Source: Stigmatella aurantiaca (GTDB lineage Bacteria; Myxococcota; Myxococcia; Myxococcales; Myxococcaceae). Taken from it: 64,000 nt of DNA. Position numbers and translations under genes: made by a program. Below are positions 1 through 64,000 of the stretch, piece by piece. The first letter of the stretch is position 1. Every line of letters begins with the position of its first letter. The notes under the pieces were generated by a model, which had not been told where the DNA came from, did no database searches, and saw only the letters and a list, made by a program, of their open reading frames with translations. Location of the stretch: assembly GCF_900109545.1 (NCBI RefSeq), contig NZ_FOAP01000004.1:62001-126000 (forward strand), written 5' to 3'.

Positions 1-600
1 CCCGCCCCGGCGCCCCTTCCGCCCCCGGCCCCGGTGCCCGCGGCTTCCCCCCTGTCCCAGGTGTCTCCGGCCGCCGTGGCGGCCCCGCGGCGCTCACCCC
101 GCCTGTGGATCGCCCTGGCGGTGGGGGCCGTGCTTCTGGCCGCCGTGGGGGTGGGCGCCTTCTTCCTCTTCCCTTCGGAGGAGGGCATCCGGGTGGTCAA
201 CCTGCGGCGCGGCGAGCACCTCTACATCGACGGGCACCGGATCGAGGGCAACCTGCGCCTGACGCAGCCCGAGGAAGTGCTCGTCTCCACCGTACTCCGG
301 GGCCGGGTCCAGCGCTTCGGCCGGATGACGATCGAGGACCGCCTGGACGTGCACTCCATCCCCGAGGTGCCGATGATTTCGGGCAACACCCCCGGCACGC
401 TCCTCTCGGAGCCCCTGCCAGGGTGCCAGCTGAAGGCCGGCGATAAGACGCTGTCCGGGGATGCGCCCCTGAAGCTGTCCATCGAGGCGAGCAAGGAGCT
501 GCAGGTGTTCGTCTCCTGCCCGGGCCAGGCGGAGCGCTCGCAGTGGGTGATGGCGGTGCCTGGCCAGGAGGTCCAGCTGAAGCTCCGGGGCCAGCCGTGA
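1..600 (+). CDS. C-terminal part of a membrane-anchored protein (5' end outside window)
   Basis: The reading frame is open from base 1 and stops at 598-600, so only the last 199 residues are visible. They begin with a Pro/Ala-rich linker, followed by one hydrophobic segment (about residues 36-58, WIALAVGAVLLAAVGVGAF) and a roughly 140-residue tail holding a short PEGA-like stretch (EHLYIDGHRIEGN). Such a linker, single membrane helix and extracytoplasmic tail is common at the C-terminus of myxobacterial Ser/Thr kinases and FHA proteins. The N-terminal domain is not visible, so the function stays open. The frame and composition are convincing; the family is an inference. Confidence 0.7.
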   Translation, partial: PAPAPLPPPAPVPAASPLSQVSPAAVAAPRRSPRLWIALAVGAVLLAAVGVGAFFLFPSEEGIRVVNLRRGEHLYIDGHRIEGNLRLTQPEEVLVSTVLRGRVQRFGRMTIEDRLDVHSIPEVPMISGNTPGTLLSEPLPGCQLKAGDKTLSGDAPLKLSIEASKELQVFVSCPGQAERSQWVMAVPGQEVQLKLRGQP

Positions 601-630
601 GGCGCCCTATCCAGCAGGTGTGGTGCTCAA

Positions 631-647
631 TTCTCCAGGTTGGAGAA
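631..647. repeat. Inverted repeat upstream of the cytochrome gene
   Basis: TTCTCC-N5-GGAGAA is a perfect 6-bp inverted repeat 105 bp upstream of the cytochrome ATG and 31 bp after the preceding stop. There is no T-run behind it, so it is more likely an operator than a terminator. No regulator can be assigned. Confidence 0.3.
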
Positions 648-751
648 GTTGTGTTAATGTCCGTAACTCGACGTTCTGACGCATGGACTCGCCCGGGGCT
701 CACGGCAGTCCGGTGGTCCTCGGGTTTGGCGCATCTTCTTTAGGGCAGGGT

Positions 752-1960
752 ATGGTTAAAAAGATCCTGATCGGCATAGGTGGATTGGTCGCGCTGGTGG
801 TGGTGGCGGCCGTGGCGTTGTTCCTGGTGGCGAGCTCGAAGCTCTCGGCGACCGTCGAGGCGCCGCTGCCCCCCATTACCGCGGCCACGGACGCGCAGAG
901 CCTCGCGCGCGGCAAGCACATCTTCGAGACCATCTGTTACGACTGCCACGTGCAGGACAGCAGCAACCGCGCCGCGGGTGGCGTGATGCCGGACCTGCCG
1001 AAGGCCTTCGGCGCCGTCATCACGGCGAACCTGACGTCGCACCCGACGGCGGGCATCCAGGGCGTGTCGGATGGGCACCTCGCCCGGGCGATCCGCTTTG
1101 GCGTCCGCCGGGATGGGCACCGCATGGTGACGATGCCGCTGTTCGGCATGTCGGACGAGGATCTCGCGGCGGTGCTGGGCTTCCTGCGCTCCAACGACGA
1201 GATTGTCGCTCCGGATGAGCGGGTGCAGCCCGCCCCCCAGCTGTCGCCGGTGGGCAAGCTCGCGCTCGGCATGGGCCTGGCGCCGGTTCCCACCTGGCCC
1301 GCCTCGGGCATCAAGGCGCCTCCCAAGGGGCCCACCGTGGAGTACGGCGCCTACCTGGCCAACGAAGTCTACGTGTGCGCCGAGTGCCACACGCCCGGCG
1401 TGGACGGCGCGAAGGCGCGCGGGCCGGACGCCTTCAAGGGCGGCTTCAAGTTCGTGGACACCCCCGAGGGCGGCATCTACTCCACCAACATCACCTTCGG
1501 GGAGACGGGCCTGGCGAAGTACACCCTGCCGGAGTTCTCGCGCGCGCTGCAGCACGGCATCAACCGGGAGGGCATCCCCCTGCGCCTGCCGATGGTGCGC
1601 GTGCGCAACCTGGACGACGTGGACGTGCAGGCGCTCTACACCTTCCTCCAGTCGGTGCCCAAGGCGGAGGCCACGCTGCCCGAGGACGCCGCGCCGCGCG
1701 TGAAGGCGGACCTCAGCGCCGGGCCCGAGAAGCTCTTCAGCCAGCTGGGCTGCGCGCTGTGCCACGGCGAGGGCGCCAAGTACCACGAGCGCATCAAGCC
1801 CGCGGTGGGCAAGCCCGCCGCCGAGGTGGCCCGGTGGATCCGCAACCCGGAGGCCACGCTGCCGGGCACCCAGATGCCCACCTACCACGATCTGCTCAAC
1901 GACGAGCAGGCGCTGGAGCTGGCCACCTGGGTCCAGACCTACGCCGCCAAGATTCCGTAA
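752..1960 (+). CDS. Membrane-anchored tri-haem cytochrome c family protein
   Basis: A 402-residue protein with an N-terminal membrane anchor (about residues 5-25) and three CxxCH haem c motifs: CYDCH, CAECH and CALCH, spaced as in proteins built from repeated cytochrome c domains (compare the cytochrome subunits of alcohol and gluconate dehydrogenases). It should act on the periplasmic face in electron transfer. The ATG at 752 was chosen over an upstream in-frame codon because it follows GGGCAGGG and starts right at the anchor. A 6-bp inverted repeat (TTCTCC/GGAGAA, 631-647) lies upstream. The next gene is a second multihaem protein, which suggests one respiratory or extracellular electron-transfer unit. 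The partner dehydrogenase is not visible here. Confidence 0.85.
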   Translation: MVKKILIGIGGLVALVVVAAVALFLVASSKLSATVEAPLPPITAATDAQSLARGKHIFETICYDCHVQDSSNRAAGGVMPDLPKAFGAVITANLTSHPTAGIQGVSDGHLARAIRFGVRRDGHRMVTMPLFGMSDEDLAAVLGFLRSNDEIVAPDERVQPAPQLSPVGKLALGMGLAPVPTWPASGIKAPPKGPTVEYGAYLANEVYVCAECHTPGVDGAKARGPDAFKGGFKFVDTPEGGIYSTNITFGETGLAKYTLPEFSRALQHGINREGIPLRLPMVRVRNLDDVDVQALYTFLQSVPKAEATLPEDAAPRVKADLSAGPEKLFSQLGCALCHGEGAKYHERIKPAVGKPAAEVARWIRNPEATLPGTQMPTYHDLLNDEQALELATWVQTYAAKIP

Positions 1961-2042
1961 AGGGCAGGGGAGCCTCGCGCTCCCCACCGCCCCCCCGCTT
2001 CACTGAACCTTTCCCCTCCCGCAGTCCGCAGTCTCAGTGCTC

Positions 2043-3974
2043 ATGAAACGCTCCTCTCTGCTGACCGGTGCACTCTGTGCACTTCTGGTACCTGCTGCCG
2101 GTTGTGATCTGCTCTCGGTGAGTGACAACGAGAATGCCTCGGGACGGGGAGCCAAGGTGTTTGACCCCTACCAGGCGGCCGCCTCGGGGGCCATCCGCCT
2201 GAGCCTGCAGCATTTCAACGGTTGCGCGGTGATGCCCGATGGGCAGATGGGCGCCAAGGGCGACTCGCCCGTGCCGGACAGCTACCCCACGCTGTGCCCC
2301 AGCCTGGCCACGCCCCTGAACGAGCCGACGGCCACGCTGGTGCCCCCCACCGGCCGGCTGCGCATTCAGGGCCGTACGAAGTACTTCCTCAACCAGTTCA
2401 CCATCACCGACACCGTGGTGGATGTGGAGTCGCACAAGAACGCCGGGGACCTGGCCGAGCCCGTGCGGTGGATCAAGACGCAGTCCCGGTTCAAGAACCT
2501 GAACTGGAGCAACCTGGGCCAGGTGGCGGACGAGTGGAAGTTCATCCCCGCGGTGCCCGGCTCCACGCAGGACTCGTGGGCGCGCCAGGTGCTCTTCGAC
2601 AACGCGGACTGGCGCAAGGTGCGGGGCGACGGGTTCAAGGTCGAGATCCTCAACGCGGACGGCACCGTGGTGGGCACGCCGGTGAGCTACGAGCGCGCCG
2701 AGTTCGTCACCGACACCTCGTCGGCCGGCCACTCGCGCATCATGTGGCGCATGGAGCGCGTGCTGCCGCCCCAGTTCCCCGGCGACACGGCGGTGCACCC
2801 CACGCCGCAGCTGCCGGGCTGGCCGCCCTCGCCCCCGGTGTTCCGCACCATGGTGCGCCTGGACTTCGTGGGCAGCACCAACCCCTTCAAGACGTTCGAC
2901 GTGCCGGACCTGCGCGGCCCCGGCGCCATCCGCGTGACGTGGAGCCAGCTGCCGGACGAGCCGTTCTACTTCCCGGTGGACTTCGTGCCGCCCTCCGAGG
3001 TGGAGCCGGGGTGCACGGATGACGCGGGCAACCCCACCACGTGCGGCTTCGGTCTGGATCCGCGCCTGAAGCTCTCCAAGCCCGCCAACGGCAAGTTCTA
3101 CATGCCGGGCGAGACGATGAACCTCTTCGTGGACATCCGCGACAACGAGGGCAACCGCCTGCACAACGCGCAGATGCTGCCCAGCGGCTTCGAGGCCATC
3201 ACCGGCAAGAGCAACGGCCTGCTCTACACGCAGATCCCCTTCCTGGACACGCTGCTCGAGTACGACATGGTCCCGGCGGTGCAGATCGCCGGCCCCCTGC
3301 ACAAGATGACGCCGCGCAGCAACCCCACCGAGAAGTCCCCGTTCTTCGGGCCGGACTACTTCTGGGCGCTGGTGGATGAGCCGGCCACGGTGCGGCTGCC
3401 CACCGGCCAGCACTTCATGCAGTGGCCCACGCGGGTCACCCGCACGCTGCCCACCACCGCGGAGCCCGGCACGTACGTGGCCCTCATCAAGAGCAACCGC
3501 TACTTCATGGGCGAGCGCACCTCGAAGTTGAACCCCTTCTTCTTCCAGGTGGGCCAGGAGGAGCGCACCACCTATCCGAACGCGGTGGGCAACTGCCAGA
3601 TCTGCCACCGCGGCGTGCTGTCGCTGGACAACCTGCGCCACGGCCTGTCGGTGGACCACGTGGAGAGCTGCAAGGTGTGCCACTCGTTCAACAACGACCT
3701 GTACAACCGGCCCCAGGACTTCGTGCACAAGATTCACATGAGCTCGCCGCGCTACCCGTCCGACAAGGGCGACTGCACCATGTGCCACCTGACGCGGGAG
3801 AGCGCGCTGCGGCCCAGCATCACCGTGTGCGCCTCGTGCCACCCCTCGGCGCACGACAACCAGTACTTCCAGGTGAAGTTCTCCAACACGGGTGAGCCGA
3901 GCCGCTTCGGCAACTGCGCCCAGAGCTGCCACATGGACACCCCCCCCAAGGGCCACATCCTCCCCGCGAACTGA
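2043..3974 (+). CDS. Multihaem c-type cytochrome lipoprotein
   Basis: A 643-residue protein with a lipoprotein signal peptide (MKRSSLLTG..., lipobox PAAGC at about residues 18-22), so probably anchored in the outer membrane. The C-terminal 130 residues carry a cluster of haem motifs: CQICH, CKVCH, CTMCH, CASCH and finally CAQSCH, a CxxxCH variant. The first 500 residues are largely beta-rich and lack haem motifs. Overall this resembles the OmcA/MtrC type of surface cytochrome but with only five haem sites. It starts 82 bp after the tri-haem cytochrome gene and ends 20 bp before the next lipoprotein gene, so the three are probably cotranscribed. The electron-transfer role is secure at the level of haem binding; the acceptor is unknown. 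Confidence 0.85.
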   Translation: MKRSSLLTGALCALLVPAAGCDLLSVSDNENASGRGAKVFDPYQAAASGAIRLSLQHFNGCAVMPDGQMGAKGDSPVPDSYPTLCPSLATPLNEPTATLVPPTGRLRIQGRTKYFLNQFTITDTVVDVESHKNAGDLAEPVRWIKTQSRFKNLNWSNLGQVADEWKFIPAVPGSTQDSWARQVLFDNADWRKVRGDGFKVEILNADGTVVGTPVSYERAEFVTDTSSAGHSRIMWRMERVLPPQFPGDTAVHPTPQLPGWPPSPPVFRTMVRLDFVGSTNPFKTFDVPDLRGPGAIRVTWSQLPDEPFYFPVDFVPPSEVEPGCTDDAGNPTTCGFGLDPRLKLSKPANGKFYMPGETMNLFVDIRDNEGNRLHNAQMLPSGFEAITGKSNGLLYTQIPFLDTLLEYDMVPAVQIAGPLHKMTPRSNPTEKSPFFGPDYFWALVDEPATVRLPTGQHFMQWPTRVTRTLPTTAEPGTYVALIKSNRYFMGERTSKLNPFFFQVGQEERTTYPNAVGNCQICHRGVLSLDNLRHGLSVDHVESCKVCHSFNNDLYNRPQDFVHKIHMSSPRYPSDKGDCTMCHLTRESALRPSITVCASCHPSAHDNQYFQVKFSNTGEPSRFGNCAQSCHMDTPPKGHILPAN

Positions 3975-3994
3975 TTGAAGGATTCCTTCCCGCC

Positions 3995-5182
3995 ATGAAC
4001 CGAACCCTTCGCTACGGAACCCTCCTGGCCGGCTCGCTGCTGCTGGGAGCCTGCGGCTCGGATGATGCGCCGCCCGACTCCACCCTCTACCCCGCGCCGG
4101 AATACGTCGATGACGATCCGGCGCAGTCCACCACGCAGCTGTCGGGCTTCGCGTGGGACCCGGAGGCCTTCTTCATCAACCTGGTGAACTGCCCGTTCCC
4201 GGACATCCGCTGCGCGCCGTTCCTGCTGGACCAGGGGCCGCTGTACGGCTTCTCCGCCATGCAGAAGTCCTCCATCTTCGCGTTTGATCCCGTCACGGGC
4301 GGGCCCAGCGGCGAGCCGGTCCAGTCGGATGACCTGGGGGTGTGGTCGCTGTACGGCGTGCCCAGCCGCTCCACCGTGCCGTACTTCGTGACGGCGCTGC
4401 CCACCGGCTCGCTGAGCCCCGCCGCCAGCGTCCCCAAGGGCAACTACCTGCCCACTGTCACGCTGCGCCCCGTGGTGACCCACAACAGCGTGTGCCACGT
4501 GCAGGAGGCCGCCAGCATCAGCACGGTGGGCATCCTGGAGGCGGTGGCCAAGCGCCTGACCGCCAACGGTAGCCCCACCACCGTGGCGGATTTCACCAAC
4601 GACAAGCGCTTCGCGAGCGTGGTGGTCTTCTGGAACTACCAGCCGGGCTCGCCGCTGCTGCGCGCGCCCGCCAGCTGCACCACCGTCAAGGCCACCGTCA
4701 ACAACACCCCCGTGGGTGAGTCGTACAACGTGAACTGGGCGCCTCCGGGCGTGCTGCCCCCGTTCCTGCAGCAGTCCACGCGCGGCTACTTCGTGGATGA
4801 TCAGCCCGCCACGGATGGCTCGGGCACCAAGGTGAGCGGCCTGGGCATCACCGTGTTCCTGCTGCGTGCCAGCACGAGCGCGCCCCCGCGGGAGATCACC
4901 TTCAACCTGGTGGATCCGACGCCGCCGTACGATCCCGCCAACGACACCCTGGTGCCGGACGCGGATCCGACGGCGAACCCGTGCGCCCTGAAGAACCGGG
5001 TGAAGGACAAGGGCCAGATCAAGGGCGAGCAGTTCAACCCGTGGCGCTTCCAGACCATCGCCGCGCCGCCCATGCCCGGCATCATCACCTTCGCGGGCAA
5101 CCAGATGTGGCGCAAGAACCAGCCCAACGGGCCCGAGGGCGCCGTGTCGCCCAACCTCTGCCTGCCCCTGCCGGCCCCCTGA
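3995..5182 (+). CDS. Lipoprotein of unknown function in the cytochrome operon
   Basis: A 395-residue protein with a clear lipoprotein signal (MNRTLRYGTLL..., lipobox LLGAC near residue 20) followed by an acidic, low-complexity start (GSDDAPPDS). I recognise no catalytic motif. The mature part is rich in Pro, Thr, Asn and aromatic residues with a few scattered cysteines, as in secreted beta-rich proteins. An isolated CHV occurs but there is no CxxCH, so it is not itself a cytochrome. Its position 20 bp after the multihaem gene and just before a terminator suggests it is an accessory protein of that system, perhaps a surface partner or assembly factor (inference). Confidence 0.75.
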   Translation: MNRTLRYGTLLAGSLLLGACGSDDAPPDSTLYPAPEYVDDDPAQSTTQLSGFAWDPEAFFINLVNCPFPDIRCAPFLLDQGPLYGFSAMQKSSIFAFDPVTGGPSGEPVQSDDLGVWSLYGVPSRSTVPYFVTALPTGSLSPAASVPKGNYLPTVTLRPVVTHNSVCHVQEAASISTVGILEAVAKRLTANGSPTTVADFTNDKRFASVVVFWNYQPGSPLLRAPASCTTVKATVNNTPVGESYNVNWAPPGVLPPFLQQSTRGYFVDDQPATDGSGTKVSGLGITVFLLRASTSAPPREITFNLVDPTPPYDPANDTLVPDADPTANPCALKNRVKDKGQIKGEQFNPWRFQTIAAPPMPGIITFAGNQMWRKNQPNGPEGAVSPNLCLPLPAP

Positions 5183-5207
5183 GCGGGGGCCCCGCTGGGG
5201 CGTAGGC

Positions 5208-5245
5208 CAGGCCTGTCCGCTCGCGCGGGCAGGCCTGTTTCATTT
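5208..5245. terminator. Rho-independent terminator between convergent genes
   Basis: CAGGCCTGTCCGC and GCGGGCAGGCCTG form a 13-bp stem (one G-T pair) around a TCGC loop, followed by TTTCATTT. It sits between the lipoprotein stop and the convergent VOC gene. A shorter palindrome, AGCGGGGGCCCCGCT, lies just upstream and overlaps the lipoprotein stop. Confidence 0.75.
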
Positions 5246-5268
5246 CCGGGAACCGCCGCGCGAGGTGC

Positions 5269-5823
5269 TCAGGAGGGGCGCGGCTTGTCGAACCACTTCG
5301 GCCCTTCGTCGGGCACCTCGGCCGGCGCGGACTGCGCGGCGCCGGTGCGCTCCTTCCAGCGCTGCACCACATCGATGCCCTGGCGCTTGCGGCTGGCCAG
5401 GTGCTTGAACCACCGCTCGTCCATCTGCGTCAGCTCGATGTAGTTGCCGTCCGGATCCCGGATCGCCGTCATGCGGATGAAGTCCTCGGCCTGCATGGGC
5501 GGGTACGTCACCTCGACGCCGCGCTCGCGCAGCGCCTTCACCAGCCCATCCAGGTCGAACACGGTGAAGGCGAACTTCACCTGCCCGTGACCCACCCGGG
5601 CGCCGCGGTCCAGGTGCTTCTTGGGCTCGGGGAAGATGGCGAAGTGGATGTCGCCGATCTCGCAGGCGTAGTGGACGTCGGAGTCCGGGTGGATCTCCTC
5701 CTCCAGGGGCAGGCCCAGCGTGTCGCGGTAGAAGGCGGCCAGCCGGCGCGTGTCCTTCGAGACGAGCACGATGGCCGAGAAGAACTCCAGCTTTTCCATG
5801 GGGGTCAGGGGGGGAGGGCTCAT
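5269..5823 (-). CDS. VOC (glyoxalase/bleomycin-resistance) family protein
   Basis: A 184-residue protein with the betaalphabetabetabeta pattern of the vicinal-oxygen-chelate fold: an N-terminal half with FYRDTLGLPLEEE and a C-terminal half ending DPDGNYIEL, where the final Glu is a usual metal ligand. The first expected metal ligand position reads V in AIVLVSKD rather than His, so the metal site may be altered. The start overlaps the stop of the upstream methyltransferase by ATGA, which indicates translational coupling. Members include glyoxalases, dioxygenases and resistance proteins, and the substrate cannot be told. Together with the methyltransferase it could modify an aromatic or quinone-like metabolite (inference). 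Confidence 0.8.
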   Translation of the reverse strand: MSPPPLTPMEKLEFFSAIVLVSKDTRRLAAFYRDTLGLPLEEEIHPDSDVHYACEIGDIHFAIFPEPKKHLDRGARVGHGQVKFAFTVFDLDGLVKALRERGVEVTYPPMQAEDFIRMTAIRDPDGNYIELTQMDERWFKHLASRKRQGIDVVQRWKERTGAAQSAPAEVPDEGPKWFDKPRPS

Positions 5824-6836
5824 GCCGGGCTTGCCTCGATGATGGAGACACCCGAGGGGGTGGCAATCACCCGATCGAGCGTCAATCCGTTGTCTGCCAT
5901 CAGTGACTTCCAGTGCTCCAGGGTCCGCTCTTGCCCCCCACAGACCACCAGCATCTCGAGGTCCAGCAGCTTGCCGGGGGAGAACGTGTCTCCGGCCGGG
6001 AGCACGTACTCGATGGCGAGCAGCCGGCCCCGGCGCGGGAGCTGGGCCCGGCAGGCGCGGAGCACCTTGCCCGCCTGGGCATCATTCCAGTCATGCAGGA
6101 TGTGCTTCAGCAGGTAGGCATCTCCTCCGGCGGGGACCGTCTCGAAGAAGCTGCCGCTCTGGTACTCGATGCGGCCCTCCAGGCGCGTGCCCTTCAGCCG
6201 GGCGCGCGCCTGCTCCAGCGCCGCGGGCCGGTCGAAGAGCACGCCTTGGACCGAGCCATGGGCCTCAAGCACGTGCTGGAGCAGCACGCCTTCGCCGCCC
6301 CCGACGTCCACCACGCGCCCGAACGCCGAGAAGTCATAGCTCTGCACGATGGCCTTCACCGCCAGGGAGGACATCTCCGCCATCGCCGAGTTGAAGAGGG
6401 TGGAGGCCTCGGGCTGCCGGTCGAGGAACTCGAACAGCGGCAGCTGGTGCGCCGCCTCGAAGGCCGTCTGCCCCGTGCGAACGTTCTCGGAGAGGCCCCC
6501 CCACGCGTTCCAGTGCCAGGCCTCACCCTGCATGACGGCCCAGTGGTAGAGGCTGTCGGGGCGGTCCGAGCGCAGGTGCTCGGACATGGGCGTGAGCGTG
6601 AACTGGTCCGGCTCCACTTCGCTGAAGACCCCGAACATGGCCAGGCTGCGCAGCAGCCGGCGGGTGCTCTGCGGGTCGGTCCCAGCGCGCCGGGCCAGCT
6701 CGTCCACCGGCAGCGGCCCCGCCGCCAGAAAGTCCGCCAGCCGCAGCTTCGCGGCGGCATGGAGCGCCTGGGTAATCCACGCGCCATTCAGCAGTTGGAG
6801 CAGGGCCACTCGCGGCCGGGGGGAACGTTCTCCCAT
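5820..6836 (-). CDS. SAM-dependent O-methyltransferase (family 2, plant-type/CrtF-like)
   Basis: A 338-residue protein. The N-terminal winged-helix dimerisation half (QALHAAAKLRLADFL, then TDPQSTRRLLRSLAMFGVF) precedes a Rossmann SAM domain with VVDVGGGEGVLL. LKHILHDWND holds the catalytic-type His seen in caffeic acid/hydroxyneurosporene O-methyltransferases. It transfers a methyl group from SAM to a hydroxyl, and the acceptor is unknown. It is the first gene of a two-gene unit with the VOC gene (4-bp overlap) and is divergent from the isopropylmalate dehydrogenase-like gene. Confidence 0.85.
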   Translation of the reverse strand: MGERSPRPRVALLQLLNGAWITQALHAAAKLRLADFLAAGPLPVDELARRAGTDPQSTRRLLRSLAMFGVFSEVEPDQFTLTPMSEHLRSDRPDSLYHWAVMQGEAWHWNAWGGLSENVRTGQTAFEAAHQLPLFEFLDRQPEASTLFNSAMAEMSSLAVKAIVQSYDFSAFGRVVDVGGGEGVLLQHVLEAHGSVQGVLFDRPAALEQARARLKGTRLEGRIEYQSGSFFETVPAGGDAYLLKHILHDWNDAQAGKVLRACRAQLPRRGRLLAIEYVLPAGDTFSPGKLLDLEMLVVCGGQERTLEHWKSLMADNGLTLDRVIATPSGVSIIEASPA

Positions 6837-6940
6837 GCAGGATTCCTGACGCGACGAGGGCCGCCGTCAAACGATGCAAGACAAGTATAAGCCAAGGTCA
6901 ACGACGCTGAACAGGCCACTGCTGCATCGGAAGGGTCCGA
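6837..6940. promoter_or_regulatory. Divergent promoter region
   Basis: A 104-bp gap between divergent genes. On the minus strand TATACT (plus 6884-6889) with a weak TTCAGC 16 bp upstream could be the methyltransferase promoter. On the plus strand GGAAGGG at 6929-6935 is a good ribosome-binding site for the ATG at 6941. No firm plus-strand promoter was seen. Confidence 0.3.
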
Positions 6941-7996
6941 ATGGCACGCATCGCGGTGATTCCAGGCGACGGAGTGGGGGCCGAGGTGATGGCTCCCACG
7001 CTGCGCATCCTCCAGGCGCTGGATGTCTCGGAGGGGCTGGGGCTGGTGTTTGACACCTTCGACTTCGGGGCGGAGCGATACCTTGCAACAGGGGTGGGGC
7101 TGCCCGCGGGGCAGCTTGAAACATTTCGCCGTGAGTACGACGCCATCCTGCTGGGGGCCATGGGGGATGCGCGCGTGCCGGAGGGGGCCCATGCGCGGGA
7201 GATTCTCCTGGGCCTGCGCTTCGGGCTGGACCTCTACATCAACTTCCGGCCGTGCCGTCTCTACGCGGAATCCCTCAGTCCCCTGAAGGGCAAGCGCGAG
7301 GGGCAGATCGACTTCGTGGTGTTCCGGGAGAACACGGAGGGCCCCTACACCGGCATCGGGGGCTCCCAGAAGCCCGGGACGGGGGACGAGGTGGCGGTCT
7401 CCACGGAGCTCAGCACGCGCAAGGGGGTGGAGCGCATCATTCGCGCCGCCTTCGCGTGGGCCCAGAAGAAGGGCAAGCGCAGCGTGGTGCTCGGGGACAA
7501 GTCCAATGCCATCCCCGCCCACCAGCTCTGGCTGCGCGTGTTCCGGGAGGTGGCCGCCGGGTACCCGGAGCTCGAAGCGCGCCACCTGTACGTGGACAAC
7601 CTGGCGCTCCAGCTCGTGCAGCGGCCCGAGACCTTCGAGGTCATCGTCACCACGAACCTCTTCGGCGACATCCTCACGGACCTGGGGGCCGCGCTGGTGG
7701 GCGGGCTGGGGCTGAGCGCCTCGGCCAACCTCAACCCGGACTCCACGCCGCTCTTCGAGCCGGTCCACGGCTCCGCGCCGGACCTCGTGGGCCAGGGGCG
7801 GGTGAACCCCATGGCCATGTTCCTGACGGCCGGGCTGATGCTGGAGGAGCTGGGCCACCCGCGGACGGCGGCCCGGCTGGAGAACGCCGTCCTCCGGGCG
7901 ATCCGCGCGGGGCAGGTGACGCGGGACCTGGGTGGGACGCTCTCCACCACCGGGGTGATGGAGGCGGTGCTGCGGCACCTGGAGGCCCCCGCGTAG
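6941..7996 (+). CDS. Isopropylmalate/isocitrate dehydrogenase family protein (LeuB-like)
   Basis: A 351-residue NAD(P)-dependent beta-decarboxylating dehydrogenase: N-terminal IAVIPGDGVGAEV, the substrate-loop FRENTEGPYTG, and the metal/cofactor segments NLFGDILTDLGAALVGG and EPVHGSAPD. The family oxidises and decarboxylates 3-isopropylmalate, isocitrate, homoisocitrate or tartrate. The gene faces a LeuA-like synthase gene with only 3 bp between stops, and that operon also holds the matching dehydratase, so this is probably the third enzyme of a 2-oxo-acid elongation cycle. Whether the substrate is isopropylmalate or another 3-alkylmalate is not decidable here. A second leuB for primary metabolism may exist elsewhere. 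Confidence 0.88.
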   Translation: MARIAVIPGDGVGAEVMAPTLRILQALDVSEGLGLVFDTFDFGAERYLATGVGLPAGQLETFRREYDAILLGAMGDARVPEGAHAREILLGLRFGLDLYINFRPCRLYAESLSPLKGKREGQIDFVVFRENTEGPYTGIGGSQKPGTGDEVAVSTELSTRKGVERIIRAAFAWAQKKGKRSVVLGDKSNAIPAHQLWLRVFREVAAGYPELEARHLYVDNLALQLVQRPETFEVIVTTNLFGDILTDLGAALVGGLGLSASANLNPDSTPLFEPVHGSAPDLVGQGRVNPMAMFLTAGLMLEELGHPRTAARLENAVLRAIRAGQVTRDLGGTLSTTGVMEAVLRHLEAPA

Positions 7997-7999
7997 GGG

Positions 8000-9313
8000 C
8001 TACCCGGCGGTCTGCTTCCGGTAGTGGGAGGCGTCCACCACCTGGAGAATCTCCTCTTCGCGGGGGAGGCTGTCGCGGCCCTTGGCCCAGGCGAGCAGCT
8101 CCTGGCAGAGCGGCTCGTTCGAGGGCAGCCCGCGCGACTCGAGCCAGAAGCGCACGTTGCTCAGCCCGCTCATGAAGCCCACCTCGATGCGCTGCTCGCG
8201 GCCGAACTCCCGGGCGGGGATGCTGGAGTAGAGGTGGTCGGCGAGCCGGCCATCGTCCCGCCCCAGGGCCTTGATGATGGCGGAGGCGTGGACGCCCGTG
8301 CCGGTGCGGAAGGCATCCCGGCCGGAGAGGGGGTGGTTGAAGGGGATGGGGATGCACAGGGCCTCGGAGACCTTGCGCGTGTAGTCGGCCAGCCGGGACA
8401 AGTCGTGCTCGTACCAGCCCAGCAGCTTGAGGTTGAGCAGCAGCACGTCCATGGCGGTGTTGCCCACGCGCTCGCCCACGCCCAGCCCGCAGGCCTGGAG
8501 CCGGTCCGCCCCCGCGCTCAGCGCCGCCAGGGCGTTGTCCAGGCTCAGCCCCCGGTCATTGTGGCCGTGCCACTCCACCTGGCCCGGCACGCCCGTGCTG
8601 GCGATGAGCCGCCGCGTCCACCGCACCAGCGCCCGGGCCCCCGCCGGGGTGGCATGCCCCACGGTGTCGCAGAGCACGAGCCGCCGGGCCCCGTGGCCCA
8701 GGGCCGTGCGGAAGAGCGGGTCTAGAATCTCGGGGGACGCGCGGCTCGTGTCCTCCGTGACGAAGGCGACCTCCAGGCCCTCGCGCACCGCGAGGCTGAT
8801 GGCGCTGGCGGAGGCCTTGGCCAGGAAGTCCAGGTTCCACCCTTCGGCCCACTGCCGGAGCGTCGAGGCGCCGATGAAGACGTAGAGCACCACCGGCATG
8901 CCGCCCTGCTGGACCACGTCGAGCGCCCTCTCGACATCGCCGAGCACCGTGCGCCCCGCCACGGCGGGGGTGAGGGTCAGCCGCCGTGCCTGGATGTGGC
9001 GGCTCATCGCCACGGCGTCCGCCAGGGCCCGGGGGCTGGAGCAGGGCATGCCGAGGTTCACCGAGTCCACGCCGATGGCCTGGATGAGCTCCAGCAGCTC
9101 CAGCTTGTCCTCCAGGGAGGGGTGGGTCGCGGAGGGCGACTGGATGCCGTCGCGCAGCGTCTCGTCGATCAGCCCGAAGGGCTGCGGGGGACGGGGGGCC
9201 GCCTCGGCCTGGTTCCAGTCGTAGATGAGCGACTCCGGAGACGCCGGAGGGCTGCCATCCGGGGGCAGGGGGGCCGGAGCGCGAGGGCTGGAAGGGGTGG
9301 ACGGTCCGCTCAT
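8000..9313 (-). CDS. 2-isopropylmalate/homocitrate synthase-like acyltransferase (LeuA/HMGL family)
   Basis: A 437-residue TIM-barrel protein of the DRE-TIM family. The metal/acceptor signature reads DETLRDG (usual DTTLRDG), the HxH metal site is in EWHGHNDRG, and CGLGVGERVGNTAMD is the conserved glycine/glutamate segment. The C-terminal part is only about 100 residues and lacks the usual LeuA allosteric domain, as in homocitrate synthases and NifV. About 35 Pro/Ser-rich residues precede the barrel. It would condense an acyl-CoA (usually acetyl-CoA) with a 2-oxo acid, the first step of chain elongation. It is the last gene of the operon, 13 bp after the dehydratase gene. Confidence 0.85.
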   Translation of the reverse strand: MSGPSTPSSPRAPAPLPPDGSPPASPESLIYDWNQAEAAPRPPQPFGLIDETLRDGIQSPSATHPSLEDKLELLELIQAIGVDSVNLGMPCSSPRALADAVAMSRHIQARRLTLTPAVAGRTVLGDVERALDVVQQGGMPVVLYVFIGASTLRQWAEGWNLDFLAKASASAISLAVREGLEVAFVTEDTSRASPEILDPLFRTALGHGARRLVLCDTVGHATPAGARALVRWTRRLIASTGVPGQVEWHGHNDRGLSLDNALAALSAGADRLQACGLGVGERVGNTAMDVLLLNLKLLGWYEHDLSRLADYTRKVSEALCIPIPFNHPLSGRDAFRTGTGVHASAIIKALGRDDGRLADHLYSSIPAREFGREQRIEVGFMSGLSNVRFWLESRGLPSNEPLCQELLAWAKGRDSLPREEEILQVVDASHYRKQTAG

Positions 9314-9326
9314 GGTGGCTCTCGAT

Positions 9327-11309
9327 TCACTGCGTGCTCAGGGCCTCGAAGACCCGGGGGCCGTGCCGCTCGATGGCCGAGGTGAGCCCACCTTCCTGGT
9401 GCAGCGCCTGCACGATGGCGCTGGGCCGCTCCGCCTCGAAGGTCTGCCCCGAGGCCAGGTGGTGCACGGTGCCGGCCGCGAGGTCCACCTCCAGCGCCGC
9501 GTCTTCCTCCACGAGCGCATGGAACGCGGGCGCCCTCACCACGAGGTAGGGCAGACCCTCGTTGACGAGGTTGCGCTTGTGGATGAAGCCATAGCTGCGC
9601 GCGATGACGGCCTGGATGCCCGCGCCCTGGAGCGCCCACACCGCGTGCTCGCGGGAGCTGCCCGAGCCCCAGCCCTCGCCGGCCACCACCAGCGTCTGGC
9701 CCGCCTGGGCCCGCGCATGGAACTCCGGCCGGACGTGGTGGAAGGCATGGCGGCCAATCTCCTCCATGTCCATGAGGTGGCAGAACTCGCCGGGGATGAT
9801 GGCGTCCGTGTCCACGTGGTCGCCGAACCGCTGCACCCGGCCCGCGAGCCGCGTGCGCCCCGGTGAGGACGGTGAGGACGCCGAAGCCGGGGCGTTCTCC
9901 ACGGCCACGGTGGGCTCGGCGAGGCGCACCTCGATGGGACGGGACGGGTCCGGGCGTCCCAGGAGCTGGAGGAACCGGCCGCGATCGATGCGTGCCAGGA
10001 GGGGACGGGGATCGGCCACCGTCATCGTCACCGAGGAGGCCGCCACGGTGGCCGCCGAGGCCAGCCACGCCAGCGAGCCTGCCCCCATGCGGTTCTCGTA
10101 GTTGCGGTTCTGCGAGGTCAACCACACCTCGCCGGGCCGGGCCTTCTCGGAGGCGACGCCCAGGCACATGGAGCAGCCGGGCGCGCCCGTGCGGAAGCCG
10201 GCCCGCTCGTAGACGGCCCACAGCCCGGTCTGGCGCAGGCGCGCGGCGATGGAGAGATCTCCAGGCACCATCAGCTTCCGGGGGGAGACAGGCAGCGGCG
10301 AGCGGCCCTGGAGGGCCTGTTCGAGGACGAGCGCGGCCAGCACCAGCTCCTCCTCCGAGGTGGTGCAGGCGCCGATGAAGCAGCCATCCAGCGCCATGCC
10401 CACCGCCCCCTCCACCTCCATCACGTTGTCGGGGGAGAAGGGCTTGGCCAGCAGCGGCCCCAGCCGGTCGAGGGAGATGCGGTGCCGGGCCACGTAGGGC
10501 GCATCCGGGTCGGCCTGGAAGTAGAGCGCCTCGTCCTTGTGCCCGCTGCGCTGGGAGAGCCAGCGGGCCGCCGTCTCGTCCGCCTCGAAGATGCCGTTGA
10601 GCCCGCCGAACTCCGCCGTCATGTTGGCGATGGTGAAGCGCATGTCCGTGGAGAAGGCGCGCACGGCGGAGCCCCGGTACTCCACGCTGCGCTCCAGGGC
10701 CACGGTGTTGCGGCCCAGGTCCCCCAGCGTCTTCAGGATGATGTCCTTGCCGCCGATGCCGAAGGCGGGCGCGCCCTCGTATTCGACGGCGATGGCCTCG
10801 GGGACCTCGAGCCACGACTGGCCCAGCACCAGGGCCGCCGTGACGTCCGCCCCCCCCAGGCCGATGGAGAACGCGCCCAGGCCGCCGTGCGAGGAGGTAT
10901 GGGAGTCGGCGCCGAGCACCACCTGGCCCGGCTGGACCAGCTCCCGGTAGAACTTCGTGTGCAGGATGGTGACGTTGGCGTCCTGGAAGTGCCGCAGCCC
11001 CGCCTCCTGGGCGAACGCGCGGGCCTGGGCGGCGAGCCGCTGGGCCTTCGCATCCGTGCGCAGCGTCACCTCGTCCACCGTGTGGTCCACCGCGAGGAAG
11101 AAGCGGCCCGGATCATGAATCCCCGGGCGGCCCAGCCGCTGGTAGGTCCGCTCCATGCCGTTCCAGGCCAGCTCGCTGGCCAGCGTCCAGTCCACCCGGA
11201 GCTGGAGGATGTCGCCCGCCTGCACCCAGGGCCGGGACAGCCCCCGCGCATGGTGCGCGAGGATCTTCTGGGTGAGCGTCATCGGGGGACGGTGGGGCGC
11301 CTTGTGCAT
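9327..11309 (-). CDS. Fused LeuC-LeuD-type 3-isopropylmalate/homoaconitate dehydratase
   Basis: A 660-residue aconitase-family protein with large and small subunits in one chain. The LeuC part has DSHTSSHGGLGAF and the iron-sulfur cysteines in GACTTS and GCSMC. After a Pro/Ser linker the swivel (LeuD) part has GDHVDTDAIIPG and GSGSSREH. In most bacteria the two are separate leuC and leuD genes. The ATG at 11309 (4 bp after the E1-alpha stop) is preferred because GAGGG lies 7 bp upstream; ATG 11282 (MTLTQKIL) is an alternative without a ribosome-binding site. It would isomerise the alkylmalate made by the LeuA-like enzyme. Confidence 0.87.
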   Translation of the reverse strand: MHKAPHRPPMTLTQKILAHHARGLSRPWVQAGDILQLRVDWTLASELAWNGMERTYQRLGRPGIHDPGRFFLAVDHTVDEVTLRTDAKAQRLAAQARAFAQEAGLRHFQDANVTILHTKFYRELVQPGQVVLGADSHTSSHGGLGAFSIGLGGADVTAALVLGQSWLEVPEAIAVEYEGAPAFGIGGKDIILKTLGDLGRNTVALERSVEYRGSAVRAFSTDMRFTIANMTAEFGGLNGIFEADETAARWLSQRSGHKDEALYFQADPDAPYVARHRISLDRLGPLLAKPFSPDNVMEVEGAVGMALDGCFIGACTTSEEELVLAALVLEQALQGRSPLPVSPRKLMVPGDLSIAARLRQTGLWAVYERAGFRTGAPGCSMCLGVASEKARPGEVWLTSQNRNYENRMGAGSLAWLASAATVAASSVTMTVADPRPLLARIDRGRFLQLLGRPDPSRPIEVRLAEPTVAVENAPASASSPSSPGRTRLAGRVQRFGDHVDTDAIIPGEFCHLMDMEEIGRHAFHHVRPEFHARAQAGQTLVVAGEGWGSGSSREHAVWALQGAGIQAVIARSYGFIHKRNLVNEGLPYLVVRAPAFHALVEEDAALEVDLAAGTVHHLASGQTFEAERPSAIVQALHQEGGLTSAIERHGPRVFEALSTQ

Positions 11310-11313
11310 GGCC

Positions 11314-12363
11314 CTAGCCCTCACTCCGGGAGCCGCGCACGGCCCGCCGGAGTTCCTCTCGCTGCTCGGTGAGGTGCCAGGGTTCTTCCGCGTAGACATC
11401 GTCGAAGAGGGACTCCGGCGGCACCGGGGGCAGGGCCTCCGCCTCGCTCAGGGCCGCGTGAAGCTCCGAGAGCAGCTCGCCACGCAGGGCCTCGTCCCGG
11501 GCAGCGTCCCACGCCTGGCGCTCGATGAGGCGGGCCCGGAGCCGCTCGATCGGATCCTTCGCCTTCCAGGCCTGCACCTCCCCAGGGTCCTGGTAGAGCG
11601 TGGGATCGTCCGACGATGAGTGCGCGCCGACGCGGTAGGTGAGCGCCTCGATGAACGTGGGCCCCTGGCCCGCCCGGGCGCGCGCCACCGCCGAGGCCGT
11701 GGCGGCATACACGGCCTCCGCGTCGTTGCCATCCACGCGCACGCCCGGGAAGCCGTAGGCGGAGGCCTTGAGGGCGAGGGTCTCGCTGCGCGTCTGCTGG
11801 GAGACGTGCAGGGAGATGGACCAGTGGTTGTTCTGGCAGAGGAAGATGACGGGGGCCTGGAGCACGCCGGCGAAGTTCATCGCGGAGTGGAAGTCGCCCG
11901 TGGAGGTCGCCCCATCGCCGAGGCAGGCCAGCACCACCGTGTCATGCCCCTTGCTCCGGGCCGCCCAGGCCGCGCCCACCGCCTGGGGCAGCTGCGTGCC
12001 AATGCACGAGGACCAGCTCACCTGATTCACCCGGCGCGAGGACTGATGGGCGGGCATCTGCCGGCCCTTCGCCTCGTCTCCCGCGTTGCCGAAGAGCTGC
12101 GCGAGGTAGGGCACCAGCGGGTAGCCCCGCAGCAGCATGGCCGCGTTCTCCCGGAGCCCTGGGAAGAGCCAGTCCGAGGGCCGCAGCGCGAAGGCGCTCG
12201 CGATGCAGGTGGCCTCCTGGCCGATGCCTGTGCCGTAGAAGGAGATGCGTCCCTGCCGTTGCAGGGACACCATGCGCTCGTCCAGCAACCGGCTCTGGAG
12301 CATGGCCCGGTACACCGTGACGAGCTGGGCTTCGGTGAGTTCGCGGGGCTCGAAGGGCGTCAT
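11314..12363 (-). CDS. 2-oxo acid dehydrogenase E1 component, alpha subunit
   Basis: A 349-residue thiamine-diphosphate subunit of the pyruvate/branched-chain type. The ThDP motif is GDGATSTGDFHSAMNFA ending in CQNN, and YRVGAHSSSDDPTLY matches the conserved loop that carries regulatory serines in eukaryotic homologues. With E1-beta it oxidatively decarboxylates a 2-oxo acid. The longer N-terminus and overall pattern fit branched-chain E1 better than the single-chain E1 of enterics. No E2 or E3 gene is nearby, so the complex must borrow these from elsewhere or work unusually. It lies 25 bp after E1-beta and 4 bp before the dehydratase. Confidence 0.88.
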   Translation of the reverse strand: MTPFEPRELTEAQLVTVYRAMLQSRLLDERMVSLQRQGRISFYGTGIGQEATCIASAFALRPSDWLFPGLRENAAMLLRGYPLVPYLAQLFGNAGDEAKGRQMPAHQSSRRVNQVSWSSCIGTQLPQAVGAAWAARSKGHDTVVLACLGDGATSTGDFHSAMNFAGVLQAPVIFLCQNNHWSISLHVSQQTRSETLALKASAYGFPGVRVDGNDAEAVYAATASAVARARAGQGPTFIEALTYRVGAHSSSDDPTLYQDPGEVQAWKAKDPIERLRARLIERQAWDAARDEALRGELLSELHAALSEAEALPPVPPESLFDDVYAEEPWHLTEQREELRRAVRGSRSEG

Positions 12364-12388
12364 GAGAGGCTCCGGGCGCGAGGGGACC

Positions 12389-13369
12389 TCAGGCCTGGAA
12401 GGCCATGGTCTCCTGGATGCCTTGGAGGATGCGGGGGGCGCGGGGGAGGTAGTCCTGCTCCAGGGCGTAGGGAAAGGGCGTGTCCCAGCCGGTGACGCGC
12501 CGCACGGGGGCTTCGAGCGACAGAAAGCAGCGCTCCTGAATCAACGCCACCAGCTCCGCGCCCAGGCCACACGTCCGGGGCGCCTCGTGCACGATGAGGG
12601 CGCGGCCCGTCTTGCGGACACTCTCCTGGACACACGCGATGTCCAGCGGCCAGAGCGTCCGCAGATCGATGAGCTCGCAGTCGATGCCCTGGGCCAGGGC
12701 CTGCGCGGTGGCCGCCTCCGCCTCGTGGAGCATGGCCCCCCAGGCGATGACGGTGAGCGCGTGTCCGGAGCGGAGCACCTGGGCCTTGCCAAGCTCCACG
12801 GTGTAGTCGCCCTCGGGCACCTCCTGCCGCTGCGAGCGGTAGAGGCGCTTGGGCTCGAAGAAGAGGATGGGGTCCGGCTGGCGGAGCGCCGCGAGCAGCA
12901 GCCCCTTGGCGTCATACGGGCTGGAGGGCACCACCACCTTCAGGCCCGCGGTGTGGATGAAGAGCGCCTCGGGGCTCTGCGAGTGGTAGAGCCCGCCCTT
13001 GCCGGTGCCGCCATAGGGCGCGCGGATGACCATGGGCGCGGCGTACTGCCCGCCCGAGCGGTAGCGCAGCTTCGCCAGCTCGTTGACGAGCTGATCCATG
13101 GCGGGGAACAGGAAGTCGGCGAACTGGATCTCCGGCACGGGCTTCAACCCGTAGAGCGCCATGCCAATGGCGGCGCCGAGGATGCCGCCCTCGGACAGCG
13201 GGGTGTCCACGACGCGCCCGGGACCGAACTCCTCCTGCAAGCCCGCGGTGGCGCGGAAGACGCCACCCAGGCGCCCCACGTCCTCGCCCAGCACGACGAG
13301 GTCGGGGTTGCGCCGCATCTCCAGCTTGAGCGCATCGTTCACGGCTTGGACGAGGCTCAGAAGGGGCAT
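12389..13369 (-). CDS. 2-oxo acid dehydrogenase E1 component, beta subunit
   Basis: A 326-residue transketolase-like subunit. It begins LVQAVNDALKLEMRRNPDLVV and contains GEDVGRLGG, a typical E1-beta start, and has TPLSEGGILGAAIG and APYGGTGKGGLYHSQSPE as in branched-chain and pyruvate E1-beta. It binds the ThDP pyrimidine ring and pairs with the alpha subunit encoded next. It follows the aminotransferase gene by 63 bp. The beta-before-alpha order is less usual than alpha-beta. Confidence 0.88.
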   Translation of the reverse strand: MPLLSLVQAVNDALKLEMRRNPDLVVLGEDVGRLGGVFRATAGLQEEFGPGRVVDTPLSEGGILGAAIGMALYGLKPVPEIQFADFLFPAMDQLVNELAKLRYRSGGQYAAPMVIRAPYGGTGKGGLYHSQSPEALFIHTAGLKVVVPSSPYDAKGLLLAALRQPDPILFFEPKRLYRSQRQEVPEGDYTVELGKAQVLRSGHALTVIAWGAMLHEAEAATAQALAQGIDCELIDLRTLWPLDIACVQESVRKTGRALIVHEAPRTCGLGAELVALIQERCFLSLEAPVRRVTGWDTPFPYALEQDYLPRAPRILQGIQETMAFQA

Positions 13370-13432
13370 CGGCTGCGTCAGCTTACCGCGCGGCGAGGCG
13401 GCAAGAGCCCTCCGGTCGCAATCGCCGTTCAG

Positions 13433-14494
13433 TCATGGACAGGACGCGCGCACCAGCGACCAGTCGAGGCAGGAGAGCAGGGTGGAGAGGAAGCGCTGCG
13501 TCTGCTCGGACGTCCCCACGGTCACGCGCAGCCAGCCGCGCATTCCGTACTCGGTGCCCGGGCGCACCCGGACGCCCTGCTCCGCGAGCCGCTCCACCAG
13601 CGACACGTCATCGCCCCCGCACTGAATCATCACGAAGTTGGTGACCGAGGGGATGTAGTGCAGCCCCTCGCGATCCAGCGCGGCGCACAGCTCCGAGCGG
13701 ACCTGCTCGTTGAGCACGCGCACGGCGGCCACGTGCGTCCGGTCATCGAGCGCCGCCTGCGCGGCCACCTGCGCCAGGGAGCTGACCGCGAACGGATCCC
13801 TCAGCTGGCGCAGCATGGCGGCCACCTGGGGCTGCGCAATGCCATAGCCGATGCGCAGCCCCGCGAGGCCGTGCACCTTCGAGAAGGTGCGCAGCACCAC
13901 CAGGTTGTGCCCCTTGCGGATCCAGTCGATGCCGTTGGGCAGCCCCGGCCCCTCGGCATACTCGTAATAGGCCTCGTCGATGACGACCATGACGTGGGGA
14001 GGGACCTGATCCATGAAGGCATCGAGCTCCTCGCGCGACACCGGCCGCCCCGTGGGGTTGTTCGGGTTGCAGATGATGACGAGCCGCGTGGCGGGCCCGA
14101 TGGCCTGGCCCATGGCCGTCAGATCATGGCGGTGATCCGCGGTGAGGGGCACCGCGATGGGCCGGCCGCCCACCTTGTGAATCAACGCGCGGTACATGGG
14201 GTAGCTGGGCTCGGCGTGGATGGCCTCGCTGCCCGCGGGCATGCACGCCTCCACCAGCAGCCGCAGCACGCCGAAGGAGCCCGGCCCCAGCACCACGTGC
14301 GACGGGGTCAGCTTGTGCAGGCGCGCCAGACGCTCCTCGGTGGCGAAGCAGTCCCGCTCTGGATAGCGGTTGATGCGCAGCAGTGCGTCCTGGATGGCTT
14401 TGCTGGCGCGGCGCGAGGGCCCGAGCGGGTTCTCGTTCGAGGCCAACTCCAGGGTGAGGGGAACGTCCAGCGGGGGAAGAAGAACAGGCTTCAT
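13433..14494 (-). CDS. HisC-type (class I/II) aminotransferase
   Basis: A 353-residue PLP enzyme of the histidinol-phosphate aminotransferase family. It has ASNENPLGPS near the N-terminus, the cofactor-binding NPNNPTG (about 143-149), Asp173 in VIDEAYYEY and the Schiff-base Lys206 in RTFSKVHGLAGLR. HisC homologues outside his operons often act on aromatic or other 2-oxo acids. Here it leads an operon of 2-oxo-acid elongation and oxidation genes, so it may feed or drain that pathway by transamination (inference). ATG 14494 is preferred over an upstream TTG at 14539. Confidence 0.85.
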   Translation of the reverse strand: MKPVLLPPLDVPLTLELASNENPLGPSRRASKAIQDALLRINRYPERDCFATEERLARLHKLTPSHVVLGPGSFGVLRLLVEACMPAGSEAIHAEPSYPMYRALIHKVGGRPIAVPLTADHRHDLTAMGQAIGPATRLVIICNPNNPTGRPVSREELDAFMDQVPPHVMVVIDEAYYEYAEGPGLPNGIDWIRKGHNLVVLRTFSKVHGLAGLRIGYGIAQPQVAAMLRQLRDPFAVSSLAQVAAQAALDDRTHVAAVRVLNEQVRSELCAALDREGLHYIPSVTNFVMIQCGGDDVSLVERLAEQGVRVRPGTEYGMRGWLRVTVGTSEQTQRFLSTLLSCLDWSLVRASCP

Positions 14495-14946
14495 GGAGCT
14501 CCCAGGACGCGGAGGGCACTGTTTGGAATTCTCATCCAAACAAACCTTTGTTCAAGTCATTCTTGGAAGGGAAGAACAGCCAGGAAGGCGGGGGCCCCCC
14601 TGGCCCGCGCGCTGGCCGAATGCGTCAATCGTGTGTGCCGATGTGCTGTTCTCCATGGTGCGTACAGACCCAGAGGAAGGCACAGGAGCACGCCACCGCT
14701 CGGGCCTGAGGACAGCACCGGCCGCCGAAGTGTTCCGGCAAGGAGTCGTTGGCACTGGGGTCCTCTGAACCCACCTGAAACACGCGTGACCCAGGGGGGG
14801 CGGAGGAGTCCCGAGGTGAACCGCTGGAACCGCGCTCCGCGACGCTCCACGCTTGCTGCGCACTGGTCTCGAACATCGCTCCACCTCCCGACGGATGCGG
14901 AACAAGGTAAAGGGGATGTCCGACATTCGTTTGGCCAGGCAGGGAC
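14495..14946. promoter_or_regulatory. Intergenic region between divergent aminotransferase and LOG genes
   Basis: About 450 bp without a convincing gene. The aminotransferase side is AT-rich: on the minus strand TTGAAC and GAGAAT spaced 16 bp could be a promoter for the operon, and AACAAACCTTTGTT (14539-14552) is a 6-bp inverted repeat that overlaps it and could be an operator. The rest shows nothing I recognise. Confidence 0.35.
14539..14552. repeat. AACAAA-CC-TTTGTT inverted repeat
   Basis: A perfect 6-bp inverted repeat with a 2-bp centre, 45 bp upstream of the aminotransferase start, overlapping the only promoter-like sequence there. It is AT-rich in a very GC-rich genome. No regulator can be assigned. 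Confidence 0.35.
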
Positions 14947-15474
14947 ATGTTCCAGCGCAGAAGGGTCATCGGCGTGATGGGCTCGGGCACCGCGGCGCAC
15001 CGGGAGCGCGTGGTGCCGCTCGCGAGGTGGATCGCCGAGCATGGGTATGACTTGCTCACCGGCGCGGGCCACGGGGTGATGCGGGCCGCGGCGGAGGCGT
15101 TCGTCGCCGTGGCGGGGCGCACGGGCATCTCCATCGGCATCGTCCCCGGCAAGGTCACCGCCCGGGGCTACCGGCCCCGGCCGGGCTATCCCAACCCGGG
15201 CATCGAGCTGCCCCTGTTCACCCACTTGCCGCTGAGCGGCAAACAGGGCCAGGCGCTGTCGAGCCGCAACCACCTCAATGTCCTGTCCGCCCAGGCGCTC
15301 GTCGTGCTGCCGGGCGGGGAGGGAACGCGGGCCGAGGCGGTACTGGCCGCGCGCTACCGCCGGCCCATCATCCTGTTCGGCGAGGCGCGGGAGTTCCGGA
15401 GATTTCCGGAAGGGTTCGAGCGGGCCCCTTCCCTGGAGCGGGTTTGTGACTGGCTGCTGAGCGTGATGCGCTAG
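14947..15474 (+). CDS. LOG/SLOG-superfamily nucleotide-binding protein
   Basis: A 175-residue Rossmann-like protein. It starts VIGVMGSGTA and has LTGAGHGVMRAAAEAF and VVLPGGEGTRAEAVLA, the PGGxGTxxE motif shared by LOG phosphoribohydrolases, so-called lysine decarboxylase-like proteins and molybdenum-cofactor carrier proteins. A function in nucleotide or cofactor hydrolysis or binding is likely, but the substrate cannot be chosen. ATG 14947 follows AGGCAGGG. It appears to be a single gene. Confidence 0.78.
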   Translation: MFQRRRVIGVMGSGTAAHRERVVPLARWIAEHGYDLLTGAGHGVMRAAAEAFVAVAGRTGISIGIVPGKVTARGYRPRPGYPNPGIELPLFTHLPLSGKQGQALSSRNHLNVLSAQALVVLPGGEGTRAEAVLAARYRRPIILFGEAREFRRFPEGFERAPSLERVCDWLLSVMR

Positions 15475-15621
15475 GGTGGCCCCGGGCGCCCCAGGCGGGG
15501 AGGCTCGCGGAGAACCTCCCAGGTGGGCGGTAGGGAACGGGGCCTGATATGATAGAGAGCGGACATTTCCGCTCCAGTGCCTCGGAGGTGGCATCTCGCC
15601 ACCCTGGTCCTGGGCCGCGCC

Positions 15622-16023
15622 ATGATCAGCTCCGACTATCCGCTGGCCAGTTGGTTTCTCGTCTTCGCCACCAGCTTCTTCCTGGTGGTGGTGGCGCTCC
15701 CGCTGCTGTTCGTTCCGTTGAAGTGGGCGCGCGTGTTCAGGTGGAAACTGCCCGAGGAGGGCAAGGACCTGACGGTCTACTTCGGCCGTTGCCTGGGGGC
15801 GGTGTCCTTGGCGATCATCATCGTCGTGGCCCAAGGCATCCCGGAGCCGAAGAGCAACCTGAGGCTGTTCGATCTCGTGGCCCTGACGGCCGGGCTGATG
15901 GTGGCCGTCCACGTGTGGGGCGCCCTCCGGCGCATCCAGCCCATGACGGAGACCATCGAAACGTTGTTTTGGGCCGCGGTGGTCTTCATGGCGCTCTGGC
16001 TGCGTTACTCCACGCTGGCGTGA
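15622..16023 (+). CDS. Small four-helix membrane protein, unknown function
   Basis: A 133-residue protein with four hydrophobic segments: SWFLVFATSFFLVVVALPLL, a weaker one near GAVSLAIIIVVAQG, LVALTAGLMVAVHVWGAL and ETLFWAAVVFMALWL. No known family is recognised. A GTG at 15577 would add 15 residues before the first helix. It ends 4 bp before the cyclase/ATPase start, so the two are probably cotranscribed, and the large protein could depend on this membrane partner (inference). Confidence 0.65.
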   Translation: MISSDYPLASWFLVFATSFFLVVVALPLLFVPLKWARVFRWKLPEEGKDLTVYFGRCLGAVSLAIIIVVAQGIPEPKSNLRLFDLVALTAGLMVAVHVWGALRRIQPMTETIETLFWAAVVFMALWLRYSTLA

Positions 16024-16027
16024 GTGT

Positions 16028-19000
16028 ATGAGCCTGGGCATGGACACCGGCCAGGCCCTGCGGCCCGCCAGCGAGCGGATGACCCTGGCGTCGCTGGCGC
16101 CCTATGTGCCGGCGGCGATCGTCCGGAAGCTGGCCCAGGGGGGCGGGGCGCCGCCTCCGCCCGTGGAGCCGGTGCGGGGGGCGAGCCTCCTGCTGGACAT
16201 CGCGGGCTTCACGCCCATCGTGCTCTCGCTGAGCAGCGCCGGCCCGCGGGGCATCGACGCGCTCCAGCGGCTCCTGTCCAGCTACTTCTCCGCGGTGGTG
16301 GAGGGCATCCGGGACTTCGGCGGTGACATCTACCAGTTCGCCGGGGACTCGGTGCTGGCGCTCTTCGAGCCGGAGCGCGCCGAGCGGGACGAGGACGTGG
16401 TGCGCCGTGCCGCGCTCTGCGGGGCCTTCGTGCAGCGGAAGCTGGCCAGCTTTGGCAGCGTGGAGCTGCTGGGCAAGCACTTCACCCTGTCCTCGCGCGT
16501 GGGCGTGGGCTTTGGCGAGTGCCACCGCGTCACGCTCGGGGAGTCCGAGCAGTGGCTGCACCCGGCGCTCATTGGCCAGCCGATGGAGCAGGCCGTGGCC
16601 GCGGAGAAGAAGTCCCGGGGCGGCGAGGTGTTCCTCAGCCAGGAGGCCAGTGCCCTGCTGCCGCCGGGCCTGCTCGGGGAAGCGCGCGGGGGCTCCTTCC
16701 AGTTCGTTCCCTCGTCGGCCATCGCCACGCAGCCGCCCCGCAACCTGGCGGTGGGCAGCGCGCTGATGCTGGGGCCCCGGGCGCGGATGATGCACCCGGA
16801 GCTGCAGCGCACGGCCATCAGCGCGCACCAGGGCTTCAGCGCGGACTTCCGCGAGCTCACCTGTGTCTTCGTGCGCGTGGGGACGCGGCGCTCGCATGAC
16901 GAGGCCACGGAGTTCGTGCGCGAGCTGAACGCGTTCTTCACGTTCGCCCAGCGCGAGAGCAGCCTGCACGGCGGCGTGCTGCTCATGACGGACTTCACGG
17001 ACAAGGGCAACGTCCTCTACATCGTCTTCGGGGCGCCGACGGCACAGGAGAACAAGGAGCTTTTGGCCTGCCACTTCGCCTCCAAGCTCCTGAAGGCGCA
17101 GGTGGCCTTCCCGTTCATCGAGGCGCTGCGCGTGGGCATCGCCACCGGGCATGCCTACTGGGGCGAGATGGGGGCCCCGTCCCGCAAGGGCTTCTGGGCC
17201 CTGGGCGAGGTGGTGAACCTCTCCGCCCGGCTGATGGCCTCGGTGAGCGAGTCCGGCGTCCTGCTGGATGCGCAGACGGAGCGGAAGCTCCAGCGGGAGT
17301 TCGTCACCACGCACGTGGGGGACCTGGCGCTGCGGGGGATTCCCCGCCCGGTGCCGGCCTACCAGCTCCAGCCCGCGTCGCGGCAGGTGCGCAGCCTGCT
17401 GCTCAAGGGCAAGGGCGAGATCGTCGGCCGCCGCTCCGAGATGGAGCTGCTGCTCAAGGCGGTGGAGGAGTCCATCGCCGGGGCGGGGCGCGTCTGCATC
17501 GTCTCGGGCGAGGCGGGCATCGGCAAGTCCCGCCTGTCCAGCCGGCTCGTGGACGAGGCCGAGGCGCTGGGCGCGCGCACGCTGTACGGCATCTGCTACT
17601 CGTACGAGATGTTCACCCCCTTCTTCCCCTGGAAGGAGGTGCTGCTGCAGCTCTTCCAGCTCCACGGGGTGGACGAGCCCGCGGAGCAGCTCGCCCACGT
17701 CGAGCGCGAGTTCCAGGTGCTGGAGGGCGTGGGGCCCGAGTGGATTCCCGTGCTGGCGGGCATCATGGGCCTGTCCGTGATGGAGGACGAGCGGACGGCG
17801 GCGCTGGACGCGCGGCAGAAGAACCAGCAGGTCTTCCACATCATCCACCAGCTGCTGGACCGGCGCACGCAGCTCACCCCGCTGCTCCTGTTCTTCGAGG
17901 ATCTGCACTGGGCGGACCGCATCTCGCTGGATCTCATCGAGTACGTGGCCACCCGGCTGGGGCCCTTGCGCCTCACGGTGCTGGTCACGATGCGGCCGAG
18001 CGAGGCGCTGCGCGCGTTGCAGTCCCAGGACAGCCTGCGCCGGGTGGACTTGTCGCACCTGAGCGAGGAGGACACGCGCGAGCTGCTCCGGCTCCACCTG
18101 AAGCTGGAGCCCCCCAACCGGGCGCTGGAGAACCTGCTGCAGGCCAAGGTCCAGGGCAACCCGTTCTTTATCGAGTCGCTGGTGGAGGGGCTGGTGGAGG
18201 AGGGGCACCTGGAGGAAGGGCCGGACGGCAAGCGGGTGCTGCGCCGGGCGCTCCAGGACATCCGGATTCCGGACTCCATCCAGGACGTGGTGCTCAACCG
18301 CATCGATCTGCTGCCGGACATGGAGCGGCTCATCGTGAAGGTCGCCTCCGTCATCGGGCGCATCTTCTCGCTGGATGCCGTGCACGCGCTCCTGCCGGGC
18401 GCCATTGACTTAGAAGAGGCGAAGCGGGCGATGAAGGCGCTCACCCACCTGGGGATGATTCTCCTGGAGGTGGAGGAGCCCTACACCTGCCTCTTCAAGC
18501 ACATCGTCATCCGCGACGTGGCCTACAACACGCTGCTCGTGCGGCAGCGGGAGGACCTGCACCGGCGGCTGGCGCGGTACCTGGAACAGAAGGCGGCGGA
18601 CAACCCCGTCAAGCCCGCGGGCATCCTCGCCTACCACTACCTGGCGGGGAACGACGAGAAGAAGGGCCTGGAGTACACGCTGGCCGCCGCGCGCGCCGCC
18701 AAGCGGCAGTACGCGAACGAGGAGGCCATCCACCACTACAACCGCGCCCTGGACCTGTTCTTCACCGCCGAGACGGGCGAGCGGGAGGAGATGCTGCTGC
18801 ACACGCGGCAGATCATGGTGGAGCTGGCCGAGACGCTCCTGCAGGCGGGCCAGTACGCCTCCGCCATCCAGATGTTCGAGCAGTGCCTGTTCGACGAGAC
18901 GCGGGATGACCGGCGCGCGGACATCCACATCGGGCTGGGGCGCGCCTTCCAGGAGAAGGGGGACTCCAGCCGGGCCATCCCGGAGCTGGAGCGCGCGCTG

Positions 19001-20350
19001 AAGCTGCTGGGCAAGGGGGCCCCGCACACCAAGGTGGGGCTGGCGCTGCGCACCGGGGTGCAGTTCAGCATGCACGTGCTGAGTCAGGCGTTCCCGTGGC
19101 TCATCCGGCCCGTGCCGCAGCAGCGCCTGCCGCTCTACATCAAGCAGCTCAACACGCTCATCTCGCTCATCCGCATCTACTACTTCGCGGACCTGGCGAA
19201 GCTCTCCTGGGCGACGCTGGTGGCCATCAACATGGCCGAGCGCCTGCACTCGGACTACGGCCTGAGCCAGGCCAGCGGCTACTACGGCACCATGCTCTTC
19301 GGCGCCGGGCTCCTGGGGCGCTCCACGCGCTACCTGGACCGGGCCCTGGAGCACGGCCGGCAGTCGCGCGACGCGGTGGCCGAGGGCATCGCCCTGAGCC
19401 GCGTGGGCACCAACGCGCTCTTCCGCAACGAGCTGGACCAGGCGGTGAAGCTGCAGGAAGAGGCCGTGGGCGTGCTGCGCCAGGTGGGCGAGCGGTGGGA
19501 GGTCCAGACCGCGATGATGATCCTGGCCACCAGCCACTTCTTCGCCTCGCGCTTCGAGACCGCCGAGCAGGTGTTCCGGCAGATGGGCGAGCTGGGCTCG
19601 GAGCTCAACGCGCTGATGCACCAGGGGTGGGCCCACGCGTGGGTGCCGTTCTGCCAGTACCTGCGGGGCGAGGGCGAGGTGGAGGCGCTGAGCGCGGAGA
19701 TGGAGAAGGGGCTGCGCATCAGCATCGAGGTGAAGGACCTGGCCAACCAGTGCGCCAGCCTCAACCACCTGGCCCAGCTCGCCGTGCGCGAGCACATGGT
19801 GGAGGAGTCGGCCCAGATGGCCGTGCGGGCCTTCGAGACCGTCTGGAGCTACCAGGTGCTCGTGCCGTTCCTGCAGATCGGCCTGGTGGACGCGGTGGAG
19901 GCGGCGCTCTTCGCCCTGGAGGAGGGCGCCACGTCGGTGCCCCGCGCGAAGCTGCTGCGGATTGTCCGGCTGGGCGGCTTCAAGGCGCGGGCCATCTCGC
20001 GGCTGTATCCTTATATGCGGGGCCCCGCCCAGCGGGTGACGGCCCGCGCGCTGCGGCTGCGCAAGGGCGTGGCCGCCGCCGAGCCCGCCTTCCAGCAGGC
20101 CCTCGACCTCCTGGAGAAGAGCCCCAACCGGTGGGAGACGGGCGTGGCGTGCTTCGATGCGGCGGTGGCCCTGCCGCACCGCCGCGCGGAGCTGCTCGCT
20201 CGCGCTCGGGAGATCTTCACCGCCATTGGCGCCCGGGCCGAGCTGCGCCGGGTGGAGCGGCTGGAGCAGGCGGAGACCCCCAGCCTGCCCCGGCCCCGTC
20301 CGGCGCTCCCGGCCTCCTCGGAGCGCTCAGCTGAGCCGTTGAGGCTGTAG
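16028..20350 (+). CDS. Class III cyclase-like / AAA ATPase / TPR multidomain regulator
   Basis: A 1440-residue protein. Two cyclase homology regions come first. The first has LLDIAGFT (Asp57) and FAGDSV (Asp107), the metal-binding aspartates. The second lacks these but has the Asn397/Arg401 pair in VVNLSARLM that stabilises the transition state, so together they could form one composite active site. Next is a STAND-like ATPase with GEAGIGKS (about 494-501) and LLLFFEDLHWAD. The C-terminal half is alpha-helical with TPR-like repeats. Myxobacteria carry many such proteins, and ligand-dependent signalling is the likely role. Its 3' end overlaps the convergent radical SAM gene by 24 bp. Confidence 0.82.
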   Translation: MSLGMDTGQALRPASERMTLASLAPYVPAAIVRKLAQGGGAPPPPVEPVRGASLLLDIAGFTPIVLSLSSAGPRGIDALQRLLSSYFSAVVEGIRDFGGDIYQFAGDSVLALFEPERAERDEDVVRRAALCGAFVQRKLASFGSVELLGKHFTLSSRVGVGFGECHRVTLGESEQWLHPALIGQPMEQAVAAEKKSRGGEVFLSQEASALLPPGLLGEARGGSFQFVPSSAIATQPPRNLAVGSALMLGPRARMMHPELQRTAISAHQGFSADFRELTCVFVRVGTRRSHDEATEFVRELNAFFTFAQRESSLHGGVLLMTDFTDKGNVLYIVFGAPTAQENKELLACHFASKLLKAQVAFPFIEALRVGIATGHAYWGEMGAPSRKGFWALGEVVNLSARLMASVSESGVLLDAQTERKLQREFVTTHVGDLALRGIPRPVPAYQLQPASRQVRSLLLKGKGEIVGRRSEMELLLKAVEESIAGAGRVCIVSGEAGIGKSRLSSRLVDEAEALGARTLYGICYSYEMFTPFFPWKEVLLQLFQLHGVDEPAEQLAHVEREFQVLEGVGPEWIPVLAGIMGLSVMEDERTAALDARQKNQQVFHIIHQLLDRRTQLTPLLLFFEDLHWADRISLDLIEYVATRLGPLRLTVLVTMRPSEALRALQSQDSLRRVDLSHLSEEDTRELLRLHLKLEPPNRALENLLQAKVQGNPFFIESLVEGLVEEGHLEEGPDGKRVLRRALQDIRIPDSIQDVVLNRIDLLPDMERLIVKVASVIGRIFSLDAVHALLPGAIDLEEAKRAMKALTHLGMILLEVEEPYTCLFKHIVIRDVAYNTLLVRQREDLHRRLARYLEQKAADNPVKPAGILAYHYLAGNDEKKGLEYTLAAARAAKRQYANEEAIHHYNRALDLFFTAETGEREEMLLHTRQIMVELAETLLQAGQYASAIQMFEQCLFDETRDDRRADIHIGLGRAFQEKGDSSRAIPELERALKLLGKGAPHTKVGLALRTGVQFSMHVLSQAFPWLIRPVPQQRLPLYIKQLNTLISLIRIYYFADLAKLSWATLVAINMAERLHSDYGLSQASGYYGTMLFGAGLLGRSTRYLDRALEHGRQSRDAVAEGIALSRVGTNALFRNELDQAVKLQEEAVGVLRQVGERWEVQTAMMILATSHFFASRFETAEQVFRQMGELGSELNALMHQGWAHAWVPFCQYLRGEGEVEALSAEMEKGLRISIEVKDLANQCASLNHLAQLAVREHMVEESAQMAVRAFETVWSYQVLVPFLQIGLVDAVEAALFALEEGATSVPRAKLLRIVRLGGFKARAISRLYPYMRGPAQRVTARALRLRKGVAAAEPAFQQALDLLEKSPNRWETGVACFDAAVALPHRRAELLARAREIFTAIGARAELRRVERLEQAETPSLPRPRPALPASSERSAEPLRL

Positions 20351-21742
20351 CCCCAGGGCCTTCATCTGCTGGGCGTCCCAGTCCTCGAGGGGGTCCATGC
20401 CGGCGATGTAGTGGCGCTCCTTGTTCTTCACGGGGTTGCGGATGCTGAGGATCTCCGGCCCGGAGAAGAACAGGGTGCTGCGGTAGCGCGGCATGTCGCT
20501 GCGCATCAGCCAGGCGCCGTAGTGCCGGACGATGTTGGGCAGCGTGCCCAGCGTGTCGCACAGCCGGGTGAAGTGCTCCACCACCTCGGAGGGGTGGAGG
20601 TTCTTCGGCCGGTGGCACAGGGTGTAGCCGTCGTAGTCCCGGCTGATGCTGCCCGGCAGCAGGCGGCCCTCGGACTGCACCTCACGGAAGAAGGGCGTCT
20701 CCGGGTAGGGGCAGACGATGCCCAGGAACGTCACCGCGAAGTACTTCAGGTCCGAGAGGTACTCGGGGAGCCGCTCCAGGTACTCGTTGGTGTCCCCGTC
20801 CGAGCCGACGATGAGGCCGAAGGACAGGACGATGCCGTGCGAGAAGGTGCGCCGGATGATGGCGTCCACCTCGCTCAGCTTGTTCTGGCCCTTGTTCATG
20901 GCCTTGAGCGACTCGGGGTTGAGCGACTCCATGCCGGTGTAGATGTAGCGGCACCCGGCCTGGGCCATCAGCCGCACGAGCGACTCATCCTTGAGGATGT
21001 TGAAGGTGAGCGCGCAGCCCCAGATCTTCTTCAGGGGGATGAGCGCCTCGCACAGCTCGCGCAGGTACTTGGGCGAGCCGCCCAGGTTGTTGTCCAGGAA
21101 GATGAAGACGTTGTCCATCGCCCCGAAGAAGTTCTTGTTCCACGTCATCTTCGTGCGGATCTCCTCGATGACCTGAGGAATGGCCCGGTAGCGGTAGCGC
21201 TCGTGGCCGGTGAGCACGCAGAAGTTGCAGCGGAAGGGGCAGCCGCGCGAGGCCTCGATGCCCGCGAGGCGCACCCGGTTGTTCTTGAAGTCGATGAGAT
21301 CATACCGGTACGGCTGGATGGCGTCCGGGCCGGAGGAGGGCAGGTTGTAGCGCTTCTGGAGCGTTCCCTTCTCGAAGTCCCGGAGGAGGGCCGGCACGTT
21401 GGGCTCCGGCTCGCCGGTGATGACGGCATCGAAGTACTGCTCCGCGTCATCGGCGAAGTGGCCCGCGTGGCGGCCTCCCGCCACCGTCACCATGCCGCGC
21501 TGGCGGAAGAGCGTGGAGAGCACCTTCGTGTGCTCGTAGTAGGAGTGCAGATAGGAGAAGAAGACGAGATCCCAGTGCCGGTCGAGCGGGATGTCCTGCT
21601 CCTTCTCGTTGAAGAGCTCGATCTCCGCGTCGCGAGGGCACAGGCCCGCGATGAGCTCCGGCACGGCCGATTGCATGATGGACGGCTCTTTGACGCGCCG
21701 CCGGGTGGGGTGGGTGTACGTCGCGATGATGGCGATCCGCAT
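20327..21742 (-). CDS. B12-binding-domain radical SAM protein
   Basis: A 471-residue protein. The first 150 residues form a Rossmann-like cobalamin-binding type domain (IAIIATYTHPT, VTVAGGRHA). A radical SAM core follows with the [4Fe-4S] cysteines in GCPFRCNFC (CxxxCxxC) and FIFLDNNLGG in the barrel. Members carry out methyl transfers and rearrangements on unreactive carbons, for example in hopanoid, chlorophyll and antibiotic pathways. No substrate can be read from the neighbours. It is divergent from the histidine kinase gene, and its 3' end overlaps the cyclase/ATPase gene by 24 bp. Confidence 0.85.
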   Translation of the reverse strand: MRIAIIATYTHPTRRRVKEPSIMQSAVPELIAGLCPRDAEIELFNEKEQDIPLDRHWDLVFFSYLHSYYEHTKVLSTLFRQRGMVTVAGGRHAGHFADDAEQYFDAVITGEPEPNVPALLRDFEKGTLQKRYNLPSSGPDAIQPYRYDLIDFKNNRVRLAGIEASRGCPFRCNFCVLTGHERYRYRAIPQVIEEIRTKMTWNKNFFGAMDNVFIFLDNNLGGSPKYLRELCEALIPLKKIWGCALTFNILKDESLVRLMAQAGCRYIYTGMESLNPESLKAMNKGQNKLSEVDAIIRRTFSHGIVLSFGLIVGSDGDTNEYLERLPEYLSDLKYFAVTFLGIVCPYPETPFFREVQSEGRLLPGSISRDYDGYTLCHRPKNLHPSEVVEHFTRLCDTLGTLPNIVRHYGAWLMRSDMPRYRSTLFFSGPEILSIRNPVKNKERHYIAGMDPLEDWDAQQMKALGLQPQRLS

Positions 21743-21796
21743 TGGAGGACAATGAAGGATGTTTCACGGGTGGCAAAAAGATGCGGCCCGCGTCCC

Positions 21797-21831
21797 TGGC
21801 GGAATGCCAGGGCGGGTGTGGCAAAGTGCCA
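21797..21831. promoter_or_regulatory. Two TGGC-N5-GCCA palindromes (candidate enhancer sites)
   Basis: TGGCGGAATGCCA (21797-21809) and TGGCAAAGTGCCA (21819-21831) are perfect 4+4 palindromes with centres 22 bp apart, two helical turns. Their centres are 73 and 51 bp upstream of the GG of a -24/-12 element. This is the usual arrangement of binding sites for an NtrC-type activator, and one is encoded by the second gene downstream. Confidence 0.6.
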
Positions 21832-21874
21832 GGGTTCAGAAGGGTCTAGGGCGGGGGGGCTTCCGGGAGCATCC

Positions 21875-21890
21875 GGGTACGCAGGTTGCT
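21875..21890 (+). promoter_or_regulatory. Candidate sigma54 (-24/-12) promoter of the kinase-regulator operon
   Basis: GGGTACGCAGGTTGCT matches the sigma54 consensus TGGCACG-N4-TTGCW at 5 of 7 positions in the -24 block and all of the -12 block. The start would be near 21901, leaving a 9-nt leader before the kinase ATG, which is short. Confidence 0.5.
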
Positions 21891-21909
21891 AAGGGCTGGA
21901 TGGACCGCC

Positions 21910-24051
21910 ATGCGCCACACGCTGATTCCCATCCTTCTGTTGTGCGTGGCACTGGCAAGCGTGGGAGCAGGCGTCCTCACGGTCATCCGGCATAACCGGG
22001 CCGAGCTGGTTCGGCAATTCACTGTGGATCGCCAGGCGCAGCTCACCGAGGCGACCCGGGGCGTGACGGACTCACTGGAGCAGATTGGCGAGGACCTGAG
22101 CTTCGCCGGAGAGCTGCTCTCCCAGCCGGGCCCGCTGGAGGAGCACCGCCGGGAGCTGCGGGCGCTGTTGGAGGTCGTCGGGCAGTTCAAGGCCATCGCA
22201 GTCTACGACGCGCAAGGCACGGAGCGGCTGCGCCTGGTGGACCGGCGCGCGGAGCCCCGGGTGGCCCAGGGGCAGCTCTTTCCCCGGATGGCGGAGCTGG
22301 TGCCCCTGGCGCTCCAGAGCCCGCCGGGCGACATCACCAGCTCCCCGCCGCTCGAAGAGGCGGGGGGCGCCTGGCTGCGCGTCCTGGCCACCGCCATCCC
22401 CCGCGATGAAGGGGGACCCGGGGGCGTGGTGGCGGTGCTGGTGGACATGGAGTCCTTCTTTCTCCCCTTGCGGATCGTCACCTCGGATTCCGAGGCGCGC
22501 CTGCTGCTCATCGGCGCCCATGGCCGCCCCAGCCCCGCGAGTGATCCAGTGCTGGCGGACTGGTACCAGCGGGTGGCGGGGGACACCGGGCCCATGACCC
22601 TGTATGCCTCGCTTGCTGAGAAAATGAGGAAGGGGGAGCGGGGCACGCTCTTGCTGGGTGAGCAGGAAGCGTCCCGGCTCGGGCTGGGCACCGCGGAGGC
22701 GGTAGCGGCCTTCACGCCCATTCCGCTCAAGGGGGGCAGTCACTGGTCGGCGGCCACCCTGGTGTCCACGGCCGCGCTGCGCTCGCATGAGCGGGGGCTC
22801 GTGCTGCGGCTGTCGCTGGCGGCCCTGCTGGTCGCGCTCTTCCTGGTCGCCTTTGGCGTTTATGTCGTGGTGGCCCAGCGCCGCGCGGTGGCGCTGCGGG
22901 AGAGCCGCCGGCACGCGGACCGGCTCGCGCACCTGCATGACAAGACGCAGAAGATCCTCGACCACATTCCCACCGGGGTGCTGGCCCTCACCGCCGAGGG
23001 CCGGGTGAGCGCGGTGAACCAGCCGCTGCGGGCCCGGCTGCCCCCGGACGCGATTGGCTCCCCGCTGGCCTCCACGTTTCCGCAGGCACCGGAGCCGGTG
23101 GTGGCCCGGCTGACGGCGCTCGTGGAGGCCGCCGCGGGCGAGGCGCGGGTGCGCAGCCTGCTGGGCGAGCCGCTCACGCTGTTCGGCGAGGAAGGGCAGT
23201 ACAACCTTCACGCCGTGCCGCTGGAGGCGAGGGATTCCGAGGTCCGCACCCTGCTGGTCATCGAGGATTTGAGCAACGTCCGGGCCCTGGAGACCCAGCT
23301 GCTGCGCGCCGAGAAGCTCGCCACGGTGGGGGTGCTCGCCGCAGGCATCGCCCATGAGATTGGCACGCCGCTGGGCGTGGTGCGGGGCCGCGCCGAGTAT
23401 GTGCTCGGCAAGCTCGGCGCCGCGCATCCCCAGGCGGCGGGCGTGGGCGTCATCGTCGATCAGATTGACCAGGTAAGCCGGACCATCCGCCAGCTCCTGG
23501 ACTTCTCGCGGCTGCAACCGGCGGTGGCGCGGCCCGTGGCCCTGAGCAGGCTCCTGCGCGACGTGTATGAGCTGCTGCGCCTGGAGGCGGAGCGGCGGCA
23601 GGTGGTGCTGGAGCTGGACGTGCCCGAGGGGCTGCCCCTGCTGGCCGCGGATCCCGATCAGCTCCAACAGGCCCTGGTGAACCTGGTCCTCAACGCGTGT
23701 GACGCCTGCAGCGCGGGCGGGCGGGTGCAGCTGTCCGCGGCGGCTCCGGATGGCTCCCCGGCGGGGGCGTGGGGCTTCGTGACGCTGTCGGTGCGGGACG
23801 ATGGGTGCGGCATTCCCGCGGAGAGCCGCAACCAGGTGTTCGATCCGTTCTTCACGACGAAGAAGCGGGGCCAGGGCACGGGGCTCGGCCTGGCGATCGT
23901 CGCGCAGATTGTCCGCAACCACGGGGGCCGCCTGGAGCTGGAGAGCGAGCCGGGCCAGGGAACCTGTTTCACGTTGCTGTGGCCCGTGGCCGGGCCGGCA
24001 ATCGGAGAGGAGCGGCATGTCAACCCAGGCACGCATCCTGGTGGTGGATGA
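21910..24051 (+). CDS. Membrane sensor histidine kinase (NtrB-like)
   Basis: A 713-residue protein. An N-terminal transmembrane helix (about 1-24), a roughly 270-residue extracytoplasmic sensor region and a second helix (RLSLAALLVALFLVAFG) are followed by a PAS-like stretch, a HisKA domain with phospho-acceptor His482 in GIAHEIGTPLG, and a HATPase domain with N-box NLVLNACDA, DDGCGIP and GTGLGLAI. It should phosphorylate the regulator encoded immediately downstream, whose start lies 35 bp inside this gene. ATG 21910 was chosen because the membrane helix begins there; an upstream TTG at 21886 falls within the -12 element. Confidence 0.88.
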   Translation: MRHTLIPILLLCVALASVGAGVLTVIRHNRAELVRQFTVDRQAQLTEATRGVTDSLEQIGEDLSFAGELLSQPGPLEEHRRELRALLEVVGQFKAIAVYDAQGTERLRLVDRRAEPRVAQGQLFPRMAELVPLALQSPPGDITSSPPLEEAGGAWLRVLATAIPRDEGGPGGVVAVLVDMESFFLPLRIVTSDSEARLLLIGAHGRPSPASDPVLADWYQRVAGDTGPMTLYASLAEKMRKGERGTLLLGEQEASRLGLGTAEAVAAFTPIPLKGGSHWSAATLVSTAALRSHERGLVLRLSLAALLVALFLVAFGVYVVVAQRRAVALRESRRHADRLAHLHDKTQKILDHIPTGVLALTAEGRVSAVNQPLRARLPPDAIGSPLASTFPQAPEPVVARLTALVEAAAGEARVRSLLGEPLTLFGEEGQYNLHAVPLEARDSEVRTLLVIEDLSNVRALETQLLRAEKLATVGVLAAGIAHEIGTPLGVVRGRAEYVLGKLGAAHPQAAGVGVIVDQIDQVSRTIRQLLDFSRLQPAVARPVALSRLLRDVYELLRLEAERRQVVLELDVPEGLPLLAADPDQLQQALVNLVLNACDACSAGGRVQLSAAAPDGSPAGAWGFVTLSVRDDGCGIPAESRNQVFDPFFTTKKRGQGTGLGLAIVAQIVRNHGGRLELESEPGQGTCFTLLWPVAGPAIGEERHVNPGTHPGGG

Positions 24052-25390
24052 CCATCTGGAGATGGGGCGGATGTTGCAGGAGCCCCTCACGGACGAAGGC
24101 TACGCGGTGGAGCTCGCCACGAGCGGGGCGGAGGCCATCCGGCTCTTCCGCTCGGGCCCGTTCGACGCCGTCCTGAGCGACTTGCGGATGGAGGAGGTGG
24201 ACGGCTTCGACGTGCTGGCCGCCGTGCAGGCGGTGGACCCCGAGGTGCCCGTGCTGCTGATGACGGCCTTCGGGGGCGTGGAGAACGCCGTGGAGGCGAT
24301 GAAGCGGGGGGCCTGGCACTACTTCACCAAGCCCTTCCGGCTGGACGAGGTGCTCATCTACCTGCGCCGGGCGCTGGAGGACCGGCGGCTGCGCCGGGAG
24401 AACCGCACCCTGCGCCAGGTGGCGGGGCGCACGGGGCTGGGCGCCCTGGTGGGCCACAGCGCCCCCATGCGAAGCCTGTACGAGCTCGTCGAGCGGGTGG
24501 CCCACTCGGAGGCCTCGGTGCTGATTCGGGGCGAGAGCGGCTGTGGCAAGGAGCTGGTGGCGCGCGCGCTGCACACCGAGGGCGAGCGGGCCGCCGCGCC
24601 GTTCGTGGCCGTCAACTGCACGGCGCTGCCCCCGGCGCTGCTGGAGAGCGAGCTCTTCGGCCACGTGAAGGGGGCCTTCACGGGGGCCACCACGGCCCGG
24701 CGGGGCCTCTTCGTCGAGGCCGACAAGGGAACGCTCTTCCTGGACGAGATTGGCGACATGCCCGCCGAGCTTCAGGCCAAGCTGCTCCGGGTGCTGGAGG
24801 ACGGCGAGGTGCGGGCGGTGGGCGCGGACGCCAGCCGCACGGTGGATGTGCGCATCGTGGCCGCCACGCACCAGGAGCTGGAGGCCCGGGTGAAGGAGGG
24901 CAAGTTCCGGGCGGACCTCTTCTACCGGCTCAACGTCGTCACCCTGCGGTTGCCCACCCTGCGCGAGCGGCGGGAGGACATTCCCCTGCTGGCCGAGCAC
25001 TTCATCGCCCGGTCCCGGGCGCGCAATCCCCGCTCGAAGGTGACGGGCTTCTCCCCGGAGGTGATCGCCGCGCTGGGGGGCATGCCCTGGCCCGGCAACG
25101 TCCGCGAGCTGGAGAACCTGGTGGAGCGGCTGGTGGTGCTCGTGCCGCGGGAGACGGTGGAGCTGGCGGACCTCAAGCTGCACGCCCCCGAGATGGAGCC
25201 CGAGGCCCACCCGCTCGTGCTGGCCCAGGACTCCCTGTGGCCGCTGCGCCGGCTGGAGAGCGAGTACATCGCCTGGGTGGTGGCCCGCTGTGGCGGCAAC
25301 AAGACGCGCGCGGCGGAGCTGCTCGGCATCGACGTCTCGACCATCCACCGCCGGGACCGCGAGAAGGGAAGTGGCAATCCGCCACGATAG
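24017..25390 (+). CDS. Sigma54-dependent response regulator (NtrC family)
   Basis: A 457-residue activator. The receiver domain has acidic residues in LVVDDH and phospho-acceptor Asp55 in VLSDLRM. The AAA+ domain has Walker A GESGCGKE, the sigma54-contacting GAFTGAT and LFLDEIGDMP. The C-terminal Fis-type helix-turn-helix is NKTRAAELLGIDVSTIHRR. ATG 24017 follows GAGAGGAG and overlaps the kinase gene by 35 bp. It is the obvious candidate to bind the TGGC-N5-GCCA-type sites upstream of this operon and of the OmpA-like gene that follows, and so probably autoregulates (inference). Confidence 0.92.
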   Translation: MSTQARILVVDDHLEMGRMLQEPLTDEGYAVELATSGAEAIRLFRSGPFDAVLSDLRMEEVDGFDVLAAVQAVDPEVPVLLMTAFGGVENAVEAMKRGAWHYFTKPFRLDEVLIYLRRALEDRRLRRENRTLRQVAGRTGLGALVGHSAPMRSLYELVERVAHSEASVLIRGESGCGKELVARALHTEGERAAAPFVAVNCTALPPALLESELFGHVKGAFTGATTARRGLFVEADKGTLFLDEIGDMPAELQAKLLRVLEDGEVRAVGADASRTVDVRIVAATHQELEARVKEGKFRADLFYRLNVVTLRLPTLRERREDIPLLAEHFIARSRARNPRSKVTGFSPEVIAALGGMPWPGNVRELENLVERLVVLVPRETVELADLKLHAPEMEPEAHPLVLAQDSLWPLRRLESEYIAWVVARCGGNKTRAAELLGIDVSTIHRRDREKGSGNPPR

Positions 25391-25405
25391 GCTGGCGGGA
25401 TACCC
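25372..25405. promoter_or_regulatory. Second pair of TGGC-type sites before the OmpA-like gene
   Basis: TGGCAATCCGCCA (25372-25384) is a perfect TGGC-N5-GCCA palindrome overlapping the end of the regulator gene. TGGCGGGATACCC (25393-25405) is a degenerate second site 21 bp on. The centres are 72 and 51 bp upstream of the GG of the -24/-12 element at 25449, almost exactly the geometry seen before the kinase gene. Confidence 0.55.
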
Positions 25406-25448
25406 CGGAGCGGGGGGCCCTGGAGGAGCCTTCCGAGGGAAGATGGAT

Positions 25449-25464
25449 GGGCATGGGGGTTGCT
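25449..25464 (+). promoter_or_regulatory. Candidate sigma54 promoter of the OmpA-like operon
   Basis: GGGCATGGGGGTTGCT matches TGGCACG-N4-TTGCW at 5 of 7 and then 5 of 5 positions. The predicted start is near 25475, only 2 nt before the ATG at 25477, so the transcript would be almost leaderless. This is the main reason for caution. Confidence 0.45.
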
Positions 25465-25476
25465 TGAGAGGGACGC

Positions 25477-26016
25477 ATGCGCTCTTTCCTGCTTCCCTGC
25501 ATCGTGCTCGCGCTCGGCGCGAGTGCGTGTGCCACGAAGTCCGTGGCCACGGTCTCCTCCAACGAGGGTCTCTCGGGCCGGGGGCCGCCCTCCCCCCCGC
25601 CGCCTGCGCCGGTGCCCCCCCAACCGTCCGTTTCCGGCGAGGACGCCGGGCTGTCGTCGCTGACGTTCGGCCCCATCTACTACGAGCTGGACTCCACCAC
25701 GTTGCGGCCCGAGTCGCGGGACACGCTGGACCGGCTCGCCGAGGCCTTGCGGCGGCGGCCTGGGGCCCAGGTGACGATCTCCGGGCACACCTGTGAGCTG
25801 GGCACCACGGAGTACAACCTGGCCCTGGGGCAGCGCCGGGCGGCGATGGCGAAGGACTACCTGGTGAAGCTCGGCGTGGGGCGCAACGCCATCACGGTGG
25901 TCTCCTACGGCGAGGAGAGCCCGGCGGCGCAGGGGAGCGGTGAAGACGTCTGGTCCCGGAATCGCCGCAGCGAGTTCAACCTCTCGGTGGCCCAGGCGAG
26001 GCTGGATGCGCGCTGA
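25477..26016 (+). CDS. OmpA/Pal-like peptidoglycan-associated lipoprotein
   Basis: A 179-residue protein with a lipoprotein signal (MRSFLLPCIVLALGASAC; lipobox cysteine at residue 18), a Pro-rich linker and a C-terminal OmpA domain. That domain has IYYELDSTTLRPESRDTLD, ISGHTCELGTTEYNLALGQRRA and a final NRRSEFNL, with the Asp/Arg positions that bind diaminopimelate in peptidoglycan. It should sit in the outer membrane and tether it to the wall. It starts 86 bp after the regulator gene behind its own candidate sigma54 promoter and overlaps the next gene, so it looks like a target of the two-component system. Confidence 0.88.
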   Translation: MRSFLLPCIVLALGASACATKSVATVSSNEGLSGRGPPSPPPPAPVPPQPSVSGEDAGLSSLTFGPIYYELDSTTLRPESRDTLDRLAEALRRRPGAQVTISGHTCELGTTEYNLALGQRRAAMAKDYLVKLGVGRNAITVVSYGEESPAAQGSGEDVWSRNRRSEFNLSVAQARLDAR

Positions 26017-26404
26017 CGCCTGCGAGGTGGCCCGGAAGGAGGACGCCCCACGTCCCGCCCAGGTCCTGCTGCTGGGGGCCGACGGCTCACTCGTCTCGCT
26101 CCTGTCGGATGTGCTCGGGGAAGCGGGCATCACCGTGCGCACGGAGGACGCGCGCGGGGAGCGGCCCAAGGCGGTGCTGGTGATGGTGCAGCGGGGCGGC
26201 AACATCCTGAGCGCCCTGCAATGCGCCCAGGACACCTTCAGCCCTGCGCCCATCTTCATCCTGCTGCCGTTCGCCGATGAGCGGCTGGCGCAGCTCGCGC
26301 TGCGGCTGGGGGCCCACGGCTGTTTCGCCCTGGGGCAGCCCATGGAGGAACTGCGGCGCATGGTGCTCGTGGGGCTCTCGGGCGGGGCGGGGGAAAGGCC
26401 ATGA
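26006..26404 (+). CDS. Receiver-like domain protein lacking the phospho-acceptor
   Basis: A 132-residue protein whose pattern (QVLLLGADGSLVSLLSDVLGEAGI at the start, then AVLVMVQRGG, FILLPFADE and GAHGCFALGQPMEELRRMV) follows a CheY-like receiver fold. The acidic cluster is reduced to one Asp, and the strand that should end in the phospho-acceptor Asp reads VLVMVQ. It is probably a non-phosphorylated receiver used for protein contacts (inference). It overlaps the OmpA-like gene by 11 bp and the next gene by 4 bp, so the three form an operon. Confidence 0.65.
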   Translation: MRADACEVARKEDAPRPAQVLLLGADGSLVSLLSDVLGEAGITVRTEDARGERPKAVLVMVQRGGNILSALQCAQDTFSPAPIFILLPFADERLAQLALRLGAHGCFALGQPMEELRRMVLVGLSGGAGERP

Positions 26405-26859
26405 GCGGCGCCAGCCCAAGCCCAGCGGCCACCCAGGCCGAGAACACGCTGTTCCAGGAGGATGGGGTACTGGTGACCACCGAGCGGCTGGTCGCGGGGG
26501 GCCGGGCCTGGCCTCTGAGGGAGGTGCTGCGCGTGGAGGCCATCCACCAGTCGCCCCGGGTGGTGCCGCTCCTGATCCTCCTGGGCGCGAGCACGGTGCT
26601 GGGGCTTCCCTCCATCATGACCGCCATGGTGGCCCGCGATGCGCTCGGCCCGGGCATCTACGAGGCGGCCCTGGGGTGCATGGCGGTGGTGGCCTTCGGC
26701 TCCATCGCGGGCCTGCTCCTGGCGCAGGACCAGTACTGGCTGGTCCTGCGGACGCGGGGCAGCGCGCGGCGGGTCCTCCTCAGCCGGGACCCCGAGCACA
26801 TCTCACGGCTCGCGCAAGGCGTGACCGAGGCGCTCCGGGTGGCACGTCCACGGTCCTGA
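26401..26859 (+). CDS. DUF6232-like membrane protein
   Basis: A 152-residue protein. A short N-terminal region (FQEDGVLVTTERLVAGGRAW, then PLREVLRVE) resembles DUF6232 proteins, and two membrane helices follow (VVPLLILLGASTVLGLPSIM and a second spanning AVVAFGSIAGLLLA), then a cytoplasmic tail. The function of that family is unknown. The start overlaps the preceding stop by ATGA. It is convergent with the histidine phosphatase gene, 9 bp away. Confidence 0.65.
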   Translation: MSGASPSPAATQAENTLFQEDGVLVTTERLVAGGRAWPLREVLRVEAIHQSPRVVPLLILLGASTVLGLPSIMTAMVARDALGPGIYEAALGCMAVVAFGSIAGLLLAQDQYWLVLRTRGSARRVLLSRDPEHISRLAQGVTEALRVARPRS

Positions 26860-26868
26860 GCGAGGCCT

Positions 26869-27564
26869 TCAGCGGTACGTCAGCAGGCCTGGCTCACCGG
26901 CCAGCTCCAGGTGGGTCACGTTGTTGAAGCCAGCCAGCGCCAGGCCATCCCGGCGCACCCTCAGCTCGGTGACCGAGGCGTTGTAGATGCTCCAGTTGAG
27001 CGCCAGGGTCTTCTCCAGGGACAGGCCCAGCGCCACCTGCACGGCGAGGGAGATGGGGCCTCCGGAGCTGACGGCGACGATGCGCTCGTGGCCAGAGCGG
27101 GCCAGCCGCTCCAGGCCGGCCTGGACGCGGGCCTGGAAGGCGTGCCACGTCTCGAACGCGGGCCGCTCATGCGGGGTGCCGTCCACCCAGTGCTGCATCA
27201 CCTGCGTGAAGAGGCCCTGGAACTGGCGGTTGTCTCCGAGCAGGGGGGCGAGCGTCTCCTGGGTGAGCCCCCGGTCCGCCATCACCCGGGGCAGGTAGGC
27301 GCCGAGGATGGCCTCGTGGTCATACTCGTTGAAGCCCTCGTGGGCCTCGGCGGGGGAGCCGCCCTCCAGTCCCTGGAGCATCGCGGCGAGCGTGGAGCGC
27401 TGCCGGTCCAGGGAACCGCTGAGCCAGGTATCGGCGCGAAAGCCCATGCGCCGCAGGTGCTGGCCGAGCAGGAGGGCCTGGCGCTCGCCCAGGGGGGAAA
27501 GCCGGTCATAGTGGCCGGTTCCGAAGGAAGCCTGGCCGTGGCGGACGAGGTAGATGCGCGTCAT
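26869..27564 (-). CDS. Histidine phosphatase (phosphoglycerate mutase-like) family protein
   Basis: A 231-residue protein with the catalytic LVRHGQASFGTGHYDRLSPL at the very start (RHG at about 7-9) and a second conserved stretch, IVAVSSGGPISLA. The usual second catalytic His in this stretch (SHGG) reads SSGG, so activity may differ. The family includes sugar- and nucleotide-phosphate phosphatases and phosphoprotein phosphatases. ATG 27564 was chosen because the catalytic strand begins just after it; a further upstream frame would add an unlikely 26 residues. Confidence 0.82.
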   Translation of the reverse strand: MTRIYLVRHGQASFGTGHYDRLSPLGERQALLLGQHLRRMGFRADTWLSGSLDRQRSTLAAMLQGLEGGSPAEAHEGFNEYDHEAILGAYLPRVMADRGLTQETLAPLLGDNRQFQGLFTQVMQHWVDGTPHERPAFETWHAFQARVQAGLERLARSGHERIVAVSSGGPISLAVQVALGLSLEKTLALNWSIYNASVTELRVRRDGLALAGFNNVTHLELAGEPGLLTYR

Positions 27565-27681
27565 GGGGGCAATTCTCGACAATACCGCCTGCTCCGAAAG
27601 GAAGGGGAGCCGGCAGAGCGAAGCAGGCAGGTGTGACTTCAATCCCCAGGAGGCAGCGACGGTGCTACAAGCCCCTTCACC

Positions 27682-29418
27682 GTGAAAGAGACCTCCGCCA
27701 ATAACACGTTTGAGTCGCTGGGCCTGGTGCCCCCCCTCGTCGAGGCGCTAAGCGCCCTGGGGTACGAAGAGCCCACGCCCATCCAGCGCGCCGCGCTCCC
27801 CCCGCTGCTCGAGGGCAAGGATCTGCTGGGAATCGCCGCGACGGGCACGGGAAAGACGGCGGCCTTCTCGCTCCCGCTCCTCCAGCAGATCACCCCGGGG
27901 GCGCACGCCCCGTTCACCACCTCGGCGCTGGTGCTGGTGCCCACGCGGGAGCTGGCCATGCAGGTGGCCGAGGCCATTCACCGCTACGGCCAGAAGCTCG
28001 GCATCAGCGTGGTGCCGCTGTACGGCGGCCAGGTGATCAGCCAGCAGCTCCGGGCGCTCAAGCGCGGGGTGGACGTGGTGGTGGCGACCCCGGGCCGGGC
28101 GTTGGACCACCTCCAGCGCAAGACGCTCAAGCTGGAGCAGGTGCGCGTCGTGGTGCTCGACGAGGCGGACGAGATGCTCGACATGGGCTTCGCCGAGGAC
28201 CTCGAGGCCATCCTGTCCGCCACGCCGGAGAAGCGGCAGACGGCGCTCTTCTCCGCGACGCTGCCCCCGCGCATCGCGAGCATCGCCGAGCGCCACCTGC
28301 GCGAGCCGGTGCGCGTGCGCATCGCCCGCGAGAAGGTGGAGTCGGGCGAGCTGCCGCGCGTGAGGCAGACGGCCTACATCGTCCAGAGGCCCTTCAAGGT
28401 GCCCACCCTGAGCCGGGTGCTCGACGTGGAGGCGCCCACGGCGGCCATCGTCTTCTGCCGCACCCGGACCGAGGTGGACGAGCTGACCCTCTCGCTCAAC
28501 GGCCACGGCTGGAGGGCCCTCGCACTCCACGGCGGCATGAGCCAGGAGCAGCGCGACCGGGTCATCAAGCAGCTGAAGTCCCACTCGGCGGACCTGCTGG
28601 TGGCCACGGACGTGGCGGCGCGGGGCCTGGACATCTCCCGGCTGTCCCACGTGGTGAACTTCGACGTGCCCAATGCGCCCGAGGCGTACGTGCACCGCAT
28701 CGGCCGCACGGGCCGGGCCGGCCGGGAGGGCGTGGCCATCACGCTCGTGGAGCCCCGGGAGCACCGGCTCCTGCGCAACATCGAGAAGCTCACGGGCCAG
28801 CGCATCGAGGTGGCCACGGTGCCCACCGTGGCGGACCTGCGCGCCAAGCGGCTGGAGCTCACCCGGGCCTCGCTCCGGGAGGCGCTGGAGGCGGGCGGGC
28901 TCGACTCCTTCCGGGGACTGGTGGAGGGGCTGGCCGCCGAGTTCGACGTGATGGAGGTGGCCGCCGCAGCGGTGAAGTTGCTGCAGGAGGCCCGGGACGC
29001 AGGCCACTCCCAGGCCGAGGAGGAGATCCCCTTGGTGGCGCCGCCCACGGAGAAGCGGAGCCGGACCGACAAGCCCCCGAAGGGCGCGCCCCCCGAGCGG
29101 AAGGGCAAGGGAGAGGCACCCGCGGACCGGCCCCGTTCGGCAGAGAAGGGCCCGCCCCGGCGTGGAACCTCGCCCGACTGGGACATCACGCGGCTGTACA
29201 TCGGCGCGGGCCGGCGCCTGGGCATCCGCCCGGCGGATCTCGTGGGGGCCATCGCCGGGGAGGCGGGGCTGGAGTCCTCGCAGATCGGCGCCATCCAGAT
29301 CGCCGACACCTTCTCGCTCGTGGAAGTCCCGGAGGCGCACGCGAACGAGATCGTCAGCGCCCTGCGCCAGACCACGTTGAGGGGCCGGAAGATCACCGTC
29401 CGCAGGGACCGCGGGTAA
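27682..29418 (+). CDS. DEAD-box RNA helicase with DbpA-type RNA-binding domain
   Basis: A 578-residue helicase. It has a Q motif (GYEEPTPIQ), Walker A ATGTGKT, PTRELA, VLDEADEML, SAT (LFSATLPP), TDVAARGLDI and HRIGRTGR, all intact. After a charged Lys/Pro/Arg linker of about 80 residues comes a C-terminal RRM-like DbpA RNA-binding domain (ITRLYIGAGRRLGIRPADLV). DbpA/CsdA relatives act in ribosome assembly and RNA remodelling. The start is GTG 27682. The gene has no clear operon partner. Confidence 0.92.
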   Translation: MKETSANNTFESLGLVPPLVEALSALGYEEPTPIQRAALPPLLEGKDLLGIAATGTGKTAAFSLPLLQQITPGAHAPFTTSALVLVPTRELAMQVAEAIHRYGQKLGISVVPLYGGQVISQQLRALKRGVDVVVATPGRALDHLQRKTLKLEQVRVVVLDEADEMLDMGFAEDLEAILSATPEKRQTALFSATLPPRIASIAERHLREPVRVRIAREKVESGELPRVRQTAYIVQRPFKVPTLSRVLDVEAPTAAIVFCRTRTEVDELTLSLNGHGWRALALHGGMSQEQRDRVIKQLKSHSADLLVATDVAARGLDISRLSHVVNFDVPNAPEAYVHRIGRTGRAGREGVAITLVEPREHRLLRNIEKLTGQRIEVATVPTVADLRAKRLELTRASLREALEAGGLDSFRGLVEGLAAEFDVMEVAAAAVKLLQEARDAGHSQAEEEIPLVAPPTEKRSRTDKPPKGAPPERKGKGEAPADRPRSAEKGPPRRGTSPDWDITRLYIGAGRRLGIRPADLVGAIAGEAGLESSQIGAIQIADTFSLVEVPEAHANEIVSALRQTTLRGRKITVRRDRG

Positions 29419-29472
29419 CGGGGCTCCAGAGCGCTCTTCTTGCGTTTCACGGTTAAACCCGAAGAAGATAGA

Positions 29473-29502
29473 AGGGGTAGACCTCTCAGGAGGGGTACCC
29501 CT
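29473..29502. promoter_or_regulatory. Candidate operator overlapping the XRE gene's ribosome-binding site
   Basis: AGGGGTACCCCT (29491-29502) is a perfect 12-bp palindrome directly before the ATG at 29508, and AGGGGTAGACCTCT (29473-29486) is a related imperfect copy 18 bp upstream. The ribosome-binding AGGAGGGG overlaps the palindrome, so binding would block translation start and transcription alike. XRE regulators often repress themselves at such sites. Confidence 0.45.
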
Positions 29503-29507
29503 TACCG

Positions 29508-29867
29508 ATGAACGAAGAGCTGGCGAGCCGAATTGGAAGTGCCGCCCGTGATGCCCGGACGCACCTGGGGCTCACCCAGGCGGAGGTGGCCGAAAAGCTG
29601 GGCATCGCGCACATGGTCTACAGCCGCCTGGAGCGGGGGAAGATGCTGCCCAGCGTCCAGACGCTCTTGAGAATGTGCGCCGTGTTGCACATCTCCTCGG
29701 ACGAGCTGCTGGGGATCGCGGAAGCAGAGCGGGGGAACCGTCAGGCGCGGGGGCCTCGCTCAGAGACGGAGCTGCCCCGGGTGCGCCAGCTTCTGGGGCT
29801 CGCACGCAAGATGGACGAGGACAAGCTCGACGCCCTGGTGACCGTGGCCCAGGTGCTGCTGCGGTAA
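29508..29867 (+). CDS. XRE-family helix-turn-helix transcriptional regulator
   Basis: A 119-residue protein with an N-terminal Cro/CI-type helix-turn-helix (ARTHLGLTQAEVAEKLGIAH, then YSRLERG) over about residues 10-65 and a short helical tail (TELPRVRQLLGLARKMDED) likely to mediate dimerisation. There is no ligand domain. It is convergent with the kinase-like gene, with only 3 bp between stops. Palindromes before its own start and a related sequence before the kinase gene suggest it controls both (inference). Confidence 0.85.
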   Translation: MNEELASRIGSAARDARTHLGLTQAEVAEKLGIAHMVYSRLERGKMLPSVQTLLRMCAVLHISSDELLGIAEAERGNRQARGPRSETELPRVRQLLGLARKMDEDKLDALVTVAQVLLR

Positions 29868-29870
29868 TCC

Positions 29871-30923
29871 TCAAGCGTCCTGCGGAGGGGCAGCCTCTGC
29901 CAGCATGAGGGCCAGCTCCTCGCGGGCCTCGAACCGGCCGAAGGGCTGTGCGTTCGCCCTGAGCACGGCCTTCAAATCACCGTGCATCTCGGAGGCGGAG
30001 GCGTAGCGGCCGGAGGGTTGAACCTGAAGCGCCCGGTGGAGAATGGCCCGGAGCGCCTCGGGCAGGTGCCCGGCGGCGCGCTCCAGGTCGTCAGTGCCCT
30101 CGCGATTGATGAACGTCATCATCTGCAGCAGGGGAGTCGAAAGGGTGTCCTCGGCTCGGCTGTTCTGGGCGGGAGCCTGGGCGTCCTCCAGCTCGAAGAG
30201 GCGCCGGTTCGTCAGCAACTGCAGCAGCACCAGGCCCAGGGAGAAAAGGTCCGAACGGCCATCCATGGGTCGGCGGTGCAGATACTCGGGCGAGGCATAC
30301 GCCACATCGTCCTTGAGCAGGAGGCCAGGGGTCTCCTCGCGGCCCACCAGGTGGGAGTAGGCGGCCCCGAAGTTCATCACCTTCACGTCCCCGTTCCGGT
30401 CCATGCGGATGTTCCGGGGGCTCACGTCGCGGTGGACGATGCCCAGCGGCTGATGGTCCTCGCCCCGGCGGGTATGGGCGTGGTGGAGGGCGTCGGCGGC
30501 CTCCGCGGCGACATACAGGGCGAAGGGGAGGGAGACGGGCTGCTCGCGCACGGTGGCCAGGTGGATGACCGTGTCCAGGGAGGGGCCCTCGACATACTCC
30601 TCGATGACGTGGGGCATCCCATCCCGGAGCATCAGGTGGTGGACCGGAGCGATGGCCGGATGGCTCAGCCGGAAGGCGAGCTCCACCTCCTGGATGAGCC
30701 GCAGGCGGCGCTCGAAGGAAGCCGGAGCCTTCATTCGCTTGATGGTGACGGGGTCCGAGGGGCCATGGCGGAGGCGGCGCTCCGCCAGGAAGATCACCTC
30801 CCCATTCTCCCGCTGCGCCAGGGGACGAACGGTCTCGTAGGTGATGTCGCCGAGGACGAACTGGATCCGCTCGTTGGGCGGCGTCTTGGCATCGGTCATG
30901 GAGGCATCCGGGAAGGAGGGCAT
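29871..30923 (-). CDS. Ser/Thr protein kinase homologue with altered DFG motif
   Basis: A 350-residue cytoplasmic protein with a eukaryotic-type kinase fold: VTIKRMK (Lys62), a C-helix Glu, the catalytic loop HRDVSPRNI (Asp166, Asn171), an APE-like ASPEY and the late GRSDLFSLGLVL. Two key sites deviate. The glycine-rich loop is absent (LAQRENGEVIF), and the Mg-binding DFG reads NFG (Asn184). It may therefore be a pseudokinase or weakly active. No membrane helix or sensor domain is present. ATG 30899 is an alternative start. It lies 99 bp downstream of the large synthase operon on the same strand but has its own promoter-like sequence. Confidence 0.82.
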   Translation of the reverse strand: MPSFPDASMTDAKTPPNERIQFVLGDITYETVRPLAQRENGEVIFLAERRLRHGPSDPVTIKRMKAPASFERRLRLIQEVELAFRLSHPAIAPVHHLMLRDGMPHVIEEYVEGPSLDTVIHLATVREQPVSLPFALYVAAEAADALHHAHTRRGEDHQPLGIVHRDVSPRNIRMDRNGDVKVMNFGAAYSHLVGREETPGLLLKDDVAYASPEYLHRRPMDGRSDLFSLGLVLLQLLTNRRLFELEDAQAPAQNSRAEDTLSTPLLQMMTFINREGTDDLERAAGHLPEALRAILHRALQVQPSGRYASASEMHGDLKAVLRANAQPFGRFEAREELALMLAEAAPPQDA

Positions 30924-30949
30924 GTCCCGCGGTTCGTGCGGTCCAAGGG

Positions 30950-31010
30950 CTACTATCTATAAACCCTCCAGGTCTATCAAGAGCCTACCCGTGGGGTTAC
31001 CCTCCACCCG
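30950..31010 (-). promoter_or_regulatory. Kinase-gene upstream region with XRE-operator-like words
   Basis: Read on the minus strand, GGAGGGTAACCCC (31005-30993) closely resembles GGAGGGGTACCCC before the XRE gene. TAGACCT followed by GGAGGG occurs here and, with a 4-base gap, there. TTGATA and GATAGT 17 bp apart could be the kinase promoter. The similarity is suggestive, not proven. Confidence 0.35.
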
Positions 31011-31022
31011 AATGTGAAGAAA

Positions 31023-34000
31023 TTACTGGGGCGTCCGGAAATGATCCTCGATCCGGCCTGCGAAGCGGTCCGCCGCCTCAGGGGGAAGCTGGGAGCACGT
31101 CTGCAGGTGGAGGCTGCCATCGAGCACGTAGCTGTAGACCGCGAGGGCTGGGATGTCCTGGAGCACCTTCACACCCCGCAGCTTGAAGCTCCCGAAGCCG
31201 GACTCGATGACGCCCAGGTTGACCAAGAAGAGGCGGCCCGGCGCGGTGAACATCTCCCACAACCCGGGCGCCCAGAGCAGCTTCGCGATCACGCCAAAGC
31301 CATCCGCCATCTTGTTGTAGTACTCGGGCTCGATGCCCGCGTAGGCCCGCTTGTCGATATAGGCCTGGTGTTCCTGATGGAAGTGGCGGGCCAGCTCCCA
31401 GAAGCCAGTCTCCGGGCGCAGGTCCAGCAGGAACTTCGGGTAGGTGGCGTAGTAACCCAGCGTGTCCGTCGGGAGGTTCAGCAGCGGCCGGGCGTCGAAC
31501 GAGCCCACGAGCATCAAGCGGTGGGGCTTGGGGGCCGGGCAGAAGAGCTCCCGCGCGGTGAGACACAGTGCCGCCGACACGGCCCCCGTCACCGAGCTTT
31601 GCCCGCGGGCCATGGTGCCAAGGAGGTGCCGCGTCGCGTCCCGGCCCAGCGTCACCATGCGGGAGGTGCCAGCCACCGAGATCTCCGTACCCCGCTTCTT
31701 CTGGGCCCCGAACGGCGCCTTGAACTTGTTCACCCGGAAGACCTCCAGGCTCGAGAAGACCTCCTGGCCCGTCTTGGCGACGATGGCATCGGCATGCGGC
31801 GCCGGCGGAGCGAGGCCCATCCCCGGCAGCCGGGAGAACAGCTCCTCTCGTGCCACCGGGAGCGCCTGGGGCTTCACCTCCACGGGGGCCCCGGTGCTCA
31901 ACTGGTCATGGAACTCGAACAGATCCCGCACCAGCCGCAGGAAGGCGTGAACCTCCATGTAGCAGTGCCAGATGATGGGAATGACCTGGTAGGCCTCGGG
32001 CTCGCCCTTCTCGCGGATGAACAGGATCTTCTTTTGCCCTGGGTCGCGCAGGTGGCGGGCGACGAGGCTTTCGAGGGTCTCTGTCCCAAGCTCGGAGAGG
32101 AACACGAGCTCCAGCTGGCGCCCTGGCTGGTACTCCAGGAAGAACTCGCCTCGCTTCTTCTCGACGATGGAGGCTCCCAGATAGGGGTAGCGCCTCTCCA
32201 GCAGCGCCGCCGCTTGCCGCATCCGCGCCTGATCAATCGAGCCCTCGATGTGCAGCACGGGGTTGATGTGCAAGTGGCCCAGGCGGTTGGCCTGGTAAAC
32301 CAGGGACTCGAAGGCCCCGAGACGCCGCTGCACGGTCGCGTTCCAGGAAGTCAAAAGCGCATCGTTCAGGAGCGGAGGGGCCTCCTGACGGGCCGGCTCG
32401 GCCCCCTGTGGCTCGGCTGGAGCCTGCGAAATCGCGTGGGCGATCTTCTCGATGGTGTTGTGCTGGACCAGGAAGTTCGGGTCCAGCTTGAGCTGAAACT
32501 CCTTCTCGAGCTCCCGCAGGAGCGTGAGGGACAGGATGGAGTCCAGGCCCAGGTTCCACAGGGTCACCGTGGTGGGCAACGGCCCCTCCTGCGACACGCT
32601 GATCTCCCCGATGATCTTCAAGACACGCTCGATGACCTCGGTGCGGGGACGGGGGCCCGGGGCAGGGGGGCGCGCTCCCGGCAACGCTCCTGGCCGGGGG
32701 GCATGAGAGGCCTCCCGGCGCTTGAGGCGGAGCTTGTCCACCTTGAAGGTCCCGGTCATCGGCATCTCGTCGATGAACTCCACCTCCACGGGGACCTTGT
32801 AGCCCGCGAGCTGCCCCCGGCAGAACGTGGTCACCTCTCGCGCTGACAGCGAGTGCCCGGCCCGGAGGCGGATGACCGCCTTGACCACTTCTCCCGCCGT
32901 GGGGCTCGCAAGGCCGTAGACCGCCGCCTGCTGCACCGCCGGGTGGAGGCCGAGGACGCGCTCGACCTCGCTCGGGTACACGTTCTCTCCGTAGGAGATG
33001 ATCATGTCCTTCTTCCGGCCGGCGATCGTCAGGTACCCGTCGGGCCGGATCGTCGCGAGATCTCCCGTCTTGAACCAGCCGTCCTGGAAGGACTCCCGGG
33101 TCGCGGCGCTGTCATTGAAGTAGCCGCTGAAGACCGTCAGTCCGCGGATCCACACCTCTCCCATCGACTGGTTGTCGCGAGGGACGTCCGCTCCCCGGTC
33201 GTCGACGATCCGCACCTCCATGAGCTTGAACGGCCGGCCCGAGGTGGCAATCAGCTCGAACTTCTCGGCATGGCTGCGCTGGCGGTGCTCCTCCGGAAGG
33301 AGGGACATCGAGATCTTTCCGCAGCACTCCGTCATGCCGTAGGACATGAAGATCTCGCAGCCGAAGATCTGGAGGAGCTTGTCCACCGAGCCTGCGTCGA
33401 GCGCCGAGCCCCCGCAGGAGAGGATCCGCAACCGGCTGAAGTCGTGTGTCCCCACGCCGGGACTGTGGATGAGGAAGTGCGCGGCGGCGGCGGCGAGGTT
33501 CGTGCACGTGATGCGCTCGCTCGCGAGCAACTGCAAGAAGTGGGTTGGATCTGGGTCCGAGACGATGACGTGCTGGCCGCCCAGCCACGTCAGCGCGTAG
33601 ATCGCGAAGGCATCCACCACGTGGTACATGGGCGAGAAGTGCCCCCAGACATCCTCGCCGGTGATGCGCATTTCCTCCGCGGTCGCGAGCGCGTGATGGA
33701 ACACCTGGCGATGGGTGAGGAGCACTCCCTTGGGAAAGCCCGTCGTGCCGCTCGTGTAATAGAGGTGGAACGCGTCGAACTCGGAGCCTCGCTCCGGGAC
33801 GAAGGGAGCGTTTGAACCGGTGAGGGCCTCCTCGTAGCCGTGCGCCATGCCGGGCGTCAGGGCCTGTCCGGGAGGCGCCTGGCGCTCCTGCCCGCTGTGG
33901 GTCCACAGCACGCCGTTGAGCTGCAGGCCACCGAGGCTGACGGCCTCGGAGAGGGTCTGCGCGAAGTCCGGCGATGCGACGATCCAGCTCACGCCCGACT

Positions 34001-37000
34001 GCTGGAAGATGTGGTGCAGCTCACGCGCGGTGAGGCGCACGTTGACGTTCAGCACGACGGCCCTGAGCCCGGCAGCGGCGAAGTGGGTCTCGATGACCTC
34101 CGTCCGGTTGCGGAGCATCACCCCCACGACCTTGCCTGGACCGACGCCTTGCTCCCGCAGGAACTGCGCAAGCCGTGATGCCCGGGCATGCAACGCGCCA
34201 TACGTGTACTGCCGGGCACCGTCCCGGATCGCCACACGCTCCGCGAAGTGGGTCTTCGCGCGTTCGATGACGGCCCACAGGTCGCCAGGGGGCCCTTCGA
34301 CGGAGGGCAGCCGCGGGAAGGCCTTGGGCACGGGGACCGCTGCGGACGCGAGGGCTCCCCGGAAGAAGTACGACTTCTTCTCGGGATCCACCAGGCACTC
34401 GATGAGCGTGCTCTGGCCTGCTTCCCAGGCGGTCCGCGCGGCCTGAACGCACGGGGCCAGCTCCTCGAGGGTGGAGACCGATGCGAAGCGCAGGCCTGGG
34501 CGCCGGTCCTTGAACGCGCTCAGGTCGAACTCGGCGAGCTGGGTGCAGACTTCCGGCCGGTTCGTCGCCCGCTGGATGTCGCCGATCATTCCAAGGCGGC
34601 GGTCCCGGAGCACGACGGTGATGAGGGCTGGGGTGCGGGGCTCTCCCATCAAACTCTTGAGCCCCGTCATCAGGAACGCGCCGTCGCCCACGAAGGACAC
34701 CACGGGCACTGAGGGGTGAGACCAGGCGGCGCCGAGCGCGGCGGGGACCGAGTAGCCCATGCTGTTGTAGTCCGCTGGGCAGAGAAACCGGTCCGGCGCG
34801 CGGAGCCGGAGCGCCTCGAGCGCGTGGATGGTCCCATTGCCCGAGTCAGCGCAGAAGATCGTCTCCGGAGGGAGCTGCGCCTGGACCGTGCGAACGAGCT
34901 CATACGGATCCAGCCCGCTCCCCAGCTGCCTCCGGCCACGAAGATCCTCCTCCACCCAGGCGTGGGCCGCCTGGAGCCGCTGGATCGTGCCGTCCGCCTG
35001 ACGGGGAAAGTCACCGCGGTAATGCCTGTCGAGATGCTTCAGCAAGGACTGGAGAAAGACCCTGGCATCCGAGGTGATCCCGATCGCAGCAACCGCCTTG
35101 TTCGGGACCGCTGGGTCGATATCCACATGGAAGCAATACGCGGGGAAGCGCGCGCGATAATGAGCGCTTCCCAGCTCGCTGAGCCGCGCTCCAAGGATGA
35201 GCGCGCCGTCGCACTCCTCCGCGAGGGCCTTCATGGGTGGAGGAGTTAGGGGACCGAAGCCGCCCCACAGCCACAAGGGGTCCGTCTCGGGAAACACGCC
35301 CTTGCCAGAGAGCGTCGAGGCGACGACAGCACCTGTCCGGTGCGCCAGCTCCAGGAGCTCGGCGGAGCACGCCCGCGCGCCACGTCCCACGAAGAGCACG
35401 GGCTGCTTCGCGCGGAGGACCATCTGCGCCACGGCGTCCAGCTCGGCCTCCGTGGGAGCAGTGGTGGGAGCCTGCTGCTGGACCTTCGGCGCTGCGGGGG
35501 ACGGAGCGCCAGCCGATGCGCCGAGGGCCACTGGACACACCAGGCAGACGGGGCCTGGCGCGGAGGACATGCTGAGCTGGACCGCTTCCTGGAGGGTGCG
35601 TGTCATCTCCCCGGCCGAGGAGAGGACGGTCACCGACTTCGACAGGTGTCTCAGGGACCCAAGCCAGGGCATGGACGGAGAGGAGGCCAGGATCAGGACC
35701 ACGAGGGGAACCTGGTCGAGGTGGGCCTCACCGACTCCCGACAGGACCGAGGAGAGCGCCCACTCTTCCGGGAGGATGATGGCGGCGGGCTGCTTCGATG
35801 AGCGCGAAGCTCCGTCCGCGACGAACCCCAGGTTCTGATCATGACGCACGGTCTTGACGGGCAGCTCACCCGAGGACAGGGCCTCGGCCACGGCTTGCAG
35901 CCGTGCGTCTCCCGCGATGAACACGGAGCCGAGCCCGCTGGCCTGGATGCCTTGCTGCAAGGCCGGGAGCCACGAGGCACCGAGGGCCACGGGGCTGGGA
36001 GTCCCCGCCTGGGCCGCGGCATGGCTGACTTCGCAGATGACCACTTCGGGAGTGCGAAGCGTCTCCACGAGCTGGCGGGCCAGGGCCGCCTCGTCCGTGG
36101 CCCGGAGGAGCCGGACACGGGCGAGCCGTGAGACGAGTTCGAGGCTCTCATCCTGGGCCGAGCCGCGCCCGGCGAGAATCACGAGGGGAAGGCGCCGCTC
36201 GGCCGCCAGGGTGAGCTCTGGCGCGAAGGCCACGAGCGACTCGGCATCCGTGGCCGCGACCGCGAGCTTCTGCGAGAACGCGGCGCCCAGCGCCAGGGGA
36301 ACCGCGCCCCGGCGGGAGGGAACTCCCTGGTGGTTCAGGTCGCTGACGGCGTAGAGCCCGCCAAGCCCCAGCGCGGCCGCACAGGTCTCCAGCGCGCTGG
36401 CCAGCGCCGGAGGGAGCGAGGCGTTCTGCCACCTGGAGGCGCTTCCCAGGGGCCTGACGGCCTGCGCCGGGCCGCGGAAGGCCGACGTCCGCCGGAGCAG
36501 GTGCATGGGCACCTCGAGCGCGCACGGACCGGGCTCGCCCCCCAGCGCGGCATCCACGAGCCGCGCCACGGTCTCATGCACATCATCGTCCTCGGTCAGA
36601 CGGTGGACCCCCTTGCAGAGCGGGGCGAGGACGCCCAGGTTGTCGACATCGTGCAGCTGGTACGAGCGGCCCTCTTCGCGCCCACAGCCCGTGGTGAGGA
36701 TGAGCAGGGGGGTCTGGGTGCGGAACGCGAACTCGATGCCCGGCAGGGCGTGGGTGATGCCGGGGCCGCCGATGACGTTGACACAGCCAAGCTGGCCGCT
36801 GCTCTGGTACTGCCCGGCGGCAAGGTACGCCGCACTTGCCTCGTTGGCGATGAGCACGGGCTCCACCACGCCGCGCCCGAGCATCTCGTACAGGCGCAGG
36901 TTCTGGACTCCTGGAATCCCAAAGCAGCGAGGGATGCCAGCGGCCCGGAGCGCAAAGCCGAGGAGCTGACTGGTGTCATAGGTCTCGTTGAGCGTGGGAC

Positions 37001-37028
37001 GCTCGAACAGCTCACTCTGTATCCGCAT
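31023..37028 (-). CDS. ThDP enzyme / acyl-AMP ligase / ACP / condensation-type acyltransferase fusion
   Basis: A 2001-residue protein and the last gene of the synthase operon. Residues 15-180 are a ThDP pyrimidine domain with the cofactor-activating Glu63 (ANEAS). Residues 210-500 contain further degenerate ThDP-like segments, 525-665 the central domain and 705-885 the diphosphate domain with GDG at 781-783. The usual NN of that motif reads RD (808-809). Residues 915-1440 form an acyl-activating ligase with YTSGTTGFPKG, TGD and Lys1429. An ACP follows at 1465-1535 with Ser1497 in GLDSI. Residues 1565-2000 are a condensation/PapA5-like acyltransferase in which HHxxxDG reads WHCYMEV. The likely role is chain loading or release with C-C bond formation (inference). 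Confidence 0.85.
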   Translation of the reverse strand: MRIQSELFERPTLNETYDTSQLLGFALRAAGIPRCFGIPGVQNLRLYEMLGRGVVEPVLIANEASAAYLAAGQYQSSGQLGCVNVIGGPGITHALPGIEFAFRTQTPLLILTTGCGREEGRSYQLHDVDNLGVLAPLCKGVHRLTEDDDVHETVARLVDAALGGEPGPCALEVPMHLLRRTSAFRGPAQAVRPLGSASRWQNASLPPALASALETCAAALGLGGLYAVSDLNHQGVPSRRGAVPLALGAAFSQKLAVAATDAESLVAFAPELTLAAERRLPLVILAGRGSAQDESLELVSRLARVRLLRATDEAALARQLVETLRTPEVVICEVSHAAAQAGTPSPVALGASWLPALQQGIQASGLGSVFIAGDARLQAVAEALSSGELPVKTVRHDQNLGFVADGASRSSKQPAAIILPEEWALSSVLSGVGEAHLDQVPLVVLILASSPSMPWLGSLRHLSKSVTVLSSAGEMTRTLQEAVQLSMSSAPGPVCLVCPVALGASAGAPSPAAPKVQQQAPTTAPTEAELDAVAQMVLRAKQPVLFVGRGARACSAELLELAHRTGAVVASTLSGKGVFPETDPLWLWGGFGPLTPPPMKALAEECDGALILGARLSELGSAHYRARFPAYCFHVDIDPAVPNKAVAAIGITSDARVFLQSLLKHLDRHYRGDFPRQADGTIQRLQAAHAWVEEDLRGRRQLGSGLDPYELVRTVQAQLPPETIFCADSGNGTIHALEALRLRAPDRFLCPADYNSMGYSVPAALGAAWSHPSVPVVSFVGDGAFLMTGLKSLMGEPRTPALITVVLRDRRLGMIGDIQRATNRPEVCTQLAEFDLSAFKDRRPGLRFASVSTLEELAPCVQAARTAWEAGQSTLIECLVDPEKKSYFFRGALASAAVPVPKAFPRLPSVEGPPGDLWAVIERAKTHFAERVAIRDGARQYTYGALHARASRLAQFLREQGVGPGKVVGVMLRNRTEVIETHFAAAGLRAVVLNVNVRLTARELHHIFQQSGVSWIVASPDFAQTLSEAVSLGGLQLNGVLWTHSGQERQAPPGQALTPGMAHGYEEALTGSNAPFVPERGSEFDAFHLYYTSGTTGFPKGVLLTHRQVFHHALATAEEMRITGEDVWGHFSPMYHVVDAFAIYALTWLGGQHVIVSDPDPTHFLQLLASERITCTNLAAAAAHFLIHSPGVGTHDFSRLRILSCGGSALDAGSVDKLLQIFGCEIFMSYGMTECCGKISMSLLPEEHRQRSHAEKFELIATSGRPFKLMEVRIVDDRGADVPRDNQSMGEVWIRGLTVFSGYFNDSAATRESFQDGWFKTGDLATIRPDGYLTIAGRKKDMIISYGENVYPSEVERVLGLHPAVQQAAVYGLASPTAGEVVKAVIRLRAGHSLSAREVTTFCRGQLAGYKVPVEVEFIDEMPMTGTFKVDKLRLKRREASHAPRPGALPGARPPAPGPRPRTEVIERVLKIIGEISVSQEGPLPTTVTLWNLGLDSILSLTLLRELEKEFQLKLDPNFLVQHNTIEKIAHAISQAPAEPQGAEPARQEAPPLLNDALLTSWNATVQRRLGAFESLVYQANRLGHLHINPVLHIEGSIDQARMRQAAALLERRYPYLGASIVEKKRGEFFLEYQPGRQLELVFLSELGTETLESLVARHLRDPGQKKILFIREKGEPEAYQVIPIIWHCYMEVHAFLRLVRDLFEFHDQLSTGAPVEVKPQALPVAREELFSRLPGMGLAPPAPHADAIVAKTGQEVFSSLEVFRVNKFKAPFGAQKKRGTEISVAGTSRMVTLGRDATRHLLGTMARGQSSVTGAVSAALCLTARELFCPAPKPHRLMLVGSFDARPLLNLPTDTLGYYATYPKFLLDLRPETGFWELARHFHQEHQAYIDKRAYAGIEPEYYNKMADGFGVIAKLLWAPGLWEMFTAPGRLFLVNLGVIESGFGSFKLRGVKVLQDIPALAVYSYVLDGSLHLQTCSQLPPEAADRFAGRIEDHFRTPQ

Positions 37029-37084
37029 GCTTCGCCTCGCGTCTTCCCGCTTCCCGCCAGGCCGGAAGCGGTAACCATGTCCCG

Positions 37085-37945
37085 TCAGGGGACCTCTTGT
37101 AGTGCGAAACCCCGGAAGACCCCGACGGGCCTCCCCCGCTCATCCCAGGAGACCACGTGGAGAGACTGCCGGCTGTCCTGGGTGCTCTTCCGCCGGGCGA
37201 AGACCTGCACCGGGCCCTGGGGAACGGCATAGAGATCCGCGGCCTCGATCTCCAGGGGGAGCAAGGTTCTCGCGCGCGACAGCACGCCCAGGGAGAACCC
37301 CACGTGGAGGACGGCATTGAGCAACGTAGAGGGCCACCCGGGTGTGTCCGGGGCTCCCTGCCAACCGCGCTGGGGCCGGCCGGGAGAGGCGACGGCCGCG
37401 AGCAGCTGATCCGGTGAGCGGTGCCGGTAACAGACGCCCGCGAGGAAGGCCGGCCCGTGCCGGATCTCCTTGGGAAGGGCATAGAGCTCCGCGTAATCCG
37501 CGGCACCGGCGAAGTCGATCCGCTGAAACCGCGCGGCGCGCTCTTCCGGCTCGCCCATCAGCACCTCGCCGGAGGCATGCGTCCGGAGGATGTACGGCGA
37601 ACCCCCCCGGGGCGGAGCCATGCGGGACGAGATGACGACGGAGATCCGGTCCGGTTCCGTCTCCACGGGCTCCGCGGTGACCGTGAGCTGGAGGCTGCGG
37701 TGGCCCTTGAAGCGTGCGGCCTGGACGAAGCGCACGTTGCGCACGCCCCGCACCGTCCGGTGCGGCAGCATGCGATGGGCCGCCTGCGTCATCAGCCCCA
37801 GGAGGTACGCGGCGGGAAGTACCGGCAACCCCTCGACGACATGGTCCAGCAGGTAGGGATCCGTCTGGATATCCATGGCGCGCTCAAAGCGCCACGTTCC
37901 TTGCTCCACGGAGACATTGCCCAACTGCGGCTCGTAAGCGCTCAT
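37085..37945 (-). CDS. Stand-alone polyketide dehydratase-like double hot-dog protein
   Basis: A 286-residue protein with the dehydratase N-terminal motif HVVEGLPVLP (His35, Gly39, Pro44) in the first hot-dog half. In the second half the expected catalytic Asp of the DxxxQ/H motif is Asn210 (LLNAVLH), unlike the DGCFQ and DSIHH of the other two dehydratase units in this operon. It may be a non-catalytic partner or work differently, perhaps as a product template or thioesterase-like unit. The start overlaps the phosphopantetheinyl transferase stop by ATGA, and the next gene follows 56 bp later. Confidence 0.8.
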   Translation of the reverse strand: MSAYEPQLGNVSVEQGTWRFERAMDIQTDPYLLDHVVEGLPVLPAAYLLGLMTQAAHRMLPHRTVRGVRNVRFVQAARFKGHRSLQLTVTAEPVETEPDRISVVISSRMAPPRGGSPYILRTHASGEVLMGEPEERAARFQRIDFAGAADYAELYALPKEIRHGPAFLAGVCYRHRSPDQLLAAVASPGRPQRGWQGAPDTPGWPSTLLNAVLHVGFSLGVLSRARTLLPLEIEAADLYAVPQGPVQVFARRKSTQDSRQSLHVVSWDERGRPVGVFRGFALQEVP

Positions 37946-38754
37946 GCCGAGGCTGCCTCTGCGGCGTGGAGCACCGCCAAGGCATAGCCGCGGCCCAGGG
38001 CGATGAGCCCCGTCACCGTCCCTCCGGCGGGGCGGGTAGGGTGCAGGGTGATCAACCGCGAGAAGGCCTCTGGCACATCCGTGAGCCAGGGGATGGCGGC
38101 GGGCACCACTCCCTGCTCCGTCCACCGGGAGAAGCCCACCTGCAGGAGGGAGTCCCGAAGGCCATGCCCCGTGCACTTCACCATGGCTTCTTTGATGCAC
38201 CAGCCCAGGCTCCACAGCTCATCGGGCGTCCGGCCATGGAGACGCTGGCAGTGCATGAGCCAGTCTTGCTCGGCGGCGGTGAACACGTCCTCCAGGAAGC
38301 CGGGCCCCCGCGGCCTTACCCGCTCGAGATCGACGCCCACGCGTCCTCCTTCCGTGGTGCTGGCCACCGCCAGCTCGTGAGAGTGGGTGATCGACACGTC
38401 ACAGGCCGGACACCCGGGTGGCAACTGTGCCATGGGGCGTCCCTGCTCAGGGCCCGCCATGATCTGGCAGAGCCCCAGGTCGTGCGCCGCCAGCGGGACT
38501 CCGCCGAGCTGGAGCTGGTGGAGCAGCGCGGACTTCGCGGCCACCCTCCCGGCCAGGTGCGCCACCCTGCGCTCGGGCATCCGATGCATCCCGCTCACGG
38601 CAAGCTCCGCTTGGGTCAGGACGGTGGCGAGTGTTCCCTGTGGGTTGGACTCCCACGCCTGGCGCACGAGGGGCTGGGGCACCACCGCGAGGGTGATGTG
38701 CGGGCCTCCTGGCAAGCTCACGCGGAGCGGATCCACCTGGCACCATTCAGCCAT
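37942..38754 (-). CDS. Sfp-type 4'-phosphopantetheinyl transferase
   Basis: A 270-residue protein with the Mg/CoA motifs GVDLE (Asp142, Glu144) and WCIKEAMVK (185-193), preceded by SITHSH. It attaches phosphopantetheine from CoA to carrier-protein serines. Within this operon the only canonical serine carrier is in the 2001-residue fusion; the divergent PKS/NRPS carriers are other likely clients. It overlaps the upstream KS-KS-DH gene by 8 bp and the downstream dehydratase-like gene by 4 bp. Confidence 0.92.
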   Translation of the reverse strand: MAEWCQVDPLRVSLPGGPHITLAVVPQPLVRQAWESNPQGTLATVLTQAELAVSGMHRMPERRVAHLAGRVAAKSALLHQLQLGGVPLAAHDLGLCQIMAGPEQGRPMAQLPPGCPACDVSITHSHELAVASTTEGGRVGVDLERVRPRGPGFLEDVFTAAEQDWLMHCQRLHGRTPDELWSLGWCIKEAMVKCTGHGLRDSLLQVGFSRWTEQGVVPAAIPWLTDVPEAFSRLITLHPTRPAGGTVTGLIALGRGYALAVLHAAEAASA

Positions 38755-41700
38755 GGGGAGCAGTGAGCAGCTGCTTCAGTGCCGGACCAATCCGCCGGTG
38801 GAGAGAGAAGCGGAGTTCATCGATCTCCGCGTACACCTGGAGGGTTTTCGGATCAAAGGCCACCACGCGGACCCTCGCGGTCTCCTCGGTGCTTCCCAGG
38901 TAGGTGCACAGCACGCAGATCTCCTGGCCATAGGGCAGAGGCGCATGGAGACGGAGCGCCTCGGCCCCCGCCGGCAGCGCGATCCGCTCATGGTGGAAGT
39001 AGGTGAGGATTCCGCCCGCGTGGTGGATGGAATCCAGCGCCAGCGGCGCCACCCGCAGCTCCGGCTTCTGCGTGAAGGAGAAGAACTCACCGGCACGCTC
39101 TTGCGTGATCCACGCGGCCATCTGGTTCCCTTCGAGGAACCGCAGGTGCCGGAACCCCTGCATCAGAGGGCCCAGGAACACGTCGTGCGTGGGGTTGTAG
39201 ACCTTCCGGGCATCGCTCCGGCCTGCGGCGGTGAACAGCGCTGCCGTGGCTGGCGTCACCTTCACAGGAGCGGGTGGGTGGGATGCCAGCAGGACGGTGG
39301 CGGAGGCCAGCTTGCGGCGGATCGGCGCGAGGTCCGCGCGCGGCCGCAGCTCCATGTCCATCTGGACGGTGAGGGGCAGGGGCCCTGGTGCGTGTTCCTT
39401 TCCCTCCTGGACGGTGACCACGAGGCGGGTCGAGCGTCCGGGCCAGACCTTCGCGGGGTGGTGGAACTGGATCTGCCGCATCCCCACCACCTGCATCCCC
39501 GGCTTCAGCCGCAGGCTGGCCTCCGCCATCATCTCCATGGCGAAGGAGCCGGGCAGGACCGAGACCCCCTCCACCTGGTGTTCGCGGAGGTATGGGTCGC
39601 TGTCGAGGCGCAGGTTCCTCGCGGCCTGCAGGGAGTCCGCGGTCCGTTCGAGGACTTCCTCGATCAGGGGGTACTCCTCCCGGCCGTGAGGCGCGGCTTC
39701 CTGTGGGCTCTGCCGGCCCTGATATTCCTCGACGATCAGGTGGTAGTTGGTCCCGCCCATTCCAAAGGCGCTGATTCCGGCCCTGCGAGGGCCCCCATTC
39801 TCAGGGGAGGGCCATGGCCTCTTCTCGGTGTTGACCGCGACGGGCAGCTGAGCCCAGGGGAGGTCGGGGGTGGGGCGCTCGCAGTGAATCTGGGGCGGCA
39901 GGACCTTGTGCTCGAGGCTCTTGAGAACCTTGATGAGGTTGACCACCCCCGCCGCGGAGTGGAGGTGGCCGATCATCGACTTGACCGAGCTGATGGCGAC
40001 CGAGCCGGGCGGCCGTCCCGCGAGAACCTGGGAGTAGGTGGTGACCTCCGTGACATCCCCCACCGGTGTCGCCGTCCCATGGCAAGCGATGTACTGGATG
40101 GAATCGGGCTGGACTCCAGCGTTGGCCAGGGCTTGCCGGACGGCCAGCTCCTGTCCTGCCGAGCTGGGCGCCAGCAGGGACTTGCCCTTGCCATCGCTGG
40201 AAGCGCCAAGGCCTCGGAGGATCGCGAAGATCCGGTCACCGTCCCGCTCCGCGTCCTGCAGGCGCTTGAGGACCACGACGCCCGCGCCCTCTCCTGGGAT
40301 GAAGCCGGAGGCGCCGGCGTCGAAGGGACGGCTCCCCTTGTCGCTCAGCCCCTGGAAGGTGCAGTTCACGGTGTACAGCTCCGCCGTCATGTCCGCGAAA
40401 GAGCCGCCCGCCAACACCGCATCCGTCTCTCCGAGCTGGAGGCTTGCCACCCCCGCCCCGATGGCGGCCATGGAAGAGGCACACGTGCTCTCGAACGTCC
40501 CGGTGGCGCCCTTGAAGCCGTAGCGATGGGCAATCAGCGAGGACTCCGTGCTGCCCGAGGCGCCCGCCATCGAGAAAGGGGACAAGGGGGCAATGCCCTC
40601 TTTGAACTTCCGCTCGGTCTCACCCGCGATCCGGCTGGCACTCTCCTCGGAGAGCCCGCAGGAGACGAGCACCTGGTGCAGGCCCGCATCCATCTCGGAG
40701 TAGCCGACACGCACTTCGAGCTCACGCTCTCGCTCGCGCCAGGGCATGTCCGCCATGAAGACGGCGGTCCGCTCCGCGGCGGGTGGAGAGATCTTCGCCG
40801 TCCGCATGGCCTCGGCCGCGGCGGTCAGCGCGTACTGGTGGGTCCGATCCAGCTGCGGAACGAGGGACGACGGAAGGCGAGCGGCCTCCGCATCGAAGCG
40901 GAACCCATGAATGAAGCCGCCGAGCGGGCAGTAGATCTTCCCCACCCCTCGCTGCGGATCGTAATAACGCTCGAGCGCGAAGCGCTCGGGCGGCACTCGA
41001 ACGATCTGATCCTTCTTCTCCAGGATGTTCTCGAAGAAGGTGCCGCTGTCCTGGGCGCCCGGAGTCAAGGAGCCGAACGCCACGACGGCGACCGGCACCC
41101 GCTCGGGCTGCTTTCGTGTCTTCGCCGCCAGCCGCGCGTGGAACTCCGGGACGTACTCCTCCAGCGTGAGGTGGTAGGCCTGTCCCCCCATGGCCAGCGC
41201 GTTGAGGCTGGCCCGGCGGGGAACTCCCTGGGCGGGGGCCTCCCAGGCGGCAGGCTTCGAGAGAACACGCAGGGGCGAGCCTTCCGCCCGCAGCTCGGGA
41301 CGCAGCTGGCGCACGTGCCGCTGTGCCGGAAGCTCCCGGTGCTTCAGGGCCATCAAGGTCCGGATGAGGCCGGGCACCGCCGCCGCCGCGTGGAGCTCGC
41401 CGGCCATGTCCTTGGCCGAGCCGGCCGTCACACTGCCAGGGGCCACTCCTTGGAACACCTCGCCCATGGCGGCAAGCTCCGCGGTCTCCAGGAAGTCCAC
41501 GCCGTTGGCGTGACACTCGAGCAGCTGCACGGACTCGGGCCCGTATCCTGCTTGGGCATAGGCACGCCGGGCCGCCAGGGCCTGGGCCCGGCCGGGAGGG
41601 GTGAGCAGCGCGCCAGGGCTGCCCTGGTTGGCCCCGCTGATCCCGCGGATGACCCCGTGGATGTCGTCCCCGGCCTCGAGCGCATCCCCGAGCCGCCTCA

Positions 41701-42577
41701 AGGCAAAGAAGCCAACGCCCTCTCCCAGCAGTGTCCCGCTGGCCCGCGCATCGAACGGGCGGGGGAGCTCCTCCCGGGTCAGCATGCCCATGCGATCGAA
41801 CGAGACGAAGCTCGCGGGCGACAGATACGCGCTGGCGGCTCCCACGAGCGCGAGATCGTAGTCGCCCAGGGCCAGGCCCCGGGCGGCATGTTCGAGCGCC
41901 GCCAGCAGGGACGTGCTGGCGGCGTTCACCATGTAGTGAGGGCCCTTCAGGTCGAACAGGGCGCAAGCCCGGCCCAGCGCCAGGCTCATCCCCGCCACGG
42001 TGCCGCGGGTGACCTCTCGATGGCTGATGCCGCTCAGTGCCCGGTCCGCCTCGGCGAAGAGGCGCTGGCGGTCCTGCTCGGAGAGCCCGGACGTCTCGAG
42101 CGCATGCTGAAGCGCGTCCCGCAGCTGAGGCATGTAACGGAGGTAGGGGTGGGCGATCCGCAGGTCCAGCCCCAGCTCCGCCCCGCCCAGGATGACGGCG
42201 GTGCGCTCCCGTGCGAAGGGACGCTCATGCAGGCGGGCATTCTCGAGGGCCCGGCGGATGGCCTCCACCGTGTAGAATTCGCTGCGGGGCAGCTCGTCGA
42301 GCATCTTCGGCCCCATCTTGTATTCCCGCCACGGCACCTCCAGCGGCTTGAGGAAGGAGCCTCGCCACACGGCGCCCTTGTCCAGCTCCGCGGGGTTGTT
42401 GCTGTGGTACGTCCTCCAGGAGAAGCGGTGGGAGGGAACCTCGGAGAAGCCAGGCGTGCCACTGGAGAGGTGTTGCCAGAGCTGCTCCGGCGTCTCCACG
42501 CTTCCGACCAGACACGAGGCTCCGATGATGGCGATGGGCATCGCGGCCCGGCCAGGTGACTCAGCGCTGGGGTTCAT
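38747..42577 (-). CDS. PUFA-synthase-like protein: KS-like (CLF) - KS - DH
   Basis: A 1276-residue protein. The first ketosynthase fold (about 12-475) has Ser221 in place of the active Cys (NAASTS) and Glu394 in place of the second His, so it looks like a chain-length factor. The second (about 495-950) is complete: Cys699 in ESTCASS, His833 in CHGTATPVGD and His871 in MIGHLHS. A double hot-dog dehydratase follows (965-1260), with HQVEGVSVLP (His1000) and Asp1182 in LDSIHH. Pairing of KS with CLF and a downstream DH is typical of PUFA synthase PfaC. ATG 42577 overlaps the preceding stop by ATGA. It would elongate and dehydrate a carrier-bound chain. Confidence 0.9.
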   Translation of the reverse strand: MNPSAESPGRAAMPIAIIGASCLVGSVETPEQLWQHLSSGTPGFSEVPSHRFSWRTYHSNNPAELDKGAVWRGSFLKPLEVPWREYKMGPKMLDELPRSEFYTVEAIRRALENARLHERPFARERTAVILGGAELGLDLRIAHPYLRYMPQLRDALQHALETSGLSEQDRQRLFAEADRALSGISHREVTRGTVAGMSLALGRACALFDLKGPHYMVNAASTSLLAALEHAARGLALGDYDLALVGAASAYLSPASFVSFDRMGMLTREELPRPFDARASGTLLGEGVGFFALRRLGDALEAGDDIHGVIRGISGANQGSPGALLTPPGRAQALAARRAYAQAGYGPESVQLLECHANGVDFLETAELAAMGEVFQGVAPGSVTAGSAKDMAGELHAAAAVPGLIRTLMALKHRELPAQRHVRQLRPELRAEGSPLRVLSKPAAWEAPAQGVPRRASLNALAMGGQAYHLTLEEYVPEFHARLAAKTRKQPERVPVAVVAFGSLTPGAQDSGTFFENILEKKDQIVRVPPERFALERYYDPQRGVGKIYCPLGGFIHGFRFDAEAARLPSSLVPQLDRTHQYALTAAAEAMRTAKISPPAAERTAVFMADMPWRERERELEVRVGYSEMDAGLHQVLVSCGLSEESASRIAGETERKFKEGIAPLSPFSMAGASGSTESSLIAHRYGFKGATGTFESTCASSMAAIGAGVASLQLGETDAVLAGGSFADMTAELYTVNCTFQGLSDKGSRPFDAGASGFIPGEGAGVVVLKRLQDAERDGDRIFAILRGLGASSDGKGKSLLAPSSAGQELAVRQALANAGVQPDSIQYIACHGTATPVGDVTEVTTYSQVLAGRPPGSVAISSVKSMIGHLHSAAGVVNLIKVLKSLEHKVLPPQIHCERPTPDLPWAQLPVAVNTEKRPWPSPENGGPRRAGISAFGMGGTNYHLIVEEYQGRQSPQEAAPHGREEYPLIEEVLERTADSLQAARNLRLDSDPYLREHQVEGVSVLPGSFAMEMMAEASLRLKPGMQVVGMRQIQFHHPAKVWPGRSTRLVVTVQEGKEHAPGPLPLTVQMDMELRPRADLAPIRRKLASATVLLASHPPAPVKVTPATAALFTAAGRSDARKVYNPTHDVFLGPLMQGFRHLRFLEGNQMAAWITQERAGEFFSFTQKPELRVAPLALDSIHHAGGILTYFHHERIALPAGAEALRLHAPLPYGQEICVLCTYLGSTEETARVRVVAFDPKTLQVYAEIDELRFSLHRRIGPALKQLLTAPHG

Positions 42578-45426
42578 TCCACATACTCTTCGAGGACAGC
42601 GTGGTAGTTGGTCCCGCCAAGCCCATAGGAGTTGACGGCGGCCCGGCGTGGCGTCCCCTGGGCGTGCCAGCCCTGGGGCTCGCGAGGGAAGGCCAGCTGG
42701 CCGTCCCATGGGACGCGCGGGTGGAGGGTGGCCCCCGTGAGGCTCGGCGGCAGCACCTGGTTCCGCAGCGCGAGCACCGTGCGGATGAGGCCCGCGGTGC
42801 CGGAGGCCACGTACGAGTGCCCGATGATCGGCTTCAGCGCGCCGATGGAGGCGGGGTTGTTCTTGCGGCCATAGACCTTGAGCAGGGCTCCCGCCTCGGG
42901 AATGTCGCCTTCGGGCATGGCGGACCCATGCGCCTCGATGTACTGGATGCTCGCGGGCTCGATGCCGCCGGCCTCGAGGGCCCGCCGGATGGCCAGCTCC
43001 TGGCCTCGCTCCTGGCTGGCGAAGAGGGACCGGGTGAACCCATCGGAGGAGCCCCCCGTGCCCCGAATCAGCGCGTGGATGCGGTCGCCGTCACGCTGGG
43101 CGTCCGAGAGCCGCTTCAGGACGAGCAGCCCACACCCCTCGCCATGCACGAACCCATCCGCCTCCTGGGCGAAGGGCTGGGACCGGCCTGTCGGGGAGAT
43201 GACCCCCGCGTAACACATGCTCACGCAGAAGGGCACGGTGATCTGGGACCACGCCCCTCCGGTCACCGCCACGTCCCAGCGGCCGTCCCGCAGGCCCTGG
43301 ATGCTCAAGGACACGGCGGTGAGCGACGAAGCGCAAGCGGACTCCACGGTGAAGGCCGGGCCGCGTGCATCCAGGGCTCGCGCCAGCCGGGTGGCCGGTG
43401 CGCTGGTGAGGATGCCCGGGAGCGTCTCGGAGGAGCTGGGCAGGGTCTGCCGCTGGAAGAGCTCCCGGGCCTCTTCGATGAAGGGTTCCACCCGCTCCGC
43501 CGGAACCCCCGCGCCTTGGAGCGCCTTCCGGTAGACGTCCGCGAACTCCGGGTACGCCAGCCGGGCCTCGATCAGGGTCTCCCGGTGGTTGCCCGGAGAG
43601 GTGGCCACGATCACCGCCGTCCGCTCGGAGGGGAGGGCTCGCCGCGGACCATACCCCGCGTCACGCACGGCATCCCTGGCGACCTCGAGACACCACAGAT
43701 GGGTATGGTCCATCTGGGCGACCGCGGTGGGCGGCAGGCCAAACTCCCGGTAGGGGAAGGGCCTGCTCTTCACCAGCGCGGCTTTCGGTGTGTAGACCCG
43801 GAAGAAGGCCTCCCGGTTGCGCGCCGCCACCTTGCCGGGCTCGTGATAGAGCGACACGGGCCAGCGCTCCTCGGGCAGATCCCCCACCGCGCTGCGCCCC
43901 TGGATCGCGCGCTCCCAGAGGGACTCGGGATCATCCGCGCCCGCGTACCGGCAGGCCATCCCCACGATGGCAATGGGCTCCACCGGGGGCGGGCGGGCGG
44001 AGACTTCGAGCCTGGGCCGTGAGTCCTGAGCAACGTACTCCTCCAGCACCGCGTGGTAGGCGATGCCGCCAAAGCCGGCGGCGTGGATGGCCGCGCGCAG
44101 GGGCCCGTGTTCAGGCAGGGCCCGCTCCTCGTTGATCCGGAAAGGGGTGGCCTCCAGCGGGAGCTCAGGATGCCGCGTCCGGAAGGTCCGTTGAGGCAGG
44201 AGTTGCCGGTGGCGCAGCGAGTGGATGACCTTGAGCATCGCCGCGAGGCTCGACGCGGCCTGGAGATCCCCGACGGATTCGGCGATGGCGCCGAGCGAGA
44301 TCTGGCGCGCGCCCTGGTAGGCGCCCCCAAGGCCCGCGATGAGGTTCGCGTCCCAGCCCGGCACGCCCGTGGCCCCCGTCTCCAGGTACGCGATCGAGTC
44401 CAGGTCCACATGGGCCCGCCGGAGTGCCTCGGCCGCCGCCCGCTGGTGAACCTGGGCGTGCGTTGCCGTCATGACAGGGCCGCTTCCCTGGTTGACGCCC
44501 GCGACGCCGCGCAGGACGGCGTGGATGGTGTCGCCATCCCGCTGAGCGTCCTCGAGCCGCTTGACGAGCAGCATCACCGCGCCTTCCCCGAGCGCCGTTC
44601 CATCGGCCCGGGCATCCAGCGGGAAGGCCCCGTAAGAGGACAGCCGGCGCAGCTTGCTGTGGAGCACATACTCCATGGGCGAGAGGGCGGGGCTGGCGGC
44701 GCCCACGAGTGCCATGTCCCACTCGCGGCTCATGAGCCCCTGAACGGCGGTCTCCAGGGCCGCCAGTCCCGAGGCCGCATGGGCATCCACGCAGAAGTGC
44801 GGCCCCTGGAGCCCGAAGAAGCCGCAGATACGGCCCAGCACCGGGCTGACGAAGCCCCAGAAGGCCCAGTCATCCGATTGATCCACGTACTGCTGGATGA
44901 ACTCCTTCTGGACGGTGTCCAGGATGCGCCCGGCTTGTTCCGCGGGCATCTGCTTCAGCGCCGGGGACTGCCGGGCGGCCGCGAGCAGCTCCGGCAGCCG
45001 CCACTTGAAGTTGAAGCACTGGTTGCTCTTGCGCCCCATGCCCGAGGAGCCCGCGATCACCGCGAACCGCTCCCGGGGGAAGCTCCGCTCGGGCGTGTAC
45101 CCGGCGCCCATCATGGCTTGATAGGCGGCCTCCAGCAGCATCAACTCCATGCTGTGCAACAGCCGTGTCTCGATGGGCGGCAGCCGGAAGCGCTTCCAGT
45201 CGAGCCGCAGCTCGCCGGCGGGAGCCCCCATCAGGGAGTAGGTGCGATCGATCGCCTCCAGCTCCTCGCTGCCGTACTTGCTCCAGTCCCAGCGAGGCTC
45301 CTTCAGCTCCCGGACAGAGACATGCCCGGACTGGAGGTTGCGCCAGAACGCCGGGACGTCGTGCGCATCCGGCAGAATGCAGCCCATGCTGATGATGGCG
45401 ACGGGCTCTTGCCGTGGGCTACCCAT
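42574..45426 (-). CDS. PUFA-synthase-like protein: KS-like (CLF) - KS
   Basis: A 950-residue protein of two ketosynthase folds. In the first (about 7-465) the active Cys is Ala217 (VDAHAASG), and both His positions are lost (ETGATG, AESVGD), so it cannot condense and is probably a chain-length-factor partner. The second (about 483-950) has Cys698 in ESACASS, His833 in EAHGSAMPEGD and His870 in IIGHSYV. It carries no AT or carrier domain, so it depends on other proteins of the operon. It overlaps its upstream neighbour by 8 bp and its downstream neighbour by 4 bp. Confidence 0.9.
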   Translation of the reverse strand: MGSPRQEPVAIISMGCILPDAHDVPAFWRNLQSGHVSVRELKEPRWDWSKYGSEELEAIDRTYSLMGAPAGELRLDWKRFRLPPIETRLLHSMELMLLEAAYQAMMGAGYTPERSFPRERFAVIAGSSGMGRKSNQCFNFKWRLPELLAAARQSPALKQMPAEQAGRILDTVQKEFIQQYVDQSDDWAFWGFVSPVLGRICGFFGLQGPHFCVDAHAASGLAALETAVQGLMSREWDMALVGAASPALSPMEYVLHSKLRRLSSYGAFPLDARADGTALGEGAVMLLVKRLEDAQRDGDTIHAVLRGVAGVNQGSGPVMTATHAQVHQRAAAEALRRAHVDLDSIAYLETGATGVPGWDANLIAGLGGAYQGARQISLGAIAESVGDLQAASSLAAMLKVIHSLRHRQLLPQRTFRTRHPELPLEATPFRINEERALPEHGPLRAAIHAAGFGGIAYHAVLEEYVAQDSRPRLEVSARPPPVEPIAIVGMACRYAGADDPESLWERAIQGRSAVGDLPEERWPVSLYHEPGKVAARNREAFFRVYTPKAALVKSRPFPYREFGLPPTAVAQMDHTHLWCLEVARDAVRDAGYGPRRALPSERTAVIVATSPGNHRETLIEARLAYPEFADVYRKALQGAGVPAERVEPFIEEARELFQRQTLPSSSETLPGILTSAPATRLARALDARGPAFTVESACASSLTAVSLSIQGLRDGRWDVAVTGGAWSQITVPFCVSMCYAGVISPTGRSQPFAQEADGFVHGEGCGLLVLKRLSDAQRDGDRIHALIRGTGGSSDGFTRSLFASQERGQELAIRRALEAGGIEPASIQYIEAHGSAMPEGDIPEAGALLKVYGRKNNPASIGALKPIIGHSYVASGTAGLIRTVLALRNQVLPPSLTGATLHPRVPWDGQLAFPREPQGWHAQGTPRRAAVNSYGLGGTNYHAVLEEYVE

Positions 45427-47530
45427 GGGCCAGGCTCCTTTGTGCGCGGAGGAATCCGGACGGATCCAGCGAGCTCACGAGGGATGACTTCTGCTGGGGC
45501 GTGTAGGCATCCACGCTGATCGAGCAGTAGTCATGGGCCTCGAGGCAGACCCTTCCCGCCTCATTCCACACGGTGAAGTCGTAATAGAGCAGCTCCCCCT
45601 CCTCCCGGGTCAGCTCCGCCCGGCACCAGAGCCGCTCTCCCGGCTTCGGGTCGCATCCCAGCGACAGTCGGCGGGCGGCCTTGGGCACGGGGGCCCGCAG
45701 GTTGTGGAGGATTCCCAGCGTGCCGGCCAACTGGAAACAGCCATCGAGGAAGAACGGATCCACCCAGAACCGGGCCCGGGGGACGGAGGCAAAGTAGCCA
45801 TCGGGCTCGGGCACGCGCAGGCACGCGATGGCCTGCCGGGGGCTCAGGTAGCTGATCCAGTCGACCCGCCGGAAGCGTTCCCCCACGTGGAAGTAGGCGT
45901 CCTCCACGTAGGAGCGGCTGAAGGGGATCTCCCCATCGGGTCCGCGGGCTGCTCCGAAGCCCGGCTCCACGCGCCTGTCAGGCCGAGGGCCCAGCAGGAC
46001 CGACGCCCGGTAGTGCAGCACCTCCGGGCGCAGCACGAGTCCTCGCGGGTGGTGGATGTCCACGTACGCGGAGAGCTCCCATCCTTCTCCCCGGGGCTCG
46101 CTTCGCACCTGCGCCTGCACGGGGCGATCGGGCCGCACCCGGATGAACTTCTCCAAGGAGACATCGCGCAGCTCAGCCACCTCGCCACTGCCCACGAGCG
46201 CGGCCACCTCCGCCAGCCACTCGATGGCCGCCGCACCGGGCAACACGGGGGTACCGTTGACGAGGTGCTCCTGGAGATACACATCCTCCTGGAGATCGAA
46301 CGTGCGCTCCCGCCCTCCGGCCTGCCGGGCCGTCCCCAGCATGGGGAACCGGCCCACGGGCTGAACCGGAGCCGCAGAGGCGCTCTCCACCTCGGGGAGC
46401 CGGTCCTGGAACAACGGCCGGAGCGCCAGCCGGCGCCTGCGCTCCAAGGCGGCTGGAATCCCTCCCGCGGCGAAGTCCATCGTCAGCGTGGTGGGCTCGT
46501 AGGCCATGCTGAGCACGTTGTCCGCCCGGCAGAGGGTCCTCATCGAAGGAGAGGCCCCGCCGCTGGGCTCACCGCAGTCCCGCAGGAACTCCACGGCGGT
46601 GTCCAGGGTGATGTGGCCCCACCGCTCACCGATGAGCTGCTCCATCCGGCGATAGCGGTGGATCGAGTCCTCCTGCATTTCCTGGAGCATCTCCAGGGCG
46701 GCGGCTTCATGGCCCTGCGCCTGCTTGTGTGCGGCGACGAGGTGATTGGAGGAGACCACGAAGTCCTTGCCGACTCCGGTCCTGTACTGGCCGGAGTAGG
46801 GGCCCGTCTGCTCCCAGACCTGCGCCGTCCCGGAGCGGTGGGCCAGCATCAGGTTCCAGCTGCCCCCACGCGGCAGTCCTTCGAGAATGCGGGACGCCTC
46901 GTCCATCGTCCTGGCGCGGGAGAGCAGCTCGCGGTTCTGGAACGTGAGCGGGTAGAACGTCCGCCGGTCCATGGGGGCCACCGGGACGTTGATGCCCAGG
47001 CTCAACCCTTCCGCATTCATCCCGGCGCACGCTCCCAGCGCTCCGGCCCAGAAGGTGATCGAGACATAGGGAATGCGCCCCGTCACCCGGTAGATGATGC
47101 AGCATGGCTGCATGAGCCCGGCCAGGGTGGGGTAGGGGATGTCCAGGTTGTGCCCATGGAGGACATTCCCATGGGCGGTGGCTTGGCCCAGGACGGCGAA
47201 CTGAGAGCAGCCGATGGGCGCGCCGGACACGATGTCCAGGATGAGCGCGTAGTAGAGGAGCGTCTCCCGGGCAATGCCGCTGGTGTCGGCAATGCCCTGG
47301 AGCTCCTCGTGAACGTCGAGTGGCAACAGGGCTGCCAGTCCTGACATCCGCGCCGTCACGTCCTGCGCCTTCATTCCCAGCTTCGTCAGGACGGGGCGGA
47401 GGGCGGACGCTCCAAGCGTCACGGTTCGCTCGAGCTCCTGCCGCATGAGGCTGCCGTACTGCCTGCCCACCTCATACGGACTTCCCGACAGGACCAGCAG
47501 CGGCAGTGACGCTGCTGCCTCAGATGGCAT
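45419..47530 (-). CDS. Ntn-hydrolase (peptidase C45/acyl-CoA:6-APA acyltransferase-like) fused to dehydratase
   Basis: A 703-residue protein with two unrelated parts. Residues 1-350 match the C45 family of Ntn hydrolases: an N-terminal helical region, then GAPIGCSQF with the presumed autocatalytic nucleophile Cys108, NVLHGHNLDIP and later SNHL. Family members form or cleave amides, as in the isopenicillin N acyltransferase. Residues 405-690 are a double hot-dog dehydratase with HLVNGTPVLP (His422) and Asp596 in FLDGCFQ. I know of no standard PKS with this fusion. It could release or N-acylate the finished chain (inference). ATG 47530 overlaps the upstream gene by 11 bp; GTG 47542 is an alternative. 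Confidence 0.85.
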   Translation of the reverse strand: MPSEAAASLPLLVLSGSPYEVGRQYGSLMRQELERTVTLGASALRPVLTKLGMKAQDVTARMSGLAALLPLDVHEELQGIADTSGIARETLLYYALILDIVSGAPIGCSQFAVLGQATAHGNVLHGHNLDIPYPTLAGLMQPCCIIYRVTGRIPYVSITFWAGALGACAGMNAEGLSLGINVPVAPMDRRTFYPLTFQNRELLSRARTMDEASRILEGLPRGGSWNLMLAHRSGTAQVWEQTGPYSGQYRTGVGKDFVVSSNHLVAAHKQAQGHEAAALEMLQEMQEDSIHRYRRMEQLIGERWGHITLDTAVEFLRDCGEPSGGASPSMRTLCRADNVLSMAYEPTTLTMDFAAGGIPAALERRRRLALRPLFQDRLPEVESASAAPVQPVGRFPMLGTARQAGGRERTFDLQEDVYLQEHLVNGTPVLPGAAAIEWLAEVAALVGSGEVAELRDVSLEKFIRVRPDRPVQAQVRSEPRGEGWELSAYVDIHHPRGLVLRPEVLHYRASVLLGPRPDRRVEPGFGAARGPDGEIPFSRSYVEDAYFHVGERFRRVDWISYLSPRQAIACLRVPEPDGYFASVPRARFWVDPFFLDGCFQLAGTLGILHNLRAPVPKAARRLSLGCDPKPGERLWCRAELTREEGELLYYDFTVWNEAGRVCLEAHDYCSISVDAYTPQQKSSLVSSLDPSGFLRAQRSLAHG

Positions 47531-50500
47531 AGCGGGTTCCACCCGCCTGCTTGGCGGTCACCTGGAGTGCCTCCTTCTCGTGACGCGGCCACCCGCGGGA
47601 AGCGAAGGTCCTGTCATCCGCGATGACGACCTCGCCCGCCCTGCCTCCGTACAGCAGCTCGCCCACGAACCAGTAGGCTCCCTCGGAGGTGTCGATGACG
47701 CAGACCCCCGCCTTGCCCAGGCGCTCCAGGTAGTCGCGGTTGTTCTCCACGATGCCGGCGCCCACCCAGACGGGCCAGTCAATCGTCACGCTCCGCACCT
47801 CGGGCCGCAGGGCGCCGTACACCAGCCCGGCCTTCGCCACGAGCGCATTGGCCGCGGAGTAGTCGGTCTGGCCCTGGTTTCCGTAGCGGCCACTGCCCGA
47901 GCCGAAGTTGATGAAGAATTGAAGCGCATCGCCCCGGGTCTCGTGGGCCAGCACCTGCCAGAGGTGCGCCTTGGAGGCCAGCGTGCGGACAATCGCGTCC
48001 GCCGACTTCATCGGCAGGCTCTTGGACTCCTCGATCGTCGCGCCATGCACGATGCCGTCGATCCGGCCGTACTGCCGGCGAACCTCGGCGAGCAGGCTCC
48101 GGACGGCGGCCGGGTCCGTCATGTCACAGACCTTGTAATCCAGCTGGAGCCCCTGGGCCCGGCAGTCCTCGAGGCTCTGGTGCAGCTCCCTCCGGCGCGC
48201 GATGTCCGTGTCAAAGGCCTTCATGCCCTGCACCGGCGTGGACCCCGGATGGGCAGCCATGTAGCGCTTCACGAAGCTCATCCGGTAGGCCGGCAGGTCC
48301 GCCTCGGGGATCTTCAACCACTCCTCGTTCCCGTTCGGAGGCACCGTGCGGCCCGTGATGATCACGCGCGCACCGGTCACCTGAACCAGGAGCTTGGCGC
48401 AGTGATAGACGACCCCGCGGCCTCCTCCCGAGACGAGCACCACGGAGCCCGGCGGGATGGACGCCGCCGGCCCGGTGGCCGCGAGAGGCGTCTCGATGTC
48501 CCGGAAGACGTACCGGCGCCCGCCGCTGTAGCCGGTCTCGACATCCGGATCGGCGCTGACCAGCTCCGTCCAGATCTGCTCGGCCCAGGCGGACGGCTCG
48601 CGAGGATCCAGGTCCACGGCCTTGCACCGGGCGCTGGGCAGCTCCCGCTTCAGGCACTTGATGAAGCCGCCCGAGGCACCGGCCAAAGGAACTTGGCCCT
48701 GGGCGTTCCGATGGCCGAAGAGGCCGCCGCCTGCGGTCGCCACCAGATACCAGCCGCCTCCCGCCATCTCGCCAATCCGGTCGTACACGGACAAGGCGCT
48801 GTGGTAGAGGCCCAGCGTGAACGCATTCACGGTGGAGGCCCACGTGGCGGCATCCAGCTCCGCGAGCTTGGGTGCCGGAGCGGTGGTGTGCAGCAGGATC
48901 AACCCATCGAGCGGCTGAGCCGGGGCCGCCCCCGGTTGCAGGATGGCCACCCGGGCACCCGCTGACTCCAACCGCTGCGCCAGCTGCTTGTAGGTCCCCT
49001 GGGGGTCGGCGGTGATGCCCAGCGTCTTGCCTCGCAGGTGAGCGATGGTCTCACCCTTGGGCTGCGTGGATTGCTCGACGGGGTGGACCTCGTACCGCTT
49101 CGCGGAGAACTGGGCCGGAGGGGTGAGCGGTCTGGCGGGAGCGTCCAGCTTGCCGCGGAGGTGCGCGGCCAGCCGCCGCAGCGACTCCGCATCTCCAGTC
49201 GCCTCACAGTGGGCCACGAACCGGCGGACATCGTCGAGGCTCAGCGCCCCCTGAACGGCCACAGGCTGGGCCAGAGGCTCGGACCTGGGCGGGGCGGCGC
49301 TCTCCGCGCGGGGCGGGCTCGCGAGGGCGGCCGCCATCTTGCGCAGGGTGTTGCAGTCGCGTACCCGGAAGCGCTCATCCGGGGGCACGCTGAACGCGGC
49401 CTGGGCGGCGGAGAAGGCTTCGAGCTGAGTCTGGGGATCGATTCCCAGGTCCACTTCCAGATCGAAGTCGGGGCCCAGAACCTCCGTGTTGTAGCCCGTC
49501 TTCTCCTGAAGGGTGGCGGTGAGGAACGCCAGGAACTGCTCCTCACGGGTTGCCACGGAGGCAGGGGGGGCCGCACTCCCGGAGGCCTTGCCCACGAGGT
49601 AGTCCACCATCTTGCGGAGGGTGTTGTAGTCGCGGAGCCGGAAGTTCTCGTCCTTGTCCACGCCCAGGTTGACCCGGACCATGGCGAAGGCTTCCACCTG
49701 CTTGACGGTGTCAATCCCAAGATCCGCTTCCAGATCCAGGTCCAGCTCGAGCATGTCCTCCGGGTAGCCGGTCCGCTCCACCAGGGCGCCCACGAGCTGC
49801 TTCGTGATGGCGTCAGCCTGGGCCGCAGGGGCGGCGCTGCGAGGCTGCGGGGTGACAGGAGCCGAGGCAGGGGCCGAGGCAGGGGCAGGCACTGCCTTGC
49901 CGGTAGCCGGAGCGGAGCCCGAGGCTTTGCTGGTCAGATACTCGGCCATCTTCCGGAGCGTGTTGTAGTTGCGGACCCGGAAGTTCTCGTCGCGCTCAAG
50001 CCCGGACTGGGTGCGCGCCACGGCAAACACCTCGATCTGGGTGATGGTGTCGATGCCCAGATCGACCTCCAGGTCCAGGTCGGGCTGGAGGATATCCAGC
50101 GCGTAGCCCGTCTTCTGCGCCATCGCGCCCTGGAGGAACTCCAGGGTCTGTGTGACGGAGCCGGCCGGAGGAGCCACGGGGGGCGCCACGGCCACAGGGG
50201 CGGCTGCGCCCGGGGCCCGCTGGACCAGGTAGTCCACCATCTTGCGGAGCGTGTTGTAGTCCCGCAGGCGGAAGTTCTCGTCCTTCTCCACCTTCAGGCC
50301 GACCCGGGCCTGGGCAAAGGCCTCGACCTGCTTGACCGTATCGATGCCGAGATCCGCTTCCAGATCCAGGTCCGGCTCCAGCATGTCCGCGGGGTAGCCC
50401 GTGCGCTCGACCAGAGCGCCTGTCAGCAGCTTCATCACCTCCGCAGCGGGGACGGGGGCCTCGGGGGCTCCTGGCCCGGGCGCCGCGGCACCTTCCTTCT

Positions 50501-50900
50501 TCGCGGCATCCATGCGGGCCAGAGCACGGTGCGTCTCCTCCAGGAGGGTCTCCAGCGGGGGGCGCTCGTTGCGCAGCGCGCAGCCGTCCACGAAGGCGAG
50601 GACCTGGGCGAGCGTCACCTCCCGGCCCGAGGCGGCGGGCCGCTCCTGGGGGAGGCTCTTCAGAATGCCTTGCGCGATCGATGCGATGGTCGGGTGCTGT
50701 TCAGGATGCAGGGCCATAGGTGTGGGAATGCCGAGCTTCCGTCCGGCGGCGGTGACAGCGTCGTTGATTTCTTCGGGCGTCATTCCAAGGTCTCTCACCA
50801 GATCCACCTCATGGCCGAAGAGCTCAGGCGGGTAGCCCACCCCTCTCACCAAGGCGGCGATGACTTCTTCCTGGATCGACTCCAATGTCGCGAGAGCCAT
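47520..50900 (-). CDS. Tandem ACP-like domains with PUFA-type ketoreductase
   Basis: A 1126-residue protein. Residues 1-85 are a degenerate carrier-like domain. Four carrier-like repeats follow at about 153-228, 250-326, 363-438 and 453-527, joined by Ala/Pro linkers as in PUFA synthase ACP arrays. In the LGIDS motif the phosphopantetheine serine is Thr188, Thr285, Thr398 and Pro489. From about 600 to 1105 is a PUFA-type ketoreductase with VSGGGRG (824-829) and catalytic Tyr1014 in DYSAAN. ATG 50900 follows AGGGG and lies 10 bp after the upstream stop. It would carry and reduce the growing chain if the threonine carriers can be loaded. Confidence 0.88.
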   Translation of the reverse strand: MALATLESIQEEVIAALVRGVGYPPELFGHEVDLVRDLGMTPEEINDAVTAAGRKLGIPTPMALHPEQHPTIASIAQGILKSLPQERPAASGREVTLAQVLAFVDGCALRNERPPLETLLEETHRALARMDAAKKEGAAAPGPGAPEAPVPAAEVMKLLTGALVERTGYPADMLEPDLDLEADLGIDTVKQVEAFAQARVGLKVEKDENFRLRDYNTLRKMVDYLVQRAPGAAAPVAVAPPVAPPAGSVTQTLEFLQGAMAQKTGYALDILQPDLDLEVDLGIDTITQIEVFAVARTQSGLERDENFRVRNYNTLRKMAEYLTSKASGSAPATGKAVPAPASAPASAPVTPQPRSAAPAAQADAITKQLVGALVERTGYPEDMLELDLDLEADLGIDTVKQVEAFAMVRVNLGVDKDENFRLRDYNTLRKMVDYLVGKASGSAAPPASVATREEQFLAFLTATLQEKTGYNTEVLGPDFDLEVDLGIDPQTQLEAFSAAQAAFSVPPDERFRVRDCNTLRKMAAALASPPRAESAAPPRSEPLAQPVAVQGALSLDDVRRFVAHCEATGDAESLRRLAAHLRGKLDAPARPLTPPAQFSAKRYEVHPVEQSTQPKGETIAHLRGKTLGITADPQGTYKQLAQRLESAGARVAILQPGAAPAQPLDGLILLHTTAPAPKLAELDAATWASTVNAFTLGLYHSALSVYDRIGEMAGGGWYLVATAGGGLFGHRNAQGQVPLAGASGGFIKCLKRELPSARCKAVDLDPREPSAWAEQIWTELVSADPDVETGYSGGRRYVFRDIETPLAATGPAASIPPGSVVLVSGGGRGVVYHCAKLLVQVTGARVIITGRTVPPNGNEEWLKIPEADLPAYRMSFVKRYMAAHPGSTPVQGMKAFDTDIARRRELHQSLEDCRAQGLQLDYKVCDMTDPAAVRSLLAEVRRQYGRIDGIVHGATIEESKSLPMKSADAIVRTLASKAHLWQVLAHETRGDALQFFINFGSGSGRYGNQGQTDYSAANALVAKAGLVYGALRPEVRSVTIDWPVWVGAGIVENNRDYLERLGKAGVCVIDTSEGAYWFVGELLYGGRAGEVVIADDRTFASRGWPRHEKEALQVTAKQAGGTRYAI

Positions 50901-50910
50901 GCGGGAGCCC

Positions 50911-53900
50911 CTAGCTGCCCATGAGGTGGTGGACGTGGCTGAAGGCCAGCAGGCGGTGGAATTGCTCGGTCTCACCCGTCTTGGGGTGGCTGCTTGCTTG
51001 AGCCATGTACGGTTCGCCTTTGAGCGTTGCCTGGATGAAAGCCGTCAGGGACCACTTGGGCCCGGACTCGAGGAAGATGCGGACTCCGTCCTCATGGAGC
51101 TGGCTCACGTGCTGCCAGAATCGCAGGGGCAGCACGTACTGCAGGGCCAGGTGGCGGGCCATGAAAGCCGGCTTCACCGGGGTGGGGTAGTAGCGGCCAT
51201 GCACACTGGAGAGGACTGGCAGCTGAGGCTCCATCCAGGCAAGCCGCCCCAGCTCCGCCCTGAAGGTGGGCACGGCCTTGGCGATGAGCTGGGTATGGTA
51301 GGCGTGAGAGACGGGCAGTGCCCGGGCCTCGAACCCATTCGCGCTGCACCAGCGCAGGACGTACTCGACGGCCTGGGTCTCTCCGGCCACGATTCCCTGC
51401 CCTGGTGCGTTCTCCGCGGCCACGGTGGCGTACCCTGGGGCCTCCCGGATCACCCCACGGAGCCTGTCGAAGTCTCCGCTGATGCTGGCCATCAGGCCTG
51501 GCGTGCCAACCGGCAGCCGGGTGACCGCGAGCGTGCGCTGGTAGATGGCGCGCAACGCTTGCTCAAGAGAGAGCATCCCGCTGGCGGCCAGTGAGGCGTA
51601 CTCACCAGAGCTCTGCCCCAGCAGCACATCCACCCGGATGCCCCAGGAGCGAATCAGACGGAAGAGCGCCACGTTCGCCAGGAAGACGGCGGCATGCGCG
51701 GTATCGTCATCCTGCCGGTACGAGCCCTCGGTGCCCGGAGGCACCCAGAAGGTGTCAGACAGGCGGCGCCCCGCGAGGGACTCGAAGGCCGCATCGGCCT
51801 CCGCGAAGGTTCTGGCCACCACGGGGTACTCCGCGGCCAGCTCCCGGAGCATGTTCACGTACTGAGGCCCCTGACCCGGGAAGACCACCGCCACTTTGCC
51901 CGAGTGCAGCTGACGCGGGTCCCGGGTGTCGTAATAGAAGAGGCCCTGCTCTGGCAGGCTTGGCGTCCCAGCACCGGCCAGCAGCCGGCGCGCCCGATCC
52001 AGCAGCTTGCTCACGGGCTGTCCCTTCGGCAGCGTCATGGCGAATCGGCAGGGAACTCCGGTGCCGGCCCGAGGCGTCCGAAGGTCCAGCTGGGGCTCGC
52101 GTGCCACCCTCTGGATCAGCCCCTCCACCTGCTGGAGGATGCTGGCCTGGCTGGTTCCCTCGAGATGGAGGAACGGTGGGCGCTCCGGTTCCACGGCGGT
52201 CACACGCGCGGTCCGGCGCACAGGGCTCGGCGGAGCCTCCTCCACGATCGCGTGGAAGCTGGTTCCGCCCAGCCCGAACGAAGAGATACCTGCCCTGCGG
52301 ACTCCGTGGGCGGAGGCTTCCCAGGGCTCTACCTCCGTGGGGACCCGGAAGGGGATCTGCTCCCAGGGAATGCGGGGCGTGGGACGCTCGAAGCCCAGGT
52401 TGGGCGGCACCTGCTTGTGGTGCAGCGCCAGGGCGACCTTGGTCAGCGCGGCCGCTCCGGCCCCGGAGTTCAGGTGGCCGATGTTGGACTTGATGGACCC
52501 CAGGAGGATCTTCTCGCTGCGCGAGGCTTGGCCGTAGACCGAGTGGTAGGACTCCACCTCAATCGGATCGCCGACAGGGGTTCCCGTCCCATGCCCTTCG
52601 ACGTAGTGGATGGTCTCGGGGGACACTCCGGCCTTCTCCACAGCCCGCCGGACCGCCTGCACCTGGCCTTCCGAGCTGGGCGCCCAGATGGAGGCGCTCT
52701 TCGGATCCGTGGCACCAGCGACCGAGCGAATCACCGCGTAGATGCGGTCCCCCGCGGCCTGGGCATCCGTCAGGCGCTTGAGCACGAGCAGGGACGCCCC
52801 CTCACTCGAGATGTAGCCATCCGCCCGGGAGTCGAACGGGAAGGAGCCCGTCTGTGACAGGCCTCCGAAGGAGCAGCACTGGCTGAGGGCATCCACGCCC
52901 AGCGAGGCGTACATGCCACCCGCGAGCATCAGGTCGCACGCGCCCGTGCGCAGCTGGCTCATGGCGATGTCGACCGCCGCCAGACTGGACGCGCAGGCGG
53001 ACTCCACCATGAGCGCGGGCCCCTGGAAGTCCAGATGGTGGGCGATGCGGCTCGCCGAGAGGCTGCCCAGATAGCCCAGCAGCGTGTCCTCCGTGACGGG
53101 CGGCAGCTCGCGCTTGTAGCGCTCCTCCGCCTCGCTCCGGATGCGGGCCGCCGTCGCCTCATCGATGCCGTGCCGTCTCAGGTGTGCGGCCAGGCGCCCA
53201 TCGAACTCGGCGTAGTAGACGCGGGCCTGCGTCTGGAACTCGCGCTCCAGAGGCGGCAGGTACCCCATGACGACCCCCACCCGCCCCGAGTCCACGGCCG
53301 CCGGGGTATAGCCCGCGTCATCCAGCGCCTGCAGGGCCGCCTTCATGGTCCAGCTGTGCCCGCGGTCGATCTGAGAGGAGACCTTGGGGGGAACGCGGAT
53401 TCGCTCTCCGGGCCAGGAGCCGTCGACGATGGAGCCCGCCAGGTCCGTGTAGGGCCTGACCTTGCTCTGGCGGGTAGGGTCCAGATAGCGGCCAATGGGC
53501 GCGCGCTCGGGAGGGATGGAACCAATCGCACAGCGCTTGTCCAACAGGTTGCGCCACAGCTCTTCCGGGGTCGCGGCCTGAGGGAAGACCCCTCCCAGGC
53601 CGACGATCGCGATCGGCTCGGAAGAGGGAGGGGCTGGCTGCGTCTTGGCCAGCCGCGCGTGATACTCCGGGGAGTGCTCCTCCAAGGTGAGGTGGTAGCT
53701 GATCCCCCCGAAGCTGAAGGCGCTGACGCCGGCGCGCCTCAGCCCTCCGGCCACGCCCGGCCAGGGCCTCTCGTGGTTGGAGATGTAGAAGGGGGTGTTC
53801 TCGAACTCGAGGCCTTGGGCCGGCTCCTGGAACGAGTGCTGCGGCGGCAGGCGCTGGCGGGACAGCGCGAGGATGGCCTTCATGAGCCCTGCGGCCCCTG

Positions 53901-55077
53901 CTGCGGCTTGGAGGTGGCCTGTCAGCTCCTTGACGCCTCCCAGCATCACGCTGCTGGCGGCAGCCTGGCTGCCGAAGACTTCCTTCAGGCTCTCGAGCTC
54001 CGTGCGATCGCCCAGGGCAGTGCCCGTGGCATGGCACTCCACATACTGCACGTCCGCCGGGCCATACCCGGCCTGGGCATAGGCGCGGCGCATCGCCAGC
54101 ACCTGTCCCCGGGAGTTGGGTGCCAGCAGGGACTTGCCCTTGCCATCGGAGGCGGCCCCAACGCCACGGATGACGGCGTAGATCTTCTCTCCGGCGGCCA
54201 AGGCATCCTCCAGCCGGCGCAGGACGAAGACGGCGGCGCCCTCGCCCAGCAGCGTCCCGGACGCGCGGCGATCGAAGGGCGTCAGCGAGGAGACCGCCAG
54301 GCCCCCCAGCTTGCTGAAGGCCACGAGATCATGCGGCGTGAGCAGCTGGCTGCAGCCCGCCGCCAACGCCACGTCGCAGTCGCCGAAGTGGAGCTGGTGG
54401 CTGGCCGTCTGAATGGCGGCGAGGGTGGAGGCGTACCCCGCGTCCACGGTGGTGTGAGGGCCCCGGAGGTTGAAGATCTTGGCCGCCCGGCCCACCCACA
54501 CACTGCTGAAGGAGGCAATCGCCTCGTCCTCGGTGAGCCCCGCCATCTCGGCTTCGAGCTGCTGGACGGCCGAGGCGCGCACCTGGGCGACGGTCTCCTC
54601 GCCCAGGGCCGCCAGGGTGGGGGACTCGGAGAGCGCGCGCACCATGTCCAGCAGCCGCGTCCGCACCCGGGTGTCCGGGCGGAGTCCTCCGCCCAGGGAG
54701 CCGAGGGTGAAGCTCACGCGCTCTGGGAGCACCCGCGCCAGGACGGCCCGCGCATCATCGAGCGCCTGCGAGACCGCCTCCAGGAAGGCCAGCTGCGTCC
54801 GGTGCATGTCCTGGAACGTCTTGGGGGGGATCCGGTACTTCCGGTAGTCGAGCTTCAGCTCCTCCAGCAGCGCGGCATGCTTGCAGTACGTCCGGTCTGG
54901 AGCCGTGGGATCTTCGTCGTAATACCAGCTGGGGAGCTCTTGAGGGCCGTCACTCAGCTCACGGATGGCGATGCGCCCCGTCTGAAGTTGCTCCCAGAAA
55001 GCCTCCACGCCAACGGCTTTGGGAAAAACATTCCCAAGGCCCACAACGGCGATCGGCCGGAAGTGAGGAGCTTCCAT
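50911..55077 (-). CDS. PUFA-synthase-like protein: KS-like (CLF) - KS - AT, first gene of operon
   Basis: A 1388-residue protein. The first ketosynthase fold (about 7-470) has Tyr215 in place of Cys (DAGYAST) and keeps His349 and His388. The second (about 487-950) is intact: Cys695 in ESACASS, His829 in EGHGTGTPVGD and His868 in NIGHLNS. An acyltransferase follows at about 1062-1350 with FPGQGPQY, the serine motif GQSSGE (Ser1156; usually GHSxGE) and SHAYH, suggesting malonyl-type loading. It is the first gene after an AT-rich divergent promoter region. ATG 55077 is the most likely start. Confidence 0.9.
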   Translation of the reverse strand: MEAPHFRPIAVVGLGNVFPKAVGVEAFWEQLQTGRIAIRELSDGPQELPSWYYDEDPTAPDRTYCKHAALLEELKLDYRKYRIPPKTFQDMHRTQLAFLEAVSQALDDARAVLARVLPERVSFTLGSLGGGLRPDTRVRTRLLDMVRALSESPTLAALGEETVAQVRASAVQQLEAEMAGLTEDEAIASFSSVWVGRAAKIFNLRGPHTTVDAGYASTLAAIQTASHQLHFGDCDVALAAGCSQLLTPHDLVAFSKLGGLAVSSLTPFDRRASGTLLGEGAAVFVLRRLEDALAAGEKIYAVIRGVGAASDGKGKSLLAPNSRGQVLAMRRAYAQAGYGPADVQYVECHATGTALGDRTELESLKEVFGSQAAASSVMLGGVKELTGHLQAAAGAAGLMKAILALSRQRLPPQHSFQEPAQGLEFENTPFYISNHERPWPGVAGGLRRAGVSAFSFGGISYHLTLEEHSPEYHARLAKTQPAPPSSEPIAIVGLGGVFPQAATPEELWRNLLDKRCAIGSIPPERAPIGRYLDPTRQSKVRPYTDLAGSIVDGSWPGERIRVPPKVSSQIDRGHSWTMKAALQALDDAGYTPAAVDSGRVGVVMGYLPPLEREFQTQARVYYAEFDGRLAAHLRRHGIDEATAARIRSEAEERYKRELPPVTEDTLLGYLGSLSASRIAHHLDFQGPALMVESACASSLAAVDIAMSQLRTGACDLMLAGGMYASLGVDALSQCCSFGGLSQTGSFPFDSRADGYISSEGASLLVLKRLTDAQAAGDRIYAVIRSVAGATDPKSASIWAPSSEGQVQAVRRAVEKAGVSPETIHYVEGHGTGTPVGDPIEVESYHSVYGQASRSEKILLGSIKSNIGHLNSGAGAAALTKVALALHHKQVPPNLGFERPTPRIPWEQIPFRVPTEVEPWEASAHGVRRAGISSFGLGGTSFHAIVEEAPPSPVRRTARVTAVEPERPPFLHLEGTSQASILQQVEGLIQRVAREPQLDLRTPRAGTGVPCRFAMTLPKGQPVSKLLDRARRLLAGAGTPSLPEQGLFYYDTRDPRQLHSGKVAVVFPGQGPQYVNMLRELAAEYPVVARTFAEADAAFESLAGRRLSDTFWVPPGTEGSYRQDDDTAHAAVFLANVALFRLIRSWGIRVDVLLGQSSGEYASLAASGMLSLEQALRAIYQRTLAVTRLPVGTPGLMASISGDFDRLRGVIREAPGYATVAAENAPGQGIVAGETQAVEYVLRWCSANGFEARALPVSHAYHTQLIAKAVPTFRAELGRLAWMEPQLPVLSSVHGRYYPTPVKPAFMARHLALQYVLPLRFWQHVSQLHEDGVRIFLESGPKWSLTAFIQATLKGEPYMAQASSHPKTGETEQFHRLLAFSHVHHLMGS

Positions 55078-55173
55078 AGCGCGTTCATCACCCACGTGTG
55101 AGCAAGGCCCAGCGGCCTTGTGTGTGCGCAAGGGTGGGAATTCCTGCGATGACCGCTGGCGCCTGCTGTTCAG

Positions 55174-55203
55174 TTATTAACTTAATTGATGCACCTGTGT
55201 CAA
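55174..55203 (-). promoter_or_regulatory. Candidate promoter of the 24-kb synthase operon
   Basis: On the minus strand TTGACA (plus 55198-55203) is a perfect -35 box, with TAATAA 18 bp on (plus 55174-55179) as a weak -10. Transcription would start about 90 bp before the ATG at 55077. The surrounding 80 bp are strikingly AT-rich for this genome and sit between divergent genes. Confidence 0.45.
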
Positions 55204-55259
55204 ATATTTCTAAATCTACAGTGCTAACGTGTCTCTGAAGAAGGACGTGACAGACCGGT

Positions 55260-56165
55260 TTGAACTCGAACGACTTACCAGCATGGATTTTTCCGGGGCA
55301 GGGCTCCCAACGGCTCGGAATGGGGCAGAGGGTGCTGGAGCGCTCGCCGGCTGCTCGCCGGGTGTTCGAAGAGGCCTCCGAGGCCGTGGGGATGAACCTC
55401 ACGAAGTTGTGCCTGGAAGGTCCGCCGGAAAGGCTCACCGCCACCGAGAATGCTCAACCCGCCATTGTCACATGCAGCGTGGCATGTCTGGCCATGCTGG
55501 AAGAGCAGGGGCTGCAACCGGCTGCCGTCGCCGGGCACAGCGTGGGAGAGTTCTCGGCCTTGGTGGCCGCCAGGGTCCTGACGCTCTCCGCCGCGGTCCG
55601 GGCTGTGCGCAAGCGGGGCGAGCTGATGGCCAGTGTCACGGCGCCTGGAGGAATGCTCGCGGTCATGGGGCTCGACGAGGCGCGGGTTCGTGAGCTGTGC
55701 CAGACGGCGAGCCAGGGCGGCATCCTCGCGGTGGCGCTCCACAACAGCCCGGGGCAGTTCGTCCTCTCGGGAGAGCACGCGGCCCTGGAGCGGTTCAAGC
55801 AACTCGCTCTCTCTTCGGGGGCCCGGGAGTGCGTGCTGCTCCAGGTCAGTCACGCCTTCCACTCACCCCTCATGGGGCAGATCTTGGAAGAGTGGCGGGC
55901 GGTGGTGGCGGGCATTCCGCTTCGCATGCCCCGGTACCCCGTGGTCCTCAACACCACGGCCCGGCCGGTGAAGACGCTGGTCTGTATCCGGCGGTCCATG
56001 GTGGATCAGCTGATCTGCCCGGTGTTGTGGATGCAGTGTGTTCAGGCGCTCGTGGGGATGGGAGTGACCCGGGTGCTGGAGGTAGGGGACAGCAAGGTGG
56101 TCTCTTCCCTGGCGAGGCGCACGGAGCCCTCGCTGCAGACGGCGACGGTGGATGCCTTTCTTTGA
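55260..56165 (+). CDS. Discrete malonyl-CoA:ACP acyltransferase-like protein
   Basis: A 301-residue acyltransferase with FPGQGSQ at the start, the nucleophile motif GHSVGEFSAL (Ser94) and SHAFHSPLM, a malonyl-type signature. A TTG at 55260 is the only possible start near the conserved strand, because an in-frame stop lies 12 bp upstream. Free-standing ATs serve trans-AT synthases or remove stalled chains, and since both the synthase operon and the next PKS already have AT domains, either a supply or an editing role is possible. It lies between the divergent synthase operon and the PKS. Confidence 0.88.
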   Translation: MNSNDLPAWIFPGQGSQRLGMGQRVLERSPAARRVFEEASEAVGMNLTKLCLEGPPERLTATENAQPAIVTCSVACLAMLEEQGLQPAAVAGHSVGEFSALVAARVLTLSAAVRAVRKRGELMASVTAPGGMLAVMGLDEARVRELCQTASQGGILAVALHNSPGQFVLSGEHAALERFKQLALSSGARECVLLQVSHAFHSPLMGQILEEWRAVVAGIPLRMPRYPVVLNTTARPVKTLVCIRRSMVDQLICPVLWMQCVQALVGMGVTRVLEVGDSKVVSSLARRTEPSLQTATVDAFL

Positions 56166-56565
56166 GCCGTTCTCCCGGGGTTGAATGGAGTTGGAATATC
56201 CCCATGGCGACTGCCTTCCAGGTGGCCCCACGTGTATTGGTGACTTGTATTGGCATTCATGCCTCGGGGCAGTTTGTCTTGAGGAACACCGCAGTGAGTA
56301 CTCAAGCGATTCACGAGACAGCGCAGCTCCGGTCCTTCGTTGTTGCCTGGGGATGAGCCAAATCCATACCGATGTTCCTGTGCTCATCTGGGACTCATGA
56401 GCGACGGTCAGCAGGCGGCTGAAAACAACGCGCTCAGCCCTTCCCGATACATTGGGTGCGGTACGCAGTAAACCCTACTCAATGAATTGGAATCTCAAAG
56501 TATAAGAAACTTATTCTGTGTTTCGCGGGAACTCCTTGTTGACCGGTGTTTCTTGCCATGGGGTA
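56166..56565. promoter_or_regulatory. Intergenic region before the PKS gene
   Basis: About 400 bp without a gene I can support. It has lower GC than its surroundings near both ends and contains two small palindromes, GGCATTCATGCC (56252-56263) and TGAGTACTCA (56295-56304), as possible operators. TATAAG at 56501 could be a -10 box, but no fitting -35 was seen. Confidence 0.35.
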
Positions 56566-59500
56566 GTGTTCAATACTGTGCGTGACCCCATCGCGATTGT
56601 TGGCATCGGTTGTCGGTTTCCGGGAGGGGCGAAGTCGCCTCGTCATCTCTGGGACCTTCTTACACAAGGACGCAGCGCGATCGTCGAGGTGCCAAAGGAT
56701 CGCTGGGATCATCGCCGCTACTACGATCCTGATCCGGACAAGCCGGGCAAGACGTACGTCCGCCACGGCGGCTTTCTGCAGGAACCGATCGACGTCTTCG
56801 ACGCCGCCTTCTTCTCCATCTCGCCACGCGAGGCGGCGACGCTCGATCCGCAGCAGCGCCTCCTCGCCGAGGTAGCCTGGGAGAGCCTCGAGGACGCGGG
56901 CTTTCCGCCGGACAGCCTGGCGGGCAGCCAGACCGGCGTCTACATCGGCGGGTTCATGCTCGACAGCATGCTCACGCACATGGGCTCGAAGAACCGCGAG
57001 ATGATCGGCCCGCACACCGCGGTCGGGTCGACCATGACGGTGCTCTCCAACCGGCTGTCCTTCATGTTCGACTTCCGGGGGCCGAGCATCTCGCTGGACA
57101 CGGCGTGCTCCTCCTCGCTCGTCGCCGTCCACCTCGCCTGTCAGGACCTGTGGAGCGGTACGACATCGCTCGGGCTGGCCGGTGGCGTGAACGTCATGTT
57201 CCGGCCCGAGATTTTCGTGGCGATGAGCAAGGGCAAGTTCCTGTCGGCCGATGGGTACTCCAAGAGCTTCGACGCGCACGCCGATGGTTACGGCCGGGGA
57301 GAAGGCGCTGGCATCGTGGTGCTCAAGCGGCTCTCGGACGCGGTGCGCGACAACGACCGCATCTACGCGCTGATCCGGGGGACAGGTGTCAATCAGGATG
57401 GGCACAGCGACTCGATGACGGCGCCAAGCGCACGTGCACAGGAGGCGCTGGTCCGTCAGGTGTGTGCCAGCGCCTCGGTGAATCCGGCTGAACTCCATGC
57501 CTTCGAGGCCCATGGGACGGGAACCGCCGTCGGAGATCCCGCGGAGATGGGCGGGCTGGGCGCCGTCTCGAAACGGCCCGGTGGGCAAGGGCCGTGGGTC
57601 GGATCGCTCAAGGCCAGTATCGGGCACCTCGAAGCGGCGGCCGGCGTGGCGGGGTTGATCAAGGCGAGTCTGTGCCTGCAACACCGGCAGCTTCCTCCGC
57701 AAGCCAACCTCCAGAAGCTCAACCCGGCCATCCCCTTCGAGACCCTGGGGCTCCGGATTCCGCAGCGCCTCGAGGCGCTTGAGCCCAGGAATGGCGAATC
57801 CCTGAAGATGGGCGTCAACTCCTTCGGCTACGGCGGGACGAATGCGCACTGCTTGCTTGAGCAGGCGCCGCCCGGCGGCGCGCGCGCGCCCTTCCCGGAG
57901 GCGCAGGCGAAGCGCTCCGTGAGCCTGTCCGCGCCGGTGATTCTCCCGCTCTCTGCCCGCAGCCCCGAGGCGCTTCGCGCGCTCGCTCGATCCTACGCCG
58001 GTCTCCTCTCCGCTCCGGACCACGCGCCGCTCGCGGACATCTGTTTCTCCGCAGCGGTCCGGCGGAGCCACCACGAGCACCGCCTCGCCCTGGTGGCCAC
58101 CGAGGATGCGGCCGGGCTCGCGGCACGATTGGAGTCTTTCGCCGCCAACAATCCCGCCGAGGACGGCGCCTCGGGCCGCACGCTTCCAGCGGAGGCGGCG
58201 AAGCCGGTCTTCGTGTTCACCGGCATGGGGCCTCAGTGGTGGGCCATGGGCCGTGAGCTCTACGAGCGGGACGCGCTGTTCCGCTCCACCCTCGATCGCT
58301 GCGACGCCATCTTCCAGCGGCTCGCGGGTTGGTCGTTGCTGGCTCAGATGCTCGCTGACGAGAAGTCCTCCAATATGGCGAGGACGGACATCGCGCAGCC
58401 CGCGAACGCGTTCCTGCAGATCGGCCTGCTCGAACTCTGGCGGCGCGCGGGCGTCGAGCCTGCCGCAGTCGTAGGCCACAGCGCGGGCGAGGTTGCCTCC
58501 GCCTACGCCGCAGGGCGTTTTACCCTCGAGCAGGCCATGCTCGTGATCTACGAGCGGAGCCGGATCCAGGCCAAGGCGGCGGGGCTTGGCAAGCTGCTGG
58601 CGGTAGGCCTCACCGAGGAAGGCGCCCGCGCCGCCATCAGAGGGCGTGAGGACGTGGTCTCGATCGCCGCGATCAACGGACCGAGCGCCGTGACCCTCTC
58701 TGGAGCCGCCAAGGCAATCGAGGAGATCTCGGCCGAGCTTGAGGCCCGCGGTGTCTTCCAGCGCATCTTGAAGGTCGAGGTGCCCTACCACAGCCCCGCG
58801 ATGGATCCGCTCAAGCCGGAGCTTCGCCGGTGCCTCGCCACGCTCCAGCCCTCGGTTGGGAACCTTCCCATCTACTCCACGGTCACGGGCGGCCTTGTCG
58901 AGGGCATGTCCTATGACGCCGAGTACTGGTGCGACAACATCCGTGAGCCCACCCTCTTCGCGAAGGCCGTCCGCCAGCTCTTGAAAGACGGCTACCGGCT
59001 CTTCCTGGAGGTGGGCCCCCATCCCGTCCTGCTGGCCTCCATCAAGGAGTGCTGCGCGGAAGCGCGTGTCGAGGGACGGATGTTCTCCTCGCTCAAGCGG
59101 CAGGAGCCCGAGCAGAAGACCTTCGCCAAGGCCCTGGCAGAGCTCTATGTCGCCGGGGCCCGGAGCCCGTGGGCCGGGCTCTATCCCGAAGGCTGCCGCT
59201 TCACCCAGCTTCCCAGCTACCCCTGGCAGCGGGAGAAGTACTGGCACGAGTCGGAGGAGGCGCTCACGGATCGCCTGGCTTCGAATGAGCATGCGTTGCT
59301 CGGGCTGAGGATCTCCGCGCCCACGCCCACCTGGGAGCGCGGTTTGAACGCGCGATTCCTGCCCTGTCTCGCGGATCACCGCGTCCGGGGCGCGCTCGTG
59401 GTTCCAGGTGCCGCCTACGTCGAGCTGGCGCTCGGCCTGCGCCGCGAGCTGGGGCTCTCCGAGCCACACATGTTGGAGGACGTGCGGTTCGAGAACGCGC

Positions 59501-62500
59501 TCGTCGTCGCTGGGAACGACGAGCCTGTGGTCCGGACCACCTATGACGAAGTGACTCAGACGGTGGTGATCTACAGCCGCTCCCGCGATAGCCGCACCAC
59601 CTGGACGCGGCACGCCACCGCGCGCCTCCGGCGGAGCCTCCTGACGCCCCCTCCGGAGCACGTCCAGCTTGCCAGCCTCGCCGCGCACGCCGCGCCCCAG
59701 CTCGACACGGAGACGCTCTACCGGATGCTCGGCGAGCGTGGCCTCGATTACGGTCCAAGCCTTCGAGGCATTCGCTGGTTGCGCCGGGGTGAGACAGATC
59801 TCCTCGCCGAGCTCATGCTCCCCGCCGCGGAGGTGGCGCGGATCACCGCCGACGAGAGCATCGTTCTGGATCCGGTCTGGCTGGATCCTTGCTTTCAGGC
59901 CATGGTGGCTTGGCTGCCCGCAGACGATCAGCGGCTCTATCTCCCGATGGGGTGCCGGAGCATCCGATTCTACAGACGGCCCGATCCCCGCGAGCCGTTG
60001 TTCTGCCACGCGCAAGTCCGGAAGCAGGTGGCCAACGCGCTCGAGAGCGACATCACCTTGATCGATGGTGGTGGCCAGGTGGTGGCCAGGCTCGTGGGCG
60101 TCGAGTGCGCCGCGCTCGCGGACCACGAGGAGAAGGCCCCCAGGCCATCCTTCTACGACTGGACCTACGAGCACGTCTTTGAAGAGGCCTCGCTCGAAGA
60201 GGCGGGGACGAAGGGCAGCGGCGGCTGGGTCGTGTTCGCGGATCGCGGCGGGATGGGCGCCGAGCTTGGGCGCGCGCTTGAGCGGGCCGGAGTCCAGGAC
60301 CTGGTACAGGTGGTGCCGGGGGAGTCGTTCGCCCGCGAGTCGGCCACGCGCTTCCAGGTTCGTCCTGGGGACGCGGAGGATGCCCGTCGTCTGGTGGACG
60401 CCCTCGGCCTCGCACGGTTCCGGAACATCGCCTACCTCCTTGGCCTGGATGCGACTCAGGTGGCGGGAGCAGGCGACGTGCTTGAGTTCCTCCGCGTGGT
60501 GTTGGCGCTGTCCCCGGGGGAAGGCGCTTCGATCCGCGTCGTCACGAGGGATGCGCAGCGCGCGCTTCCAGAGGATGCGTTGTCCTCGCTCGCTGCTGCG
60601 CCCCTGATTGGCTTCTCGCGCGTGGTGGCGGCCGAATTCCCGCATCTGCGGATGCGCACCATTGATCTCCCCAAGGGAGCCTCGGCCGCTCAACCGGAGA
60701 TGATCGAGCGCCTCGCTCGCGAGATCCTGGCGGAAACCCAGGAGGACGAGGTTGCGCTGCGTGACACCCGGAGACTTGTCCGGCGCCTCAAGCAAAAGCC
60801 ACTCCCCGAGTGGGAGGAAGGGACAACGGAGCCAATGGGCTCCGAAGAGAAGGAGCAGGTCTTCGAGGTCTCCCTCGACGGTTCGGAGCGGCGGCCGAGG
60901 AGGGCCTCGCGGCGGCAGCCGGGGCGTGGAGAGATCGAGATCAAGGTCGCCAGCGTGACGCTGACGCGCGGGGCCGCTGCTCAAGGCCGGCGCTCGGTTA
61001 CCTCCCTCTGGCCGGTGGAACTGGGGGGAGTGGTTGTCGCGGCCGGTGAGGACACGCCAGGGTTTGCGCCTGGGCAACGGGTGCAGGCGCTGATCGCGCA
61101 AGAAGCGTCCGTGATCGGGACGCACGCGCTGGTGCGGTTGGGACGCGACTGGATCCGCACGGGTGCCTCGCAGGGCCGGTTGCTGCCATTCCTCGCAGCG
61201 GAGTATGCCCTCCACACCCACGGCCGGCTCCTGCCCGGGGAGCGGCTCCTGGTCCTCGGAGATGCCGCAGGGATTGGCTCCGCGGTGCTCGAGCTCGGGC
61301 GAGCCGCAGGTGCTCAGGCTGCGGCTGTCCTGGACCCTGATACCGGCTCGGCACCACAAGGGATCCGCGTCTTCGATCGGCGTTCCCCCACGCTCAGGGA
61401 CGAGATCATGGAATGGACGGGTGGCGGCGGTGTGGATCTCCTGGTGAATGCGTCCCGTGATCCGGAGCCTACCCTCACCAGCGTTCTCGGGGACTTCGGC
61501 CGCTTCGTCGATGCGGGGCCGATCGCCCCGGCGGACGGTCTCTTCGCCACCGCCTGGCCTCGAGGCATCTCCTGCTCCAGGGTGGATGCCGCGGCCATGT
61601 TGCAGCAGCGCCCCCAGGAGGCCGCCGCACGGCTTCAGGCGGTCCTGGAGCGGTTTGGAGAGCTCCCGGCGCTCTCGTCAGAGAACTGGCCGGCGGCCCG
61701 CGCGGGTGACGCGCGGCGCTGGCTCTCGGAGCGCGCACGGGAGGATGGGATTGCCCGCCTCACGCTCTCGTTCACGGAGGCCGGGCCGGTCGCGCTCGCA
61801 CCCGCGGCGGACGAGCGCTTGTTTGACGCGAACGCGGCCTACCTCGTGACCGGTGGCTTCGGGGGCTTCGGTCTCGCCCTCGCTCGCTGGATGGCCGCCG
61901 AAGGGGCACGCCACCTTGTGCTCACCGGCCGGAAGGGGGCTTCCACCCCTGAGGCACGACAGCTGATCCAGGAGCTTGAGGCGGCAGGGGTCCGCGTCAC
62001 CGGGGTTGCCGCGGACGTCAGCAACAGGGAAGAGATGCGGGCGTTGTTCGCGCGAATCGACGCCACGCACCCCCCGCTCAAGGGTGTGTTGCATACCGCG
62101 GCCGTGCTCGATGATGCGCTGCTGCCTGATCTGGGCCACGAGCGCATCCAGCGTGTCATGGCCCCCAAGGCCGGCGGCGCGTGGATCCTCCACGAGCTGA
62201 CGCAGGACCGCCCGCTGGACTTCTTCGTCCTGTTCTCCTCGGTCGCCGCCCTGATCGGCAATCCCCGGCAGGGCAACTACGTGGCCGCGAACAGCTTCCT
62301 CGACGCGCTCGCGGAGCACCGCGCCGCGCGAGGTCTGGCCGCGACCAGCATCCACTGGGGGGTCCTCGGAGAGATCGGAATGGCGCAGGAGGAGGCAGTG
62401 CGTGCCTACCTCGAGTCTCTCGGCCTCCACGCCATGCCCCCAGCCTCGGTGCTGGCGGCGCTCAAGCGGGTGCTTCGAATCCGCCCCCCCCAGATCGGGA

Positions 62501-63036
62501 TCTTCGATGTCAACTGGCCCCAGCTTGGGCGCGCTGCTCCGAACCTCGGCCGGACTCCGAGGACGGCGCACCTGATCGGATCCTCCCAGGGAGGCGTGCA
62601 GAGCGATGCAGAGGGCCTTCGCCGTCACCTGGCGGAGCTGAGCCCAGAGGCCCGGCAGACTGAGATTGAGCGCTTCCTCGCGCAGCGCATCTCCCTCATC
62701 CTCCAGGTCCCCATCGACCGCGTGGATCCGCAGAAGTCTCTGTCGATGTTGGGGGTGGACTCCCTCCTGTCGATGCAGGTCCAGGGGGCCATCCGCGAGG
62801 CGCTCGGCGTCGAGATTCCAGCGCTTGAGCTTCTTCGAGGAGGAAACCTGGTGCAGGTTGCCAGCACCGTGTCCGCGAAGTTCGACAGGCCAGCCGCCGT
62901 GGTACCCGCGCCGGCGCCTGTCACTGCAGAAGCTCAGATCGAGCAGCAAGTGAACAACATGTCAGAGAGCGAAGTGGAGACGATCCTCCGTGCCATGCTG
63001 GAAGCCCAGGCAGGACAGGGGGAGGTCAAGTCATGA
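56566..63036 (+). CDS. Type I polyketide synthase, KS-AT-DH-(ER-like)-KR-ACP
   Basis: About 2156 residues. The KS (to about 435) has DTACSSS (Cys181). The AT (about 546-860) has GHSAGE and the acyl-specificity stretch VPYHS, neither the malonyl HAFH nor the methylmalonyl YASH form. The DH (910-1200) has HRVRGALVVP (His938) and DPCFQ. A structural KR half precedes a divergent ER-like region (about 1430-1720) that lacks the usual NADPH GGVG. The KR has TGGFGGFG (from about 1762) and Tyr1905, and the ACP has Ser2066 in GVDSL. The start is uncertain among GTG 56518, 56566 and 56578. The stop overlaps the NRPS start by ATGA, so the chain is probably passed to that NRPS. Confidence 0.9.
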   Translation: MFNTVRDPIAIVGIGCRFPGGAKSPRHLWDLLTQGRSAIVEVPKDRWDHRRYYDPDPDKPGKTYVRHGGFLQEPIDVFDAAFFSISPREAATLDPQQRLLAEVAWESLEDAGFPPDSLAGSQTGVYIGGFMLDSMLTHMGSKNREMIGPHTAVGSTMTVLSNRLSFMFDFRGPSISLDTACSSSLVAVHLACQDLWSGTTSLGLAGGVNVMFRPEIFVAMSKGKFLSADGYSKSFDAHADGYGRGEGAGIVVLKRLSDAVRDNDRIYALIRGTGVNQDGHSDSMTAPSARAQEALVRQVCASASVNPAELHAFEAHGTGTAVGDPAEMGGLGAVSKRPGGQGPWVGSLKASIGHLEAAAGVAGLIKASLCLQHRQLPPQANLQKLNPAIPFETLGLRIPQRLEALEPRNGESLKMGVNSFGYGGTNAHCLLEQAPPGGARAPFPEAQAKRSVSLSAPVILPLSARSPEALRALARSYAGLLSAPDHAPLADICFSAAVRRSHHEHRLALVATEDAAGLAARLESFAANNPAEDGASGRTLPAEAAKPVFVFTGMGPQWWAMGRELYERDALFRSTLDRCDAIFQRLAGWSLLAQMLADEKSSNMARTDIAQPANAFLQIGLLELWRRAGVEPAAVVGHSAGEVASAYAAGRFTLEQAMLVIYERSRIQAKAAGLGKLLAVGLTEEGARAAIRGREDVVSIAAINGPSAVTLSGAAKAIEEISAELEARGVFQRILKVEVPYHSPAMDPLKPELRRCLATLQPSVGNLPIYSTVTGGLVEGMSYDAEYWCDNIREPTLFAKAVRQLLKDGYRLFLEVGPHPVLLASIKECCAEARVEGRMFSSLKRQEPEQKTFAKALAELYVAGARSPWAGLYPEGCRFTQLPSYPWQREKYWHESEEALTDRLASNEHALLGLRISAPTPTWERGLNARFLPCLADHRVRGALVVPGAAYVELALGLRRELGLSEPHMLEDVRFENALVVAGNDEPVVRTTYDEVTQTVVIYSRSRDSRTTWTRHATARLRRSLLTPPPEHVQLASLAAHAAPQLDTETLYRMLGERGLDYGPSLRGIRWLRRGETDLLAELMLPAAEVARITADESIVLDPVWLDPCFQAMVAWLPADDQRLYLPMGCRSIRFYRRPDPREPLFCHAQVRKQVANALESDITLIDGGGQVVARLVGVECAALADHEEKAPRPSFYDWTYEHVFEEASLEEAGTKGSGGWVVFADRGGMGAELGRALERAGVQDLVQVVPGESFARESATRFQVRPGDAEDARRLVDALGLARFRNIAYLLGLDATQVAGAGDVLEFLRVVLALSPGEGASIRVVTRDAQRALPEDALSSLAAAPLIGFSRVVAAEFPHLRMRTIDLPKGASAAQPEMIERLAREILAETQEDEVALRDTRRLVRRLKQKPLPEWEEGTTEPMGSEEKEQVFEVSLDGSERRPRRASRRQPGRGEIEIKVASVTLTRGAAAQGRRSVTSLWPVELGGVVVAAGEDTPGFAPGQRVQALIAQEASVIGTHALVRLGRDWIRTGASQGRLLPFLAAEYALHTHGRLLPGERLLVLGDAAGIGSAVLELGRAAGAQAAAVLDPDTGSAPQGIRVFDRRSPTLRDEIMEWTGGGGVDLLVNASRDPEPTLTSVLGDFGRFVDAGPIAPADGLFATAWPRGISCSRVDAAAMLQQRPQEAAARLQAVLERFGELPALSSENWPAARAGDARRWLSERAREDGIARLTLSFTEAGPVALAPAADERLFDANAAYLVTGGFGGFGLALARWMAAEGARHLVLTGRKGASTPEARQLIQELEAAGVRVTGVAADVSNREEMRALFARIDATHPPLKGVLHTAAVLDDALLPDLGHERIQRVMAPKAGGAWILHELTQDRPLDFFVLFSSVAALIGNPRQGNYVAANSFLDALAEHRAARGLAATSIHWGVLGEIGMAQEEAVRAYLESLGLHAMPPASVLAALKRVLRIRPPQIGIFDVNWPQLGRAAPNLGRTPRTAHLIGSSQGGVQSDAEGLRRHLAELSPEARQTEIERFLAQRISLILQVPIDRVDPQKSLSMLGVDSLLSMQVQGAIREALGVEIPALELLRGGNLVQVASTVSAKFDRPAAVVPAPAPVTAEAQIEQQVNNMSESEVETILRAMLEAQAGQGEVKS

Positions 63037-64000
63037 GCACCCCCCGCGACAACATGAGCGGCCTCAGCCTGGAGGAGAAGCGCAAGCTCCTCGCTGAACT
63101 CCTGGCGAAGTCAGGGAAGAGTGCCCCCCGCATCTTTTCGCTCTCCTCGGGGCAGAAGGCGCTCTGGCTTCTCCAGCAGCAGGATCCGGACGGAGCCGCC
63201 TACAACACGCCTTTCGCGCTCCGCATCCGGTCCCAGGTCGATGTGGGGGCATTGAAGCATGCCTTCGAGATGGTGGCCGCGCGCCACCCGAGCCTGCGAA
63301 CCACGGTCTCGCCGACTGCGGACGGCCAGCTCCTCCAGACGAGCCACCCCGTGCTCGAGCCGCACTTCGCTCACATCGATGCGGCAGGCTGGAGCGCCGA
63401 GCAGCTCCAGGCTGCGGTCGTTCGCGCCTATCGCCAGCCGTTCTCGTTGGATCGTGGTCCGCTCCTCCGGGGCGATCTGTTCAGTTCCCAGCCTGATGAC
63501 CACGTGCTCCTGATCACTGTTCACCACATCTTCTACGACGGGTGGTCGGCAGGGATCGTTCAGCAAGAGCTGACGCAGCTCTATCAGGTGCTCTCGCGTG
63601 GCGAGCAGCCGTCACTGGCGCCCGTCACGGGCAGCTATGCCGACTTCGTTGCACAGCAGGCGGAGATGCTTTCGGGTGCGGTGGGGCGCAAGCACTGGGA
63701 CTACTGGCAGAAGAAGCTTTCCGGAGAGCTGCCTGTCCTGACGCTCCCTGCGGATCGGAGCCACTCAGCCCTCGCGGCGAATCGGAGCGGAGCGTGCTCG
63801 CTCAAGCTCCAGCCCGAGCTGACGAACCGGATCAAGGAACTCGCGCAGAGTTCAGAGGCCACTCCCTTCGTCGTGCTCTTGTCCGCCTATGCAGCCCTGC
63901 TTGGGCGCTTGGCCCGGCAAGACGACGTCCTGATCGGCTCCCCGACAGCCGGGCGCCCGGACACGGCCTCGCATGGGGTGGTGGGCTACTTCGCCAACTC
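63033..64000 (+). CDS. Nonribosomal peptide synthetase, condensation domain (3' end outside window)
   Basis: The first 322 residues of an NRPS, open to the end of the window. A short helical N-terminus (LSLEEKRKLLAELLAKSG) resembles a docking segment. The condensation domain then begins at about residue 35 (FSLSSGQKALWLLQQ) and contains the catalytic HHIFYDGWS (His164, His165, Asp169) and later PTAGRP. It accepts the polyketide acyl chain from the PKS ACP and couples it to an amino acid. Domains beyond this are not visible, so the amino acid cannot be predicted. Confidence 0.9.
   Translation, partial: MSTPRDNMSGLSLEEKRKLLAELLAKSGKSAPRIFSLSSGQKALWLLQQQDPDGAAYNTPFALRIRSQVDVGALKHAFEMVAARHPSLRTTVSPTADGQLLQTSHPVLEPHFAHIDAAGWSAEQLQAAVVRAYRQPFSLDRGPLLRGDLFSSQPDDHVLLITVHHIFYDGWSAGIVQQELTQLYQVLSRGEQPSLAPVTGSYADFVAQQAEMLSGAVGRKHWDYWQKKLSGELPVLTLPADRSHSALAANRSGACSLKLQPELTNRIKELAQSSEATPFVVLLSAYAALLGRLARQDDVLIGSPTAGRPDTASHGVVGYFAN

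What the first reader, a model, noticed from the sequence alone, without database searches (positions are those of the whole stretch)
31023..55077. An unusual eight-gene PUFA-synthase-like operon with a ThDP fusion and an Ntn-hydrolase fusion
Seen: eight minus-strand genes, six of the seven junctions overlapping or within 10 bp, carry three KS/CLF-like pairs, one AT, tandem ACP-like domains with a KR, three dehydratase units, a phosphopantetheinyl transferase, a C45 Ntn hydrolase joined to a DH, and a ThDP-ligase-ACP-acyltransferase giant. Established: PUFA synthases and related secondary-lipid synthases use KS-CLF, AT, tandem ACP, KR and DH units. Not seen: a PfaD-type enoylreductase or a thioesterase. 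Inference: the operon makes a specialised lipid whose release uses amide and/or acyloin chemistry instead of hydrolysis, possibly joined to the neighbouring PKS-NRPS product.
Basis: partly seen in the sequence, partly recalled or inferred. Interest (0 to 1): 0.88.

Follow-up and report, generated by a model that had tools for sequence, protein, structure and literature searches.

The report
Dawenol-type polyene synthase with threonine carriers
This myxobacterial gene group is a new version of a little-studied assembly line that makes a polyene lipid, and its carrier domains seem to hold the growing chain on a threonine where textbook carriers use a serine, which can be tested at once.

Summary
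The eight-gene operon is real and as described; a divergent malonyl-transferase gene (55260-56165 +) was missed. Seven of the eight genes, including the C45-DH fusion, are syntenic in a 10,260,756-base genome that by its length is Stigmatella aurantiaca DW4/3-1 (length recalled). That strain's dawenol cluster is called "PUFA-like" in print. So this is a dawenol-type polyene synthase, not an orphan operon. Thirteen of 96 family genomes carry the full fusion; four of them (this one and three Corallococcus) add the 2001-aa ThDP-ligase-ACP-transferase, and in those four one ketosynthase has Ser where the other nine have Cys. The neighbouring PKS-NRPS was not found beside the relatives' clusters.

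The surprise is in the tandem ACPs: the phosphopantetheine serine is threonine in 56 of 57 domains found in 13 clusters (one Pro, no Ser). Leaving the codon free in 195 genomes of the phylum gave 101 Thr, 43 Ser and nothing else in the xKQ context, against 62 Ser, one Asp and no Thr in the xKR context. AlphaFold gives a normal ACP with this Thr starting helix II. I propose threonine-linked phosphopantetheine, probably set by the in-operon PPTase. Not shown biochemically; the 2014 dawenol paper could not be read and may mention it.

The parts
50911..55077 (-). KS-like (active-site Cys replaced by Tyr) - KS (Cys) - AT protein, P0008
   Evidence: active sites aligned over relatives
47520..50900 (-). 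degenerate N-terminal ACP (LGMTP) - four tandem ACPs - KR, P0007
50202..50465 (-). ACP1, Thr at the phosphopantetheine position (codon 50337-50339)
49911..50174 (-). ACP2, Thr at the phosphopantetheine position (codon 50046-50048)
49572..49835 (-). ACP3, Thr at the phosphopantetheine position (codon 49707-49709); AlphaFold pLDDT 92.3, helix II starts at this Thr
49299..49562 (-). ACP4, Pro at the position (codon 49434-49436, LGIDPQTQ); probably dead
45419..47530 (-). C45 Ntn-hydrolase (Gly-Cys site kept) fused to DH, P0006
42574..45426 (-). KS-like (Cys replaced by His) - KS (Cys), P0005
38747..42577 (-). KS-like (Ser here and in Corallococcus, Cys in the other nine clusters) - KS (Cys) - DH, P0004
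37942..38754 (-). Sfp-type 4'-phosphopantetheinyl transferase, P0003
37085..37945 (-). DH, P0002 (His kept; Asn where the other two DHs have Asp)
31023..37028 (-). ThDP enzyme (two Pyr domains) - AMP ligase - ACP with normal Ser - PapA/condensation-like domain, P0001
55260..56165 (+). FabD-like malonyl transferase, P0014, divergent; next to or in the cluster in relatives

Best explanation
The operon is a dawenol-type, PUFA-synthase-like iterative polyene synthase. Inferred steps: the in-operon PPTase loads 4'-phosphopantetheine onto a threonine of ACP1-3; the FabD-like protein and the AT load malonyl; three Cys-bearing KS domains, each fused behind a Cys-less KS-like partner, extend the chain; KR and DH units act in each round and, with no enoylreductase, leave a conjugated polyene; the C45 hydrolase releases it. 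In this window and in three Corallococcus genomes an added ThDP-ligase-(Ser)ACP-transferase protein probably captures and modifies the released acid, so the product should be a dawenol relative rather than dawenol. Shown: gene content, synteny, residues, their conservation, a predicted ACP fold. Inferred: every catalytic step, the Thr linkage, the product.
For: P0002-P0007 in the same order, 58-84% identity, in the five relatives, with P0008 at 76-85% in the four whose locus reaches it; all seven also in G080, G106 and G093, rearranged in the last two. Full-length C45-DH fusion in 13 of 96 family genomes. Dawenol is called 'PUFA-like' (passage of PMC8767328), its BGC is BGC0000044 on CP002271.1 of DW4/3-1 (passage of PMC12211065), and in G005 this is the only locus matching ACP array and KR; the other matches score 50.1 bits or less, 12 of 81 candidates being scored. 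ACP arrays of the 13 clusters: 56 Thr, 1 Pro, 0 Ser. In the G005 cluster Pfam PP-binding (E up to 1) matches the Thr array alone, 83.0 bits in five stretches, and none of the other seven genes scanned, the FabD-like gene among them. Codon left free: 101 Thr + 43 Ser + 0 other in 144 xKQ sites, 62 Ser + 1 Asp in 63 xKR sites, both counted by hand from the listings; reversed-pattern controls 0 in every genome. ACP model pLDDT 92.3 with helix II starting at the Thr; the 50 PDB hits shown are mostly ACPs or complexes that hold one. The Thr/Ser label needs 2 changes on the ACP tree against a mean of 20 in 500 shuffles.
Against: No biochemical data. Thr may never be loaded and a Ser-ACP from elsewhere in the cell could serve. 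The motif counts see only domains whose flanking motif is intact, so drifted domains would be missed; the clusters are related, so 56 domains are far fewer independent events. One ACP of the window has already lost the residue (Pro). No Foldseek hit has E below 0.001. The 2014 dawenol paper could not be read, so which genes were knocked out, and dawenol's structure, are unknown to me. Genome searches score only the best candidates (at most 11-12 a genome), so absences there are not proof.
Confidence: 0.7

Rival explanations
1. The tandem Thr-ACPs are not phosphopantetheinylated; they are a scaffold and an outside Ser-ACP (for example the cell's fatty-acid AcpP) carries the chain.
For: The textbook site is Ser (PMC7949117, passages); ACP4 here has Pro; the N-terminal ACP is already degenerate in the 8 copies aligned.
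Against: With the codon free only Thr and Ser occur, 144 of 144 in the xKQ context, which drift in a dead site would not give; arrays of two to five copies are kept; a PPTase is in each of the 9 clusters checked (window; the other 4 of 13 were not checked).
Confidence: 0.22
2. The operon makes a lipid that is joined to the neighbouring PKS-NRPS product.
For: They are neighbours in this window (56518-63036 + and on); PUFA-PKS-NRPS hybrids exist (PMC13291983, section 7 read), some with a ThDP (SEPHCHC) synthase.
Against: In the stretches taken upstream of the cluster in G005, G004, G001 (about 8 kb each), G080 (about 18 kb) and C. terminator (1.7 kb) no such gene appears; here the two gene sets face opposite ways.
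Confidence: 0.06
3. A canonical PUFA synthase (PfaA-E) for EPA/DHA-like membrane lipids.
For: The best NCBIfam match of P0004 and P0007 is TIGR02813 PfaA.
Against: No protein reaches its cut-off (best 695.5 against 1010.1); no PfaD domain found; the KS-like domain precedes the KS; Thr-ACPs.
Confidence: 0.02

Closest known systems
Dawenol gene cluster, Stigmatella aurantiaca DW4/3-1 (BGC0000044; Osswald et al. 2014, not held, seen only as a citation)
   Same: Seven genes in order with the C45-DH fusion and PPTase, Thr-ACP array, FabD-like gene next door
   Different: Lacks the ThDP-ligase-ACP-transferase gene; FabD-like gene on the same strand as the operon; first KS-like domain of P0004 keeps Cys
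Clusters in Corallococcus sicarius, C. terminator and G080 (same genus group)
   Same: The ThDP giant at 77-78% identity, the core, Ser in the P0004 first KS; divergent FabD-like gene seen in C. terminator and G080
   Different: Four or five Thr-ACPs, none with Pro; P0008 not reached in the C. sicarius locus
PUFA synthases PfaABCDE / secondary lipid synthases (PMC3098273, passages)
   Same: KS, AT, tandem ACP, KR, DH, PPTase logic
   Different: Ser in the ACP motif and KS before CLF (recalled); PfaD enoylreductase
Megapolipeptin/chitinimine-type PUFA-PKS-NRPS hybrids (PMC13291983, section 7 and passages)
   Same: PUFA-like genes with a ThDP (SEPHCHC) synthase in the P. megapolitana and Tistlia clusters
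   Different: PfaD homologues present, linked PKS-NRPS; no ThDP-ligase-ACP-transferase fusion is mentioned in the parts I read

Membership tests
Dawenol-type cluster | syntenic core P0002-P0008 with C45-DH fusion | tested here: met
Dawenol-type cluster | product dawenol, gene knock-out | not testable with these tools
   Osswald 2014 not held
Dawenol-type cluster | gene set ends at DH P0002, no ThDP protein | tested here: not met
   P0001 found only here and in three Corallococcus: 4 of 96
PUFA synthase (PfaA, TIGR02813) | score over the curated cut-off 1010.1 | tested here: not met
   best 695.5 for P0008
PUFA synthase | PfaD-type enoylreductase in the operon | tested here: not met
   no such domain
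PUFA synthase | tandem ACPs with Ser (recalled) | tested here: not met
   3 Thr, 1 Pro here
Acyl carrier protein | ACP fold, attachment residue at N-end of helix II | tested here: met
   pLDDT 92.3, helix 43-57 begins at Thr43; PDB hits shown TM 0.56-0.77 by query length, none with E below 0.001
Acyl carrier protein | carries phosphopantetheine | not testable with these tools
   needs mass spectrometry
C45 autoproteolytic acyltransferase/hydrolase (NF040521) | score over cut-off, Gly-Cys site | tested here: met
   175.1 against 85; GC kept in 9 of 9 aligned
PUFA-PKS-NRPS triple hybrid | conserved linkage to PKS-NRPS | tested here: not met
   limited to the stretches taken

The most novel reading that the evidence does not exclude
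A phylum-wide class of multi-ACP megasynthases uses O-(4'-phosphopantetheinyl)-threonine instead of serine, modified by their own PPTases, which would insulate these lines from the cell's serine carriers; dawenol-type synthases are one branch.
Probability: 0.62. Interest if true: 0.82.

Novelty: new variant of a known kind. Interest (0 to 1): 0.66.

Why it matters
Carrier proteins of fatty-acid, polyketide and peptide assembly lines are described as using a conserved serine. A natural, widespread, tandemly repeated threonine version, in a line reported to make a product, would change the rule by which carriers are recognised and would offer a PPTase-carrier pair possibly separate from serine carriers. 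Genomes that hold both kinds (G036, G165) allow a direct test. The variant with the ThDP-ligase-ACP-transferase tail points to an undescribed dawenol relative in at least four sequenced genomes.

Tried and rejected
Rejected: canonical PUFA synthase (fails cut-off); joint product with the PKS-NRPS (adjacency not seen in relatives). AlphaFold of the C-terminal domain of P0001 with four sequences failed (pLDDT 37.7), so the transferase assignment rests on weak Pfam matches. A first expression for the ACP motif was faulty and printed nothing; mended, which found no tandem ACPs in G013 (its array locus), G033, G017, G034 and G044 because it asked for E at one place; alignment found them. The session's own ACP model barely sees an ordinary Ser-ACP (12.7 bits, partial, in P0001), so its 'no Ser-ACP' is weak; I therefore scanned the G005 proteins with Pfam. 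A P0003-like PPTase lies in 5 of 7 stretches with Thr-type ACPs of other families and 0 of 4 with Ser-type, but the stretches are only 8-15 kb, so I make little of it. In the 19 loci only ACC and ACG occur as Thr codons; ACT and ACA come. Literature on Thr at the carrier site, listings only: 'replaced by threonine' with phosphopantethein*, 0 papers; LGIDS with acyl carrier protein, 0; 'threonine instead of serine' occurs in none of the 10 listed of 876. None of the listings or passages that I looked at speaks of Thr-linked phosphopantetheine; the library lacks most subscription papers. Seen as passages only: PMC12211065, PMC8767328, PMC12766979, PMC10435759, PMC3098273 (words serine and threonine absent from its main text), PMC8436480, PMC11744666, PMC11301661, PMC7949117, PMC3585217. 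Of PMC13291983: abstract, section 7 and passages.
Full report
WHAT IS THERE. The window is C4:62001-126000 of a 9.37 Mb genome. Eight minus-strand genes at 31023-55077 were confirmed by ORF listing, translation and Pfam. A ninth gene, a FabD-like malonyl transferase (55260-56165 +; 260.3 bits to TIGR00128, cut-off 260.9), lies divergently upstream. Each of the three KS pairs has a Cys-less KS-like domain first (Tyr, His, Ser) and a Cys-bearing KS second.

WHAT IT IS RELATED TO. A search of 59 genomes (own included) with the ACP-KR protein gave matches at 73-77% (best stretch) in three of the six other same-genus genomes, G001, G004 and G005. G005 is one contig of 10,260,756 bases, which I recall as S. 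aurantiaca DW4/3-1; the genus name Stigmatella rests on that recall. Stretches of these three, and loci of Corallococcus sicarius and C. terminator found by name, carry P0002-P0007 in order at 58-84% identity; P0008 is at 76-85% in the four loci that reach it (the C. sicarius locus starts inside P0007). Dawenol's cluster is BGC0000044 on CP002271.1 of DW4/3-1 (passage, PMC12211065); another paper calls dawenol a PUFA-like polyketide (passage, PMC8767328), and a third lists its cluster as conserved in Stigmatella (passage, PMC12766979). In G005 one locus matches ACPs plus KR; the other listed matches score 50.1 bits or less (12 of 81 candidates scored). I conclude that this is the dawenol type. 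The original paper is not held.

THREE ARCHITECTURES. The full-length C45-DH fusion is in 13 of 96 genomes of the family; 8 more match the DH half only. Architectures: (a) G001, G004, G005: FabD-like gene on the same strand (translated for G001 and G005; an ORF at the same place in G004), seven genes, end; (b) window and three Corallococcus (C. sicarius, C. terminator and G080 of the same genus group): the ThDP giant added, FabD-like gene divergent in the three where it could be seen (the C. sicarius locus does not reach it); (c) an unnamed genus g23 (G106 and G093 read): an extra KS-pair protein, a protein of about 530 aa that looks membrane-bound, FabD-like gene last; the other four g23 genomes were read only in part. 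The ThDP giant is in 4 of 96 genomes, all with the core. A tree of the C45-DH protein sets the window and the three Corallococcus apart from the other nine (100/100), against the genus grouping, so transfer or differential loss occurred. The first KS-like domain of P0004 has Cys in 9 of 9 clusters without the giant and Ser in 4 of 4 with it; the four form one clade, so this may be a single event.

THE THREONINE CARRIERS. In several other myxobacterial PUFA-like genes the ACP motif is LGIDS; here it is LGIDT. Over the 13 clusters, 57 tandem ACPs found with the residue left free gave 56 Thr, 1 Pro (ACP4 of the window) and 0 Ser. In the G005 cluster, Pfam PP-binding at E up to 1 matches only the Thr array (83.0 bits, five stretches), not the other seven genes scanned (FabD-like gene included; one gene was scanned in two pieces). 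In the window operon PP-binding matches P0001 (normal LGLDS), a gene that the G005 locus lacks; the array itself was not listed at E 0.01, and its four ACPs cut out singly score 20.1, 20.1, 23.5 and (the Pro one) 23.2 bits, cut-off 20.8. An HMM built here from 96 distinct ACPs also shows no Ser-ACP in stretches of G005, G001, C. terminator, G013, G033, G017, G034, G044 and G016, but it is not sensitive to ordinary ACPs.

SURVEY. Pattern LGIDT[VIM]KQ occurs 102 times in 47 of 195 genomes of the phylum. With the codon left free, [DE]LGIDx[VIM]KQ gave 144 sites in 84 genomes: 101 Thr, 43 Ser, 0 other. The four Ser ones examined (G003, G006, G022, G028) are single ACPs in open frames of about 480-590 aa. 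[DE]LGIDx[VIM]KR with CGN codons gave 63 sites in 25 genomes: 62 Ser, 1 Asp, 0 Thr. These counts are by hand from full listings; the reversed-pattern control was 0 in every genome of the three calls. All four Thr codons occur. The Thr or Ser label needs 2 changes on the ACP tree against a mean of 20 in 500 shuffles (78 rows, few columns, bootstrap unsettled, rows chosen partly by the Thr pattern). AlphaFold on 26 sequences gives pLDDT 92.3, helix II beginning at the Thr; PDB matches are mostly ACPs, none with E below 0.001, among them the PigH tandem ACP 5y08, which phmmer finds too with ACP2 (E 9.2e-6).

HOW IT PROBABLY WORKS. If the published synthase is this locus, its only recognisable carriers are Thr-type, so unless an outside ACP is used Thr holds phosphopantetheine. 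The in-operon Sfp-type PPTase, present in 9 of 9 clusters checked (window), is the natural agent. KR, three DHs and no enoylreductase predict a conjugated polyene, in line with dawenol being called a polyene. The C45 enzyme, in all 13 clusters and with its Gly-Cys site in the 9 aligned, is the likeliest release step. In the four-genome variant P0001 has a Pyr domain with catalytic Glu (NEASA), a second Pyr domain with Asp in its place, a PP domain with GDG and RD where related enzymes have NN (recalled), an AMP ligase, a normal ACP and a WHCYxEVHAF motif where condensation domains have HHxxxDG (recalled). Its nearest solved relatives by sequence are BbmA and acetolactate synthases for the ThDP part and acyl-CoA ligases for the ligase. 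I read it as a tail that re-activates the released acid and modifies it; this is inference.

VERDICT. A new variant of a known, little-studied kind. The part worth a specialist's time is the threonine carrier, whose novelty I could not fully check.

Noticed in passing
window 5820-11399: Isopropylmalate-dehydrogenase-like, HMGL-like and aconitase-like genes with an O-methyltransferase: a possible second 2-oxoacid chain-elongation set.
   Followed up: no
window 56518-64000 +, on to about C4:183000: Large modular PKS-NRPS; KS domains on the + strand continue to C4:183124; not seen next to the dawenol-type cluster in relatives.
   Followed up: partly
window 683-3974 +: Cytochrome c gene and a gene with weak outer-membrane multihaem (MtrC-like) similarity.
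   Followed up: no
L029-L033, L037, L042: Other PUFA-like megasynthase families of the phylum also carry Thr-ACPs; their products are not identified here.
   Followed up: partly
L043 and L042 (G036); G165: Single genomes carry both Ser-type (xKR) and Thr-type (xKQ) arrays at separate places, a natural test of carrier separation.
   Followed up: no
G117:C552:10581: The one non-hydroxyl hit in the free-codon searches: Asp in an LGIDx[VIM]KR context; surroundings not examined.
   Followed up: no
G000:C36:19668-21615 -: Two adjacent KS-like genes in open frames of 428 and 456 aa, a possible type II KS-CLF pair.
   Followed up: no
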